Both the position numbers and the translations under genes were made by a program. Positions 1 to 46,545 of a stretch of 46,545 nt of DNA are shown here, in pieces (within the stretch, counting starts at the first letter, position 1; each line of letters starts with the position of its first letter). Below the pieces are notes generated by a model, which ran no database searches, was not told the DNA's origin, and saw only the letters and a list, made by a program, of their open reading frames with translations. Source of the DNA: a virus. The stretch covers positions 1 through 46,545 of IMG/VR virus record IMGVR_UViG_3300027976_000061, one strand, 5' to 3'.

Positions 1-24
1 TGTGCAGTTATTTTATTTATTTAT

Positions 25-1704
25 TTACTTAAATGTTGAGTATTCACCATCAACAAAGTGAATATGTTGTGCCTTTCCACTCTTGTGTATAATAACGTGA
101 GATTGAAACCAATTACTTGGACCAATATTATAACCCACTCGCATAATAGTAGAAGTTCCGACGGCCAATGCTCCGTCTTTCCTACCTGGAGTATGTGAAT
201 GTCCTGTTATTATCTTAGTATTAAGTTTTCTAAATTGCTGAAGTGATCCTCTTGATCCACCTGATCCAATATCTCCATGGCATGCTAATTCCCATCCATT
301 AACAATATAACTATCACTCCTACCTAACGTTATGAACTCTGGATAAACATTATTGATTAACTCAGGAATAACTCCCTTAACCTGTGGAGCTTCTCCATAC
401 TGTCTAAGAAGTATTTGACTATATTGCATATATTCCATTGAATTCTTAGCAGTAGGCATCTTCTTCCAATCTTCATTCTTCAACCATCTATCTAAGAAAT
501 CATCGTGATTACTTCTAACTACAACCACGTTGTTATATTTCTTAAACATTTCTAATTGATTCAACATATAATCAACTTCCTTCTTTAAATCATTAGTTCC
601 TTTAACCTCATTTCTATATTGAGCAAATGGATCCTTTGATTCATGGTGATTAATTGAACTACCATCAAACACATCATGTAATATAACATGATGTGGAACT
701 AAATTAGCTAATAATGTTTTGGTTCCCTTTATTACTTCAAGATCTTCGTTACCATAATGTAGATCTCCTAATACACATGCATCTATTTCAGTTATTCTGT
801 TAATTATTGAATCTCCTATCCACGTTGTAGGTTTTTCACCAAAATTAGCCTTCATCCATTTTGTTCTAGCAATTGTTGGAAAATCCTCATTACTAAAATC
901 TATATCACTTTTAACACCGTCAAAATATACATCGTTATATAAATCCGTAAAGTTACCATGAATATCAGCTGAAACTTGTCTAGCAAAAAATGTATCATCA
1001 TCTTTAATTTCAATAACAACAAATCCTAAGGTATGGTGAAATTCTCCTTGTTTTCCAGATTTAGAATCTGTATAATTAGCCTTTGTACATGATCCGGTTG
1101 TCATCATCATTTTAGGTTTACACCCCTCTAGTACTGGAATCATTTCTAATTGTAATCTAGGCGATCCAAACACACACGAATTAATACCAGACATTCCTGT
1201 CATTCCTGTCATAGGATTAATTGCAGTAGGTTGCACTTTAACATCTGACATAATAGAAAGATATTTATGTACATCATGTCTAGCTGCGTCTAAATACATA
1301 GATACTGAATGGTGCCATGTGTCATGCTCTTTATCCGAAAATATAGAAGTTGGATTTTTATATCTACCTGCTATTACATGTATATCTGCACTAATATGTT
1401 TAGCATATGATTCAATGTTCTTTAAGAATACTTCATGCACTGGCGTATTATTCTGAGCCCATGTAATTATAAATCTATTCTTATTTGAATTAAATTTCTT
1501 AGTCTTTGCTTTTTCAAACTCTGGAGATTCAATATCAGGTTGCTGTTTAAGACCCAGTTTAGGAATCCATTTTTGAACTGTCCTACGTGATTTTTTAGTA
1601 TACTCGGTTAACATTATCATTCTGTCGTCCCATTTGATAGACTTATCTAAATATGTGTGTTTTATAAAATCCGTATTCGCTTGCGTTAGTTCTTTAAATC
1701 TCAT
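25..1704 (-). CDS. Metallophosphoesterase, phage T5 A1-like
   Basis: A 559-aa protein with a calcineurin-type metallophosphoesterase core in its C-terminal half. The metal-binding blocks are visible in order: GDLHYG (about 313-318), HDVFDG (about 343-348), SNHDD (about 398-402, matching GNHD), HGDIG (about 476-480) and GHSH (about 501-504). The first 50 residues include a helix-turn-helix-like stretch (SRRTVQKWIPKLG). Length and architecture resemble the T5 A1 protein, which acts in second-step DNA transfer and host DNA degradation, but that match is from memory. The fold call is solid; the substrate, probably DNA, is inferred. It is the last gene of a minus-strand run with the fused nucleotidyltransferase gene upstream. 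Confidence 0.75.
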   Translation of the reverse strand: MRFKELTQANTDFIKHTYLDKSIKWDDRMIMLTEYTKKSRRTVQKWIPKLGLKQQPDIESPEFEKAKTKKFNSNKNRFIITWAQNNTPVHEVFLKNIESYAKHISADIHVIAGRYKNPTSIFSDKEHDTWHHSVSMYLDAARHDVHKYLSIMSDVKVQPTAINPMTGMTGMSGINSCVFGSPRLQLEMIPVLEGCKPKMMMTTGSCTKANYTDSKSGKQGEFHHTLGFVVIEIKDDDTFFARQVSADIHGNFTDLYNDVYFDGVKSDIDFSNEDFPTIARTKWMKANFGEKPTTWIGDSIINRITEIDACVLGDLHYGNEDLEVIKGTKTLLANLVPHHVILHDVFDGSSINHHESKDPFAQYRNEVKGTNDLKKEVDYMLNQLEMFKKYNNVVVVRSNHDDFLDRWLKNEDWKKMPTAKNSMEYMQYSQILLRQYGEAPQVKGVIPELINNVYPEFITLGRSDSYIVNGWELACHGDIGSGGSRGSLQQFRKLNTKIITGHSHTPGRKDGALAVGTSTIMRVGYNIGPSNWFQSHVIIHKSGKAQHIHFVDGEYSTFK

Positions 1705-1792
1705 ATATGTATTTCTTTGTTTATTATATCATTAGAAATGGTAAGGGTTTTAATTGTCTGATGCTAATTAACACAACTGCAACATGTATACA

Positions 1793-3613
1793 CTACTTTT
1801 CAAAGAAATCTAACTCCTTCTGTAAGTTAAAAAACTCTGAGCTTATTGCACCTGGTACAATATCTTTAAACGTGTTAAAATCTCCGTTTTCAATAGATGT
1901 GATCACATCATCTGTTTTTTGATAACTTGGAACTTCTATTAATTTAAACTCATCTGATATTCTCAATGGAATATCCTTCTTCTTAATATAATCCATCTGT
2001 AGTACATAATCTTTAATATTTCTAGCACTAGATCCCCATAAGATAGGATCAAAATTAGGTCTAAGCTCACATAGAATCTCTTTAATAGTACTTACTTTTA
2101 CAATTCTTACATCTGAAAACAACTCAGAATTTGATTGTTGCACTTTATTAAGCATTATTAAAACAGATTTTTCTGAGAATGGGTACCTTTTATTCTTTTG
2201 CACTATCGCAACTAGAACGCACGGTAATCCATTCTTCTCCTTTAACTTTTCAGCAGCTTTGATATGTCCGTTATGTATAGGTTGAAAATTTCCAATTAAT
2301 ACATTCACTTTTTTTACTTTAACTTTTTTACCTTTAGATTTCTTTTCTAAGTTTTCATGTTCTCCTACGAAAACCGAATCTCCTACAAACTCTCCAAATG
2401 AAGGAAATAGTCCCTCATATAAAACGTCTCCCATTATAACCCTCTTAATCTTCTTTATTTGAATATTAAGTTGAGTTAATAATGAATCATTAAAAAAGCT
2501 AGATGTTGACTTCTTTCTAGGTTTCCTAAAGAAGTTTACTAATATTCTGTATATTTCTTTAAATGTATCATTACCTTTAACATGTTTAATGACACCCTCA
2601 TCATTTATTAGATCAAAGTCAACCTCAAATTCAGGTCTCTTTAAATACTCTGGAACGTCTAATTGAAGTCCGTCATACTTATACGAATAATCTTTAATAA
2701 AGTCTTTAAATATAGAGTTCATTAATTTAACGTATTTCTCATCATATTCACTGTCGCCTTCACATAATTGTCTAAGTTGATCTTCACTGTACATCTCAAT
2801 ACGGTTCATAAGGTCAATTACAATTAGCCAAATATAATCATTTGACTTCTTTGTATTTGATTTCTTATTTGTTTCTCCTTTACTATAAAATATAGGATCC
2901 ACCAGTTTAGCAAGAAATGCATTTGCTTTTGCATCCTCGTCATTCTCATCATAAAATCTAAATATTATACTACCCATGTCACCGCCTAGCCCATGTCTAA
3001 CAATCGATTCTCTTTCTGTAGAACTAAGGACTGAAATAATAAATTTTGTGAATGATATAGTCTTGAACTTATCTTCTAATTCAGAAGTGTTTGCATACAC
3101 AAACTCTAATATTGATCGTTTTTGATCATCATCTAGTTTACCTTCGAATATAATAGCTGGCGGTTCTACATCTAAATAATAAGACCATCTATCGAGATCA
3201 TCTTTTGTTTGTAGTGTTTCCTCAGGCTTACCATCTTCTCCTAACCTATGAATATATGAAAGAACTAAATTATTCTTAGGCATTCTAGAAAAATTAGATG
3301 CTTTCATATCTCTACCTGTTACATATTCAAATCCAAAATAAAAATTAGAAGGGATTCGTTGCTTCTTCTCAACTGATAAGTTCTCAAAGTAAGAAATAGC
3401 AGGATTATAATATTTAATCAACATTCGATCTACATACGTAATCTCTCCTGACTTCTTGAAATATCTAAATCTATCTGTATCCTTATCCTTTTTAACTCCA
3501 AAGAAAGTTCCATCGATATTCTCATTTATTATAACGAAATTATTAAGGAGATTATCTAAAAAATCATCTCCCTTTTTATCGTGTACCAGTTTTAAGTTAT
3601 TAATACCTGCCAT
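1793..3613 (-). CDS. Fusion: degenerate ligase-like domain + HxGH nucleotidyltransferase (NMN adenylyltransferase-like)
   Basis: A 606-aa two-domain protein. Residues about 435-606 form a cytidylyltransferase/NMN-adenylyltransferase Rossmann domain: GNFQPIHNGH carries the HxGH motif at 447-450, and WGSSARNIK (about 525-533) fits the ISSxxxR-type C-terminal motif. Such enzymes transfer AMP or CMP, for example in NAD salvage. Residues about 20-240 look like a phage RNA/DNA ligase: ENIDGTFFG sits at motif I, FYFGFEYV at motif III, GSIIFRF at motif IV and AKLVDP near motif V. The motif-I lysine is Asn32 and the motif-IV acidic position appears to be Met213, so this half is probably inactive. Domain calls are from motif reading. 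It is followed downstream by the A1-like gene. Confidence 0.7.
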   Translation of the reverse strand: MAGINNLKLVHDKKGDDFLDNLLNNFVIINENIDGTFFGVKKDKDTDRFRYFKKSGEITYVDRMLIKYYNPAISYFENLSVEKKQRIPSNFYFGFEYVTGRDMKASNFSRMPKNNLVLSYIHRLGEDGKPEETLQTKDDLDRWSYYLDVEPPAIIFEGKLDDDQKRSILEFVYANTSELEDKFKTISFTKFIISVLSSTERESIVRHGLGGDMGSIIFRFYDENDEDAKANAFLAKLVDPIFYSKGETNKKSNTKKSNDYIWLIVIDLMNRIEMYSEDQLRQLCEGDSEYDEKYVKLMNSIFKDFIKDYSYKYDGLQLDVPEYLKRPEFEVDFDLINDEGVIKHVKGNDTFKEIYRILVNFFRKPRKKSTSSFFNDSLLTQLNIQIKKIKRVIMGDVLYEGLFPSFGEFVGDSVFVGEHENLEKKSKGKKVKVKKVNVLIGNFQPIHNGHIKAAEKLKEKNGLPCVLVAIVQKNKRYPFSEKSVLIMLNKVQQSNSELFSDVRIVKVSTIKEILCELRPNFDPILWGSSARNIKDYVLQMDYIKKKDIPLRISDEFKLIEVPSYQKTDDVITSIENGDFNTFKDIVPGAISSEFFNLQKELDFFEK

Positions 3614-3640
3614 ATTGTAAAGTGTTATTGAGTTTTATAC

Positions 3641-4189
3641 TTAATCTTTACCTTCAGTTTCATCAGGTTGTGGATAGTTTGCAGAATCGTCACTACTACT
3701 TTCCTTGCTCTTTCTAATTGACATAGCATCTATCGAAATTGATAAACTTCTTACGTTATCTACATCTTCAGGATTTGCTGTAAAATATTTGATTACCTTT
3801 TTAAGGTTCATATTCTGCTCGGTTCCGAATCCACCTGCTTCATCGATCTTTTCTCTTAAACTTTTAGTAGCATCCCAAGATCCAGCATAACTGATATTCC
3901 AGCAATAGAATTTTACTTCTTCTGACTTACTGTTATAGTAATGTGCAATATCTTGAATTTTCTGGATAGCTCCGTTTGCATCTCTATATGATAATGATGC
4001 TCCTTTATTATCAGCAGGAACTCCAAATTTAGTGCTATCTGGCATTATCTCCATTAGCTCTGATATTCTGCTAACTATCATATCTTCTGAATATCCTATT
4101 AGTGGTGATGTCTCTGCTTTTACAGCCTCGTCTTGTTCGTTCAATCTTTCGAACTTTTTAAAATTATTAACGCGATTCTTCACACTCAA
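3641..4189 (-). CDS. Putative prohead-targeted protein of unknown function
   Basis: A 182-aa protein of unknown family. The frame opens with TTG at 4189; a GTG at 4183 is an alternative that would give an N-terminus KNRVNNFKKFERLNE. That segment fits the T4-like capsid-targeting pattern, with predicted cleavage after LNE and before QDE. The body is soluble and mixed alpha/beta, has no membrane segment, and ends in an acidic tail rich in Ser, Asp and Glu. The upstream GATAAATAATAAAAA at 4191-4205, which overlaps the stop of the kinase gene, resembles the late-promoter variant seen elsewhere. The start codon is the least certain point. Confidence 0.6.
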   Translation of the reverse strand: MSVKNRVNNFKKFERLNEQDEAVKAETSPLIGYSEDMIVSRISELMEIMPDSTKFGVPADNKGASLSYRDANGAIQKIQDIAHYYNSKSEEVKFYCWNISYAGSWDATKSLREKIDEAGGFGTEQNMNLKKVIKYFTANPEDVDNVRSLSISIDAMSIRKSKESSSDDSANYPQPDETEGKD

Positions 4190-4200
4190 TGAATTTTTTA

Positions 4201-4791
4201 TTATTTATCAACAAAACTACCTAATAATTTATTGAATTCATATTGACTTTTAGTATTGAACATATTATTAAAGATAATATTTGAATTTCCAGCCTCGCGT
4301 TTGTCTATATACTCACTAAACATACTAAATAATTTATCAAATTCTTGCTTTTCTAGATTATAATTCTCATACTTGTCAAATATGTCCTTATTACCCCTGT
4401 TAAAATCTGATATCCCGTCATCTCTTGTTATATAAACTAATTTGCAGTTAGAATATAATTGACTATCTAATATCTTCATAAATTCAGTGATTAATTCATG
4501 TCTAATAAGTCTCTTTCTATATAAAGCCCACACATATGCTGAGAATATTGACCTATCTAATATTAATACTTTATCTTTAAATATAGTATTTCCCATTTCT
4601 AGAATTGTTAATATATTAGCTAGACTAAAATAATGAATAACTTCACCCTTTTCTTCAAGCCCAAGCGTTTCAACTAATGACGCAAAGTCCCATTTGTAAT
4701 ACATGAATCTATCATCATTATTTTGAGCGAAGAAATTGTCAATCAAATGCGACTTTCCCGCTCCACGGGGCCCCTCACATAATACTATCAT
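4201..4791 (-). CDS. P-loop nucleotide kinase, thymidylate/deoxynucleoside kinase-like
   Basis: A 196-aa P-loop protein with a Walker A at its extreme N-terminus (GPRGAGKS, residues 7-14), as in thymidylate and deoxynucleoside kinases. The segment KVLILDRSIFSAYVWALY (about residues 74-91) contains the DR(S/T/Y) motif of that family, and VYITRDD looks like the core strand before the lid. A role in phosphorylating dNMPs or deoxynucleosides for phage DNA synthesis is likely; substrate preference cannot be read. It starts at an ATG and the stop lies 11 nt before the next gene. It is transcribed away from the 4887 gene across a 95-nt AT-rich divergent intergenic region. Confidence 0.65.
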   Translation of the reverse strand: MIVLCEGPRGAGKSHLIDNFFAQNNDDRFMYYKWDFASLVETLGLEEKGEVIHYFSLANILTILEMGNTIFKDKVLILDRSIFSAYVWALYRKRLIRHELITEFMKILDSQLYSNCKLVYITRDDGISDFNRGNKDIFDKYENYNLEKQEFDKLFSMFSEYIDKREAGNSNIIFNNMFNTKSQYEFNKLLGSFVDK

Positions 4792-4886
4792 AATAATTTG
4801 ATTTGGTTTACATATAATATACTATAATAGCTTTCACTTAAATTAATATGTTTGATTTAATGAATAAATAAACAAAAAGAAGTTAT

Positions 4887-5363
4887 ATGCGTAAATATAT
4901 CCGTTTATATGAAGAATATACCGACCTTGAAGAGAAGAGTTTAGAAAAACACTACTCATGGCCCGACGTTCGTAATACAATACAATCTAAATTACCATAT
5001 ATCATTATTGACTTTAATACAGAGGAAGCATTGGATAAATGTATAAAGGGTGAATTATTTGATGAAAAATATATCAAACAAACATTCCATCTAAAGAGAT
5101 CTGATAATGCTGCTGATTTATATCCAAGTGTTTTTATATTCGGAGAAGGAACTGATCTTGATAAAAGAGTACGTAAACTAACCAAACGTTTTGATATTCT
5201 AAGAATTGTAATCGCGGAATATGGATCAAATAATCCAGACTTATACATTCAAGGAGAAAGAGTCGATATCGGTGAAAATCTATTTACGTCAAACAACATA
5301 GATGAACTTGATGGTGATGATTTCTACTCAATTGATTCAAAATACTACAAATTTATAAGCTAA
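4887..5363 (+). CDS. Hypothetical protein with possible prohead-targeting N-terminus
   Basis: A 158-aa acidic soluble protein of unknown family. Its first residues, MRKYIRLYEEYTDLEE, resemble the basic/aromatic leader ending in x-x-E found on many late proteins here, though the cleavage motif (DLEE) is weaker than FINE. It is the first plus-strand gene before uvsY and uvsW, with a 64-nt gap to the next gene. AATAAATAAAC lies about 20 nt upstream, matching the late-promoter-like variant. No domain is recognisable; the start is the first ATG of the frame. Confidence 0.55.
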   Translation: MRKYIRLYEEYTDLEEKSLEKHYSWPDVRNTIQSKLPYIIIDFNTEEALDKCIKGELFDEKYIKQTFHLKRSDNAADLYPSVFIFGEGTDLDKRVRKLTKRFDILRIVIAEYGSNNPDLYIQGERVDIGENLFTSNNIDELDGDDFYSIDSKYYKFIS

Positions 5364-5427
5364 TATTACAACTCTCTTCTAAAACTAATATTGAAACATG
5401 AGTAAAATATACAAAATCAATTAACTT

Positions 5428-5859
5428 ATGTCAGATAAATTAGATGGAATTGCAGCTAAGTATGGAAAGACACGTGGTGATATTTCTCAAGAAATTAGAG
5501 AATGTATCGAAAAAATGTCAAGTATGACTGGGCTCAAAGAGGTTCAGATTAAAATGCTATCACTAAGACAGCGATTACTTGAAGATAATCATATTCTTAT
5601 TGAAAATCTTTCCTCGGTTAAACGTAAATATAGAAATGAACGCGCTAAACAGATGGAAAGTATCTCTACTAATTTACAACATAGATATCAATATAATGAA
5701 AAGACAGTTTTAATAGATGGCGCAACCGCTAATATTAAAGAAATTGTAGATACTATAGAAAATCAAATATCCTTCTTTGTTGATTCCATTAAAACCGTAG
5801 ATAACGTACTATATGGAATTAAAACAAGAGTTGAGATAGAAAAAACGATAGGAATGTAG
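5428..5859 (+). CDS. uvsY: UvsY-like recombination mediator
   Basis: A 143-aa, mostly helical protein, close to the 137 aa of T4 UvsY. UvsY loads UvsX recombinase onto gp32-coated single-stranded DNA and forms a heptamer. The C-terminal half has the expected layout: a basic Arg/Lys-rich region (KRKYRNERAKQ), a Tyr-rich stretch followed by EKT, and a terminal helix IKTRVEIEKTIGM like the cyanophage UvsY ending IKxxIxxEK. Strong support comes from position: T4 also has uvsY next to uvsW, and here the stop TAG abuts the UvsW start ATG. Sequence identity is low, so the call relies on length, helical pattern and synteny. Confidence 0.6.
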   Translation: MSDKLDGIAAKYGKTRGDISQEIRECIEKMSSMTGLKEVQIKMLSLRQRLLEDNHILIENLSSVKRKYRNERAKQMESISTNLQHRYQYNEKTVLIDGATANIKEIVDTIENQISFFVDSIKTVDNVLYGIKTRVEIEKTIGM

Positions 5860-7011
5860 ATGATTAGATTAGAAGTCACGGATGACTTAAAGAATCTTAA
5901 AGTCGTATCGTATGAATTAAATTCACATAGAGATTATCTTTATAGCTTCTTTAAAAAGAAGTCAAAGGATGCGGACTTTAATAAGGCTGTTGAAAATGGA
6001 ACATGGGATGGTATGGATCATTTTATGACAAAGGAATGGACAATTCCAATCGGGTTATGGAAAGAATTAGCTAATTTCACCGCTAATTATGACATACCTA
6101 CTGATGTTGATGCAATAAAACCAATGCTCGACCTAAAACTAAATAGACATAATTATGAGAAATTCGTCAAGTCTTTATATAAAGGTATACTTACTGACAA
6201 GGGTGAACCATTCTATCCAAGAGATTATCAATTTGAAGGAGCATATCGTGCACTTAAGTATAAGTTTTGCTGTGAGGAGCTCGCAACATCGAGTGGGAAA
6301 ACATCTATATTCTATACATATGCTTCTTATCTAAAATATGTAGGAACAATTAACAAGAAATCAAAGATGCTTCTGATTGTACCTAATGTAAGTCTAGTTA
6401 ATCAAACGGCTAAGGCATTCCATCAATATTCTAACGGATTAGTTGATTGGAATATTCATTGTGTTGGAGGAAAGAAAGGAGAATTCGACGCAGATAAATT
6501 TGCTAAATGTGATATGTTAATTACAACGTATCAAAGTATGCTTAATCTTGTTCCTAAATGTTTAGATAATAAACTCGGGAACTTAATCATGAAAGGTATT
6601 AAGAAAGGAGAAGAGGAGAAGCGTCAAACTGATCTAATGAACCTGAAGCGTAAACTAGCAAACGCTAAGATCATGGATATATGCTCAGATTTCTCTGTTG
6701 TATGTGTAGATGAATGTTTACACCCAGATATGATGATTACTAAATCAAATGGAGATATTGTAAAGATATGCGATATACAAAAAGGAGATATTGTAAAAAC
6801 TGTTAATGATAATACATTTGATATTGAGAATAGAGAAGTTGATTATATACATAAAAATTTATCAAAGAATAATCAAATGTATGAACTTGAATTAGATAAT
6901 AATGAAACAGTAAAAATTACGGGCAACCATAAAGTTAAATTAATATCCGGAGAATATAAAAGAGTTGATCTTCTTACATTAGATGATGACATTCTATCAA
7001 TTTATGATTAA
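5860..7011 (+). CDS. uvsW: UvsW-like helicase N-terminal fragment fused to a split-intein N half
   Basis: A 383-aa product. Residues 1-285 are the N-terminal part of an SF2 helicase of the UvsW type (branch migration and fork regression in T4): a small N-terminal domain, then a Q-like motif with YPRDYQFEGAYRAL (119-132), motif I ATSSGKTS (about 142-149), LIVPNVSLVNQ (motif Ia), ITTYQSML (Ic), and the start of motif II, VVCVDE (280-285). The helicase stops mid-motif at Cys286, where an intein N half begins (98 aa, ends at the stop codon). After protein trans-splicing to the product at 7859, motif II would read VDECH. The start ATG directly follows the uvsY stop. Confidence 0.85.
   Translation: MIRLEVTDDLKNLKVVSYELNSHRDYLYSFFKKKSKDADFNKAVENGTWDGMDHFMTKEWTIPIGLWKELANFTANYDIPTDVDAIKPMLDLKLNRHNYEKFVKSLYKGILTDKGEPFYPRDYQFEGAYRALKYKFCCEELATSSGKTSIFYTYASYLKYVGTINKKSKMLLIVPNVSLVNQTAKAFHQYSNGLVDWNIHCVGGKKGEFDADKFAKCDMLITTYQSMLNLVPKCLDNKLGNLIMKGIKKGEEEKRQTDLMNLKRKLANAKIMDICSDFSVVCVDECLHPDMMITKSNGDIVKICDIQKGDIVKTVNDNTFDIENREVDYIHKNLSKNNQMYELELDNNETVKITGNHKVKLISGEYKRVDLLTLDDDILSIYD
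6715..7008 (+). other. Split intein, N-terminal half (IntN)
   Basis: Residues 286-383 of the helicase N fragment. Block A starts with Cys1 in CLHPDMMITKSNGD, continues with ICDIQKGDIVKT, and block B is VKITGNHKVKL with the TxxH signature (T-G-N-H). The segment ends KRVDLLTLDDDILSIYD and then stops. Length and order match the N halves of natural phage/metagenome split inteins such as gp41-1 and NrdJ-1. Confidence 0.88.
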
Positions 7012-7026
7012 TTCTTATGAATCTAT

Positions 7027-7034
7027 TATAAATA
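7027..7034 (+). promoter_or_regulatory. T4-late-type promoter element TATAAATA
   Basis: TATAAATA ends 18 nt before the ATG at 7053. This equals the T4 late promoter consensus, and the spacing is like that of other copies in the window. T4 homing endonuclease genes are commonly driven by late promoters, so its place ahead of the intein-associated nuclease gene fits. Confidence 0.5.
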
Positions 7035-7052
7035 AAATAAAGATCATAAGTG

Positions 7053-7862
7053 ATGAGCAACTTAGAACTCTACGAATACATTAAAGTAAATAGAAAATAT
7101 TTCATTATGATGAATGGATTTAAGTGTAAAGACGATAAATATATATATTGGTTAAATAAGGAAAATATAAACATCCCTATATCTATTATAACAGAGCAAA
7201 ATATATACGACCACCTATTAGATAATAATGGTAAATATTGCAGATGTGGAAATAGTAATACGTTTCAAAATTTTGGACAAGGATATAAAAATTTCTGCTC
7301 TAGATATTGTTTATATAAATGGAGATCTGATAATATGATTGGCGATAATAACAATAGTCATAAGATGTCCGATGAAACTAAACATGCTGCAAACCGGAAG
7401 ATTTCTAATACACTAAAGGCTAAAATATCAAACGGAGAATGGACTCCATGTGTAACTAATAGCTGGGCCAAATCCAGATGCAAGGTTAATATTAACCAAA
7501 ACGGAAAGGATATTATAGTTAAATGTCGATCATCATGGGATGCATATTTTCAAATTGTCAATCCAAATTTATTATACGAAAAAGTAAGAGTTCCATATTT
7601 TATAGACGGTGAATTTCATAATTACGTAATGGATTTTGTCGATATTAATAATAAAATATTATATGAGATAAAACCGGATAGTTTAAAGGAGACTCGAGTT
7701 AATAAAATAAAGTTCAGCGCAGCAAAAGATTGGGCGAAATTAAATGATTTTAAATTCAAAGTCATCTCAGGTAAATGGTTCAAAGATAATTACAGTAATG
7801 AAATATTAGAAAATCAATTAGAAAAAGATAGGTTAAAGAGATTATTAAAACAATTTATATGA
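7053..7862 (+). CDS. Free-standing homing endonuclease of the split-intein-associated, Vsr/PD-(D/E)xK-like type
   Basis: A 269-aa protein lying between the two intein halves. A cysteine-rich segment with C-R-C-G, then CSRYC near residues 60-90, suggests a zinc finger. The C-terminal third has RSSWDAYFQ, then VPYFIDGEFHNYVMDF and LYEIKP, which fits a PD-(D/E)xK or Vsr-like nuclease core (D...ExK). Such genes are known between split intein halves in the published 'fractured gene' arrangement. A GTG at 7050 precedes the ATG; the ATG at 7053 is preferred. Its end overlaps the next start by 4 nt (ATGA). It probably makes a double-strand break at intein-less uvsW alleles. Confidence 0.75.
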   Translation: MSNLELYEYIKVNRKYFIMMNGFKCKDDKYIYWLNKENINIPISIITEQNIYDHLLDNNGKYCRCGNSNTFQNFGQGYKNFCSRYCLYKWRSDNMIGDNNNSHKMSDETKHAANRKISNTLKAKISNGEWTPCVTNSWAKSRCKVNINQNGKDIIVKCRSSWDAYFQIVNPNLLYEKVRVPYFIDGEFHNYVMDFVDINNKILYEIKPDSLKETRVNKIKFSAAKDWAKLNDFKFKVISGKWFKDNYSNEILENQLEKDRLKRLLKQFI

Positions 7863-7975
7863 GAATTAAATCAATCAATAAAATAGATTATGTAGGTGAT
7901 GTATATAATCTTAGAATAAAATCAGAGGATGGACTTAACCATAATTATATAGCTAATGGAATTAGCGTATCGAAT
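7859..7975 (+). other. Split intein, C-terminal half (IntC)
   Basis: 39 residues starting at ATG and ending SVSN just before the +1 Cys at 7976. Block F is VYNLRIKSEDGLNHNYIAN and block G is NGISVSN. The usual penultimate His of block G is Ser here. Size and order match natural IntC pieces of 35-45 aa. Confidence 0.85.
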
Positions 7976-8695
7976 TGTCACAAGGCACGTGGGCAGTCAA
8001 TTGGAGATATCTTAGCATCATGTGTAAACTGGGAATATAAACTTGGATTATCTGGAACAATGAAAATTGATTTAGAGTATTCTGACTTCTATACAATGCA
8101 AGAAAGAACTGGTCCACTTGTTATGACACTTAGTGCTAAATTCCTAATGGACAATGATTACTCTCCTGATATTAAAATCAAGCAGGTGTTCCTCGAGTAT
8201 GATATGAATGACCCACGAATAGCCGAGTATGTAAAGATACAAACTAACAAGACGTTACGTAAGAAAGTAAAGGATCAATTCAGAGATCCTATGGAATTCG
8301 GTAAACGTATGCTTGAAATAGAGAAGGAAATTATATTTGACTCTAATGAGAGAATCGAATTCATAAGTAGAATTACTAAGAAATTTGGAAAGAACACATT
8401 GATACTATTTTCAGATGTTAAGAATGAGTATGGATTTAGAATTCACAATGCAATAAAAGAATGGAACCCAAATACTTTTTATATTGATGGAGGAGTTGAA
8501 ACCCCAGATCGGGAAGACGCAAAAAATGTGATGGAAGAACCTAGCGCAAAAACAATACTTAGGTTTGCGGATGATATTGAAATTAAAGTTAGTCAATTTA
8601 AGAGAGTTACACTAACTAATAAAAAAGTTAAATTAGCAAAAGATATAACATTAGATGACGATGTTGCTAATTCATGGATAGAGTCTAATAAATAA
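7859..8695 (+). CDS. uvsW: Split-intein C half fused to the middle part of the UvsW-like helicase
   Basis: A 278-aa product. Residues 1-39 are the intein C half; the helicase resumes at Cys40 with CHKARGQSIGDI, completing motif II (VDE+CH). Motif III is LGLSGTM (62-68), followed by the second RecA-like domain with NTLILFSDVKNE (179-190). The helicase homology ends near NVMEE (223-227), just before the segment that holds motifs V and VI. The last 51 residues (8540-8692), containing KRVTLTNKKVKLAKDITLDDD, do not look like helicase and mark the 5' side of a second insertion. Expression follows the nuclease gene through a 4-nt overlap. Confidence 0.82.
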   Translation: MRIKSINKIDYVGDVYNLRIKSEDGLNHNYIANGISVSNCHKARGQSIGDILASCVNWEYKLGLSGTMKIDLEYSDFYTMQERTGPLVMTLSAKFLMDNDYSPDIKIKQVFLEYDMNDPRIAEYVKIQTNKTLRKKVKDQFRDPMEFGKRMLEIEKEIIFDSNERIEFISRITKKFGKNTLILFSDVKNEYGFRIHNAIKEWNPNTFYIDGGVETPDREDAKNVMEEPSAKTILRFADDIEIKVSQFKRVTLTNKKVKLAKDITLDDDVANSWIESNK

Positions 8696-8722
8696 CTAAA
8701 AGCTATTAGGACTGTGACTGAT

Positions 8723-9691
8723 ATGAAAAATAAAATTATAGATATAATGATCACTGAATTAGGAGAACCTGATTCAATTGAGTTTCTAAATGAATATTTA
8801 GATTTTACACTAAATTATGTAAGCACATGTGACGGATATTCAGAAAATCATCATATTCTGCCTAGATCATTATTCAAAGATTATAAGAACGATAGCTGGA
8901 ATATAGTTAATTTATTATATAGTGATCATGTTTTTTCACATGAGTTATTAGCAAACGCATATATAAATAGAGCAACATTACGTCCTTTGAATTTTATGAA
9001 AAGTCAAACATCTAAGAATACTGAATTAATATCTAAAGCTGCTAAGAAAGGATGGATTAAATTAAAGAACAATCCCGTTAAATATAAGAAATTTTGTGAT
9101 GATAGATCTGAGCATATTAAATCATTAAGTAGCATCGAAAGATCTAGGAGATCCCAATTAATGTGGGATAATCTAACTGAATCTCAATATATTGAGCGTT
9201 GCATATCTAATAAGAACAGTTGGACATCTGACCGGAGAAATATTAAAAGTAAACAAATGACTGAATACTTTAAGAATAATCCAAACGAGATGTCAAATCG
9301 ATCTAGTAAAATGTGGGATAATATGAATCCTATAGATAAGCAGCGATTTAATAACACAATGAACATTGTTAATAAAGATCCGATTAAACGAGCAAGTGCT
9401 AGCGAATCAATTAAACAAAAATGGAAGGATCCTGCATTTAGAGAAAATATGAATAATCGAAAGACATCTAATCGTAAGGTAATAGCAATCTCACCATCTG
9501 GAAATATACATGAATTTAACGGATTAGGATTAATGGTTAAGACACATAATTTTAATAGAGGATTGATTAATAAATTTAGAAACTCAGGAAAACCTGTAAT
9601 ATCTAATAATGTAAAAAATAAAGAATCTGTAGCTAATACTATAGGTTGGAAATTTAATTATACTAAATATGGCGAAACCAATTTTTCATAA
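8723..9691 (+). CDS. HNH homing endonuclease with NUMOD repeats
   Basis: A 322-aa protein counted from the ATG at 8723; a GTG at 8714 would add three residues. The HNH core is near residues 40-75: ENHHILPRSLF followed by NIVNLLYSDHVFSHELL. The middle carries repeated short blocks (RRSQLMWDNL, NRSSKMWDNM, SESIKQKWKDPAF) typical of NUMOD3 DNA-binding helices, and the C-terminus (VIAISPSGNIHEFNGLG) looks like a NUMOD1/HTH module. It sits inside the interrupted UvsW reading, between the middle and C-terminal helicase segments. No group I intron core was found around it, so it appears as a free-standing invader or part of an unrecognised intervening element. Confidence 0.78.
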   Translation: MKNKIIDIMITELGEPDSIEFLNEYLDFTLNYVSTCDGYSENHHILPRSLFKDYKNDSWNIVNLLYSDHVFSHELLANAYINRATLRPLNFMKSQTSKNTELISKAAKKGWIKLKNNPVKYKKFCDDRSEHIKSLSSIERSRRSQLMWDNLTESQYIERCISNKNSWTSDRRNIKSKQMTEYFKNNPNEMSNRSSKMWDNMNPIDKQRFNNTMNIVNKDPIKRASASESIKQKWKDPAFRENMNNRKTSNRKVIAISPSGNIHEFNGLGLMVKTHNFNRGLINKFRNSGKPVISNNVKNKESVANTIGWKFNYTKYGETNFS

Positions 9692-9712
9692 AAACATAAC
9701 GGAGGACAAGAA

Positions 9713-9737
9713 CGAGGCAGCTATTATAGTTGCCTCG
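9713..9737. repeat. Hairpin at the third helicase segment
   Basis: CGAGGCA and TGCCTCG form a perfect 7-bp stem around an 11-nt centre that can pair further. It lies in sequence encoding NEAAIIVAS, just before an in-frame TGA (9741-9743). It is unusually GC-rich for this genome. Confidence 0.5.
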
Positions 9738-10017
9738 TATTGACGGAACCTTTGCTACTGGAATTGACTGTAAAAATGTTCATCACATTATATTTGCAGA
9801 ATCAACTAAAGCCGAAATAACTATTAGACAAGCGGTTGGACGTGGAATGAGATTCTTAGTTGGTAAGAACGTCGTAATCATATGGGACATCATCGATGAT
9901 CTAAGTGGATATTCAGTTAAGCATTCAAATGTTAGGCTTGATATTTATAATGATCAGGAGTTTGAAATTTTAAATAGTAAGATTGTTAAACTGGAGGATT
10001 TTACTCCTCCAGTTTAA
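9730..10017 (+). CDS. uvsW: UvsW-like helicase C-terminal segment (motifs V and VI)
   Basis: The open frame encodes GTFATGIDCKNVHHIIF (motif V region) and IRQAVGRGMR (motif VI with the arginine finger), then VVIIWDIIDDLS, which correspond to the end of UvsW. No convincing start exists: TTG at 9730 is the first possible one in frame. Upstream sequence in another frame (ATG at 9669, then ITEDKNEAAIIVASY from about 9696) continues the same homology but meets TGA at 9741; a +1 shift there gives ASY-D-GTFATG. The piece is therefore either joined to the middle segment by an unknown mechanism, read by a frameshift, or inactive. Convergent with phoH, with an 8-nt gap. Confidence 0.7.
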   Translation: MPRIDGTFATGIDCKNVHHIIFAESTKAEITIRQAVGRGMRFLVGKNVVIIWDIIDDLSGYSVKHSNVRLDIYNDQEFEILNSKIVKLEDFTPPV

Positions 10018-10025
10018 ATACAATA

Positions 10026-10811
10026 TTATCCTTGGCCGTTTAGATCTTCGGCTTTCTCTATTTTTTCAAACACTCTAATTATCTTCTTAATAATTGGATG
10101 TCTAACTACATCATCTTCCGTAAGTTCTACACATCCCATTTCATCAACTCCACCAAAATGCTCTATTAATAATTCAAGGGCACTTTTGTGTCGTTTATTT
10201 ACTGACTTTTGTTTAACATCACCTAAGAATATGATTTTAGTATTTTGTCCAATTCTAGTCATTAACGTTCTCAGGTTATCCTTAGATATTTGTTGAGCCT
10301 CGTCAATTATAACAATTGAATCGTCTAATGTAACTCCGAGTGCAAACTTAATAGGGAGAATATCTATAACCCCGTTTGTTCTGAGTGCATTAGTTTCAAC
10401 CTTACCTACTATCTTCTCAAAATTACTAATAAATGGATACATATACATTTCCATCTTTTCTTCCATCGATCCCTTTAAGTAGCCTATTTCTTCATCCTTT
10501 GGTACATTCACTGATTTAATCAGGGTTATTTTCTTATATGTCAACGGATTATCTTTAACAAACTTAAGAGCCTTAGCACACGCTAAATATGTTTTACCTG
10601 TGCCCGGTGGTCCAATCACTATGCTAATATCCTTTTCGTCGATTAATTTAATAACATCCTTCTGTCTGTTTCCCCTACATTTAATATTGATCCCCTTGAC
10701 CTTTAGCATAGTCTTAGTCTCTTTAATTTTTCTATCATCTTCCCATGACGCTATTTCAGCATCAACGTTGAAATCATCACCATACGACTTACTCTTTTTT
10801 CCTTTTGCCAT
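10026..10811 (-). CDS. phoH: PhoH-like P-loop ATPase
   Basis: About 261 aa with the PhoH family core: Walker A GPPGTGKT after the ISIVIG strand, IKSVNVPKDEEIGYLKGS (the family signature), DDSIVIIDEAQ as Walker B, and the sensor-like segment TKIIFLGDVKQK. PhoH proteins are predicted RNA-linked ATPases/helicases, common in marine and large phages; the phage role is not settled. The frame is open to an ATG at 10844, but the ATG at 10811 (MAKGKK) is preferred because it avoids overlap with the upstream gene and gives a usual basic N-terminus. Confidence 0.85.
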   Translation of the reverse strand: MAKGKKSKSYGDDFNVDAEIASWEDDRKIKETKTMLKVKGINIKCRGNRQKDVIKLIDEKDISIVIGPPGTGKTYLACAKALKFVKDNPLTYKKITLIKSVNVPKDEEIGYLKGSMEEKMEMYMYPFISNFEKIVGKVETNALRTNGVIDILPIKFALGVTLDDSIVIIDEAQQISKDNLRTLMTRIGQNTKIIFLGDVKQKSVNKRHKSALELLIEHFGGVDEMGCVELTEDDVVRHPIIKKIIRVFEKIEKAEDLNGQG

Positions 10812-10824
10812 ATTACTTGTTTTT

Positions 10825-11445
10825 TTAATGTATCTTACATGCAATAACTACTCCTAATAATATCTTAATGTGATGTAAATGAATATTATAAAACGATTTA
10901 ATAACGCTCTGGATACCATGTTCATAATCGTCCTCCTTTATTGTTTTAAACATTGACTTTATCTTTCGGGTCTCACTTTTACTCAATTCGAATCCTCCAG
11001 ATATTAACAATTTGTCAAACATCCCATCTAGCGCCTTTCCTACTGGTAGACTACTTCCTATTTTTTTAAGGAAGGCCTCTCCACTCTTAATACATGTTAT
11101 CTTTTCTAGTATATTATTTGATGTGAGTCCCATATCTAAGTTTTCTCTAACTGAGTCAAGCTTTTTAATTTTTTCTGTGTTTTCTGATACATACATTATA
11201 TCATAAGTATAAAAAGACAGCGTAATTTTAGTATATTTACTCTGATGATTAAAATTAATAAATTCGAACTTAACGTATTTCCCAGCCTCACTTATGACAA
11301 CTGGGTCGATACCAGATGACGTTGCAAAATCATCATCCTTTTCCATTGACATAACATACTCGTTAAATGGAAATGATAATAAGAATGGGTATGCGTCAAA
11401 TACCTCGGATTCGTTGGTAAGTTTTTTGCTTAAATCATCTTTCAT
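10825..11445 (-). CDS. Hypothetical protein
   Basis: A 206-aa protein of unknown family. The N-terminal half is mixed beta with several aromatic residues (YVKFEFINF, ITLSFYTYDIMYVS), and the C-terminal half is helical and basic. There is no signal peptide; a short hydrophobic run is present at the extreme C-terminus (IKILLGVVIAC). An exact TATAAATA element lies 19 nt upstream at 11464-11471 on this strand. It precedes phoH in the same direction and diverges from the polymerase gene. Confidence 0.55.
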   Translation of the reverse strand: MKDDLSKKLTNESEVFDAYPFLLSFPFNEYVMSMEKDDDFATSSGIDPVVISEAGKYVKFEFINFNHQSKYTKITLSFYTYDIMYVSENTEKIKKLDSVRENLDMGLTSNNILEKITCIKSGEAFLKKIGSSLPVGKALDGMFDKLLISGGFELSKSETRKIKSMFKTIKEDDYEHGIQSVIKSFYNIHLHHIKILLGVVIACKIH

Positions 11446-11463
11446 ATGAAACCAGCTTTTAAT

Positions 11464-11471
11464 TATTTATA
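11464..11471 (-). promoter_or_regulatory. T4-late-type promoter element TATAAATA
   Basis: Read on the minus strand this is TATAAATA, 18 nt before the ATG at 11445. It lies in the divergent gap between the minus-strand hypothetical gene and the plus-strand polymerase gene. Confidence 0.5.
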
Positions 11472-11500
11472 TAAGATACTACACAATTTAACTTTAAAAC

Positions 11501-13063
11501 ATGGAAGATAAGTCAAAATTAATCAAACATTTGTCCCTTAAACAAGGAGCGATCAAGATTTTAATTAATTCGATATACGGAGCATTTGGAAATAAATGGT
11601 TTTATTTTTATAATACGGAAATAGCACAGTCTATTACACTCCAGGGGCAAGACATGATTAAATTCGCAAATAAAGCGATTGACTTTTATTTTAAACATAG
11701 ATGGCATCTAGACACTGAACTTCACCAACATTTAGGAATATCTGATCACGTTATTAATATGATAGATCCTAACATTATTATAGCCATATACACAGATACT
11801 GATTCTACATATGTTAATTTTGAACCAGCGCTTAAATCAATTGAGGGCCTTGATTATACAGAAGATGAAGGCATTAAAATATGTATTGAAATTGATAAGT
11901 TTAGAATTGGAGAATTTTATGATTCTGCTTTTGAAAAATGGTCTAAGATGTTTAATACTGACAATAGGCAGACATTTAAACTTGAACTTATTGCACAAAA
12001 TGCAGTATGGATAAAGAAGAAAAACTATGTGCTCAAGGTATCATATGAACCTAATCCCAAGGAGGAACTATATAATGAGTCTGATAGGTATTTATTAATT
12101 AAAGGATTAGAACCAATTAAAGCGTCATATCCGGAATGGGCAAGAAAACATCAAACTGATTTCATTAAATACTTTCTAGAAAATGGAGTTGACATTGATT
12201 TAGAAAATGATTTGATTCCGCTGATTGAAACAGTAAAGTCTGAATTCCTAACACTACATCCTGACGAATTCTCTCAAAGTTTTAATCTTAGGCAATATGA
12301 TAAGTATATAACAAGTGAGGCAAACTGTGTACTAAAGAAGGGAGCCGCAAATGGCCCAAAGGCAGTAGTTCATCATAATTATCTAATACTTAAGAATAAT
12401 CTAGAAGGAAGATATCCTAGAATACGACAGGGGTCAAAATACAAAATGCTATATTGTAAACCAAACGAATTTGGTATTGACTTATTTGCATATAATCCTG
12501 GTCAATATCCAACTAAGATTATTCCTGAACTAGATTTAGATCAGCAGTTTTTTATTCTAATTGTCGAGCCTATTAATAGAATATTAAAAGCAATCGGTCT
12601 TAATACAATTGACCAAAAATTGAGAAGATCTGTAATATTTAAAACATCAAATACTAATACTCCAATGACACGAGATCAAATGTATCCATATCATGTAATA
12701 TGTGAAGCAACATTAGCACATGAAGAAGTTCCAGAAAAATTCTGGGATATTATTGGAGATCCGGATCAAGATGTATCAGAAGAAGACTTTGATGAATACC
12801 TTCAACTTATAACAAGATACGGGTTAAACACCACATTTATAATTAATAAAAACTTAAAACCGTTTATTAATAGAGTATCAAAAAAGCTTGGAATTGGAGC
12901 GTTTAGTCCAGCTGGAATAATAGCATCGGATCTACTTGCTGTAGAAAGGGAACTTGAAAAAACTAGAAAGTCCGAGGAGAAGCTACAACACGCGATAGCA
13001 AGACAGGCCGATAAACAACAGCGCGCCATTGACCGCGATAACAAAATAGCATCAAATGCATAA
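11501..13063 (+). CDS. 43: DNA polymerase family B, C-terminal half (gp43-like, split)
   Basis: A 520-aa protein that begins just before polymerase motif B. LKQGAIKILINSIYGAFGN (13-31) carries the Kx(6)NSxYG signature, and YTDTDSTYV (97-105) is motif C with the two catalytic aspartates. The thumb region follows and the end is a Lys/Arg/Glu-rich helix. The 3'-5' exonuclease domain and motif A (DxxSLYPS) are missing, and no intein half is visible at the N-terminus. A separate 43A-like gene is therefore expected elsewhere, as in T4-like phages with a split gp43. The ATG at 11501 follows an A-rich leader. The stop overlaps the primase start. Confidence 0.85.
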   Translation: MEDKSKLIKHLSLKQGAIKILINSIYGAFGNKWFYFYNTEIAQSITLQGQDMIKFANKAIDFYFKHRWHLDTELHQHLGISDHVINMIDPNIIIAIYTDTDSTYVNFEPALKSIEGLDYTEDEGIKICIEIDKFRIGEFYDSAFEKWSKMFNTDNRQTFKLELIAQNAVWIKKKNYVLKVSYEPNPKEELYNESDRYLLIKGLEPIKASYPEWARKHQTDFIKYFLENGVDIDLENDLIPLIETVKSEFLTLHPDEFSQSFNLRQYDKYITSEANCVLKKGAANGPKAVVHHNYLILKNNLEGRYPRIRQGSKYKMLYCKPNEFGIDLFAYNPGQYPTKIIPELDLDQQFFILIVEPINRILKAIGLNTIDQKLRRSVIFKTSNTNTPMTRDQMYPYHVICEATLAHEEVPEKFWDIIGDPDQDVSEEDFDEYLQLITRYGLNTTFIINKNLKPFINRVSKKLGIGAFSPAGIIASDLLAVERELEKTRKSEEKLQHAIARQADKQQRAIDRDNKIASNA

Positions 13064-14201
13064 TATTATAGAAACAAAAAATACATATCTAGTTGTTGAT
13101 TTTGTAAATGATGTTCTCAAGAAAACATTTCCAGGGAATAGGTTTAAGCAGTCAATTAATAATGAGGACGATGATAAACTTAACTTTGCATGTCCATACT
13201 GTGGTGATTCACAAACAGATTCCGGAAAAAAGAGAGGTAATTTATATATTAAAACTGCTACTTATAAATGTTTCAATGACGGATGTTTAAAGTTCACAAA
13301 GCTTACTAGATTCATAACAGATTTTGCTGCTAAGTATTCACTACCTATTCCAAATGTATCAAGTGACGCCGGTAATATAAAGGTTGAGACTGGAACAAAA
13401 CGAGGAGCCCTCATAGAATTTCTAATGAACCCTAAGGTAAAAGACATATTAATAAACTTCAAACAACTCGCTGACCGATTCTTCTTAACTCCATGTAAAG
13501 ATGCTCCCATTGATTCTCCTATTGGAATATATGTTAGAGGCAGAAATCTAATGGATCTTCCTGCATTCGAAAAGTCCTGTTATTATGACAATAGAGAAGA
13601 TAAGATGTATATTTTTAATATTGATTATAGATCCGATCGCGTACTTGGTTTATCAATCAGACGAATAAGTGATGATTATCCTGGTCCCAAGTATGATATT
13701 AAGAATTACTCACAGTTTATAAAGAATGGTCTAATTCCTAAATCCGATGAGGCAACAATAGTTAAGATTGATATTATTAATAGTTATTATAACATACTAA
13801 ATATACAATTTAACCTACCAATAATAGTGTTAGAAGGCCAAATAGACGCCATGTTCCTTAGGAATGCAATCGCGACCACTGGCGTAACTAAAAGTAAGAA
13901 TATACTTGGTACCTTAATATCAAAAAAGAATGCACGTATACTCTTCGATAATGATGATGCCGGAAAGAAGGAAACATTCAAATTATTAAAGGAAGGATAT
14001 AAGGTATTTATGTGGTCTAAGCTAATAGGGGATCTACGTAATCAATATCCAAGTGAGCGTAAACAAATTAATAAAATAAAGGATATTAATAACCTTTATA
14101 ACTTTTACATTGCGGTTAATAATAAAATGACATTTGACGAATTTAATGATCTAATAATAGGTTACTTCTCGGAGTCTGAGTTTGATTTATTATTTGTATA
14201 A
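13056..14201 (+). CDS. 61: DNA primase, DnaG/gp61-like
   Basis: A 381-aa primase. A zinc ribbon near the N-terminus uses C46-P-Y-C49 and C72...C77. The TOPRIM domain has IIVLEGQIDAMFL (catalytic Glu about 260) and ILFDNDDAGKKE (DxD about 298). Like gp61 it should make short RNA primers at the fork, with the replicative helicase as partner (not in this window). It overlaps the polymerase gene by 8 nt, suggesting translational coupling and a replication operon. Length is close to T4 gp61 (342 aa). Confidence 0.85.
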   Translation: MHNIIETKNTYLVVDFVNDVLKKTFPGNRFKQSINNEDDDKLNFACPYCGDSQTDSGKKRGNLYIKTATYKCFNDGCLKFTKLTRFITDFAAKYSLPIPNVSSDAGNIKVETGTKRGALIEFLMNPKVKDILINFKQLADRFFLTPCKDAPIDSPIGIYVRGRNLMDLPAFEKSCYYDNREDKMYIFNIDYRSDRVLGLSIRRISDDYPGPKYDIKNYSQFIKNGLIPKSDEATIVKIDIINSYYNILNIQFNLPIIVLEGQIDAMFLRNAIATTGVTKSKNILGTLISKKNARILFDNDDAGKKETFKLLKEGYKVFMWSKLIGDLRNQYPSERKQINKIKDINNLYNFYIAVNNKMTFDEFNDLIIGYFSESEFDLLFV

Positions 14202-14204
14202 TGT

Positions 14205-14220
14205 AATAAATAATAAAAAG
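14205..14220 (+). promoter_or_regulatory. Late-promoter-like AATAAATAATAAAAAG
   Basis: This variant of TATAAATA lies 10 nt before the ATG at 14231. The same string with TATAAATA in front occurs before the 1118-aa gene on the minus strand (34585-34600 region), so the extended AT pattern recurs. It may overlap the leader rather than being a promoter. Confidence 0.35.
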
Positions 14221-14230
14221 TTTAATTAAA

Positions 14231-14542
14231 ATGAAGAATTTAAGTTTATCATTCGCAGCATTCAATGCCAAACAAATATACGAAAACGCTGAAACTCCGA
14301 TCGATATGGATGAAACTATCCTAGATAAATTAGTAGAGCTAGTTGGATCCGAAGAGGATGTTGAAGAATGTGCAAAAGAAGCATTTGAAGAACTAAACGC
14401 ATCATTTGAGAAAAATGAAGTAGAATTCAAAGAAGGAGAATCTGGAGAAAATCTTGCTATATCAGCATTAATACTTAAGCTTGTCGAAAAGGGAAAGCTT
14501 GGACCACAGGAAGCCGATTCATTCTTAGAAGATAGAGACTAA
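14231..14542 (+). CDS. Small acidic hypothetical protein
   Basis: A 103-aa, strongly acidic, probably helical protein (MDETILDKLVELVGSEEDVEE and on). The N-terminus MKNLSLSFAAFNAKQIYENAE is basic and aromatic followed by an x-x-E, a weak fit to the capsid-targeting pattern. No family is recognised. It stands between primase and the gp4-like gene and is followed by a hairpin terminator. A scaffold-like or internal head role is possible from its acidity and location, but this is only inference. Confidence 0.55.
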   Translation: MKNLSLSFAAFNAKQIYENAETPIDMDETILDKLVELVGSEEDVEECAKEAFEELNASFEKNEVEFKEGESGENLAISALILKLVEKGKLGPQEADSFLEDRD

Positions 14543-14591
14543 CATCAACACTAATATTTTACATTGTGTAATTATAATAAATTACTTAAAA

Positions 14592-14613
14592 CAAGCCCTC
14601 TATGTAGGGCTTG
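14592..14613 (+). terminator. Hairpin terminator
   Basis: CAAGCCCT and AGGGCTTG form a perfect 8-bp stem with loop CTATGT, preceded by AAAA and followed by CTTTAT. It separates the replication genes from the head gene run. Just after it, GATAAATAAG may restart transcription for the gene at 14635. Confidence 0.7.
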
Positions 14614-14634
14614 CTTTATGATAAATAAGTATAT

Positions 14635-15141
14635 ATGAGCAACAAGGATAAAAATATAAAGACTTTTCTTAAACCTAGAATAGGTAAGAGGATCCGTCAA
14701 GGTTATTTTATACCTAAAAATCCTAGTAAAGTAAAGGGTGATGTTACTCAAATTATATATAGATCAGGATGGGAATTTAAGTTCTTTAAGTTTTGTGATG
14801 ATAATCCGATGGTTCTAGAATATGGATCAGAATTAGTTGGCGTTAAATATTGGCATTCAGTTGATAAAAGAGAGGCAACATACTGGGTCGATGGATATAT
14901 GAAAACTAAAAATGTACAAGGACAAGTAAAAGAATGGCTAATAGAGGTTAAACCTAACAAGTATATCCTTCCACCTACTCCTCCTAAACGTATGACTGAT
15001 AAGCAAACACACAGTTTTGTTAATCATGCAAAGGCATACTTAGTTAACACTGATAAATTTAAAGCAGCAAAAGCATATGCTAAAGCACATAATATGAGAT
15101 TTGGGATAATAACAGAGAACTTTTTGTTCGGTAAGATGTAA
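14635..15141 (+). CDS. 4: Head completion protein, gp4-like (TnsA/PD-(D/E)xK nuclease fold)
   Basis: A 168-aa protein with the T4 gp4 pattern: a basic N-terminus, GYFIPKNPSKVKGD (about 23-36), YRSGWEFKFFKFCDDNP (about 42-58), VLEYGSE, YWVDGYM and WLIEVKPNKY, the last giving the ExK of a TnsA-like nuclease core. gp4 in T4 is added after packaging and is needed for head completion and joining to the tail. Length is close to T4 gp4 (about 150 aa). It is followed by an unknown gene and the portal gene. The ATG start lies a few nt after GATAAATAAGTATAT. Confidence 0.75.
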   Translation: MSNKDKNIKTFLKPRIGKRIRQGYFIPKNPSKVKGDVTQIIYRSGWEFKFFKFCDDNPMVLEYGSELVGVKYWHSVDKREATYWVDGYMKTKNVQGQVKEWLIEVKPNKYILPPTPPKRMTDKQTHSFVNHAKAYLVNTDKFKAAKAYAKAHNMRFGIITENFLFGKM

Positions 15142-15150
15142 AAGATACAA

Positions 15151-15807
15151 ATGAAGAAGCTAGTAGACATATCAACTAACAATAGAGAAAGAAGCCTTTC
15201 GCAATCAATTGCTGAGTACGGAGTAGATATTTCTAGATCTGATATAATGCCTGGTCATTATTATGCATTACAAATTCCAATATCTAATTTCAATCAATCA
15301 TGGATACCAAATAGTCATGACGAATGGAAAGAAAATCCGGAGAACTTTATCACGAATCGAGAATACTTTGACGTAATGCCAATTGGATTACTATTTGCGC
15401 ATGCAAAATGGAAAGAAACTGCCTTGATTTTAAATTTAAAAGTAATTCCACCTGGACATAGAGCAGAGATAATAATGGCACATATAAATATAATAGAAGA
15501 AAATTTAGATAGATTAGGATTATGGGATAATAACACTAACCTTGCTTCAATTGAAGATAGGAAGAAAATGAACTTACCAATGTTCAATATCACTCCATCA
15601 ATGATTGAACGAATCACTGGATTTAAAATAGGATATGCGTTAAGTGGATATAAATTAGACAAGATTACACAAGCTAAACTTTTAGATTGGGATAACATAG
15701 GGGAATTGCCATTAGCAAACATCGACACTACTGGATTAGAAATGGCACCTGGTGCCATGGATATTACTAGTATATTTAATAAATTTGAAAATAAACAATT
15801 AGGATAA
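15151..15807 (+). CDS. Hypothetical virion-associated protein
   Basis: A 218-aa protein of unknown family between the gp4-like and portal genes, 9 nt after the former and 1 nt before the latter, so translated with them. Visible features are HYYALQIPISNFNQSW, a helical middle (AEIIMAHINIIEENLDRLGLW) and a C-terminal segment with LPLANIDTTGLEMAPGAMDI. There is no signal peptide or membrane segment. A structural or assembly role is inferred from position only. Confidence 0.6.
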   Translation: MKKLVDISTNNRERSLSQSIAEYGVDISRSDIMPGHYYALQIPISNFNQSWIPNSHDEWKENPENFITNREYFDVMPIGLLFAHAKWKETALILNLKVIPPGHRAEIIMAHINIIEENLDRLGLWDNNTNLASIEDRKKMNLPMFNITPSMIERITGFKIGYALSGYKLDKITQAKLLDWDNIGELPLANIDTTGLEMAPGAMDITSIFNKFENKQLG

Positions 15808-15808
15808 T

Positions 15809-17509
15809 ATGGCAGGATTTGGAGACAATAGAAGTGGAGGTACAAGTACCGCACTATCAAACTTAAGTAAATTTGGAACTCGATACGAGGATCTATTACT
15901 TAAGAATTCAAAAGCAATAGGATTCATCGAAAGTCAATTGGCATCGAGAACTCAAAGTAACGGAAATAATGAGTTGTTAAAATTCTCAATGGCGCTAGCG
16001 GATACTACGTCGCAATTAAGAACTAAAGCGATAGCATTCTTTCAGTTGGATTACTCAGTTAAGCGAGAAAGGTTAAGAGATATTGCATCTAATGGTGAAA
16101 TAGAATTTATCCTAGATACGATAGCCGATGATATGGTTGTATATAGTGATGAAAATAGATTTTGTCACGCTAATGATCTTACTGGTAAAATTATGTTTCA
16201 GGGTTCTAATAAAACCGAGAGATTAAATTATCAAGATAATATTGTTAAAAAGTATCAATCTACCTTCGAGGAAATGTATAACACATGGGGGTTTGCTGAA
16301 GGTATAGCAGCTTGGCAATATTCATATCAATTTCTTATAGAAGGTCATTTAAGTTTTGAAATAATTTATGACAATCCTGAAAAACCTAAAAAGATAATCG
16401 GTTTCAAAGAATTAGATCCAGCATCAATTGCACCCCAATTAAACAAAGATGCCAAGGGGAAAATGTATTTACAGTGGACTCAGTATGATCCGTCTACTGG
16501 AGGAACTAGGACATTATCTGATTCACAGGTTATTTACATATCATATGCTAATCACTTTAAAACAAAGAGAATATCATTTGTTGAACGTTTAATTAGGTCA
16601 TTTAACCTATTAAGAGTACTAGAACATAGTAAAGTAATATGGCATGTTATGAATGCACCAATTAGATTACAGACGAAAGTTCCAACCGGATCTAAATCTT
16701 TTCAAAAGGCACAAGAAGATGTTAAGGAATTTATGAATCTTTTAAAAGAGGATGTATTTTTCAATGGAGATACCGGAGAATTAACAGTAGACGGTAAACC
16801 TAATATATTATTCTATAAGAATTATGTTACTCCTGTTAATGATAGAGGAGAAGGAATATCAATCGAAGCATTATCATATCCCGGTCCGAATTTATCAAAT
16901 TCTGAATTACTTGGATATTTCACTAAGAAGTTGAAAATGGATTCTAAGATTCCGTATTCTAGATGGGAAGGTCAATCTGGAATGGGAGCATTTACATTAA
17001 ATGCTGAAGGTATTACTAGAGAGGAAGTTCGATATCAAAAGTTTATTAAAAGATTACGTTCTGCCTTCTCTGAATTAATGGTAAAACCATGGCACCTTCA
17101 AATGTGCTTAGATTTTCCATCACTAAAGGATGATTATAAGTTCAAAAATGCTATCGGAATAAATTATCACAACGATAATGTTTTCGAAGAAATGAAAGAG
17201 AATGAATTAGAAGCTAAACGTATTGCATCATTCACTGCTAAGAAAGGAGTACTTAGAGACGATGGCACACCTTACTTCTCCACTGAATATTTAATTAGGA
17301 AAGAACTTAGGATGACTAACGATGAAATTGAAGCTAATAAAAAATGGTTTGAAATGGAACAGGATGTAATAATCAAAGGAAATGAAGCAGCTGCTGCTGG
17401 GATGGCGGCAACTGGTGGAGCTGCTCCGATGGCTACTGCGGGAGAGGCCGAAGGGGGTGGCGGAGAAACAATCGAAGGCGGAGAAACCGGAGCAGCTGGT
17501 AGTCTATAA
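15809..17509 (+). CDS. 20: Portal protein, gp20-like
   Basis: A 566-aa portal protein. Typical gp20 traits are the helical N-terminal stem, the segment GFKELDPASIAPQ, the conserved YPGPNLSNSELLGYFTKKL, SRWEG before the EEVRYQKFIKRLRSAFSELMVKP crown helix, and YHNDNVFEEMKENELEAKRI near the C-terminus. It forms the dodecameric DNA gate at the packaging vertex. The last 45 residues are Ala/Gly/Glu-rich and low-complexity, an addition to the core. It ends ahead of a palindromic terminator. T4 gp20 is 524 aa, so the length fits. Confidence 0.9.
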   Translation: MAGFGDNRSGGTSTALSNLSKFGTRYEDLLLKNSKAIGFIESQLASRTQSNGNNELLKFSMALADTTSQLRTKAIAFFQLDYSVKRERLRDIASNGEIEFILDTIADDMVVYSDENRFCHANDLTGKIMFQGSNKTERLNYQDNIVKKYQSTFEEMYNTWGFAEGIAAWQYSYQFLIEGHLSFEIIYDNPEKPKKIIGFKELDPASIAPQLNKDAKGKMYLQWTQYDPSTGGTRTLSDSQVIYISYANHFKTKRISFVERLIRSFNLLRVLEHSKVIWHVMNAPIRLQTKVPTGSKSFQKAQEDVKEFMNLLKEDVFFNGDTGELTVDGKPNILFYKNYVTPVNDRGEGISIEALSYPGPNLSNSELLGYFTKKLKMDSKIPYSRWEGQSGMGAFTLNAEGITREEVRYQKFIKRLRSAFSELMVKPWHLQMCLDFPSLKDDYKFKNAIGINYHNDNVFEEMKENELEAKRIASFTAKKGVLRDDGTPYFSTEYLIRKELRMTNDEIEANKKWFEMEQDVIIKGNEAAAAGMAATGGAAPMATAGEAEGGGGETIEGGETGAAGSL

Positions 17510-17518
17510 TCATAATTA

Positions 17519-17562
17519 ACACATAAAAAAAGCCGACGATATCGTCGGCTTTTTTTATGTGT
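17519..17562. terminator. Bidirectional terminator, 44-bp perfect palindrome
   Basis: The inner 20 nt are AGCCGACGATATCGTCGGCT, flanked by A-tract and T-tract, and symmetry continues for 44 bp in total. It works as an intrinsic terminator on both strands and lies between the convergent portal and gp25 genes. Confidence 0.92.
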
Positions 17563-17571
17563 ATATATTAT

Positions 17572-17949
17572 TTAATTATCATATAATACTGCAAACGGAG
17601 ATCGTCTTCCGTCTATGTTTATTTGTAATACATAGACCTTTCTATCACGTTTATCTGTTATATACATAGGAGTTGCATGAATCTTTCTCTTTTTAGCTTC
17701 ACCTACGTATTTTTGAATCTGATTATTAGCATCCTCTGATAGTTTAAATGGATCTAATTCAAACTCAAATAAATACTGTTCTACTTGAACTCCAAAACTT
17801 GGCTCTCCTAGTACTTCTCCCTTGTTAGTGAGTAATGTCATCTTGACCTGATTTATACTAGCTTCAATCTCGTCGTATACTTCTACTTGATCTGGTCTAT
17901 ATTTAGGGTCTCCGTCTGCTCTCATATAAAAATCTCTGATATCTGCCAT
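17572..17949 (-). CDS. 25: Baseplate wedge protein, gp25-like
   Basis: A 125-aa protein of the gp25/lysozyme-like baseplate family, which forms the sheath-initiating handshake layer of contractile tails. Diagnostic is the central segment MTLLTNKGEVLGEPSFGVQ followed by VEQYLFE, then a helix QIQKYVGEAKK and a beta C-terminus ending RRSPFAVLY. T4 gp25 is 132 aa. It sits 1 nt after the 17951 gene and its end faces the bidirectional terminator, making it the last gene of the late minus-strand run. Confidence 0.85.
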   Translation of the reverse strand: MADIRDFYMRADGDPKYRPDQVEVYDEIEASINQVKMTLLTNKGEVLGEPSFGVQVEQYLFEFELDPFKLSEDANNQIQKYVGEAKKRKIHATPMYITDKRDRKVYVLQINIDGRRSPFAVLYDN

Positions 17950-17950
17950 A

Positions 17951-18487
17951 TTAAAATAAATTTTTCATAACTTCTAAATCATTGTCTGACGCTCCATCTA
18001 GAGCATCAGTCCAATCTAACATACTTTTCAATTTACTATCTGTTAATACCCATCTTCCACTATCGTTCTTTTCACAATGTGCATTTAATATACCGGTTTG
18101 TCTTCCCCAATAATCTCCCCCACTAAGCATAGTAGATCCCATTCCTCTATCTTTAACTGAGTCGAATCCTCTTCTCGTAGTCACTCTAGCATCCTGATTT
18201 GTCGTCTTATCTAGTGTGTAATCTGTTCTAGATCTTTCGTTTCCTCCATGTTCATAGAAAAATCGCTGTACTTCACCGTGCTTTCTTCCTTTTTCTCCAG
18301 CTGAATATATAAACTTAAGCATGTTTAATGCTAACCCTGATTTATCATTTCTATATCGCTGCGGATTATCGCGCAGACTTGATTGATAATCTGTATCAAT
18401 GTAATTATCATGCATATCAGAAAACTTCTCTTTTTTCTCCTTTGCTTCGTTGATAAATTCAATGTATGTCTGTATATTGCGTTTCAT
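17951..18487 (-). CDS. Putative prohead-targeted protein (clear capsid-targeting leader)
   Basis: A 178-aa, basic/polar protein of unknown family. The N-terminus MKRNIQTYIEFINEAKE is the best match in the window to the T4 leader MKTYQEFIAEA: T-Y-x-E-F-I-x-E followed by Ala. Cleavage after FINE would leave about 164 aa. The body is rich in Arg, Asp and Gly (RSRTDYTLDKTTNQD) with no recognisable domain; its FIYSAGEKGRKHGEVQRFF segment looks like a small winged-helix. AATAAATAATATT occurs upstream. It is followed by gp25. Confidence 0.7.
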   Translation of the reverse strand: MKRNIQTYIEFINEAKEKKEKFSDMHDNYIDTDYQSSLRDNPQRYRNDKSGLALNMLKFIYSAGEKGRKHGEVQRFFYEHGGNERSRTDYTLDKTTNQDARVTTRRGFDSVKDRGMGSTMLSGGDYWGRQTGILNAHCEKNDSGRWVLTDSKLKSMLDWTDALDGASDNDLEVMKNLF

Positions 18488-18502
18488 ATAATATTATTTA
18501 TT

Positions 18503-19237
18503 TTATTGGTGAACGAGGAACATCCAATCGGTAGTGGATTCTCCCTTTATCATAGTCTTTACTTCTTCCATTTCTTTCTCTGCTGTTGCTACCATGTTTT
18601 GATAATTAATTGTAACATCTCCTGGAAGTTGATAGTTAAATGTTTGCAACATATGTGATAGTCTAACTTTAGCGTGTGCTCTGACGTGACGCTGATATAA
18701 TTCATCGTTATATAATTTATCAATCTCAATCTTCTTAAATACTTTAGCTACTGCATCAGCCTTAGGTGTTCTTCCGACAACTCCTAATAGCTTTGTATTT
18801 TTATTGTAGTCATATGCAATAGTATCTAATATCATCCCTTTGGTTAAATCTAGGAATGAAAACATGATTGTTCTATACATAATAGACTCTCCCATGAATG
18901 GAGTAAGAAATATTTCAGATCCCATGAATTTACCTTCTGAGAAATCTCTATCAATTGACGCAAATATTGATCCACCTTTCGCTTCCTTTAGTTCAACCAT
19001 AAATTGTACGCAGTCTGGTAATAGTATTTGTCTACCGTTTTTAAAGGCTGGTGTTTTAAACAACGACTTTGGTAGTAACAAATATTTAGATTCAATTGCA
19101 TATCTCCAGTTGTCATAGAAATACGCCGCATCAATCGCAAGAATACGTTTTATCTCCTTATCTGGAAGAGAATATGGTAACATTCCAGAGTATGTAATCT
19201 CATCATTTATATCTGCAATTAATTCTGCTTCGCTCAT
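18503..19237 (-). CDS. Probable structural protein (neck/connector region, unassigned)
   Basis: A 244-aa protein, soluble, with no prohead-type leader (starts MSEAELIADINDEI). It has a helical N-terminus and a middle rich in large hydrophobics (FLTPFMGESIMYRTIMFSFLD), then a helical C-terminus. Its place among gp25 and prohead-type proteins suggests a virion or head-tail connector function, but no family could be named with confidence. Start ATG at 19237 follows an 18-nt gap after the upstream gene. Confidence 0.55.
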   Translation of the reverse strand: MSEAELIADINDEITYSGMLPYSLPDKEIKRILAIDAAYFYDNWRYAIESKYLLLPKSLFKTPAFKNGRQILLPDCVQFMVELKEAKGGSIFASIDRDFSEGKFMGSEIFLTPFMGESIMYRTIMFSFLDLTKGMILDTIAYDYNKNTKLLGVVGRTPKADAVAKVFKKIEIDKLYNDELYQRHVRAHAKVRLSHMLQTFNYQLPGDVTINYQNMVATAEKEMEEVKTMIKGESTTDWMFLVHQ

Positions 19238-19255
19238 ATTAGTTTATTAATTTTC

Positions 19256-19897
19256 TTAATGTCCAAGATCTCTACTATGTCCCTGTGTTCCTAAGTCTAC
19301 TTTGTAGTTATCGAGTTGTTGTCCACTTTGAGTTCTAATAGCTCTTTGATTTTTCTTATTTGATCGTTCATCGTGTTTAGTTGCTCTATCTATACATGAT
19401 TTAGCCCATTGATGAACATGATGTCCCTTTATCATATTCTTCCAATCACTATGAAAAATAAGATTTAATGCTCTTGTTATATCTACTTCTTCTACTCCAG
19501 ATGTTTTATCCGCAACTTTATATCTATGCGGATTACGTGCTTCCTTTTCATCCGCCATTGATTTAGCAATTGCCATAACCTGGCTATGAATACTTCCAAC
19601 TGCACCCTGTACCATCCCAGTAAAATTAGTATTATAAACTACTTTTTGCTCTGCCTCGTTTATGTCTCCACCATCAACATTATCAGTAAGTACATCTAAA
19701 AATGGTACTGTATTATGGCTTCCGTATGAATCGTTAAGCACAATAGCGATAGCCTTAGCTAAGTCTTCATAACTTAAACTATCATCTACTTCATTTATCG
19801 CATCTTTGATTTTACTAGCAAGTAATTCCGCTTTATCATTAATTGATTCTGATTCATTTATAAAATCTCCAAATGATTTTGCTTTAATATTCTTCAT
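19256..19897 (-). CDS. Putative prohead-targeted protein
   Basis: A 213-aa protein. MKNIKAKSFGDFINESES is a near-canonical capsid-targeting leader; cleavage is predicted after FINE (residue 15). A second possible site is GDINEAEQ near residue 80. The body is helical and His/Asn-rich toward the C-terminus (HHVHQWAKSCIDRATKHDERSNKKNQR), so basic and perhaps DNA-binding like T4 internal proteins. No catalytic motif is evident. Its ATG overlaps the stop of the 19897-20190 gene. Confidence 0.7.
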   Translation of the reverse strand: MKNIKAKSFGDFINESESINDKAELLASKIKDAINEVDDSLSYEDLAKAIAIVLNDSYGSHNTVPFLDVLTDNVDGGDINEAEQKVVYNTNFTGMVQGAVGSIHSQVMAIAKSMADEKEARNPHRYKVADKTSGVEEVDITRALNLIFHSDWKNMIKGHHVHQWAKSCIDRATKHDERSNKKNQRAIRTQSGQQLDNYKVDLGTQGHSRDLGH

Positions 19898-20190
19898 TAT
19901 ACAGTAGGTGGAACCATAGCAGGAGCAGGAGCAGTCTTTACTGCATTTGCGTCTACTGAATTCTTCGCGGCTATTTTACCTTGTAGTGCTGTAACTAGGT
20001 CATTTAGTTGTTTTTTCTGAGTAGCAAGATTAGTCTCTATCTGAACTATAGAATTTCTATGCTGTGTTATTACGTCGTTCTCAGCTTTGAATTCATCCGG
20101 AACACTCATTATATCACGAGCTCCTTCTTGTTCTTCTATATAGTTAATTACCTTGTTACCCCATTTTTTAAAATTATCAATATGTCCCAT
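19897..20190 (-). CDS. Small coiled-coil protein, possible internal head protein
   Basis: A 97-aa protein. The first 25 residues (HIDNFKKWGNKVINYIEEQEGA) are basic/aromatic and include YIEEQ, a partial fit to the leader pattern. Residues about 40-75 form a heptad coiled coil (IVQIETNLATQKKQLNDLVTAL), and the tail is Ala/Pro-rich. It overlaps neighbours at both ends (14 nt and 1 nt), so it is in a tight operon. Function unknown. Confidence 0.55.
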   Translation of the reverse strand: MGHIDNFKKWGNKVINYIEEQEGARDIMSVPDEFKAENDVITQHRNSIVQIETNLATQKKQLNDLVTALQGKIAAKNSVDANAVKTAPAPAMVPPTV

Positions 20191-20518
20191 TGTTATTCGT
20201 TATTTTATCATCAGCTAAATCACAATCTGAGCACTCGGTATCATCTGTAGATTCTTTAGATGTATTATAGTTTTTAATAAATTCACTATATGTCATTGCT
20301 CTACTTTTAATAGTAGGATTACTACCATATCTAGAACCTTGTGCAGTACCTGGACCTCTACCCCATTGTGCGGGCATATGGCTAGAACCTCCCATTGGTA
20401 TAGGCCTAGACTGCGCTATATTATGGTTTGGATTATTTAGTTTATCAACTGGTGTTCTATTCATTGTAATAGCACCGATACCTTCGTTTATAAATACGTT
20501 AAATTTCTTTATATTCAT
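20177..20518 (-). CDS. Putative prohead-targeted protein
   Basis: A 113-aa protein from the ATG at 20518. The frame is open further upstream, but that part overlaps the neighbouring gene. The N-terminus MNIKKFNVFINEGIGA is a short capsid-targeting leader with cleavage after FINE (residue 12). A second related motif, MTYSEFIKNYN, occurs about residue 80. The middle is Pro/Gly/Arg/Asn-rich and probably disordered, and the end has a CSDCDLADD cluster. Function unknown. Confidence 0.62.
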   Translation of the reverse strand: MNIKKFNVFINEGIGAITMNRTPVDKLNNPNHNIAQSRPIPMGGSSHMPAQWGRGPGTAQGSRYGSNPTIKSRAMTYSEFIKNYNTSKESTDDTECSDCDLADDKITNNNGTY

Positions 20519-20519
20519 A

Positions 20520-20867
20520 TTAAAATTCAAAATCGTCCACAGCTCCACTAGTTTTACCAGTATTGCCACCTGCGACCTGATCAAACGTAGGAACTTCCTC
20601 TTCATCTGATATTATTTCTTTTTGTTCATCCGGAGCTTCAACACCATCTCCTGGTGTAAAATTAACCTCGTCATTTGAATATCCGTTTCCTAATATATAA
20701 TCGCTAATTGCTTTTAATGCATCTTCGATAACCTCATACTCAGCATTTCCTTGGGTGTCCAATTCTCCAGCTTTAACCAACATTTCTCCAATTGTCATTC
20801 TTAATAATTCAGGAGACAGTTGATTCTCATGATCCTCGTTTAATCTATCTAATTTTATATAACGCAT
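20520..20867 (-). CDS. Small acidic protein with prohead-type leader
   Basis: A 115-aa acidic protein. MRYIKLDRLNEDHE matches the basic/aromatic leader ending LNE (residue 11). The rest is a helical stretch (LLRMTIGEMLVKAGELD) and a disordered acidic tail. AAATAAATAAAATAAAAT lies upstream on this strand. It is the first gene of the run 20867 to 17572, in which genes are separated by 20 nt or less or overlap. Unknown function. Confidence 0.6.
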   Translation of the reverse strand: MRYIKLDRLNEDHENQLSPELLRMTIGEMLVKAGELDTQGNAEYEVIEDALKAISDYILGNGYSNDEVNFTPGDGVEAPDEQKEIISDEEEVPTFDQVAGGNTGKTSGAVDDFEF

Positions 20868-20904
20868 ATTAACATCTATTTTATTTTATTTATTTGAGTA
20901 AAGT

Positions 20905-20913
20905 TAGTATAAT
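20905..20913 (+). promoter_or_regulatory. Recurring TAGTATAAT promoter-like element
   Basis: TAGTATAAT lies 6 nt before the ATG at 20920, so the transcript would be nearly leaderless if this is a -10 element. Identical copies are at 27808, 40582 and 41331. Confidence 0.4.
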
Positions 20914-20919
20914 ACAAGT

Positions 20920-21219
20920 ATGGAATATAACATAGATCATGAAACTAGAATAAAGACTGCTGTTAGGGAATACGCAAACACTAACAGTACTTTAATTAGA
21001 CAAAAACATTTGATGAATATTGAATCATTTGAGCATATCGTTAATATTGGAACTAGCATTATGATGAATACTTGGGAAATTAACACTTTTCCTGGATCAT
21101 TTGTCAAATCTATATTGAAAAACGATCTATCCGCAGCAGTTAGATCGTCCGACCACATTAACGCTGATACTTTATGTTTCTACGTAACGTTAAGAGCTAA
21201 TCTTAGATATGTTGAATAA
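20920..21219 (+). CDS. Hypothetical protein
   Basis: A 99-aa helical protein of unknown family (KTAVREYANTNSTLIRQKHL, then SAAVRSSDHINADTL). No membrane segment. It is the first gene of a three-gene plus-strand cassette set inside the late minus-strand region and overlaps the GIY-YIG gene by 11 nt. TAGTATAAT lies directly upstream. Confidence 0.5.
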   Translation: MEYNIDHETRIKTAVREYANTNSTLIRQKHLMNIESFEHIVNIGTSIMMNTWEINTFPGSFVKSILKNDLSAAVRSSDHINADTLCFYVTLRANLRYVE

Positions 21220-21466
21220 ACAATGGCTAGTCTATATACTAGAATGCAGTGATGGAACATACTATACTGGGATAACTAACGATCTCACTCGGAGAGTCGA
21301 GAAGCATAATTCAGGTAAGGGTGCAAAATATACAAGAGGACGTGGCCCAGTTGTTGTAGTGTACTCTAATGTCACGACTTGTAAATCAGAAGCACTTAAA
21401 GAAGAATATAAAATAAAGAAATTGAGTAAAATAAATAAAAAAGAATTATGGACGAAAGTGAAATAG
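21209..21466 (+). CDS. GIY-YIG nuclease, UPF0213/YhbQ-like
   Basis: An 85-aa protein that is a minimal GIY-YIG domain: VYILECSDGTYYTGITNDLTRRV carries the YIL...YTG signature and the catalytic Tyr and Arg, followed by a KxTRGRGP segment and a Glu in SEALKEEYKIKKL. Length matches bacterial YhbQ-like proteins, which lack a separate DNA-binding domain. It may be a repair-type or mobile nuclease. It overlaps both neighbours in a small plus-strand cassette. Confidence 0.85.
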   Translation: MLNKQWLVYILECSDGTYYTGITNDLTRRVEKHNSGKGAKYTRGRGPVVVVYSNVTTCKSEALKEEYKIKKLSKINKKELWTKVK

Positions 21467-21660
21467 TAATTTCTGAATTGCACAAAGATATCCTTAATAA
21501 GGTAAAACTAATAGAAGAAAATATATTAACTGGAAGGGGACCATCACAACCTCTCGTTAAAATAGAAATGCTCGCCATGATTAGTGACGAGCTTTCTGAT
21601 GTATTATTAAATTGGGATGATCGAATATTATATTCTAATCTGGGAGATGAACTAATGTAA
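21448..21660 (+). CDS. Small acidic hypothetical protein
   Basis: A 70-aa, acidic, helical protein (SEIVISELHKDILNKVKLIEEN). It overlaps the GIY-YIG gene by 19 nt and ends 2 nt from the convergent 21663 gene. No family recognised. Confidence 0.5.
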   Translation: MDESEIVISELHKDILNKVKLIEENILTGRGPSQPLVKIEMLAMISDELSDVLLNWDDRILYSNLGDELM

Positions 21661-21662
21661 TA

Positions 21663-21980
21663 TTACTTCTTAGTAGATTTCTTAGCTGCAGGTTTTCTAC
21701 CTTTTCGTTGTTTACCTTTAGCTGCTTCAACTACATCACTCATTTGATTACCTACTTCCTTTACTGCTTTTGAAACATCGTTTATTTCAGTCTTAATATT
21801 AGATGCTCTGCGTTTAACTTCGGTTTTAACGTTAGCTACTTCGTCTTTTATATTGTCTACTACATCTTCTACTGCATCTGGAATAAAATCTCCATCTTTA
21901 TCTGCAATCTTTCCTTTCTTAACTAGAAAATAATAAGCAGCCACTATTGATATTGTTAATAAAATAATTGATAATTTCAT
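21663..21980 (-). CDS. Membrane-anchored helical protein with DxDGDxxPD motif
   Basis: A 105-aa protein. Residues 1-20 form one transmembrane helix or signal anchor (LSIILLTISIVAAYYFLV). It is followed by KIADKDGDFIPDAVED, which reads like a calcium-binding DxDxDxxPD loop of the thrombospondin type 3/EF kind. Then comes a long amphipathic helix with repeated VKTEV/IKTEI blocks, and a very basic tail (KGKQRKGRKPAAKKSTKK). It may act at the host membrane; function unknown. Confidence 0.55.
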   Translation of the reverse strand: MKLSIILLTISIVAAYYFLVKKGKIADKDGDFIPDAVEDVVDNIKDEVANVKTEVKRRASNIKTEINDVSKAVKEVGNQMSDVVEAAKGKQRKGRKPAAKKSTKK

Positions 21981-21999
21981 AATAAATTTATTTGTTTTT

Positions 22000-22356
22000 T
22001 TATATATTCATGTCCATCATCCTAAGATAACCTTCACGTAAATGTTTATATGCTAAATTAATTTGTCTTTCAATATATGGACTAATATTATGTCCTTTAT
22101 TATCTAATAATTTAGATTTATTAATTCCGGCATTTGAAATAGATTGTATCTTATCTAATAACAAAGTGATATTTCCTATATTTCCCCCTATTTCTGGACG
22201 TCTTTCAAATTCAAATGGAAGATCAGTATCATCATTTGAATCAGGGTTAGCTCCAAAATGTGCAGGTTGTATAGAATTACCCTTTTGCATTACTTCAGTA
22301 GCTCCGATAAAATCACCGAAACTTTCTGCTACTCTATGTTTCTTAATCTTATTCAT
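22000..22356 (-). CDS. Small protein with prohead-type leader
   Basis: A 118-aa protein. The N-terminus has KKHRVAESFGDFIGATE, sharing SFGDFI with the 19256 protein (SFGDFINES); a cleavage site could be after VAE or after GATE. The middle is polar and the C-terminus a helical YIERQINLAYKHLREGYLRM. It overlaps the upstream 22356 gene by 1 nt. Function unknown. Confidence 0.55.
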   Translation of the reverse strand: MNKIKKHRVAESFGDFIGATEVMQKGNSIQPAHFGANPDSNDDTDLPFEFERRPEIGGNIGNITLLLDKIQSISNAGINKSKLLDNKGHNISPYIERQINLAYKHLREGYLRMMDMNI

Positions 22357-23069
22357 TACTTACATCCACATTGCATTCCCATAGAAGCTCCTTGCCACCA
22401 TGACTCTGGATTAACTTCATTGTCTAATCCCATTGGATATTCTCCCGCCTCAACCTCTTTCTTAGCTCCACATGATTTACAAGTAACAAAACATTCTCCA
22501 TTATCTTCTTCTTCTTCATGGTGATCATCACCAAAGTCAAATTCAATAGTACTAACATCATTTCTATGTGGTTTTGTATGTATAGCTCCTCTTCTTTCAA
22601 AATCATCAAATGATTCTAAAATAAAGGTGTTTTTCTTAATTCTAGATACTGATTCATTAGCATCCTCGTCTTCTTCCTCGTCTTCTTCCTCGTCTTCTTC
22701 CTCGTCTTCTTCCTCGTCTTCTTCCTCGTCTTCTTCCTCGTCTTCTTCCTCGTCTTCTGCTTCAGGATCTCCATCGTTTTCTTCTTCTTCTATGTCTTCC
22801 TGTTCAATATGATATTCTTCAGTGGGTGCTTCCATTCCTTCTACTGGAGTTGGCATTGTATCCGGTGTAGATGGTGTAGATTCGTCACCACCTATGATCG
22901 GACGCTGTGGTCCTAATTGTCCATCTTCATATGTATCTTCATCAAATCCATTTTTGAAGTTATCCGAAGCTTTTGAAAATTCTGAGTAACTTGTTGCGGC
23001 GTCTTGATTGTCAGCGTTTTGGTATTTACCAGCGAACTCTGAATAATTTAAAACTCTATTATCTGCCAT
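22356..23069 (-). CDS. Acidic repeat protein with C-terminal zinc ribbon
   Basis: A 237-aa protein. It opens with two YSEF motifs (RVLNYSEFAGKY and ATSYSEFSKAS), the core of the prohead leader pattern here. A long run of EEDE repeats follows (about residues 105-137), then IKKNTFILESFDDFERRG, an internal leader-like block ending ILE. The C-terminus has C-x-x-C (CKSC) and a terminal CGC, suggesting a zinc ribbon. The acidic run may mimic DNA or act as a scaffold, as in T4 internal proteins. The TGT-rich zinc ribbon is seen, function inferred. Confidence 0.6.
   Translation of the reverse strand: MADNRVLNYSEFAGKYQNADNQDAATSYSEFSKASDNFKNGFDEDTYEDGQLGPQRPIIGGDESTPSTPDTMPTPVEGMEAPTEEYHIEQEDIEEEENDGDPEAEDEEEDEEEDEEEDEEEDEEEDEEEDEEEDEDANESVSRIKKNTFILESFDDFERRGAIHTKPHRNDVSTIEFDFGDDHHEEEEDNGECFVTCKSCGAKKEVEAGEYPMGLDNEVNPESWWQGASMGMQCGCK
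22664..22758 (-). repeat. 12-bp tandem repeat, about eight copies
   Basis: Unit CCTCGTCTTCTT (plus strand) repeated nearly perfectly about eight times. On the coding strand it encodes the Glu-Glu-Asp-Glu run of the acidic protein. Near identity at synonymous positions points to recent slippage expansion. Confidence 0.9.
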
Positions 23070-23186
23070 TTTAAAATGTTATTTTAATTATTTATCTCGC
23101 AAATCTGTATTTTCTTAATTAAATCTATAGAAAAGTTCAATTGATTTAATCCTCGTGTACTAATAATCATATAGAGCTATTCACGT

Positions 23187-23456
23187 TTACTGTATATTAA
23201 TTTTATATGATTTAGCGGCCGCCTTTAATTTAGCATTAGCCTCTTTCTTACTATTAATATGATGTGATAATATCTCTATATCTGCTTTGGTAAAATCCGG
23301 CCCAGTATTAGTCATAGCGTCATCCTCACCATTAATTGGCCATAGATCCTCAGGTTTAATATTAAAATTAATTGAGGTTACATGATTTGTTTTATAAAAC
23401 GCAAATGTTATTAATAATTGAATTATTACAAAGATACCTAATATTAAATAAACCAT
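23187..23456 (-). CDS. Small membrane-anchored protein
   Basis: An 89-aa protein with one N-terminal transmembrane helix (VYLILGIFVIIQLLITFAF) and a soluble tail of about 65 aa (TKADIEILSHHINSKKEANAKLKAAAKSY, helical). No lipobox. It begins just after the stop of a tiny upstream frame. Function unknown. Confidence 0.55.
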   Translation of the reverse strand: MVYLILGIFVIIQLLITFAFYKTNHVTSINFNIKPEDLWPINGEDDAMTNTGPDFTKADIEILSHHINSKKEANAKLKAAAKSYKINIQ

Positions 23457-23457
23457 A

Positions 23458-23574
23458 CTACTTTATTTTTTTACTTAGCATAAAATTAATAACGATACCT
23501 ATTAAAGTATCTGATTTATATTTGTTACCTTTATGATTTAAAAGGAATTTCTTCTTTGTCGTTTTAGTTTTCAT
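23458..23574 (-). CDS. Very small basic protein, 38 aa
   Basis: A 38-aa frame from the ATG at 23574 (MKTKTTKKKFLLNHKGNKY...), strongly basic, with a short hydrophobic stretch (LIGIVINFML). It ends 1 nt before the ATG of the membrane protein gene, a spacing expected for a real operon member. The evidence is position and base composition only. Confidence 0.35.
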   Translation of the reverse strand: MKTKTTKKKFLLNHKGNKYKSDTLIGIVINFMLSKKIK

Positions 23575-23642
23575 TTGTTTGCTTAATTATAGCTAGATAT
23601 GTGAGAATTGTTTATTATAACAATCAAAATTAAAGTTAGTTT

Positions 23643-23672
23643 TTTAGTATTATAACTATAATTAATACTAAA
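23643..23672. repeat. AT-rich inverted repeat TTTAGTATTA / TAATACTAAA
   Basis: Two perfect 10-nt arms are separated by 10 nt, just downstream (in minus-strand sense) of the 412-aa gene. It could be a weak terminator or a protein-binding site; it has no T-tract of note. The arms share TAGTA/TACTA with the elements at 27808 and 34630. The rest of the 23575-23677 gap shows nothing. Confidence 0.4.
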
Positions 23673-23677
23673 TGGAT

Positions 23678-24916
23678 TTATATCCCCGTATCAGTGGGTT
23701 GATTAATCCAATATCGTATATCCACATATCCATTTTGCTTTAACCACTTCTTGTATATAGAATACAGTTTATCCATAGTTAAACCGTATCTTTCAACTTT
23801 ACTATTATATACCTCGATGCTTGACTGTTTGAGATTAAGTTTACCTTTAAATGACTGCATATCGGCATGCATAGCCTGACCTATTGTATTATCTCTTAGT
23901 TTATTAGAAGCTCTACTAATATCGGCTTCTTTATTTCTTTCTTCTCGTTTTCTAATTTCGTGTTCATCTGCATATACCGGTTTAAACCTATCCATAAGTG
24001 AAAACATTACGTATCCCTTTAGGTTATGAATTACCTTTTTCTTATCATCACTATTCCTTATTATATCACGGTCTGATATGACCGCATTGACCACGTTTTC
24101 TAATGCACTCCTCATAGTTGACCCTTTCAAAATTATATCATCAACTGTTAAATATGTTGCGTCGCGATTTGACATAAAAGTATCTTGAATTGATTTCAGA
24201 ATTGTCAGGTCAATTAAATGTCCGGGCTTCAATATATAACGAGGTCCTGATTGAAGCCCTGCTGATTTCTTAATAAACCCGCTAAATTCGCGTTTAGCTT
24301 TAACTTCAATATTGTTTTTACTTGAACTCTTATGCTTATTCACAAATGCATCAATTGCTGACTTAGTTGCTTTGTCTGTTTTATTATATTTACCCCAATC
24401 AACCATATTATCTGGATCTTTACCGTAGTATGCTTTTATTATATCAACAATTTTTGCGTTTGGATAATATAATTCCTTTAATGCTTCCGCTATATTAATA
24501 GACATAGCTGAAGATGATCCCATCGCAAATATAATTAAAACATTAGAGTTTTTAAGAACATCGGGGTATGTTTTTTCAATTAAAGTTTTAAGGTCATCAT
24601 TACTTATCGATCCCAATTCCTTTATGTAATTAGCGAAACATGTCTTAGTATTATGACCGCGATATATGTCACCTTTAAGATCTTCTAACTTATATCCACC
24701 ATATGCTACAACATTTGCCATTACCGAATGTTTAAGAAGTCTAGGATTTTTTAATTTTACAACGTCATCTTCACTATCTTCACTATAGTTTATATTCATC
24801 AATTGCTCTCCATTGTGACTACACGTGAATTTAATGCCTTCGTTTAAATAAGATGAGACACATTTAGTATACTTATTAATTATATTGAAAGTTGAGTAGT
24901 TTAATATATTATTCAT
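23678..24916 (-). CDS. Phosphoribosyltransferase-like protein with prohead-type leader
   Basis: A 412-aa protein. The leader NNILNYSTFNIINKY...SSYLNEG carries the LNYSxF motif and an LNE site (residue 26). The segment TYLTVDDIILKGSTMRSALE (255-274) matches the PRPP-binding loop of type I phosphoribosyltransferases (hydrophobics, DD, GxT). FAMGSSSAMSINIAEAL (130-146) would fit an upstream substrate loop. The C-terminal third is helical and basic. A phosphoribosyltransferase fold is thus likely; the substrate is not. If packaged it would reach the cell with the DNA. It lies 6 nt after the 593-aa gene. Confidence 0.6.
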   Translation of the reverse strand: MNNILNYSTFNIINKYTKCVSSYLNEGIKFTCSHNGEQLMNINYSEDSEDDVVKLKNPRLLKHSVMANVVAYGGYKLEDLKGDIYRGHNTKTCFANYIKELGSISNDDLKTLIEKTYPDVLKNSNVLIIFAMGSSSAMSINIAEALKELYYPNAKIVDIIKAYYGKDPDNMVDWGKYNKTDKATKSAIDAFVNKHKSSSKNNIEVKAKREFSGFIKKSAGLQSGPRYILKPGHLIDLTILKSIQDTFMSNRDATYLTVDDIILKGSTMRSALENVVNAVISDRDIIRNSDDKKKVIHNLKGYVMFSLMDRFKPVYADEHEIRKREERNKEADISRASNKLRDNTIGQAMHADMQSFKGKLNLKQSSIEVYNSKVERYGLTMDKLYSIYKKWLKQNGYVDIRYWINQPTDTGI

Positions 24917-24922
24917 ATATTA

Positions 24923-26704
24923 TTAGTTTAACTTATTTACAATCTTAATAAAAGTATCAAAATCGTAAACTACTGATTCACTTGCATTCATCTTATTATC
25001 TAGTTTACTTATTTTTCCTTTTAATTTTTCTTGTTTATTATCATGGCGTCCAGATTTTTTAGTATCTCGTTTTTCCTTACGTTTAGATTTCAACTCAGAT
25101 CTTAAATCCTTAGTATCTTCCTTTTCCTTTGCTAAATTATCTTCTGCTTCTTCTCCGGATGTTTTCTTAGCTTTCTCAGCATCTGCTTTTTCTTTATCCT
25201 CTCTAGCTTTCTCTTTATCAGCTTTCTCTTTATCAGCTTTCTCTTTATCAGCTTTTATTTTAACAAGTGCTGACTGAACCTTTTCATTGTCTATAATACT
25301 AGAAACATTTATATTTTCTTCCTTCTTATCTTTAGATTTAGTATTTATAACGGTAATTACCTTATCATCAATAACTTTAACCACAGTTCCACCTTTAATG
25401 TTTTTGTCATTAATATCTTTAATTAGTATAGATTCTTCATCGCTAACCTTATCAACGTCACTTTTTGCAATTATATAATCGTCTTCTTCTTCTGTAATTG
25501 ATTTCCATACGTCAAAGCTGGCAGCGATATTTTCATATATTCTAGGGTTAGCACCTTTAGCCTTGTACATATCTTCATTTCCACCACTAGTTGATGTTTT
25601 AGTTTTAACAACATCTTTAGTTTTAGCAGGTTCACTTATTACTTTCCAGTAAACGTTAGATCCAACCTTAAAATTAGAATCTCCAGTAGATTTAAATTTA
25701 TCATATTCAGCTTTACTTGCGGCATATGAGTTATTAATAAATGAATTATCAAATTTACCTTTGACATCTAAATCAAATTTGGATGTTTTACCGTATTTCT
25801 CTCTTAATTCAGCCGTTGAATTTGCCCATACTCTATATGCATCTCCATCTTCTTGAGTTTTAAAAGCCGACTGATTTACTGCAAGTGCGGTCCCAGCCCG
25901 GTCGGTTGCCGATCTAGGTGCTACTTTTGCGGCGGCTCCTAATGCTGCGTTTGCGGCGGCTCCTAATGCTGCGCCTGCATTTGCAGGGCGTGCGTTTGCA
26001 GAGCGTGCGTTTGCAGAGCGTGCGATTGCAGCGGATGTTCTTCCTGTTACCTTTTTTCCAAGATTCTTAATGTCTTGATATACACCTTCCTCAATTGTTC
26101 CTGAAATTCCAGCAGATGTACCTGGATTTTTCATCTGTGCATCCATATCAACTGTAACTTCTGTGGTATCACTATCTGTTGTTAAATTAACATTTGATTC
26201 CTTCCATATTTCTAAGCTATGTTCTTTTCCAGTATGTGTCTTAACTCCAACTCTAATTCTATCATCCTTATTATCAGCAGATGCTAACCATCTATTTAAT
26301 TCATCCTTACTTGTATCAAGTAATACATAAACTCTATCATTTATACCAGCTGGTGTTAGTTGAACCTCAGAAGAAGCTCTTTCTTTTTTGGTTGATATAC
26401 GTATCATTAAGTAAACCGGTTTTCCGTCCAACATTGATGCTCCTCCAATTGTCCCATCGTTACCTATTACCGTAGTTGGAACCTGTGATATCCACGGATT
26501 AACTCCTTCCTTAGTTCCGGTACTGTTTAATAGCATATTAATACTATCAACATTATCTTCAGTTATAGCAAATGCATGAAGCTTTCCTGTGTTCTGAGTA
26601 TCTTCACTCTGTACCACAGGAACGTCTGCATTTATATCCTGATTAATAGGCTCAGTATTTGCCTGCTCGTATAATCCTGTTAATTGATTGAATTTAGACT
26701 TCAT
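24923..26704 (-). CDS. Large low-complexity protein with prohead-type leader
   Basis: A 593-aa protein. The leader KSKFNQLTGLYEQANTE would be cut after LYE (residue 13). Residues about 60-180 form a beta-rich domain (VYLMIRISTKKERASSEVQLT). Residues about 220-270 are repetitive Ala/Asn/Arg/Ser (ARSANARSANARPAN; AALGAAANAALGAAAK). Near residue 490 ADKEKADKEKADKEKA forms a charged coiled coil, then a Lys-rich segment. It ends ESVVYDFDTFIKIVNKLN. Mosaic make-up suggests an internal or ejection protein. It diverges from the 26755 gene at a palindromic promoter region. Confidence 0.6.
   Translation of the reverse strand: MKSKFNQLTGLYEQANTEPINQDINADVPVVQSEDTQNTGKLHAFAITEDNVDSINMLLNSTGTKEGVNPWISQVPTTVIGNDGTIGGASMLDGKPVYLMIRISTKKERASSEVQLTPAGINDRVYVLLDTSKDELNRWLASADNKDDRIRVGVKTHTGKEHSLEIWKESNVNLTTDSDTTEVTVDMDAQMKNPGTSAGISGTIEEGVYQDIKNLGKKVTGRTSAAIARSANARSANARPANAGAALGAAANAALGAAAKVAPRSATDRAGTALAVNQSAFKTQEDGDAYRVWANSTAELREKYGKTSKFDLDVKGKFDNSFINNSYAASKAEYDKFKSTGDSNFKVGSNVYWKVISEPAKTKDVVKTKTSTSGGNEDMYKAKGANPRIYENIAASFDVWKSITEEEDDYIIAKSDVDKVSDEESILIKDINDKNIKGGTVVKVIDDKVITVINTKSKDKKEENINVSSIIDNEKVQSALVKIKADKEKADKEKADKEKAREDKEKADAEKAKKTSGEEAEDNLAKEKEDTKDLRSELKSKRKEKRDTKKSGRHDNKQEKLKGKISKLDNKMNASESVVYDFDTFIKIVNKLN
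25206..25250 (-). repeat. 15-bp tandem repeat, three perfect copies
   Basis: Unit GCTTTCTCTTTATCA (plus strand) repeated three times, encoding ADKEK/KADKE units of the coiled coil in the 593-aa protein. Confidence 0.85.
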
Positions 26705-26726
26705 ATTTTAGTATATTTTTTATAGT

Positions 26727-26751
26727 TTTATTTATTAGCCTAATAAATAAA
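26727..26751. promoter_or_regulatory. Divergent late-promoter-like palindrome
   Basis: Arms TTTATTTATTAG and CTAATAAATAAA are perfect inverted repeats around one C. This places an AATAAATAA late-promoter-like element on each strand, firing toward the 593-aa gene and the 342-aa gene, both of which begin close by. Confidence 0.5.
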
Positions 26752-26754
26752 TTT

Positions 26755-27783
26755 ATGAACAAATATATTTTACCATACTCTAATAGTGTTAACGAATCTA
26801 TCGGAATAGGGTCAGTTGTCCTAATTAAAGGAAAACCTACTAAGATTGGAAGGTTCTTATATGTCACAACAATCAAAGGTTTCGTAGAAATTAAACCTGG
26901 AATAAAAATGGTATTCGTAGACGATGTTGTATACAGAGTATTTCATAAGGGTGGAGATAAATTTTCAGGCAGGAAAATAGATTACAGAGGAGAGGACGGA
27001 CTCAAAGGAGTATTTAATATGAAAAATCCAGGTAAACCTAGTGTTGTGCTTAATCATAATAAAACGCCATTTCACTGGATAACTGTTGAATATTTAGATA
27101 TAGGATCAGCATTAAGAGCAGTTGGACCTAATTTATTTAGTCATGAATTAATATTATTAGAATCAGCTACGTTAGATCCTGATATTGAAGCAAAAAACTT
27201 TGTATTGCGAGAAGTTACTAAGTTATTATTAGGCATATCTAATATATTTAAGTTAATTGATGTTGAAGTGGAAGAGGGTGGAATCAATTTAAATGATATT
27301 GATATGTGGGATACCTCACTATCGATAGATGATAATGAAAGAAGCGGGTCATTGACTGGTTATGACACATTGGTTCACTTAATATTAACTACTACACCAA
27401 ATCAGGTTCCTAGTGAACATCTTAATTATTTATATAACATAGGAATGCTTCCGTTAGGACTTGGATTTGAAGAATTAGACAACGAAGACAGAATGTTATT
27501 AGGAGCAGAAGATACAAGTCACGGCTATGTGTCAATATCATATGAGACAGATGCACATATTGAATATAATGACGTTGCGTTAGAAGTATATGACTCTTCA
27601 TCAAGATTAGTATCAACTGATTCTGGTAAAAATATATTATATACAGCATTTGCAATTGACGGAGAGCAAGTAGATGCTCCGAATGATATAGTATCAGATT
27701 TAAAATTATATGACCGTACTTTATTGTCTTCACTTCCATCTGATATAGTAAATGATTTAACTAAATTAATAAGTGATAATTAA
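26755..27783 (+). CDS. Hypothetical protein with prohead-type leader
   Basis: A 342-aa protein. The N-terminus NKYILPYSNSVNESIG ends VNE followed by Ser (residue 14), matching the leader pattern. The rest is acidic, with beta-rich and helical parts (RFLYVTTIKGFVEIKPGIKMVF), no catalytic motif and no membrane segment. Unlike most leader-bearing genes it lies on the plus strand, but an AATAAATAA element sits directly upstream. A virion role is inferred from leader and promoter alone. Confidence 0.6.
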   Translation: MNKYILPYSNSVNESIGIGSVVLIKGKPTKIGRFLYVTTIKGFVEIKPGIKMVFVDDVVYRVFHKGGDKFSGRKIDYRGEDGLKGVFNMKNPGKPSVVLNHNKTPFHWITVEYLDIGSALRAVGPNLFSHELILLESATLDPDIEAKNFVLREVTKLLLGISNIFKLIDVEVEEGGINLNDIDMWDTSLSIDDNERSGSLTGYDTLVHLILTTTPNQVPSEHLNYLYNIGMLPLGLGFEELDNEDRMLLGAEDTSHGYVSISYETDAHIEYNDVALEVYDSSSRLVSTDSGKNILYTAFAIDGEQVDAPNDIVSDLKLYDRTLLSSLPSDIVNDLTKLISDN

Positions 27784-27807
27784 TTAATTAAACTATCCAG
27801 TATAGAT

Positions 27808-27822
27808 TAGTATAATATACTA
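27808..27822 (+). promoter_or_regulatory. TAGTATAATATACTA promoter/operator-like palindrome
   Basis: This contains TAGTATAAT and forms an inverted repeat (TAGTAT / ATACTA) 11 nt before the ATG at 27834. It may be a promoter overlapped by a dyad operator. Confidence 0.4.
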
Positions 27823-27833
27823 AACTATAAATT

Positions 27834-28127
27834 ATGAACAATAAAGAATTATCCGATGATAATACTGATGAATCGCACGATGATTGGGTAGCAGGTGCTT
27901 TAGTATTTGCGCAAGCATTATCACATATAATCACAGACGGCGAAGGAATAATAGTAAAAGCTGCTGGAAAAGCTGAAACATATTTTGGCACAAAGGATAG
28001 TATGCTGATTGTATCTAATATAGGAGGGCAAATTCAAATACTACCACTCAATGACGTACTAAACGACACCTCAGGTTTTACAGAAGGAATGTGGATTACA
28101 ATAATTGACGAATCAACACAAGAATAA
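27834..28127 (+). CDS. Small acidic hypothetical protein
   Basis: A 97-aa acidic protein. After an acidic N-terminus comes a helix (WVAGALVFAQALSHII) and a small beta domain (GIIVKAAGKAETYFG, MLIVSNIGGQIQILPL). No family recognised. It ends 1 nt before the epimerase start, suggesting one transcript from the upstream TAGTATAAT element. Confidence 0.55.
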   Translation: MNNKELSDDNTDESHDDWVAGALVFAQALSHIITDGEGIIVKAAGKAETYFGTKDSMLIVSNIGGQIQILPLNDVLNDTSGFTEGMWITIIDESTQE

Positions 28128-28128
28128 T

Positions 28129-29001
28129 ATGGACGAACAAAATATACTAATCACTGGAGGCTGCGGATTTGTGGGATCTAACCTAGTTAGAAAGATTAAG
28201 CAAAAATACCCAATGTCTAATATCACAGTACTTGATAATTTCTTTACAGGTAAGCGTAGCAATTTACCAGATGATATTCATATCATACAAGCAAGTACTT
28301 GGGATATCGAGAGATGGCTCCCTAAAACAAAAGGAACATTTGATATTGTATTTCACTTCGGCGAATATTCTAGAATAGTATCATCATTTGAAGATATAGA
28401 CTATGTTCTTAAAACTAACTTACATGGAACAACTAGAGTATTAGAAATGTGTAGACATTGGGGAGCTAAGTTAATATATTCAGCATCAAGTTCAAAATTT
28501 GGCAATAATGGTAATGACGAAAACCTATCTCCATACGCATGGATGAAAGCGAAAGGAGTAGAACTTATAAAAAACTACAACAGTTGGTATAATTTAGAAT
28601 ATGAAATATGCTACTTCTTTAATGTGTATGGTCCAGGACAAATTACAACAGGAGACTATGCAACTGTTGTTGGAATATTTGAAAGACAATGGGAGAATAA
28701 TGAACCGTTAACTGTAGTTTCACCTGGAACACAGTCCCGCGATTTTACACATATTGAAGATATAGTAGACGGTGTAATATCAGCTGTTAATAAAGGATTA
28801 AATGGAGAATGGCACCTTAGATCAGGTATTACTCATACTATTATTGATGTAGCGGAAATGTTTGAACATAAATATGATATGATTCCAGCAAGAAGAGGAG
28901 AGAGAATAGACGCAGTTCAAATTGAAACTGATACAAATATAAAACTAGACTGGTACCCAAAACATTTATTACATAAGTATATTAAAAATAAAATAGCATA
29001 A
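28129..29001 (+). CDS. NAD-dependent epimerase/dehydratase (extended SDR)
   Basis: A 290-aa enzyme from the ATG at 28129; an in-frame TTG-type extension to 28105 overlaps the previous gene and is unlikely. The Rossmann motif is ITGGCGFVGSNLV (GxxGxxG), the active-site Ser is in YSASSSKFG, and the catalytic YxxxK is YAWMK. Then come NVYGPGQ and SRDFTHIEDIVDG, typical of UDP-glucose 4-epimerase/dTDP-glucose dehydratase-type enzymes. It may modify host surface sugars or make a nucleotide sugar for DNA or virion decoration; the substrate is unknown. It sits in an accessory plus-strand block. Confidence 0.85.
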   Translation: MDEQNILITGGCGFVGSNLVRKIKQKYPMSNITVLDNFFTGKRSNLPDDIHIIQASTWDIERWLPKTKGTFDIVFHFGEYSRIVSSFEDIDYVLKTNLHGTTRVLEMCRHWGAKLIYSASSSKFGNNGNDENLSPYAWMKAKGVELIKNYNSWYNLEYEICYFFNVYGPGQITTGDYATVVGIFERQWENNEPLTVVSPGTQSRDFTHIEDIVDGVISAVNKGLNGEWHLRSGITHTIIDVAEMFEHKYDMIPARRGERIDAVQIETDTNIKLDWYPKHLLHKYIKNKIA

Positions 29002-29002
29002 C

Positions 29003-29479
29003 ATGGAAAAACAACATAAATTATTCGTTGAAGATAAATTCAGAAAAAACAAATTAGTAGAAAAGGAAACTAGCATAATTGCAGAAGTGCATCAATTACA
29101 TGGTCCAATTAAATCATATACTAATATTCATTATCCTAGTTCACTTTCTAAAAGGATATTTAGGGATTCAACCAAAGTTACGCATATTGTATTTAAAAAC
29201 ACAAGTGATGGTAGTGAATGGACCGTTACTAAAGAGATATATAACATGGAAGCAACTAAGTTAGATCTAACTGAATATATATTAACTGACGAACTAAACA
29301 ATTGGATTAAAGAATTTAAGAATGGTAGAAATAGTAATGATCTCAGATTTGGTCAATATATATGGTGTAAGTATATAATGTCTGATTTATTTCCAAATCC
29401 AGATACATCAGATGATGGGTTTGGATCAGAGTCCCCGTTTATAGCATACAATCAGATTCTATTAAAATTATTAAAATAA
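29003..29479 (+). CDS. Hypothetical protein
   Basis: A 158-aa soluble, charged protein of unknown family, 1 nt after the epimerase gene. Helical parts (LTDELNNWIKEFKNGRN) follow a beta region (THIVFKNTSDGSEWTVTK). No motif recognised; co-transcription suggests a link with the epimerase, but this is inference. Confidence 0.5.
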   Translation: MEKQHKLFVEDKFRKNKLVEKETSIIAEVHQLHGPIKSYTNIHYPSSLSKRIFRDSTKVTHIVFKNTSDGSEWTVTKEIYNMEATKLDLTEYILTDELNNWIKEFKNGRNSNDLRFGQYIWCKYIMSDLFPNPDTSDDGFGSESPFIAYNQILLKLLK

Positions 29480-29499
29480 CGAGGGAACTCACTACGCGC

Positions 29500-29700
29500 A
29501 TGGGATTTAGCAAGAAGTATATTAAAAAAGAGGTATTATTATCGAAGTATAAAACCCACGGAATACATGGTGTACATAAGTACTTTATAGCAGATGCATT
29601 ATTCGTAAATGATGACTTTAGTTCTAATATATTATACTTACTTGACATTGGCAAGGACGATGATGCGGTTAAACTATTGGACATTGAACTACAAAACTAA
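29500..29700 (+). CDS. Small hypothetical protein
   Basis: A 66-aa protein, basic N-terminus (MGFSKKYIKKEVLLSKYK) and acidic C-terminus. The last part (DIGKDDDAVKLLDIELQN) is helical. It ends 1 nt before the secreted nuclease gene, consistent with an operon. No family recognised. Confidence 0.5.
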   Translation: MGFSKKYIKKEVLLSKYKTHGIHGVHKYFIADALFVNDDFSSNILYLLDIGKDDDAVKLLDIELQN

Positions 29701-29701
29701 T

Positions 29702-30364
29702 ATGAAATCATTTATAACATCGACATTAATATTAATTAATATTATATGTTACAGCCAAATATTGGAGTATCCACAAGTGATTGACTCTAATAATCAAATA
29801 ATTAAACATAGGGGATATACTTTATCTTATAATGAAACATGTGAACAAGCAAATTGGGTAAAGTACAGGGTGACCGGGGCCGATCTAGACAATGCGATAG
29901 CTAGTAGACTGAATAATTTCAAAAACGATAATCAAGTTGAGACAGGATCGGCATCGATCGCTGATTATGAAGGAAGTGGATATGACAGGGGGCATCTTGC
30001 ACCGGCCGCAACGTTTGTTAATAATCAAGTTGAAATGAATGAATCGTTCTACATGTCAAATATTTCACCACAACTTCCATCATTTAATAGAGGAGTATGG
30101 AAACGCATAGAGAATTACGAACGTAAATTAGCATACGAACATGATACAATATATGTAATAACCGGCGGCATCCTTAATACGAATCTTAGTAGGATTGGAG
30201 AAAATGAAGTATGTGTCCCAGTTCTGTATTTTAAGATAATATATAATAATACATTTAGTGTTTGCTTTTTAATAAAGAATCAAAAATCAAATGATGATAT
30301 TAATACATTTGAATACCCAATTAATATAATTGAGAAGCATACTGGAATTAAATTCAATCTATAG
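29702..30364 (+). CDS. Secreted DNA/RNA non-specific endonuclease (NUC family)
   Basis: A 220-aa protein from the ATG at 29702; the frame is open upstream but that overlaps the preceding gene. Residues 1-19 form a signal peptide (KSFITSTLILINIICYSQ) with likely cleavage after YSQ. The catalytic DRGH motif is at 95-98 in GYDRGHLAPA, followed by FYMSNISPQ with the metal-binding Asn, as in NucA and Serratia nuclease. It should be exported and cut DNA and RNA without sequence preference. In a phage it could recycle nucleotides or destroy extracellular/periplasmic DNA of host or rivals. It is convergent with the 30354 gene and overlaps it by 11 nt. Confidence 0.82.
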   Translation: MKSFITSTLILINIICYSQILEYPQVIDSNNQIIKHRGYTLSYNETCEQANWVKYRVTGADLDNAIASRLNNFKNDNQVETGSASIADYEGSGYDRGHLAPAATFVNNQVEMNESFYMSNISPQLPSFNRGVWKRIENYERKLAYEHDTIYVITGGILNTNLSRIGENEVCVPVLYFKIIYNNTFSVCFLIKNQKSNDDINTFEYPINIIEKHTGIKFNL

Positions 30365-30869
30365 TAAATATATTAAGTAGGTTATCAATATTTGGATTAC
30401 TGTTGCTTATACATATGTCTCCCATTTCATCACTTACACATGTGACGTCATCGACATTTTTTAATTTATTCCACACTTTATCGATTATTGGATTTTGACG
30501 TCTGCCTTTACCTGAATATAAATGACCTGCCCAGTTTACTAGGCTTCTGTATATTTTAGTTCCCAACCCAATACCTCTTAATTCTTCAGCTAGACTAATA
30601 TGAATTTGATAAAATGTGTTGTGTATTAGCTGTATATCTACTACTATACCCTTACTAATTTCGTCAGTAAATGGCTGAGATGATTTTAACCATATTATTA
30701 CATTACCGTCATTTCCAAACTCTTCCCAATCTAAATCCGTCCACTCAATTAGTTTAACATCAGCAATGTCAGCATCACTAATTGATATCTGATCTGGGAT
30801 ACGTAGCCCAACTGACTCAATATTATTATGAGTAGATTCCCACATTGAGTAGTTAAGTATACTAGTCAT
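30354..30869 (-). CDS. GNAT-like acetyltransferase
   Basis: A 171-aa protein. The core LAEELRGIGLGTKIYRSLVNW (about residues 93-113) has the acetyl-CoA loop R-G-x-G-x-G/A, and IHISL before it is the preceding strand. The N-terminus SILNYSMWESTH carries the LNYSxF/W leader motif but no clear (I/L)xE site. Possible substrates are proteins or small molecules of host or virion. It overlaps the 30869 gene stop by 1 nt, within a late minus-strand run. Confidence 0.55.
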   Translation of the reverse strand: MTSILNYSMWESTHNNIESVGLRIPDQISISDADIADVKLIEWTDLDWEEFGNDGNVIIWLKSSQPFTDEISKGIVVDIQLIHNTFYQIHISLAEELRGIGLGTKIYRSLVNWAGHLYSGKGRRQNPIIDKVWNKLKNVDDVTCVSDEMGDICISNSNPNIDNLLNIFTID

Positions 30870-31225
30870 TAAGCTAATCCCTTTTTAGACGCTTTCTTGT
30901 TCATCACCATAACTGCTTCCTTTAATTCAGAGCTCCAATCAGATAATTTAATAAATCCATCTTGCCAAGGTATTCCATTTTTAAGTTCTTCAAATCCACT
31001 GTGGCTTTTAATATCGGAAGTAGCATTTCTGATATCCTCTTTAATTACATCATAGCTTTCTTGATCAACAGGATTAGCACTATTAATCATGCTAATTAAA
31101 TCCTTAAGCATCGCGATTAATTCAGCCTCTGGCGTATTTCCTTCTCCGTATAATCTAAACGGTCTGTCGTCATCATTCTCATTAACTTTATTAAATTCTT
31201 TAAAACCTCTTATAACTTTATTCAT
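30869..31225 (-). CDS. Small protein with prohead-type leader
   Basis: A 118-aa protein. Its N-terminus NKVIRGFKEFNKVNENDD fits the leader pattern with cleavage after VNE (residue 16). The body is helical and mostly acidic (LIAMLKDLISMINSANPVD). It overlaps the 31218 gene by 8 nt and the 30354 gene by 1 nt. Function unknown. Confidence 0.6.
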   Translation of the reverse strand: MNKVIRGFKEFNKVNENDDDRPFRLYGEGNTPEAELIAMLKDLISMINSANPVDQESYDVIKEDIRNATSDIKSHSGFEELKNGIPWQDGFIKLSDWSSELKEAVMVMNKKASKKGLA

Positions 31226-34200
31226 CTTTATTTGACTTTTTTAATGCTTCTAAATATGTAATTGAATCTTGAATATTATCTATCATCTTCTTAGAATCCA
31301 CTTTTAATTGTTCTATTGTTTTACCTCTTGATCTTCTTGTATATCGTTCCCGATCTGATGCCGATGCATTTGTCATACTTCTAAATATTTTAACAAAACC
31401 ATCTTCGCGTCGTCTGGTACCAACTATTATACTGTCAATTACTTTATCTGTATATAGATTTGATCCTTCAAATAATATTTTAAAATATCTAGCAGCTTCA
31501 GTATTTGAACATCCCTTTTCCTTAAATCTATCAAGAATAGCTTCTCGTGCAGCTTGTGCTCCATTTGAATTCTTTATTTCAGTAGCTAATAATCTATCAA
31601 CTGTAGAATCTCTTCTAAAATCTTCTCCAACAAAGGAAGCAATGTTTGCTCTCTTCTCAGTTCTCATTATGATGTCAACGGCTGCTGTTCCTAGGCTACT
31701 ACCATCTCCTCCATGTACTTGTTTATAGAACGGAGTTACATCTTTAATTAATTCAGCCTCACTTGGAATAGCTGCGATTATTTGAGCTTGGTCATTCTTT
31801 GGAATTCCAAAATAATCTAAGTATGTTACTAGTTCACTTCCCATGTCTGATTTAATATCAGCATCGTCTTTTCTATGAGCGTGCGTTACTTGTCCAGATG
31901 TGTCTACTGTTATTCCAATTAGGTGCATTTGATCAGACGTAGGTTTAGTATAATCAAAGAATACATATTGTACACTTCCATTATTGTTATTATTAACATA
32001 TGAATAGAACATTCCATGACCTCCTGGATATCTAGATGGTAGTAAGCACCATGATGTTGATGCACATACCATTCCGAGAGTCTCTGGTGATCTAAATACC
32101 GATAGCAGTTTATCCTTATCTTCCCATATTACGCTTGCACCTGGATCATTATTTTCAATCTTTGTTATAATCTCGCTAAGATCTGATCCAAGTCCATCAA
32201 TTTTATTATTTAAACCATCTCTAATTTCTTCTAGTGATTTAAATTTACTAAGTTTCCTTTTAAATCCATTAACTTCTCTGCCGCTGGGATCAGCGTTTGC
32301 TAATTCCGCAGCTGCACTTATTATTTCCATTTGTAATTCAGGATCTGCGTCCTGAAACGCTTGTTTTTGATTAAATGGAACTACATTCGGTATAGTTATT
32401 CCTCTATAATCTCTAGTTCCGGCGTTATTAGTAAATGCTTTAACTATCCATCTCCCGATTGCTCTTGATTTCAATGATGTAAGATCATCTATTAATATCT
32501 CATATCCAGGACGGTCTCCGGATTCAGGTTTCAACGCTGCGTATTCGTCGACGGTTCTAGGTAATTCTCTAATAACCGATTTTAACTGTTGGTCGGTTAA
32601 CATATTAAGAATAGATGTTAGAATATTAATACTTGCACCTTGTTCCATATTGAATTTCAAAAATGGAACTGCATATCCTGGTAAATTATATTGCTCTATT
32701 AACGATCTAATGCTAATCCATTCTGGATCACTTTCTAATCTAAGTTTCTCTGCATCCGTTAATTTATATGAGTCAAAGCCCGCGGCTTCAGCTTTAAGCT
32801 TAATGAAATATTGCTTAGCTGTGCTTATGTTCTCGTTTACAGATATCTCCACTTTTTTTTTAAATTGATTAAACGAACTAATATGAGAATATTTAGACTC
32901 ATTAATTTTTTTAATCAATTTAATCCTAAGAGATTCTTTTAAGTATGACGCTAATCTTCTTACTTCTTCCATATCTCTTGCATCTAATGCATCATCAATG
33001 AGATTTTGTAATTCAGAATTAGACATTGCTTTAAATGATTCATCGTCGCTGATAACGGGCGAAGGCGAAGATCGACCATAGTCGTCTACTTCGAAGTCCT
33101 CTTCCTCATCGTCTTCATAAGAAGAAATACCGTCGGCTTCCCATTCTTTAATTTCTTCGACTACTTCATCAATTAAATCTTGAGCTTTTCCTATAGATGA
33201 GTCATCTTCCATTAGAATAAGTCTAATTAATTCAAGGAATTCAGCTGCTGGTAATGCAATCAACTTGCCATAAAAATGTTCTTTAAGATTATCGATTTCA
33301 TCGCTTTCTCTGAAATTTGATATAAATGTATTTAAATCTTCTGCAATATATGGTCCATATCTTAAATCTTCTAATTCTCCTGCTAGGTTATCAGTATTCA
33401 TGATAACTACTTGAGCTATTGCCTCATCTTCAGGTATTCCTATTGAAGTAATAAGTTGATATATACCCTTAACCGTTTCATGAATTAACATTGCAAAATC
33501 TAATCCTCGTGCTTTGATAACCGGATTAACCTCGTTAAATAATTCTTCAACATCGGCTGCGTTGTCCAAGATATCATCTCCTGTTTCTAAGCTAGCGATA
33601 ATATCTTCTGCTGATTTAGTTTCTTCTTCTTCAACTTTGTCTTCCTCCCAATCAACTGATACGGTTCCCGCAAATCCATCTTTAGATGCCCACATTCCCT
33701 TTTGTCTATCAATTGGAATAGCCCAATCAAAGAAAGCAGCAATATTTGTAATATCAGATAGTAAACTAATCATAGTTGCACCATCATCATCTCCAAATAT
33801 ATCCTTAAGTCCATCTGCTATAAATGGCATGTTTAATATAAGCTTGGTATTTTTAGCCTCTCCTTGTGTAATATTATTCGTGATCTTTCGTTTTTGTATT
33901 TCCTTTATTATAATAGGATCTGTAATTCTTTCTTGTTCAGCTGGTGGTTCCATCTCAACCTCTTCCATCTCATCCTTCATTTCCTCTTCTTCTGGAAACT
34001 TAATATCTAACTTAACTCCATTTAAAATCGAGCCATACATTTCTCTTATTGATGCTTCGGCTAGCTCTTCTAATTCGCGTTCTTTACCCGCCTGTAATTG
34101 TTTAACTTGATTAACTAATTCCATGAATTGATTAATCTTATTTCCATATCGAGTTTGAGTACTCTGCATTGATGATTGAGCCCTATTCTCAATACCACTT

Positions 34201-34574
34201 AGATATTTATCTTGATCATCTCCTTCAGCTTCTCCTGGCATTCCCGGATTACCTTCTAATGATGCTTCATAAATATATTGAGCAAATCCCTTAACTATTT
34301 GAGATTCATCCATTTTGTATTTACTTGCTAATAATTCTAAGTTAAATTCAATAACTCCACCTGCTGACTTAAGTTCAGTAATAAATCTGTCATATATATC
34401 TTCTGCGGATGCCATCGGCTTAGGTTTAACGCTAGGTTTATCTCGTCTAATTGGTGATGGTCCTCTCCTAACAGGAGTCTTAGTAGGTGATGGAGTCTTA
34501 GTCGGCGCAGGTTTAGTTCCTGGATCAGCCATGAATGCTTCATCTATCCGTTTAATATATTTACGTTTAATCAT
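31218..34574 (-). CDS. Large 1118-aa probable virion/ejection polyprotein with prohead-type leader
   Basis: The largest protein in the window. The leader KRKYIKRIDEAFM is predicted to be cut after IDE (residue 12). Residues 16-55 are Pro/Lys/Arg/Ser/Thr-rich. Residues about 60-540 are helical and acidic. An internal leader-like block has KLIKKINESKYS (cut after E559) and FKKKVEISVNENIS (cut after E581), so processing may split the chain. Residues about 820-905 contain CASTSWCLLPSRYPGG, a Ser-Trp-Cys domain seen in other phage proteins, followed by YVFFDYTKPTSDQMHLIGI. A TATAAATA element lies upstream. Likely internal or ejected protein; enzymatic role unknown. Confidence 0.6.
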   Translation of the reverse strand: MIKRKYIKRIDEAFMADPGTKPAPTKTPSPTKTPVRRGPSPIRRDKPSVKPKPMASAEDIYDRFITELKSAGGVIEFNLELLASKYKMDESQIVKGFAQYIYEASLEGNPGMPGEAEGDDQDKYLSGIENRAQSSMQSTQTRYGNKINQFMELVNQVKQLQAGKERELEELAEASIREMYGSILNGVKLDIKFPEEEEMKDEMEEVEMEPPAEQERITDPIIIKEIQKRKITNNITQGEAKNTKLILNMPFIADGLKDIFGDDDGATMISLLSDITNIAAFFDWAIPIDRQKGMWASKDGFAGTVSVDWEEDKVEEEETKSAEDIIASLETGDDILDNAADVEELFNEVNPVIKARGLDFAMLIHETVKGIYQLITSIGIPEDEAIAQVVIMNTDNLAGELEDLRYGPYIAEDLNTFISNFRESDEIDNLKEHFYGKLIALPAAEFLELIRLILMEDDSSIGKAQDLIDEVVEEIKEWEADGISSYEDDEEEDFEVDDYGRSSPSPVISDDESFKAMSNSELQNLIDDALDARDMEEVRRLASYLKESLRIKLIKKINESKYSHISSFNQFKKKVEISVNENISTAKQYFIKLKAEAAGFDSYKLTDAEKLRLESDPEWISIRSLIEQYNLPGYAVPFLKFNMEQGASINILTSILNMLTDQQLKSVIRELPRTVDEYAALKPESGDRPGYEILIDDLTSLKSRAIGRWIVKAFTNNAGTRDYRGITIPNVVPFNQKQAFQDADPELQMEIISAAAELANADPSGREVNGFKRKLSKFKSLEEIRDGLNNKIDGLGSDLSEIITKIENNDPGASVIWEDKDKLLSVFRSPETLGMVCASTSWCLLPSRYPGGHGMFYSYVNNNNNGSVQYVFFDYTKPTSDQMHLIGITVDTSGQVTHAHRKDDADIKSDMGSELVTYLDYFGIPKNDQAQIIAAIPSEAELIKDVTPFYKQVHGGDGSSLGTAAVDIIMRTEKRANIASFVGEDFRRDSTVDRLLATEIKNSNGAQAAREAILDRFKEKGCSNTEAARYFKILFEGSNLYTDKVIDSIIVGTRRREDGFVKIFRSMTNASASDRERYTRRSRGKTIEQLKVDSKKMIDNIQDSITYLEALKKSNKDE

Positions 34575-34592
34575 ATAACCGATTCTTTTTAT

Positions 34593-34600
34593 TATTTATA
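34593..34600 (-). promoter_or_regulatory. T4-late-type promoter element TATAAATA
   Basis: On the minus strand TATAAATAATAAAAAG, 18 nt before the ATG at 34574. The extended string also occurs before the gene at 14231. Confidence 0.55.
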
Positions 34601-34629
34601 ATATTATTTATTAGAAAATCAGTACTTGG

Positions 34630-34648
34630 TTTTAGTAAAATACTAAAA
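34630..34648. repeat. Inverted repeat TTTTAGTA / TACTAAAA
   Basis: 8-nt arms around AAA, 13 nt before the ATG at 34662. Related in sequence to the TAGTAT/ATACTA dyad at 27808, so a shared operator or promoter is possible. Confidence 0.35.
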
Positions 34649-34661
34649 ATAAACAAATATT

Positions 34662-34865
34662 ATGAAACTTATAAAGCAATCTCAGTTATCTGGTAAAACA
34701 AATGCGATGGAATTAAATATAACCGATAAACAGTTAGCACGGTATACGAATGGTGAGTTAGTACAGAATGTATTTCCAGATATGAGTTTAGATGAAATGG
34801 AATTCATAATTTCTGGTATTACGCCAGATGAATGGTTATCTACATTTGGAAATGAAGAAGATTAA
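34662..34865 (+). CDS. Small conserved-type phage protein
   Basis: A 67-aa acidic protein that reads as a helical domain (LNITDKQLARYTNGELVQNVF, then MEFIISGITPDEWLSTFG). It resembles small phage proteins of unknown function that share the pattern GELxQxxFPxLSxxExEFIxxGxTxxEW; this is from memory. It stands alone ahead of the deoxyribosyltransferase-like gene and is preceded by an AT-rich dyad. Confidence 0.55.
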   Translation: MKLIKQSQLSGKTNAMELNITDKQLARYTNGELVQNVFPDMSLDEMEFIISGITPDEWLSTFGNEED

Positions 34866-34928
34866 ATTTGATATAATGAAATGAATAGTACGGATTATTA
34901 AAAACGAAATTAATTAAAATACAATAAG

Positions 34929-35327
34929 ATGAAAAACAGAATATTTTTAGGAGGAACTTGCGCTGAAACCACTTGGAGGACAGAATTAGAAAAGGTGTTG
35001 GAAGTACCAAGTTTTAACCCAGTAGTTGAAGATTGGACTCCTGAATGCCAAGACGAAGAAAGATTGCAGAAAAACAACTTATGCAATATACATTTGTACG
35101 TAATTACAAAAGAAATGCAAGGTGTTTTCTCTATTGCGGAAGTAATTGATAGCACACACCAAAAGGGTAAAAGAACAATACTGCACGTAATACCTGACGG
35201 ATTTGAAAAGAGCCAACTAAAAAGCCTTAGTGCTGTTTGTGATATGGTAAATATAAACGGAGGTACTGCATATATTGATAGTGAACTAAATAGAACTGCA
35301 AGGGTTATTAATTACTCCTTCGCTTAG
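34929..35327 (+). CDS. Nucleoside 2-deoxyribosyltransferase-like protein
   Basis: A 132-aa protein. IFLGGTCAETTWRTEL at the N-terminus, FNPVVEDWTPE, and NLCNIHLYVITKEMQGVFSIAEVID read as a nucleoside 2-deoxyribosyltransferase-like fold (the GxT/S start, Asp-Trp, and the Glu in SIAEV as catalytic residue). Members swap bases on deoxyribose or act on nucleotide-like signals. Length fits the short subfamily. Base use is slightly GC-richer than neighbours, so recent transfer is possible. A small frame follows. Confidence 0.6.
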   Translation: MKNRIFLGGTCAETTWRTELEKVLEVPSFNPVVEDWTPECQDEERLQKNNLCNIHLYVITKEMQGVFSIAEVIDSTHQKGKRTILHVIPDGFEKSQLKSLSAVCDMVNINGGTAYIDSELNRTARVINYSFA

Positions 35328-35354
35328 TTATAATACACGTTAAACTAAAAATAT

Positions 35355-35525
35355 ATGGATAAATTAACAAATGTTACTAGCAAAAAACCAAGTGGGCGAT
35401 GTAAGAAATCTGCCGCGCTAAGTAGGGATCAACCGTTAATAAATGAATTAATTGAATATCGTGGAGTATCTAACATGAGAAGATTAATTAAAAAATACGA
35501 AAAAACCAAAGACGAAATAGTATAA
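35355..35525 (+). CDS. Small basic protein, 56 aa
   Basis: A 56-aa basic frame from the ATG at 35355 (DKLTNVTSKKPSGRCKK..., MRRLIKKYEKTKDEIV). No family recognised. It lies between the deoxyribosyltransferase-like and kinase genes with an A-rich leader, consistent with a real small gene. Confidence 0.4.
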   Translation: MDKLTNVTSKKPSGRCKKSAALSRDQPLINELIEYRGVSNMRRLIKKYEKTKDEIV

Positions 35526-35562
35526 ATGTGTAAGTCAATTGGAATTAATTAAAAAGCATAAT

Positions 35563-36078
35563 ATGAAACCTAGATTATTAATAATCGGGAATGGCAGACA
35601 TGGAAAAGATACAATGGCCGAAATATTAGAGCGTGATTATGGAATGACATTCAAATCCTCATCAATGGCAGCATCGGAAATATTTATATATAATGAATTG
35701 AAAGATACGTATAACTATAATAATGCTGAAGAATGCTTTAATGATCGCAGTAACCATCGCGCTGAATGGTATAATATGATATGTGATTATAACAAAAATG
35801 ATAAAGCTAGACTTGCAAAAAATATACTTAGCACATCTGACTGTTATGTAGGAATGCGAGATTTAGATGAGATAGATGAATGTATGAAACAAGGAATATT
35901 CGACCTCATTATATGGGTAGATGCAAGCGATCGACTACCTGATGAAGGCAGAGATTCATTTAATGTACCTAAATCAAGAGCTGATATTGTAATATACAAT
36001 AATGATAATCTTGAAATATTTGAAGGTAAAGTTATATCGCTTGGAAAAACTATATTTAATAAACCCGCTGGTAAATAG
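35563..36078 (+). CDS. P-loop nucleotide kinase-like protein (dNMP kinase type)
   Basis: A 171-aa protein from the ATG at 35563 (a TTG at 35539 is less likely). LIIGNGRHGKDTMAEIL is a Walker A with GK(D/S)T order, as in dNMP kinases and adenylate-kinase-like phage enzymes. ILSTSDCYVGMRDLDEID and LIIWVDASDRLPDEG fit a core strand and lid with basic residues. Substrate unknown. It is convergent with the MoxR gene. Confidence 0.6.
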   Translation: MKPRLLIIGNGRHGKDTMAEILERDYGMTFKSSSMAASEIFIYNELKDTYNYNNAEECFNDRSNHRAEWYNMICDYNKNDKARLAKNILSTSDCYVGMRDLDEIDECMKQGIFDLIIWVDASDRLPDEGRDSFNVPKSRADIVIYNNDNLEIFEGKVISLGKTIFNKPAGK

Positions 36079-36092
36079 CAATGTTATATTAC

Positions 36093-38183
36093 TTATATTT
36101 TAAAATCATGTAGTATTTCCTGGAACATTGTAATAAATGGTCTAATTGCTAACGCATTTTCTCTGTATTGCTGGCCGCCATCTCTTTTAAACTTGATTGC
36201 GTCACCCATAACAGTCTTAGCTAATTGACTGATTGCCTGAGATGAATCGTGCACTTGTTTAACATGTGATCCAACCTCGCCACTGTCAATTTTCCTATCT
36301 TCAACTAAATCCAGGCAGTATGCTGTCCAATTTAAATATTGTTTTGTCTTCATGTTGCTACCCATTCCTTCTATTGCTGATAATATTAAGCTTAAAATCT
36401 TTTCTCTCTCGGAAGTATTTACCGGTGGTATATTAAGAAGTGGCCTAACTCTACTAGTAGATTTATCCTTAAATATGTTTTCTATCTTTTCATTAATCGT
36501 ACCGTCTGCGTCACTATGTCTTGCTAGAATTTTAACATAACTCATAAAATCATCTGCTGCTGATTTACCAACAACATCACCTAATTCCATTGCCGCTATT
36601 TTTGAATCTCGTTTATCTGCTAATAAGTAAGGTAATGCGTCTACTCCATTCATTCTAGTATCTCTATCTGAATCTTCAGGTAATTGACTTTGATATTTAT
36701 CCTGAGATAAGAACATATCATATATAGTTCCCCAAGCGGCTGCCCAGTTTCTAGGTGTTGGAAATCCAACCGATACTCCTTCTCCTCCTGCACTTAGTTT
36801 AGCTTTATCATATCTATAAAACTGATTGAATTCAGTTTTTATTGGATCTCCTTCTAAATCAAAATATTCAGGATTACCCTTACCTGATTCAGTATGTTTG
36901 ATGTATGCAAAAAATTCATTCGGCACGTAAAATTCTTTTACTGGTTTACTTTCTCCTTCTGGAAAAAAGAATCCTTTATCACTTCTTGCCCATTTTATCC
37001 AGTCCGATATTGTTGGAACTAAATGTACATGTCCTCCTAAGAATCTAGATGCAACTGCTGCTTCCAATGGCTTAACCGGTCCGTCCATTTCTCTATTACC
37101 AGCTGCCCATATTCTCCATCCGGCTGGCATATTATATTTACCACCTGCTGCTTCTCTATCTAATAGTAATGTAAGTGAAGCGGCTAACATATCTGGATCT
37201 GCTCTGTTGATCTCATCAAAGAATAAAATACCTTCTTCTGTATCTTGTACTCCTGGTAACCAACCTGGAATAGTAGATCCCTGTTGAACTTTACCTTTCA
37301 TCGAATCTGGAAATACCATTTTTGTTGTACCTTCTCCTCCGGCAGATGCATCAAATAGTAAAGGAACTCCTCCTAGGTCAGTTGGCATCATCTGTGATAA
37401 CGTAACAATCATTACTGGTAAATTGCTAACTCCATTAGCTGCTGCTATTTTACGTGCAGCCTGCTTAACAATTTGAGTTTTACCTATACCAGGTGCTCCC
37501 CAGATCATAACGTTTTTTCTAGATCTCATGTTGTAATTCCTTACTAATTTATCAATTAACATATCTGGAGTATATACATTCACTTCATCTTTTGTACTTG
37601 ATCGAGGTGGTCCTAATGTGAATTCATCACCATTTTGTTCGTATATTCTATTAATGTACTTAAGTTTTTTACTCTCAGCCATTGCATATTCTGGTTCTAA
37701 CTCTAATTCGTGATTGACATTATCATATTCTTCATCTTCAATGTATTGTCCGTCATTGTAATCGCCACTAAGCATTTCTGGGAAAAAACTTTCAATTATT
37801 TCTTCATGTAATGGATCTTCCCATTCCGTTAACCATGATGGTTTCATTCCTAGTCTAATTGCTTTGTTTGAATTTATTCTCCATGCTCCTTTTCCAATAT
37901 ACCAGTCTCCATCCTTTCTAAGTTTACCCTGATCTAATGCTTCACGTTTCTTCCAAGCATCTTGCCATGCTGAAAGAGCAGCTGCTCCTCTTGTTAATAT
38001 GCTATTTAAGTTAGATGATGCTTTAGACTCAGATGATTTAGTTCTAAGTTCTGCTAAATAAGTCTCAGCTAATTCAGGCGATCCATCGTGTACTATATAT
38101 AAACCGTCATCTGTTTCACTTGAAACCTGTTCATTTAATGATATTGATTCTCTCCTAAAGTTTTTATAATTACTAATATGCAT
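36093..38183 (-). CDS. MoxR-family AAA+ ATPase with prohead-type leader
   Basis: A 696-aa AAA+ protein. The leader has NYKNFRRESISLNEQVS (cut predicted after LNE, residue 18), and a second leader-like block AESKKLKYINRIYEQNG ends IYE near residue 182. The AAA core follows: Walker A GAPGIGKT (229-236), Walker B ILFFDEI (319-325), sensor-1-like WAAGN, and an arginine finger region AVASRF (about 376-381). MoxR ATPases act as chaperones with VWA proteins. Here the next two genes are a VWA protein and a zinc-metallopeptidase, so a three-part complex is likely. First 180 residues are unassigned. Confidence 0.85.
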   Translation of the reverse strand: MHISNYKNFRRESISLNEQVSSETDDGLYIVHDGSPELAETYLAELRTKSSESKASSNLNSILTRGAAALSAWQDAWKKREALDQGKLRKDGDWYIGKGAWRINSNKAIRLGMKPSWLTEWEDPLHEEIIESFFPEMLSGDYNDGQYIEDEEYDNVNHELELEPEYAMAESKKLKYINRIYEQNGDEFTLGPPRSSTKDEVNVYTPDMLIDKLVRNYNMRSRKNVMIWGAPGIGKTQIVKQAARKIAAANGVSNLPVMIVTLSQMMPTDLGGVPLLFDASAGGEGTTKMVFPDSMKGKVQQGSTIPGWLPGVQDTEEGILFFDEINRADPDMLAASLTLLLDREAAGGKYNMPAGWRIWAAGNREMDGPVKPLEAAVASRFLGGHVHLVPTISDWIKWARSDKGFFFPEGESKPVKEFYVPNEFFAYIKHTESGKGNPEYFDLEGDPIKTEFNQFYRYDKAKLSAGGEGVSVGFPTPRNWAAAWGTIYDMFLSQDKYQSQLPEDSDRDTRMNGVDALPYLLADKRDSKIAAMELGDVVGKSAADDFMSYVKILARHSDADGTINEKIENIFKDKSTSRVRPLLNIPPVNTSEREKILSLILSAIEGMGSNMKTKQYLNWTAYCLDLVEDRKIDSGEVGSHVKQVHDSSQAISQLAKTVMGDAIKFKRDGGQQYRENALAIRPFITMFQEILHDFKI

Positions 38184-38208
38184 ATTAATGTAGTTTTATT
38201 TTTATTAT

Positions 38209-39372
38209 TTATTTAAAGAATTTATCTGAATCTAGGAAAATCGGAATTTTCTCTCCTGGAAAAAGATCAACTATTTCATTATAACTATTAACACTCAGTC
38301 CCCTAGATGGGAATATAATCCCAAATATAGTATTATTTGGATCTAATACATCAGATGAAAGTTTCTGAGTTTCTCCGCTCTTATGATCTTGTATCATTCC
38401 ATCTGTTAAATGGATCGTGAACTTTTTAATCCATCCCTTCTTCTTCATTAATCTATATACTGAATTTACATCGTTTCCTCCACCTACCCAGTTGTCATTA
38501 AGGTCCTTTAATATAGTAGGAAATGTTTTAGATGTTACATTTTTATATGTTTGATGATAATATGCGGTGCTTGTCCATAATATCATATTGAGTTTCTTAA
38601 TCTTAGCTGCTTCTAGTGCACGCTGTACCTCTGTCATTATAATTAATAACTCAGCATAGCTTAAACTTGAACTTGTATCAATTATAAGATTTGTTTCAGG
38701 CAGTGTATCTTTGGCGATGGTTTTACTTGTTATTCTATTTCTCATCATTTTGTTACCAACAAAACTTCTATGATATGGCTTTCTACTTGCCATTTCATTC
38801 GAATAAGCTGATAATCGTGTTGAGAACAATTTTGCCCAATCAGTTTTAGATTTTCCCTCCATTACTAATCTATCTCTAAATCCTCCAGCGGAACTACCAC
38901 CTGTACCTTTCTCATCGTCGGTTTTTGATTCTCTTCCTCTAGGTTGCATTTGAATAACTTCACGATTTGCTTGTTCAATAGCTGCTTCTATTTCTCCATA
39001 TGTTCGATTTTCCTGCTCATCTGCGATATCCCCATTTACACCGGGTATTTCTCCTTCGCCATCAACTAGCTCTCCAGGTTCTCCATCACCATCTCCTCCA
39101 CTCTGTCCCTTATTCCACTCATCTGCATTTCCCAATTGTTCGCGCATTCGTTTGATATAATCGTCTGCTAATCTTTCATCTCTACGCAATGTTGTGTTTC
39201 CGGGGCCAGCATTTGGATCTGGTGTAGGTTCAGTCGCGCTCGGTGATGAATTAGATTGAGGATCTTCTCCTTGTCCTAATGATGATTCAGGCGAAACGTT
39301 AGTACTCGATCCTTTGCTCTTGTCTGATTCTTTATTAACACGACTTAATCTATTTACTTTTGATGTTCTCAT
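38209..39372 (-). CDS. VWA-like domain protein (DUF2201-type C-terminal half)
   Basis: A 387-aa protein. Residues about 20-165 are disordered and low-complexity, rich in Ser, Gly, Asp and Pro. The C-terminal domain has the MIDAS-like IIDTSSSLSYAEL (DxSxS), GGGNDV, and IHLTDGMI, as in VWA domains that partner MoxR ATPases. The leader RTSKVNRLSRVNKESDK ends VNKE and only weakly fits the targeting pattern. In bacteria the metallopeptidase and VWA halves of DUF2201 are usually one chain; here they are adjacent genes with a 3-nt gap. Partner of the MoxR protein. Confidence 0.75.
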   Translation of the reverse strand: MRTSKVNRLSRVNKESDKSKGSSTNVSPESSLGQGEDPQSNSSPSATEPTPDPNAGPGNTTLRRDERLADDYIKRMREQLGNADEWNKGQSGGDGDGEPGELVDGEGEIPGVNGDIADEQENRTYGEIEAAIEQANREVIQMQPRGRESKTDDEKGTGGSSAGGFRDRLVMEGKSKTDWAKLFSTRLSAYSNEMASRKPYHRSFVGNKMMRNRITSKTIAKDTLPETNLIIDTSSSLSYAELLIIMTEVQRALEAAKIKKLNMILWTSTAYYHQTYKNVTSKTFPTILKDLNDNWVGGGNDVNSVYRLMKKKGWIKKFTIHLTDGMIQDHKSGETQKLSSDVLDPNNTIFGIIFPSRGLSVNSYNEIVDLFPGEKIPIFLDSDKFFK

Positions 39373-39375
39373 TGT

Positions 39376-40485
39376 TTATATGTTATTTAGCCAATTACTT
39401 TCTCCGTATAATTCAATACGTGCTTCTGAATCACTAATGGGATCCCATTGAACATCATCTCCTGCTACATTAGTAACTCGACCATATTCTCCAGTATCAT
39501 TATCTTTAATTATATCTCCAGATTTTAGGGGTCTGTCTTCATCTCCGTTATCACCATCATCTCCGTTATCTTCCGATCCTTCATCTCCGTTATCTTCTGA
39601 TCCTTCATCTCCGTTATCACCATCATCTCCGTTATCTTCCGATCCTTCATCTCCGTTATCTTCTGATCCTTCATCATCTCCTGTTTCTTCTTCTTCTTCT
39701 TCTTCTTCTTCGCCTCTCTCTTCTCTAATTTGATTTTCCATATCTCGAAATAATTTCCAAAATATTCTGTCCGACGTACTATTTTCAAAAAACTCTACAT
39801 CTTCAGCTGGTACGAAATGTCCTTCGTATAAATCAACACCGCCTGGCATTAATACAATTTTAGTTTCTGCACGTAATATTCTATTGATTTCATAATCTTG
39901 AGCAAGATTCCATAGCGTAAATATTTGTTGTTGTGATAGATAATCTGATTGAATATCTTTTCTAGTTCTGCTGAAATGTTTTAATGAATTATGTAATATC
40001 TCATGTATGATTACAAAGGTAGCATAATCACTATACCATCTTGTGCCTTTGATAGTAGCAGCAAGTGCTCCTCTTTTCTTCTGATCATCTGTTATTTCAG
40101 AAGCAAAATTCCTTTTACCTTCTTCATATGATATAATAACGAACCTGGGATCATAATATATAGCAGATCCGCTAGTTGACATTGTTCCAATTCCATCTTG
40201 TGATTTAGATCCTGCTCCAAATACTGGAACGGGTGGCATTATATTAAGATATGGTTTGAACCATTCAAAATGTTTCACTATCTTAAGTTTAGCAAGCTGC
40301 ATAATTTTTTCAGATTTAGCAAGAGCCTCTGCATTACTAAGTGCGATTGCCGCCGATCTAATTGGATCACTACTCGAAGTTGTATTATTTTGCTCATTCA
40401 TACGAAGCCATAGTCCAAATCTCAATACATCAGTATCTATCTTTTCTTGTAGCTTAATATATTGGTCGAATTTTAAAGTATCCAT
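39376..40485 (-). CDS. Putative zinc metallopeptidase (DUF2201 N-terminal type) with acidic repeats and prohead-type leader
   Basis: A 369-aa protein. Its leader DTLKFDQYIKLQEKID could be cut after LQE (residue 14), and WLRMNEQNN offers a second site (residue 31). The catalytic HEILH sits in FVIIHEILHNSLKHFS (about residues 157-172), followed by NLAQDYEINRIL, which supplies the third metal ligand region in this family. Residues about 255-320 are acidic repeats of GSEDNGDE units. The last 45 aa (KSGDIIKDNDTGEYGRVTNV) look like a small SH3-like beta domain. Partner of the VWA and MoxR proteins. Confidence 0.75.
   Translation of the reverse strand: MDTLKFDQYIKLQEKIDTDVLRFGLWLRMNEQNNTTSSSDPIRSAAIALSNAEALAKSEKIMQLAKLKIVKHFEWFKPYLNIMPPVPVFGAGSKSQDGIGTMSTSGSAIYYDPRFVIISYEEGKRNFASEITDDQKKRGALAATIKGTRWYSDYATFVIIHEILHNSLKHFSRTRKDIQSDYLSQQQIFTLWNLAQDYEINRILRAETKIVLMPGGVDLYEGHFVPAEDVEFFENSTSDRIFWKLFRDMENQIREERGEEEEEEEEETGDDEGSEDNGDEGSEDNGDDGDNGDEGSEDNGDEGSEDNGDDGDNGDEDRPLKSGDIIKDNDTGEYGRVTNVAGDDVQWDPISDSEARIELYGESNWLNNI
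39541..39672 (-). repeat. 66-bp perfect tandem duplication
   Basis: Two identical adjacent 66-bp copies (39541-39606 and 39607-39672) encode a 22-residue acidic unit of the metallopeptidase. Perfect identity suggests recent expansion. Confidence 0.92.
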
Positions 40486-40498
40486 TGAATAATTATGT

Positions 40499-40506
40499 TA
40501 TTTATA
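40499..40506 (-). promoter_or_regulatory. T4-late-type promoter element TATAAATA
   Basis: Exact TATAAATA on the minus strand, 13 nt before the ATG at 40485, at the head of the metallopeptidase-VWA-MoxR operon. Confidence 0.5.
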
Positions 40507-40581
40507 ATACATTATAATATGTATAAGTTTTAGATAATACACACATACTTACAGTACCTTTTGATTATTTATTCAAGTATA

Positions 40582-40590
40582 TAGTATAAT
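40582..40590 (+). promoter_or_regulatory. Recurring TAGTATAAT promoter-like element
   Basis: TAGTATAAT lies 6 nt before the ATG at 40597, the same spacing as the copy before 20920. Confidence 0.4.
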
Positions 40591-40596
40591 TATAGC

Positions 40597-40968
40597 ATGA
40601 AGATTAGACCACATACAGCGGGAGTAGATCTAGTAGATAATCTAATAACATTGTTGTTAACTATCAATAAAATTGAGTGGGCTAGAATATATTGCGAACT
40701 TAATTGCTGGAAATTTCCAAAGGAGCTAGAAGAGCTTAAGCCCAAGTGGTGGGTAAATGATAATGCAGATGGACCAGGAACTGATGTTAAATCTGACATA
40801 ATATCTCCAATCAATAATAAAATAATAGAAGTGTTAGGACGTAGGTGGATATCTAGGGAATGGAACAAGGGTAGAATGACGGAACATGAACATAATGTAT
40901 GGTGGATAAAAAACAAAATAGAACATCGACCACATAAAGATCCTATAAAACCCAAAGTAATTAATTAA
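40597..40968 (+). CDS. Hypothetical protein
   Basis: A 123-aa Trp-rich, charged protein (WWVND, WISREWNKG, WWIKNKIEH) of unknown family. The pattern of Trp and Lys suggests a compact helical protein. It is the first gene of the final plus-strand block and is 1 nt from the next gene. No motif recognised. Confidence 0.5.
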   Translation: MKIRPHTAGVDLVDNLITLLLTINKIEWARIYCELNCWKFPKELEELKPKWWVNDNADGPGTDVKSDIISPINNKIIEVLGRRWISREWNKGRMTEHEHNVWWIKNKIEHRPHKDPIKPKVIN

Positions 40969-40969
40969 T

Positions 40970-41221
40970 ATGAAAGTAGATCACAGGTATAAGAACGATA
41001 TGGATACAAAGTATCTAGATTTAGCATTAATATCATGCGGAATGGGCACGAATTACGAGCATGCTGATTTAATAATAACGATTCAGAAGATATTAAGTAA
41101 AAAAGGTGGAGATTTTTCAATACTTAATGCTTCAGAGATTAGGACTGAATGGGAAGATAAGTGGATGAAATACGAGATAGAAAAACAACAAGACGTGCGA
41201 ACTGCTGGAAAAGACTTATAA
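40970..41221 (+). CDS. Small hypothetical protein
   Basis: An 83-aa soluble protein (KVDHRYKNDMDTKYLDLALIS... WEDKWMKYEIEKQQD), mostly helical. Co-transcribed with its neighbour 1 nt upstream. No family recognised. Confidence 0.45.
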   Translation: MKVDHRYKNDMDTKYLDLALISCGMGTNYEHADLIITIQKILSKKGGDFSILNASEIRTEWEDKWMKYEIEKQQDVRTAGKDL

Positions 41222-41222
41222 T

Positions 41223-41309
41223 ATGATCGAACATAAACTTCCTATATGGAAAAGATTATTATTTATGATTGGCTGTATACATTATAATCGCAATTATATC
41301 ACTAATTAA
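41223..41309 (+). CDS. Tiny ORF, 28 aa, doubtful
   Basis: A 28-aa frame from the ATG at 41223 (MIEHKLPIWKRLLFMIG...), basic with a short hydrophobic run. It begins 1 nt after the preceding stop, the spacing of genes in this operon. It may be a decayed or very small membrane peptide. Confidence 0.25.
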   Translation: MIEHKLPIWKRLLFMIGCIHYNRNYITN

Positions 41310-41330
41310 AGTTAATATTGATTAAACAAT

Positions 41331-41339
41331 TAGTATAAT
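41331..41339 (+). promoter_or_regulatory. Recurring TAGTATAAT promoter-like element
   Basis: Identical to the elements at 20905, 27808 and 40582; here 21 nt before the ATG at 41361. Confidence 0.4.
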
Positions 41340-41360
41340 ATAATTATTAAAACAAACTAT

Positions 41361-41690
41361 ATGAAAAACTTAATATTGGTATTAATACTTATTATAATTG
41401 CGGGAGGAATTACATATGCAGTGTCCTCATCCGGAAACAAGGAGACAATCACAGTAACCGTAACCGATAAGGAACATGTTATAGTAGTGTCAGATGGATC
41501 ATCATATTCACATTATTTAATATATACTGAAGAGGGAACGTATAAACTAGAAGATAATTTAATTTATGGTAACTTTAGAAGCTCAGATTGGTATGGTAAA
41601 ATCAAAATAGATTCAACATATACATTTGACCTTATAGGATATATAATAGGAATTATTAGTTCTTATCAAAATATAGTTAATTTTAAATAA
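41361..41690 (+). CDS. Membrane-anchored phage protein, DUF1523-like
   Basis: A 109-aa protein with an N-terminal membrane anchor or signal (KNLILVLILIIIAGGITYAV). A small beta domain follows (ITVTVTDKEHVIVV, HYLIYTEEGTYKLEDNLIYG, SSDWYGKIKIDSTYTF). The layout resembles phage proteins with the YLIYTD...D.YG.I..G.TY pattern, a guess based on motif memory. Function unknown. Confidence 0.55.
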   Translation: MKNLILVLILIIIAGGITYAVSSSGNKETITVTVTDKEHVIVVSDGSSYSHYLIYTEEGTYKLEDNLIYGNFRSSDWYGKIKIDSTYTFDLIGYIIGIISSYQNIVNFK

Positions 41691-41698
41691 GATATTAT

Positions 41699-42334
41699 AT
41701 GGAACCAGAAAAAGACATATTTGAAAAATGGGATGATGAGAGAGAATCTAACTCATGGATTAGAAATAAACTAGAATCCATCCCATTGTGGTGGGAACAA
41801 GATGGTAGGTATATGTATCGTAACTTTAAAATAGGAGTAGTTAATATTATATATTGGTTTCCTATTATATGGAAAGATCGTAATTGGGATTCTTATTATA
41901 TCTTTGAGATCTTAAAACATAAACTAACAGCACAGGCAAATTATATTGCAGGACGAGATATACATACACGAGCTCAACATGATGCAAGAGATATGAGAAT
42001 TTGTGTTAAGTTAATGCAATTAGTTCAAGATGAGTTTTATGATAGCGAATACTTAGATTACCATAAAACAAAACATTGGTTTGAGCCAATTGATGATAGT
42101 ACTGGCTCATTAACATGGGAATCTAAACTTCTAGAAGAAAACTTCGATGACTATTTCGCTAAATATCCATTGATTCATAAAAGAGTCTTAAATGGTGAAG
42201 GTGTATTTAATAGAGAAGGTAGAGAAAATAATAAACAAATCATAGCAATGAATATAGGAAACATTAACCAGACACGAGCACATAAGTTACTGTTTAAAAT
42301 AATGCAAGATAATATATTAGGATGGTGGGACTAG
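41699..42334 (+). CDS. Hypothetical protein of a Trp-rich phage family
   Basis: A 211-aa protein. The pattern WEQDGRYMYRNFKIGVVNIIYWFPIIWKDRNWDSYYIFEILKHKL is Trp/Tyr-rich and like proteins common in large phages (WxxD..WD..Y...IL..KL). RAQHDARDMRICVKLMQLV is a helical region. No catalytic residues could be assigned. It stands 8 nt after the membrane protein gene. Confidence 0.5.
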   Translation: MEPEKDIFEKWDDERESNSWIRNKLESIPLWWEQDGRYMYRNFKIGVVNIIYWFPIIWKDRNWDSYYIFEILKHKLTAQANYIAGRDIHTRAQHDARDMRICVKLMQLVQDEFYDSEYLDYHKTKHWFEPIDDSTGSLTWESKLLEENFDDYFAKYPLIHKRVLNGEGVFNREGRENNKQIIAMNIGNINQTRAHKLLFKIMQDNILGWWD

Positions 42335-42371
42335 ACTGTAACCGAAAAATTAACACAATAAAATATAAAAT

Positions 42372-44471
42372 ATGAAAGATGACAAATACTCAATTAGATC
42401 TGAATTTGATGAATCAGGTGATGACTACAGTGATTCAGATGAACATGGATCAGGATCATTAAAATCAAAGTCTACAAGTAAATCAAAAACTCCAGTATTA
42501 GATAATTACGGAAGAGATTTAACTGAGTTAGCGGAAAAAAATATGATAGATCCTATTGTTGGGCGTCATTCTGAAATTGAACGCGTATCTCAGATTTTAT
42601 CAAGACGAAAGAAAAATAACCCAATTCTAATAGGTGAGCCAGGTGTAGGAAAATCGGCGATAGCTGATGGCCTAGCATTAAGAATCGTACAAAGGAAAGT
42701 CGCTAGAACCCTATTTGGCAAAAGGGTTATATCTTTAGATCTAGCATCAATGGTTGCTGGTACTAAATATAGAGGACAGTTTGAAGAAAGAATGAGAGCG
42801 GTTATGAACGAATTAGAGAAATCTAAGGATATTATATTATTCATAGATGAGATTCATACTATTATTGGAGCAGGAGGAGCATCGGGTTCGCTTGATGCAT
42901 CTAATATGTTCAAACCTGCATTAGCTAGAGGAGAAATACAAGTAATCGGTGCAACAACACTGGATGAGTACCGCCAATATATTGAAAAAGATGGCGCACT
43001 TGCTAGACGGTTTCAAAAGGTTCTGATAGAACCTACATCAATTAGTGAAACTATTGAGCTTCTATCAAATATTAAATCACGATATGAGGATCATCATTTT
43101 GTTTCATATACAGATAAAGCAATCGAAGCATGCGTAAAATTAACTGAGAGATATATGTCAGATCGATACTTACCCGATAAAGCAATTGATGCGCTAGATG
43201 AAGTTGGATCTAGAGTTCATATTACTAATATTAATGTTCCTAAGAATATTGTAGACCTAGAAGAAGCAATTGAAAAGATAAGTGCTAAGAAAAGTATTGT
43301 TATAAAGGCTCAGCAATATGAAAAAGCAGCTAGTCTAAGAGATGATGAACGATCATTAGCTGAAGAACTACAATATGCACAAGATATATGGGAAGCTGAG
43401 ACTAGAAAAAATAAAATTGAAGTAACTGAGGCACACGTTGCTGAAGTAGTATCAATGGTGACTGGTATACCGTTACAAAAAGTTTCAGAAACAGAATCCG
43501 GTAAACTTATTAATCTTGGAGAATCCATTAAGAAAAGTGTTATTGGTCAAGATGAAGCAGTAGCAAAAGTAGTTAAAGCAATCCAACGAAATAGAGCGGG
43601 ATTAAAGGATCCGAACAAACCAATTGGTTCATTCTTTTTCCTTGGTAAAACCGGAGTTGGCAAAACTCAATTGGCTAAAGTATTAGCTAAGACATTATTT
43701 GATTCAGAAGAAGCAATTATTAGGATTGATATGTCTGAATATATGGAGAAGTTTTCTATATCTAAATTAGCAGGAGCCCCTCCTGGATATATTGGATATG
43801 AAGAAGGCGGCCAATTAACAGAACAAGTACGACGCAAGCCATATTCAATTATATTATTAGATGAAATTGAAAAAGCACACCCAGACGTATTCAATTTACT
43901 TTTACAAGTATTAGACGATGGTCACATGACTGATAGTCTAGGACGCAAGATAGATTTTAAAAATACTATTATTATAATGACTTCTAATATTGGAGCAAGA
44001 CAATTACAGGATTTTGGAACAGGTATTGGATTTGGAACAACTGCGCGCGAATCTCAAGAAGAAACAATCGCATCATCTGTTATTGATAAAGCATTAAAGA
44101 AAGCGTTTGCACCAGAGTTTTTAAATAGAGTTGATGACATGGTTGTATTTAATTCACTAAAGAAAGAACATATACATCAAATTATTGATATCGAGCTTGC
44201 TAAGTTATATGGTAGAATTAATGAATTGGGATACAAGGTTGAAATGACAGCAACTGCTAAGGATTTTATTGCAGATAAAGGATACGACTCAAGGTATGGT
44301 GCAAGACCATTAGGTAGAGCTATTCAGAAAAATATAGAGGATCCATTAGCTGAAGAGATTATAAATTCTCACTTAGCGGAAGGTGATACGATTAAAATAG
44401 GACTTGATAAGAAGGAAAATAAAATAAGCATCAAAATCAAGAAGGCTAAAATAACTAAACCTGGTAAGTAA
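42372..44471 (+). CDS. clpC: ClpC-like AAA+ unfoldase lacking the N-terminal domain
   Basis: A 699-aa protein with two AAA+ modules. Module 1: DPIVGRHSEIERVSQIL, Walker A GEPGVGKS (88-95), Walker B ILFIDEI. A short middle domain (about 300-350) follows. Module 2: Walker A GKTGVGKT (from about 424), Walker B ILLDEIEKAHPDV and the pore loop GYIGYEEGG. GIGF at 551-554 keeps the IGF-type ClpP-binding loop. The first 45 residues are a Ser/Asp/Lys linker in place of the usual N-domain. Sequence is very close in style to Bacteroidota ClpC. It probably feeds host or phage proteins to host ClpP. Confidence 0.92.
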   Translation: MKDDKYSIRSEFDESGDDYSDSDEHGSGSLKSKSTSKSKTPVLDNYGRDLTELAEKNMIDPIVGRHSEIERVSQILSRRKKNNPILIGEPGVGKSAIADGLALRIVQRKVARTLFGKRVISLDLASMVAGTKYRGQFEERMRAVMNELEKSKDIILFIDEIHTIIGAGGASGSLDASNMFKPALARGEIQVIGATTLDEYRQYIEKDGALARRFQKVLIEPTSISETIELLSNIKSRYEDHHFVSYTDKAIEACVKLTERYMSDRYLPDKAIDALDEVGSRVHITNINVPKNIVDLEEAIEKISAKKSIVIKAQQYEKAASLRDDERSLAEELQYAQDIWEAETRKNKIEVTEAHVAEVVSMVTGIPLQKVSETESGKLINLGESIKKSVIGQDEAVAKVVKAIQRNRAGLKDPNKPIGSFFFLGKTGVGKTQLAKVLAKTLFDSEEAIIRIDMSEYMEKFSISKLAGAPPGYIGYEEGGQLTEQVRRKPYSIILLDEIEKAHPDVFNLLLQVLDDGHMTDSLGRKIDFKNTIIIMTSNIGARQLQDFGTGIGFGTTARESQEETIASSVIDKALKKAFAPEFLNRVDDMVVFNSLKKEHIHQIIDIELAKLYGRINELGYKVEMTATAKDFIADKGYDSRYGARPLGRAIQKNIEDPLAEEIINSHLAEGDTIKIGLDKKENKISIKIKKAKITKPGK

Positions 44472-44498
44472 TATAATCACTATTAAATTATATAATAT

Positions 44499-45176
44499 AT
44501 GAAAAATAAAGCAGACGATGCTTGGCAAATTCTCAGAATTCAAGGAGAATTTACAAAGGGTTTTGATACATTTAACGATATTGATATGCCATGCGTGTCA
44601 ATATTCGGAAGCGCTAGAACCAAACCTGGAAGTAAATGGTATAACGAAGCAAGAGAATTTGCAAAGATGATAGCGTGTGAAGGATTCGGTGTAATCACGG
44701 GTGGCGGTCCTGGTATAATGGCAGCAGCCAACCATGGAGCTCATGAAGTTTCTGGTAAATCTATTGGAATTGGTATTGAACTACCATTTGAATCTGGAAT
44801 GAATAAGTATGTCGACCTAGGTATAGAATGCAGGTATTTTTTTACTAGGAAGGTAATGTTTCTAAAATATTCACAAGCATTCGCAGTATTTCCAGGTGGA
44901 CTTGGTACATTAGACGAATTATTTGAGGCAATTACATTAGCACAGTGTGGACATAATGTAAAATATCCAATAGTTCTAGTAGGTAAAGATTACTGGTCAG
45001 GATTGATTGATTGGCTAAAGGATACTGTATTAGAAAGTAATAAAATGAGCCCGTCTGATTTTGATCTATTTAGAATTGTAGATAATGCAGAAGAAGCACG
45101 AGACAAGATTATGGAATTTCATAACAAACACATGAGTAATACAGATAATATAGGAAGTCAAACTACTAATTTTTAA
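44499..45176 (+). CDS. LOG-family protein (Rossmann-type phosphoribohydrolase-like)
   Basis: A 225-aa protein with the LOG signature FPGGLGTLDELFEAI (PGGxGTxxE) and the N-terminal GSART and GVITGGGPGIMAAAN loops. LOG enzymes remove the phosphoribosyl group from nucleotide 5'-monophosphates. A phage role could be nucleotide salvage or removal of a nucleotide-based immune signal, but neither is shown. It follows clpC by 27 nt and precedes an unknown gene by 2 nt. Confidence 0.82.
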   Translation: MKNKADDAWQILRIQGEFTKGFDTFNDIDMPCVSIFGSARTKPGSKWYNEAREFAKMIACEGFGVITGGGPGIMAAANHGAHEVSGKSIGIGIELPFESGMNKYVDLGIECRYFFTRKVMFLKYSQAFAVFPGGLGTLDELFEAITLAQCGHNVKYPIVLVGKDYWSGLIDWLKDTVLESNKMSPSDFDLFRIVDNAEEARDKIMEFHNKHMSNTDNIGSQTTNF

Positions 45177-45178
45177 AT

Positions 45179-45454
45179 ATGAAGTATTATATAGAACACA
45201 ATCAGTACATAGATGAATTAGGAAAGCGTAGAGAACCATATTTTAGAGTTTATCATATGAAGAAATTCCTAGGATTAATTCCATATAGAAAATTCGCAGA
45301 AGAAACTTCATGTGGAATGGGCGATTGTTATACATCTCCAATTAATTTTAAATCAGAAGAGCTTGCATATACATTTGTTAAAGATGTTTTATGTACTGGT
45401 ATTAAAACCGAAACTACACGACGATTTATCAGTAAAGAAATAACATGTGGGTGA
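45179..45454 (+). CDS. Small hypothetical protein
   Basis: A 91-aa protein with several Cys (SCGMGDCYTS, DVLCTG, ITCG) and a beta-rich N-terminus. It could hold a metal site but no family is recognised. It starts 2 nt after the LOG gene stop, in the same transcript. The gap from 45455 to 45596 has AT-rich AAATAAATAAAATAAAAT and no gene. Confidence 0.5.
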   Translation: MKYYIEHNQYIDELGKRREPYFRVYHMKKFLGLIPYRKFAEETSCGMGDCYTSPINFKSEELAYTFVKDVLCTGIKTETTRRFISKEITCG

Positions 45455-45596
45455 TAATTAGTAAGTCTGGAGTTCTTATCAATGTATTAAAATAACACTT
45501 AAAGAAATAAATAAAATAAAATATTGAAATTGATCTAAGTGAATGTAAAATATGTAGCAGTTAGCATTCAAATAAGAGCTATTACAAACGAATAAT

Positions 45597-46109
45597 ATGA
45601 AACTAATATATTTAAAAGATAAAAATGAGGAATGGGAACTATTTGAATATAACGAACTTTTTGAACTGAAAGAAGTTTTTACTAGAAATAATATCACTAT
45701 TGGACAGTTTGTGAGAATTGGAAATGATACACGTATTGGAAATGATACACGTATTGGAAATGATGTGTCAATTAGAGATTCTGCAAATATTGGCGCTTTT
45801 GCAAATATTGGTGCTTCTGCACGCATTGGTGCTTCTGCACGCATTGGAGATTCTGTAACAATTGGAGCTCATGTAACAATTGGAGCTCATGTAAACCTAC
45901 TCACATCTTTATATTTTAACGGGTCTAAAGATTTAGTTACCTATGTAGGAGATAATAAAATCTCAATTGGTTGCAAATGTTTTAGTGTAGAATATTGGAA
46001 AGATAACTTTAAAGAAATAGGAAAGCACAATGGTTACTCAGAAGATGAAATAAAAGAGTATGATAATTACATATTACAGGTAGAAACTTTTATAAAAAAC
46101 TTAAAATAA
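45597..46109 (+). CDS. Hexapeptide-repeat left-handed beta-helix protein
   Basis: A 170-aa protein. Residues about 41-100 contain ten hexapeptide units such as RIGNDT, NIGASA and TIGAHV, the signature of a left-handed beta-helix. N-terminal 40 residues are mixed charged; the C-terminal 60 residues have GDNKISIGCKCFSVEYW and helical segments. Acyltransferases and some structural/scaffold proteins share this fold, but no catalytic residue could be assigned. The run of near-identical DNA units suggests recent growth of the helix. Confidence 0.8.
   Translation: MKLIYLKDKNEEWELFEYNELFELKEVFTRNNITIGQFVRIGNDTRIGNDTRIGNDVSIRDSANIGAFANIGASARIGASARIGDSVTIGAHVTIGAHVNLLTSLYFNGSKDLVTYVGDNKISIGCKCFSVEYWKDNFKEIGKHNGYSEDEIKEYDNYILQVETFIKNLK
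45717..45896 (+). repeat. Ten 18-bp tandem repeats coding for hexapeptides
   Basis: Ten in-frame 18-bp units starting ATTGG or ATTAG, e.g. ATTGGAAATGATACACGT (copies at 45717 and 45735) and ATTGGTGCTTCTGCACGC (45807 and 45825). Adjacent units are often identical. Confidence 0.9.
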
Positions 46110-46213
46110 CATCTACTATAAACTTGATGTATTACTTATGTAAAATATGACGTCTGATAACATAGTATTCACAGACATTTAAATTTGATAGTTATTAAAA
46201 TATTTAAATAGTG

Positions 46214-46222
46214 TGGTATAAT
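46214..46222 (+). promoter_or_regulatory. TGGTATAAT promoter-like element
   Basis: One-base variant of TAGTATAAT, 19 nt before the ATG at 46242. The rest of 46110-46241 shows no gene. Confidence 0.3.
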
Positions 46223-46241
46223 TAATATACAAAGATATATT

Positions 46242-46439
46242 ATGATTAAGATAAAACACATTAGAGGAATTATAGGTATTATACTTATAATTATAGCTTC
46301 AATTGGAGTAATAACTACGGTAGATTTACTTCCAACTTTGATATTCACTGATTCATTTTCAATATTATTAAAATTAATACTAGATACATTTTTAATTTAC
46401 TATATATGCATGCCTATTTTTGAGCAATATATTAAATAA
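46242..46439 (+). CDS. Small membrane protein
   Basis: A 65-aa protein with two predicted transmembrane helices (IIGIILIIIASIGVITTV and LKLILDTFLIYYICMPI). No conserved motif. Possible roles include lysis control or membrane modification; none supported. It is followed 11 nt later by another start. Confidence 0.5.
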   Translation: MIKIKHIRGIIGIILIIIASIGVITTVDLLPTLIFTDSFSILLKLILDTFLIYYICMPIFEQYIK

Positions 46440-46450
46440 AATAAAGAATT

Positions 46451-46545
46451 ATGAAAGCGATTGAAACAGAAAGGAATTACAAGGAATCGGTAACAATGTT
46501 AAAGACTCAGATCAAGTCTATGAAGTCGCTGATTAAATTAGACAA
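46451..46545 (+). CDS. Partial ORF cut by the window end
   Basis: A frame from the ATG at 46451 (KAIETERNYKESVTMLK...) open to the last base, basic and helical. It carries no recognisable domain in the visible 31 codons and runs off the end. Confidence 0.45.
   Translation, partial: MKAIETERNYKESVTMLKTQIKSMKSLIKLD

Follow-up and report, generated by a model that had tools for sequence, protein, structure and literature searches.

The closest described systems are the capsid-targeting sequences of T4 internal proteins and the propeptides of SPN3US and phiKZ head proteins. Passages of PMC9026906 assign residues 4 and 7 of T4 IPIII to targeting and residues 8 and 10 to processing, and sections of PMC5694885 describe several SPN3US and phiKZ propeptides as exceeding 100 residues and being cut at other motifs. 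The stretch of 46,545 nucleotides analysed here (the window) is a 46.5-kb piece of a T4-like giant phage genome and contains a T4-like gp20 portal gene. Its leaders suggest an expanded T4-type capsid-targeting system, possibly one that mimics the scaffold.

15809..17509, plus strand: T4 gp20-type portal protein (Pfam Portal_T4, E 5.3e-66), the anchor for locating relatives

All twelve leaders quoted in a preliminary description of this DNA are present in the sequence. Calling genes from ATG starts only and taking the longest frame gave 58 genes, and a regular expression shaped on the T4 leader matched 8 of them, compared with 15/452 equal-length internal stretches (p 6e-4); 0/200 shuffles reached this count. 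We used two leader profiles, a held-out version trained on six related contigs with the window excluded and a full version trained on all seven with the window included, and counted leader genes at a score of at least 11. By the held-out profile, 6/58 window genes pass, versus 0.5 expected; held-out counts exceed expectation in LR756500 and in every one of the 7 clade contigs, the window among them. Genes 3641 and 20177 fall outside these six because of the ATG-only, longest-frame calling; with corrected starts they score 20.0 and 20.4 on the profile trained on all seven contigs.

Among 310 layouts scanned over the window and six contigs, the one ranked first has aromatics at -6 and -3, an aliphatic at -2 and Glu at 0, and occurs in 57/1920 N-terminal versus 63/14674 internal stretches (ratio 6.9, p 6.7e-29, although such enrichment p-values overstate independence because the clade contigs share homologues). 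In 49 of the 57 leaders of this (-6,-3,-2) type the Glu lies at residues 10 to 16, with a full span of 10 to 26 when the first 30 residues are counted. Regex, layout scan and held-out profile thus bear out the claim that the motif is enriched over shuffled and internal stretches, and this enrichment supports the T4-like capsid-targeting interpretation.

That the leaders reflect chance or gene-start composition has a negligible probability. A single [ILVM]xE is common, as that reading would have it (31/58 N-termini and 171/452 internal stretches of the window), but the reading runs against the shuffles, the internal stretches, the held-out profile, phage G (no leader enrichment in its first 220 kb, and no protease match) and three control families lacking leaders, whose orthologues have the motif in 0/43, 0/47 and 0/29 cases. 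It is refuted by the layout scan, the held-out profile and the leader counts in huge phages that were predicted beforehand.

The individual leaders vary in score and in support from orthologues:

18446..18487, minus strand: leader MKRNIQTYIEFINE of gene 17951-18487 (held-out profile 22.0; core motif in 9/9 distinct N-termini, one of them all but identical to that of the window)
19853..19897, minus strand: leader MKNIKAKSFGDFINE of gene 19256-19897 (held-out profile 22.4; core motif in 31/34 distinct N-termini, the window's own included)
4136..4183, minus strand: leader MKNRVNNFKKFERLNE of gene 3641-4183, GTG start (profile 20.0; core motif in 10/10 orthologues)
20483..20518, minus strand: leader MNIKKFNVFINE of gene 20177-20518 (profile 20.4)
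31178..31225, minus strand: leader MNKVIRGFKEFNKVNE of gene 30869-31225 (held-out profile 16.9)
26755..26796, plus strand: leader MNKYILPYSNSVNE of gene 26755-27783 (held-out profile 13.8; [ILVM]xE in 8/8 orthologues)
40393..40485, minus strand: leader MDTLKFDQYIKLQE of gene 39376-40485, followed by LRMNE as another predicted cut (residues 14 and 31; held-out profile 12.0)
38130..38183, minus strand: leader MHISNYKNFRRESISLNE of gene 36093-38183, a MoxR-like AAA+ ATPase (held-out profile 11.4, register ending RRE)
20835..20867, minus strand: leader MRYIKLDRLNE of gene 20520-20867 (profile 9.5; [ILVM]xE in 9/9 N-termini, the window's own included)
26666..26704, minus strand: leader MKSKFNQLTGLYE of gene 24923-26704 (profile 9.6, held-out 7.0; counterpart in contig G005, MSSKFNEQTGLYE)
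4887..4913, plus strand: probable leader MRKYIRLYE of gene 4887-5363 ([ILVM]xE in 13/14 orthologues)
20131..20190, minus strand: probable leader MGHIDNFKKWGNKVINYIEE of gene 19897-20190 (profile 5.6; ITE, LTE, IEE, VEE or LEE ahead of Q in 8/8 N-termini by eye, 3/8 by regex)
22324..22356, minus strand: possible leader MNKIKKHRVAE of gene 22000-22356 ([ILVM]xE in 4/6 N-termini by regex)
24839..24916, minus strand: possible long leader, LNYSTF then SSYLNE, of gene 23678-24916 (profile 5.7)
30837..30869, minus strand: possible leader MTSILNYSMWE of gene 30354-30869 (profile 4.0; YKLWE ahead of S in the G009 homologue)
22356..23069, minus strand: protein with LNYSEF near its start and no Glu (cut motif in 0/22 N-termini, at least 2 of the 22 rows being incomplete)

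Several details of the preliminary description shift. For gene 3641 the leader stands, although the start given at 4189 is a TTG, while GTG at 4183 yields the form that matches orthologues; the start at 20518 was right, the longest ORF there beginning at 20605. The NSVNE leader belongs to plus-strand gene 26755-27783. Gene 36093 does carry a leader, but its best register by the held-out profile ends at RRE (residue 12) rather than at the quoted SLNE (residue 18). The LNYSxF sub-motif recurs at 23069 and 24916 as described, and at 30869 in the variant form LNYSMW. The quoted leaders are uneven: 11/19 listed candidates score at least 9.5 on the window-including profile, and 31218 (5.4), 23678 (5.7) and 30354 (4.0) are weak alone, the last two being read from their letters only. 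The estimate of about fifteen tagged proteins holds only once orthologue evidence is counted in, which adds leaders for genes 19897 and 4887 and, less surely, for 22000 and 14231; gene 38209 has no leader.

The clade layout coincides with the targeting and processing residues of T4 IPIII, and the three best T4 matches of a profile trained without T4 are gp61.1, IPII and IPIII. Both the position-by-position match and this blind recovery of IPII and IPIII make it very improbable that the leaders are some other N-terminal address, for instance to a compartment of the infected cell, with a Glu that is not a cut site; retention of the Glu in orthologues argues the same way. What fits such an address is protein 22356-23069, which keeps the aromatic part of the motif and lacks the Glu throughout its N-termini; this protein may be targeted but left uncut, or it may belong to the core.

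The preliminary description places the protease outside the window, and within its limits the 46.5-kb window agrees: it contains no protease match. Because the fragment lacks most of its genome, the search was possible on relatives only. A T4 gp21-type protease (Peptidase_S77) occurs in 13/30 related contigs, including five of the six analysed in full with the window, and in 8/8 named relatives; all 13 contig matches and 5 of those in named relatives exceed the Pfam cut-off. In relatives the protease and a scaffold form one fused protein. The scaffold part chains 8 to 12 repeats of 14 residues, and each repeat has the layout of the tag: aromatic, two residues, aromatic, aliphatic, one residue, Glu. 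The scaffolds of five clade contigs each hold 9 to 11 motif copies, versus at most 3 in any other protein there. LR756501 has a second protein, of 1691 residues, with 7 copies, so the scaffold is not the sole multi-copy protein in that phage. AlphaFold2 models the scaffold as a long helix with pLDDT below 50. The likeness is one of layout: a profile of the scaffold repeat's letters does not find N-termini (2/58 in the window versus 1.3 expected, 2/221 in contig G023 versus 4.9) because residue preferences differ, the scaffold favouring Tyr or His at -3 and Ala at -1 and the leaders mostly having Phe or Tyr and Asn.

We consider it highly probable that the leaders are T4-type capsid-targeting sequences, tags that dock on the core and are cut by a gp21-type protease to free cargo ejectable with the DNA. 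The tags, their layout and conservation, and the protease and repeats in relatives are read from sequence; docking, cutting, packaging, ejection and scaffold imitation are what we infer. While the head grows, the aromatics at -6 and -3 would let the tag of a new protein dock on the scaffold core, and the head would then close around the protein. A T4 gp21-type serine protease would cut after the Glu, freeing the protein inside the head, from where it could leave with the DNA at ejection. Across this clade of giant T4-like phages, dozens of unrelated proteins have come to carry the tag. Since the protease-fused scaffold repeats share its layout, we propose that the tag may imitate one repeat. 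Tentatively, at a little under even confidence, the address would be a detached copy of the repeat's layout in which cargo replaces the repeat; the protease that dissolves the scaffold would free the cargo, dozens of proteins would be loaded, and some cargo would be fused into polyproteins cut at internal addresses.

By comparison of their bodies, 115 leader proteins fall into 82 families, and 48/144 homologues of leader proteins score below 7. Few leader proteins have a recognisable domain. It is conceivable, though we think it unlikely, that most are parts of the prohead core or scaffold like T4 gp67 and gp68, cut up and lost as the head matures, with few acting as cargo of the mature head: several are small and near the portal gene (19256, 20177, 20520), 26/30 large ones scanned have no Pfam family over the cut-off, and presumed relatives of 22356-23069 in G023, G010 and G026 have a leader-like site inside, near residue 150. 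Yet 82 families are many for a core, tagged proteins include AAA+, DUF2201_N metallopeptidase, CHAP, peptidoglycan-binding and LRR domains over the Pfam cut-off, and the AlphaFold2 model of 3641-4183 has a low-confidence leader and a well-predicted folded body that begins after it. The large ejected proteome of the preliminary description is a conditional claim: part of the leader set may belong to the prohead core and be broken down instead of ejected.

The polyprotein element of the targeting model draws on gene 31218-34574, which appears to be a fusion of three cargo genes whose joins carry leader-like sites:

34539..34574, minus strand: first leader MIKRKYIKRIDE (weak, profile 5.4)
34266..34313, minus strand: internal leader IVKGFAQYIYE (Glu 103; profile 20.2)
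32832..32879, minus strand: second internal site SSFNQFKKKVEISVNE (Glu 581; weak, profile 6.0), at the join to the third part

Small genes that stand alone in G023 and LR756502 resemble the first segment of 31218-34574, homologues of the middle part (MQNKVFDFKSFINE and MKNFSKFLEE) begin at the internal leader, and the G023 82568 protein starts at the third-part join with a leader-like sequence of its own. Overall, leader proteins are no richer than others in internal leader-like sites (2/17273 positions versus 35/184633).

Two tagged enzymes stand in a run of three genes. Gene 36093-38183 encodes a MoxR-type AAA+ protein (Pfam AAA_5, E 7.1e-10; phrog_1297 ATPase, E 5e-40) and gene 39376-40485 a DUF2201_N metallopeptidase (E 6.3e-12); between them, gene 38209-39372 matches a DUF2201 VWA-like domain below the cut-off (E 0.26) and phrog_1314 along its length (E 5e-12).

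37638..37685, minus strand: leader-like site inside 36093-38183, LKYINRIYE (Glu 182), ahead of the AAA+ domain, seen by eye and absent from the internal-site listing

The MoxR-vWA-metallopeptidase systems of group 2.2 jumbo phages likewise have AAA+ near a DUF2201 metallopeptidase, whereas in the window both AAA+ and peptidase bear leaders. A role in virion assembly has been put forward for such phage systems by Iyer and others. It is possible, if somewhat doubtful, that the tagged MoxR-DUF2201 pair is an assembly chaperone and peptidase working in or at the prohead and not an injected effector. That assembly proposal, as worded in PMC7824862, favours this role, as do the run of three and the side-by-side AAA+ and DUF2201 genes of LR756500. 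Against it, delivery would equally well explain a leader that is removed while the enzyme stays in the head, and the DUF2201 family also occurs in phages without the leader: homologues in four other phages begin at the domain and lack the extension, so the family's general role does not require it to be in the head.

Such leaders extend beyond the clade. A prediction fixed beforehand was borne out, in that the repeat-scaffold phages LR756501, LR756502 and LR756504 are leader-rich and Lak-A2 is not, a result partly carried by kinship because repeat-scaffold phages are related. Besides LR756500, three huge phages, each sampled over 200 kb, have 13 to 19 genes scoring at least 11. MA9V-2 has 9/263 leader genes versus 0.5 expected, with no motif copy in its whole protease frame; together with the few leaders of T4, this means that the repeats are not required. 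In phage 121Q the protease occurs without leaders of this kind, and PTm1 has one such leader.

Judging by the shared address tag, dozens of proteins may travel in the heads of such phages and perhaps be injected. The tag lets possible head cargo of giant T4-like phages be listed from sequence alone, candidates mostly of no assigned function that would likely be first to act in infection. It also suggests a concrete and testable way in which ten residues could direct a protein into a T4-type head: they share the layout of a scaffold repeat.

Among known systems, SPN3US and phiKZ also have head proteins cut by the prohead protease, some of them ejected, as sections of PMC5694885 describe; the leaders here are short, unlike propeptides of about 100 residues or more. 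Sphingomonas phage PAU likewise has a gp21-type protease and many genes that begin with a short leader, MKT[LI]xxLYE, but differs in leader wording and in a 246-residue protease not fused to such repeats. The huge phages LR756500, LR756501, LR756502 and LR756504 share the portal, the protease with repeat scaffold and leader-rich proteomes, and differ in leader wording (for example MKYIKEYEEF in LR756500), their portals being 32 to 37% identical to the window's. The T4 IPII and IPIII capsid-targeting sequence has the same N-terminal place, aromatic pair, aliphatic, Glu and layout, with a gp21-type protease in the window's relatives as in T4. The difference is one of scale and scaffold: 4 T4 genes score at least 11, versus 6 to 21 in clade contigs and 24 in LR756500, and in the relatives the protease is joined to a scaffold made up of 14-residue repeats with the tag's layout, whereas no T4 protein has more than one motif copy.

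The window, a virus record of 46,545 bases, has a GC content of 32% and a portal of the T4 gp20 type; no tRNA genes were found in it. The portal's closest counterparts in named phages belong to the huge metagenomic phages LR756500 (37% identity) and LR756501 to LR756504 (32 to 34%); other near portals belong to Lak phages, Tenacibaculum phage PTm1 and Sphingomonas phage PAU. From viral contigs we retained 80 of 168 related portal loci (59 to 100% identity), and six related contigs of the same clade were analyzed with the window. Three further window features were recorded:

5860-10017: a helicase-like frame that seems, by eye, to be interrupted by intein-like stretches and by inserted endonuclease-like genes at 7050-7862 and 8714-9691
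29609-30364: a DNA/RNA non-specific endonuclease (Endonuclease_NS, E 3.1e-46) with no leader and a hydrophobic stretch close to its start
45597-46109: a protein partly encoded by 18-base tandem repeats

Short N-terminal leaders, with aromatic residues at -6 and -3, an aliphatic residue at -2 and Glu at 0, the predicted cut site, mark many proteins of the window and its relatives. The leaders listed in the preliminary description were found in the window sequence, and the motif enrichment it had in view emerged from a regular expression, a layout scan and a held-out profile. The expression, modeled on the T4 leader, matched N-termini more often than internal stretches in the window (8/58 versus 15/452), G005 (20/158 versus 43/1374) and G023 (27/221 versus 38/1044). 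Enrichment also appeared in G026, G029, G009 and LR756500 and was weak in G010 (p 0.018) and T4 (p 0.048). The p-values overstate independence, because the contigs share homologues. Phage G gave 11/286 N-termini versus 64/1857 internal stretches, and PAU and PTm1 were not significant.

We then compared 310 ways of spacing two aromatic residues and one aliphatic residue ahead of Glu, leaving scaffold proteins out. For the window and six contigs together, layout (-6,-3,-2) came out on top (57/1920 versus 63/14674), followed by (-8,-5,-2), the FxxWxxLNE form; the former ranked third in LR756500 and 115th in T4 plus phage G. A profile trained on the seven contigs, with each contig left out in turn and T4 not among them, gave the following counts at a threshold score of at least 11.

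Genes with a leader-profile score of at least 11 (found/genes; expected number)
Window: 6/58; 0.5
G005: 10/157; 0.3
G009: 8/162; 0.1
G010: 8/87; 0.6
G023: 21/221; 0.9
G026: 12/245; 0.4
G029: 12/155; 0.7
LR756500: 24/664; 1.5
T4: 4/254; 0.7
PAU: 2/289; 0.6
PTm1: 1/299; 0.2
Phage G (first 220 kb of 497): 0/286; 0.7

Leaders are also conserved among orthologues. The core motif occurred in 31 of 34 distinct orthologue N-termini for window gene 19256, 9 of 9 for 17951 and 10 of 10 for 3641, and in none for the no-leader families of 18503 (0/43), 17572 (0/47) and 10825 (0/29). These counts take, for each homologue, the start closest to the aligned one; they retain truncated-start rows in leader and control families alike, and L020, a near-identical copy of the window, forms one row in several families. 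Across genomes, 96 of 144 homologues of tagged proteins scored at least 7, and 49 of 1701 homologues of untagged proteins scored at least 10. Grouped by body, 115 tagged proteins fall into 82 families. Two proposed hallmarks were rejected: leader proteins are not less conserved accessory genes (58/91 have a homologue elsewhere in the set, versus 556/885 others), and internal leader sites are not enriched in them.

The protease expected to cut such leaders had been placed outside the window, and indeed the 46.5-kb window contains no Peptidase_S77. This family, the T4 gp21 type, was detected in 13 of 30 related contigs, always above cut-off, and in all 8 named relatives, 5 of them above cut-off. 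Twelve clade contigs, LR756500, LR756501, LR756502 and LR756504 have this protease as a fusion with a long scaffold region of chained 14-residue repeats, for example INYSEYLAESLDKN. Fifteen sequences have 8 to 12 repeats, and one copy whose locus ends early has 7. The majority of repeats carry an aromatic residue at -6, another at -3, an aliphatic residue at -2 and Glu at 0, the same layout as the leaders. Counts of the motif in five clade contigs are 9 to 11 for the scaffold and no more than 3 for every other protein; in LR756500 the figures are 4 and at most 2. The scaffolds in the LR756501, LR756502 and LR756504 samples hold 15, 12 and 12 copies, and other proteins there at most 3, save a 1691-residue protein at 21458 in the LR756501 sample with 7 scaffold-type copies. 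A predicted structure draws the repeats as a single helix (residues 289 to 441), which proves little because pLDDT is below 50.

Does the repeat scaffold go with rich tagging? Before retrieval we expected LR756501, LR756502 and LR756504 to be leader-rich and Lak-A2 not; the richness of LR756500 was already known. We scanned 200 kb of each, placed around the portal or protease. At a profile score of at least 11, LR756501 yielded 19 of 240 called genes (0.7 expected), LR756502 13 of 237 (0.8) and LR756504 13 of 243 (0.8), and (-6,-3,-2) was the top layout of 310 in each. Lak-A2 yielded 0 of 284 genes under code 11 (0.6 expected; layout rank 28) and 1 of 200 with TAG read as Q (0.4 expected; rank 72).

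From the shared layout and the outcome of this expectation we propose, as a new idea, that the tag is a mimic of the scaffold repeat. Three observations speak against a strict coupling. MA9V-2 has 9 tagged genes of 263 (0.5 expected) though its 1207-residue protease frame lacks any motif copy, 121Q has a protease and no clade-type leaders, and a letter-level profile of the scaffold repeats does not pick out leaders. The likeness between leader and repeat thus lies in layout rather than letters, and the repeats accompany rich tagging without being required for it. The leader-positive genomes are also related to each other. Among the matches listed by a full-text search of open-licence papers, judged by titles and abstract openings, neither leader families in huge phages nor a leader/scaffold-repeat likeness was reported. 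The virion list of phAPEC6, which its paper assigns to the same species as 121Q, was set aside as a mass-spectrometry test: since 121Q lacks such leaders, the 62 virion proteins are uninformative here.

One window gene seems to join several tagged proteins. The 1118-residue product of 31218-34574 is the counterpart of three separate genes in LR756502 (98, 489 and 620 residues) and G023 (90, 502 and 503 residues, the third on the opposite strand), each with its own leader or leader-like start. At residue 103, exactly at the start of the middle homologues, stands IVKGFAQYIYE, a strong leader (score 20.2); at residue 581, SVNE marks the second join with a weak profile score (6.0). We read this as a gene-level fusion of cargo in which former addresses are retained as predicted cut sites, although an assembly error may instead lie behind the fused frame. 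The evidence for the first join is strong, and that for the second comes from the G023 gene at 21% identity; the alignment of the third LR756502 gene begins only at its residue 72. The short, proline-rich first part gave alignment scores of 116 and 86, against shuffle maxima of 55 and 54.

In the window, leaders are carried by a DUF2201_N metallopeptidase and by an AAA+ protein of the MoxR-like kind. In LR756500 a fused DUF2201 protein begins MKYIKSYENFIFE (profile score 19.4), and its AAA+ neighbor begins MSFKNFTQYSEHISINLLAE, a leader seen by eye and absent from the profile list. The DUF2201 homologues of phage G, nACB1, phiFa and VEc25 begin at the domain, which marks the leader as an addition. 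Among large tagged proteins of relatives, 30 were hand-picked from a longer list, and four of these have a Pfam family above cut-off (CHAP, peptidoglycan-binding, DUF2201 and LRR). The protein at 3641 is predicted to have a well-defined body fold after a low-confidence leader, and this body has no confident match among solved structures. Five LR756500 tagged proteins have six relatives each in the set (13446-14282, 14298-15077, 180972-181730, 198758-199531 and 331856-332545); one of them, when scanned, proved to be an LRR protein (E 1e-33). Assignments of 23678 as a phosphoribosyltransferase (by eye) and of 30354 as a GNAT protein (E 0.23) are unproven. Peptide patterns found no relatives of 36093, 31218, 39376 or 23678 in viral contigs; relatives of 31218 and 36093 are present in the phage collection.

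The wording of the leaders ties them to T4. In its commonest residues the (-6,-3,-2) leader reads I K S/T F/Y x Q/E F/Y I N E, with A, S, N or G next, and the T4 IPIII leader is MKTYQEFIAE, followed by A. Residues 4 and 7 of IPIII, the main targeting sites, and 8 and 10, which serve processing (excerpts of PMC9026906), correspond to clade positions -6, -3, -2 and 0. The three best T4 matches to the profile are gp61.1 (20.1), IPII (18.2) and IPIII (18.2). The first (NC_000866, 18966-19130, minus strand) is a 54-residue hypothetical protein with the N-terminus MKTFKEFIKE that outscores both internal proteins, and it is a candidate for a further internal protein of the T4 head. T4 gp67 and gp68 are core parts (excerpts of PMC9026906 and PMC5694885). 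In the major capsid protein, PLFE or AINE occupies one column in five clade sequences, only a hint of a cut site because the T4 gp23 alignment is poor at that column. Together, the sequence comparisons give good support to reading the clade leaders as T4-type capsid-targeting leaders; by analogy, we infer that they would be cut, and that the tagged proteins would reside in the head and be ejected. The same layout is worded MKYIKEYEEF[IL]xE on many LR756500 genes. PAU has a differently worded leader, MKT[LI]xxLYE or LFE, on many genes, among them 100248-101696 and 106051-113735; several of the genes have LNE as a second site.

Follow-up and report, generated by a model that had tools for sequence, protein, structure and literature searches.

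Where does a MoxR ATPase that is encoded beside a VWA protein and a metallopeptidase act in a huge phage: in the infected cell, inside the prohead, or in the next host after delivery with the DNA? The window (the whole 46.5-kb virus record analysed here, a fragment of a huge phage) raises this question with three minus-strand ORFs in the order metallopeptidase-VWA-MoxR, spaced by 3 nt (metallopeptidase/VWA) and 25 nt (VWA/MoxR). The first (39376-40485, minus strand; 369 aa) encodes a metallopeptidase-like protein with a DUF2201_N domain (PF13203, E 6e-12) and an HExxH motif, HEILH, at 39991-40005 (minus strand). A fold search with its structural model (pLDDT 66) returned no PDB match. A low-complexity acidic linker precedes its C-terminal SH3/KOW-like domain (39403-39537, minus strand; residues ~317-361, pLDDT 81-95), and a small domain of this type is found in most split metallopeptidases, with a KOW match in one member. 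The VWA protein (38209-39372, minus strand; 387 aa) carries the MIDAS sequence DTSSS; its own Pfam search gave no match, 23 of the 24 aligned members match DUF2201 VWA-like (PF09967), and the AlphaFold model of the window protein matches VWA/I-domain structures (E 1e-6 to 1e-4), among them the MIDAS domain of midasin. The third ORF (36093-38183, minus strand; 696 aa, AAA core ~37041-37514) encodes a long-form MoxR AAA+ ATPase that matches AAA_5 above the cut-off (E 7e-10) and phrog_1297 (E 5e-40). Walker A (GAPGIGKT), Walker B (ILFFDE) and the sensor 1 asparagine (AAGNR) are kept in alignment A8, and the VWA partner gene characteristic of the MoxR type lies in the same operon (38209-39372). 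The operon is thus a MoxR-VWA-metallopeptidase module, as the earlier note had proposed from HEILH, the DxSxS of the VWA protein and the Walker motifs. Its remark that the metallopeptidase and VWA halves are split also holds: phrog_1314, a family of one-chain metallopeptidase-VWA proteins, is divided over two window ORFs, its N half falling on the metallopeptidase, and the same two-ORF arrangement occurs with 22 other distinct split metallopeptidases. The "HNH endonuclease" label of PHROG 1314 is regarded as a misannotation, as the members examined carry both HExxH and a VWA MIDAS, and they match DUF2201.

The module itself is already known, and it is the putative packaging tag on it that is new and that held up when tested; the earlier note had spoken of a new phage strategy, which overstates the case given the module of N4-like and jumbo phages (PMC7824862) and the virion MoxR of an archaeal virus (PMC4124505). 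Iyer et al. 2021 described, in jumbo phages (group 2.2), a MoxR with a vWA cofactor bearing an N-terminal metallopeptidase, and proposed a role in virion assembly or processing; these are large phages, as here, but the pair has one metallopeptidase-vWA chain where the window has two, and leaders are not mentioned in the portion of that paper considered here (PMC7824862). A MoxR gene beside a one-chain metallopeptidase-VWA gene is present in a Vibrio phage, the N4-like roseophage DSS3phi2, Sinorhizobium phage Phosso and many IMG/VR contigs. The N4 gp24-like ATPase and its neighbour (DSS3phi2 gp20/gp22) share with the window a homologous MoxR and a nearby DUF2201-VWA protein; in N4-like phages, however, the MoxR is short and leaderless and the DUF2201-VWA protein is fused. 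In Acidianus two-tailed virus (ATV), MoxR p618 is a major virion component that acts in virion morphogenesis and, with the VWA protein p892, makes up a viral MoxR-VWA pair (PMC4124505), but this is an archaeal virus with extracellular tail development, without the metallopeptidase or a T4-type leader. E. coli RavA-ViaA likewise joins a MoxR ATPase to a VWA cofactor, but is cellular and has neither metallopeptidase nor leader.

The start of a late-promoter-like element, TATAAATA (40499-40506, minus strand), lies 21 nt ahead of the operon's first ATG. Over the whole window this octamer shows no excess (11 copies against 15.4 expected); what is informative for a promoter is position relative to start codons rather than overall frequency. 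In the portal-related loci (991 genes), ATAAATA lies 11-30 nt before starts 232 times in sense orientation versus 17 times in antisense. The element is credible because ATAAATA is so strongly positioned in this phage group, and by analogy with T4 late promoters the operon is likely to be expressed late, together with the virion genes.

The window encodes a T4-type portal (15809-17509), whose nearest named relatives belong to uncultured 462-735-kb phages, Lak phages and Tenacibaculum phages. Of the portal-related contigs searched, nine out of 11 encode a Peptidase_S77 prohead protease, as does LR756500.1, a 462-kb relative; no such gene was seen in the 46.5-kb window, itself a fragment. No module was found in the portal-related contigs, which are fragments and were searched without a positive control. 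The Peptidase_S77 domain lies in exceptionally long frames (~660-700 codons) in the contigs of L172-L181, which are portal relatives, and in L199, L202 and L226, which suggests fusion to another domain. Tandem double T4-type portal domains occur in IMGVR_UViG_3300032331_003609 (145612-148452), 3300008110_010000 (110896-113787) and 3300008113_000215 (4-2448); the two copies are separate ORFs in two of these contigs and share a single 1119-codon frame in the third. In the window, a ClpA/ClpB-like double AAA+ ATPase (phrog_4871) is encoded near the MoxR operon on the opposite strand (42372-44471, plus strand). A UvsW-like helicase gene is in pieces (5860-10017, plus strand): an intein N-half with Hint and Intein_splicing matches ends 5860-7011, the start of 7859-8695 resembles an intein C-half, 9730-10017 resembles Helicase_C, and the gaps hold endonuclease-like ORFs, TnsA-like (7050-7862) and HNH/homing (8714-9691). 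The region has the look of a fractured gene that carries split inteins. The family B DNA polymerase gene may also be split, as only the C-terminal part is matched by the ORF at 11501-13063 (plus strand; phrog_262 positions 501-843 of 856).

Do the module's proteins carry a head-targeting signal? In T4, IPIII is loaded via its first 10 residues, with residues 4 and 7 important for targeting and 8 and 10 for processing (PMC9026906). We defined a strict motif, [FYW]xx[FYW][ILV]xE near the N-terminus, and a relaxed one, an aromatic dyad plus hydrophobic-x-E. Capsid-targeting-like leaders matching the relaxed motif begin the MoxR (MHISNYKNFRRESISLNE/Q; 38130-38183, minus strand) and the metallopeptidase (MDTLKFDQYIKLQE/K; 40444-40485, minus strand). 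As in T4 IPII and IPIII, the N-terminal aromatic residues are three apart (YKNF in MoxR, FDQY in the metallopeptidase, equivalent to T4 positions 4 and 7) and are followed by hydrophobic-x-E. The T4 internal proteins are small, whereas in the window the motif is found on an AAA+ ATPase and on a metallopeptidase-like protein, and its dyad-to-E spacing is longer: [ILV]xE does not directly follow the dyad, as it does in the strict IPIII-type form, and a few residues intervene before LNE and LQE. The "good prohead-type leaders" of the earlier note are therefore present on both proteins, but as relaxed matches that fail the strict form. Within the window, the strand bias of the relaxed motif is not significant (p 0.13; [ILV]NE alone, p 0.015), and the window alone is therefore insufficient to establish the tag. 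A 1118-aa late-strand protein (31218-34574, minus strand) begins MIKRKYIKRIDEAF and has internal leader-like stretches, KINESKYSHISSFNQFKKKVEISVNEN; it is possibly a fusion cleaved by the prohead protease.

Among 63 T4 genes tested, the strict motif picked out exactly IPII and IPIII. It occurs on 84 of 1023 genes in loci around window-related portals versus two of 958 in short-MoxR phage loci, and in LR756500.1 on 19 of 527 genes versus one of 1059 internal methionines, taken as control. At least 18 LR756500.1 genes share near-identical leaders of the MKYIKEYEEFLLE type on proteins that are otherwise different. Together with the strict-motif counts, these leaders indicate that the tag is modular and real in the window's phage group. 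The tagged LR756500.1 proteins are mostly orphan or leucine-rich-repeat proteins (for example 13446-14282, 331856-332545 and 313382-317720), and on sequence grounds they form a candidate set of head-packaged cargo.

To follow the leaders in relatives of the module, an alignment query was needed, since an IMG/VR search with the window MoxR as a single protein gave no match; the alignment-based search yielded 79 loci, a few overlapping earlier loci. Two MoxR forms were distinguished by the P-loop, which lies mostly near residue 30 in the short form and at 137-246 in the long form. Leaders, strict or relaxed, were found on 31 of 39 distinct long MoxRs of metagenomic huge phages and strict ones on 16 of 39 (shuffled expectation 3.1 and 0.17), but on none of 101 short MoxRs and none of their 76 fused partners, counts that come from related sequences and thus show a contrast rather than independent trials. 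The metallopeptidase chains beside long MoxRs follow the same pattern, with a leader in at least 24 of 35 (11 of 13 fused metallopeptidase-VWA chains and at least 13 of 22 split metallopeptidases), and split VWAs have none (0/26). The window agrees, with relaxed leaders on its MoxR and metallopeptidase and a VWA without one. The survey of related phages called for earlier thus bore out co-occurrence: long MoxRs recur with metallopeptidase and VWA, and with the leaders. A midpoint-rooted tree places the window MoxR beside the long forms, on a branch that is both deep and long; its tag may therefore be either shared or convergent. In 37 of the 39 long MoxRs, a second E/[AGDS] site lies just before the AAA core (shuffled expectation 12.4) and could be a second cleavage site; the short stretch between the two E sites looks amphipathic by eye (for example GFFSDLGRKVSAWAKNLY).

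Several contigs have two modules (for example L186+L198, L187+L207 and L188+L201), in the orders MoxR-metallopeptidase-VWA and metallopeptidase-VWA-MoxR. Peptidase_S77 prohead proteases are also encoded in tagged-MoxR contigs, including L185, L199, L202, L204, L213, L216 and L226; most related contigs are fragments, in which a missing gene is uninformative. A rule by which presence of the prohead protease would imply a tagged MoxR is contradicted by several T4-type contigs with an untagged short MoxR. HExxH is gone in one related group (L087 and L220-L229, which resemble it) that retains MoxR and the leaders. Peptidase activity may be dispensable there, and because of this loss it cannot be assumed for the family.

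We propose that the huge phage makes a MoxR-VWA-metallopeptidase remodelling machine late in infection, and that T4-IPIII-like N-terminal leaders would carry the MoxR and the metallopeptidase into the prohead, where a T4-type prohead protease would then cut them off. The untagged VWA protein would most likely be carried in through binding to one of the tagged partners. From the mature head, where it would remain, the machine would enter the next host with the DNA and remodel or disable host complexes before phage gene expression. This proposal builds on the domain identities, the operon, the conserved leaders and their match to T4, the prohead protease genes of relatives and the positioned promoter motif; as a whole, we consider it somewhat better than an even bet. 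Its parts differ in strength. Head loading and processing are likely, given the leader pattern and the T4-type prohead protease of many related contigs, and we hold packaging of the MoxR and the metallopeptidase in the head to be highly probable; the MoxR in the ATV virion (PMC4124505) speaks for it as well. Injection with the DNA is plausible and, if the proteins are packaged, probable: T4 leaders load and deliver foreign proteins, including beta-galactosidase (PMC9026906).

The main rival to injection is a role in the prohead interior, in which the MoxR and the metallopeptidase would fold, mature or clear head proteins in the core and then be degraded or left inert, with no part in the next host. 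The assembly or processing role that Iyer et al. put forward points this way (PMC7824862), as do the morphogenetic function of ATV p618 (PMC4124505) and the late-promoter-like element upstream of the operon. T4 gp22, gp23 and gp24 are annotated as cleaved by the same protease and, since these scaffold and shell proteins are cut without being injected, a leader alone does not mean injection. We nevertheless regard a purely prohead-interior role as unlikely: the module is leaderless in phages outside the group, which suggests cytoplasmic work, and the LR756500.1 tag falls mostly on orphan and leucine-rich-repeat proteins, resembling variable cargo rather than conserved scaffold. Could the machine instead be purely cytoplasmic, acting only after synthesis, presumably as in N4-like phages, with the N-terminal motifs arising by chance or serving another purpose? 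The window leaders are relaxed matches, the named MoxR phages examined have short forms without a leader, and the MoxR of cyanophage S-CREM1, a weak negative control, is not mentioned as one of its 14 reported virion proteins (PMC9964418). But across diverse huge phages the tag is on the same two polypeptides and never on the third, with 31 MoxR leaders where shuffling gives 3.1, and this second alternative appears decidedly improbable.

Delivery of the leader-loaded machine with the DNA is favoured because other phages have the module untagged, presumably at work in the cell, and because the LR756500.1 tag marks cargo-like proteins. Among cultured phages no relative with a tag was seen, those named and examined having a short MoxR without a leader, so no published proteome tests packaging directly, and the sources searched yielded no proteome of a tagged phage. 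On a broader scale, we tentatively suggest, at just short of even confidence, that an AAA+ chaperone/metallopeptidase machine is delivered into the host by huge phages with T4-type heads, within a large, modular set of tagged cargo (~20-30 proteins in one genome), and remodels host complexes before phage transcription. The MoxR-metallopeptidase-VWA module occurs widely among phages, and the packaging tag, if true, would place it in the head and make its role testable. With the same leader, a whole set of candidate head-packaged proteins can be read from nothing but the sequence of phages never grown in culture.
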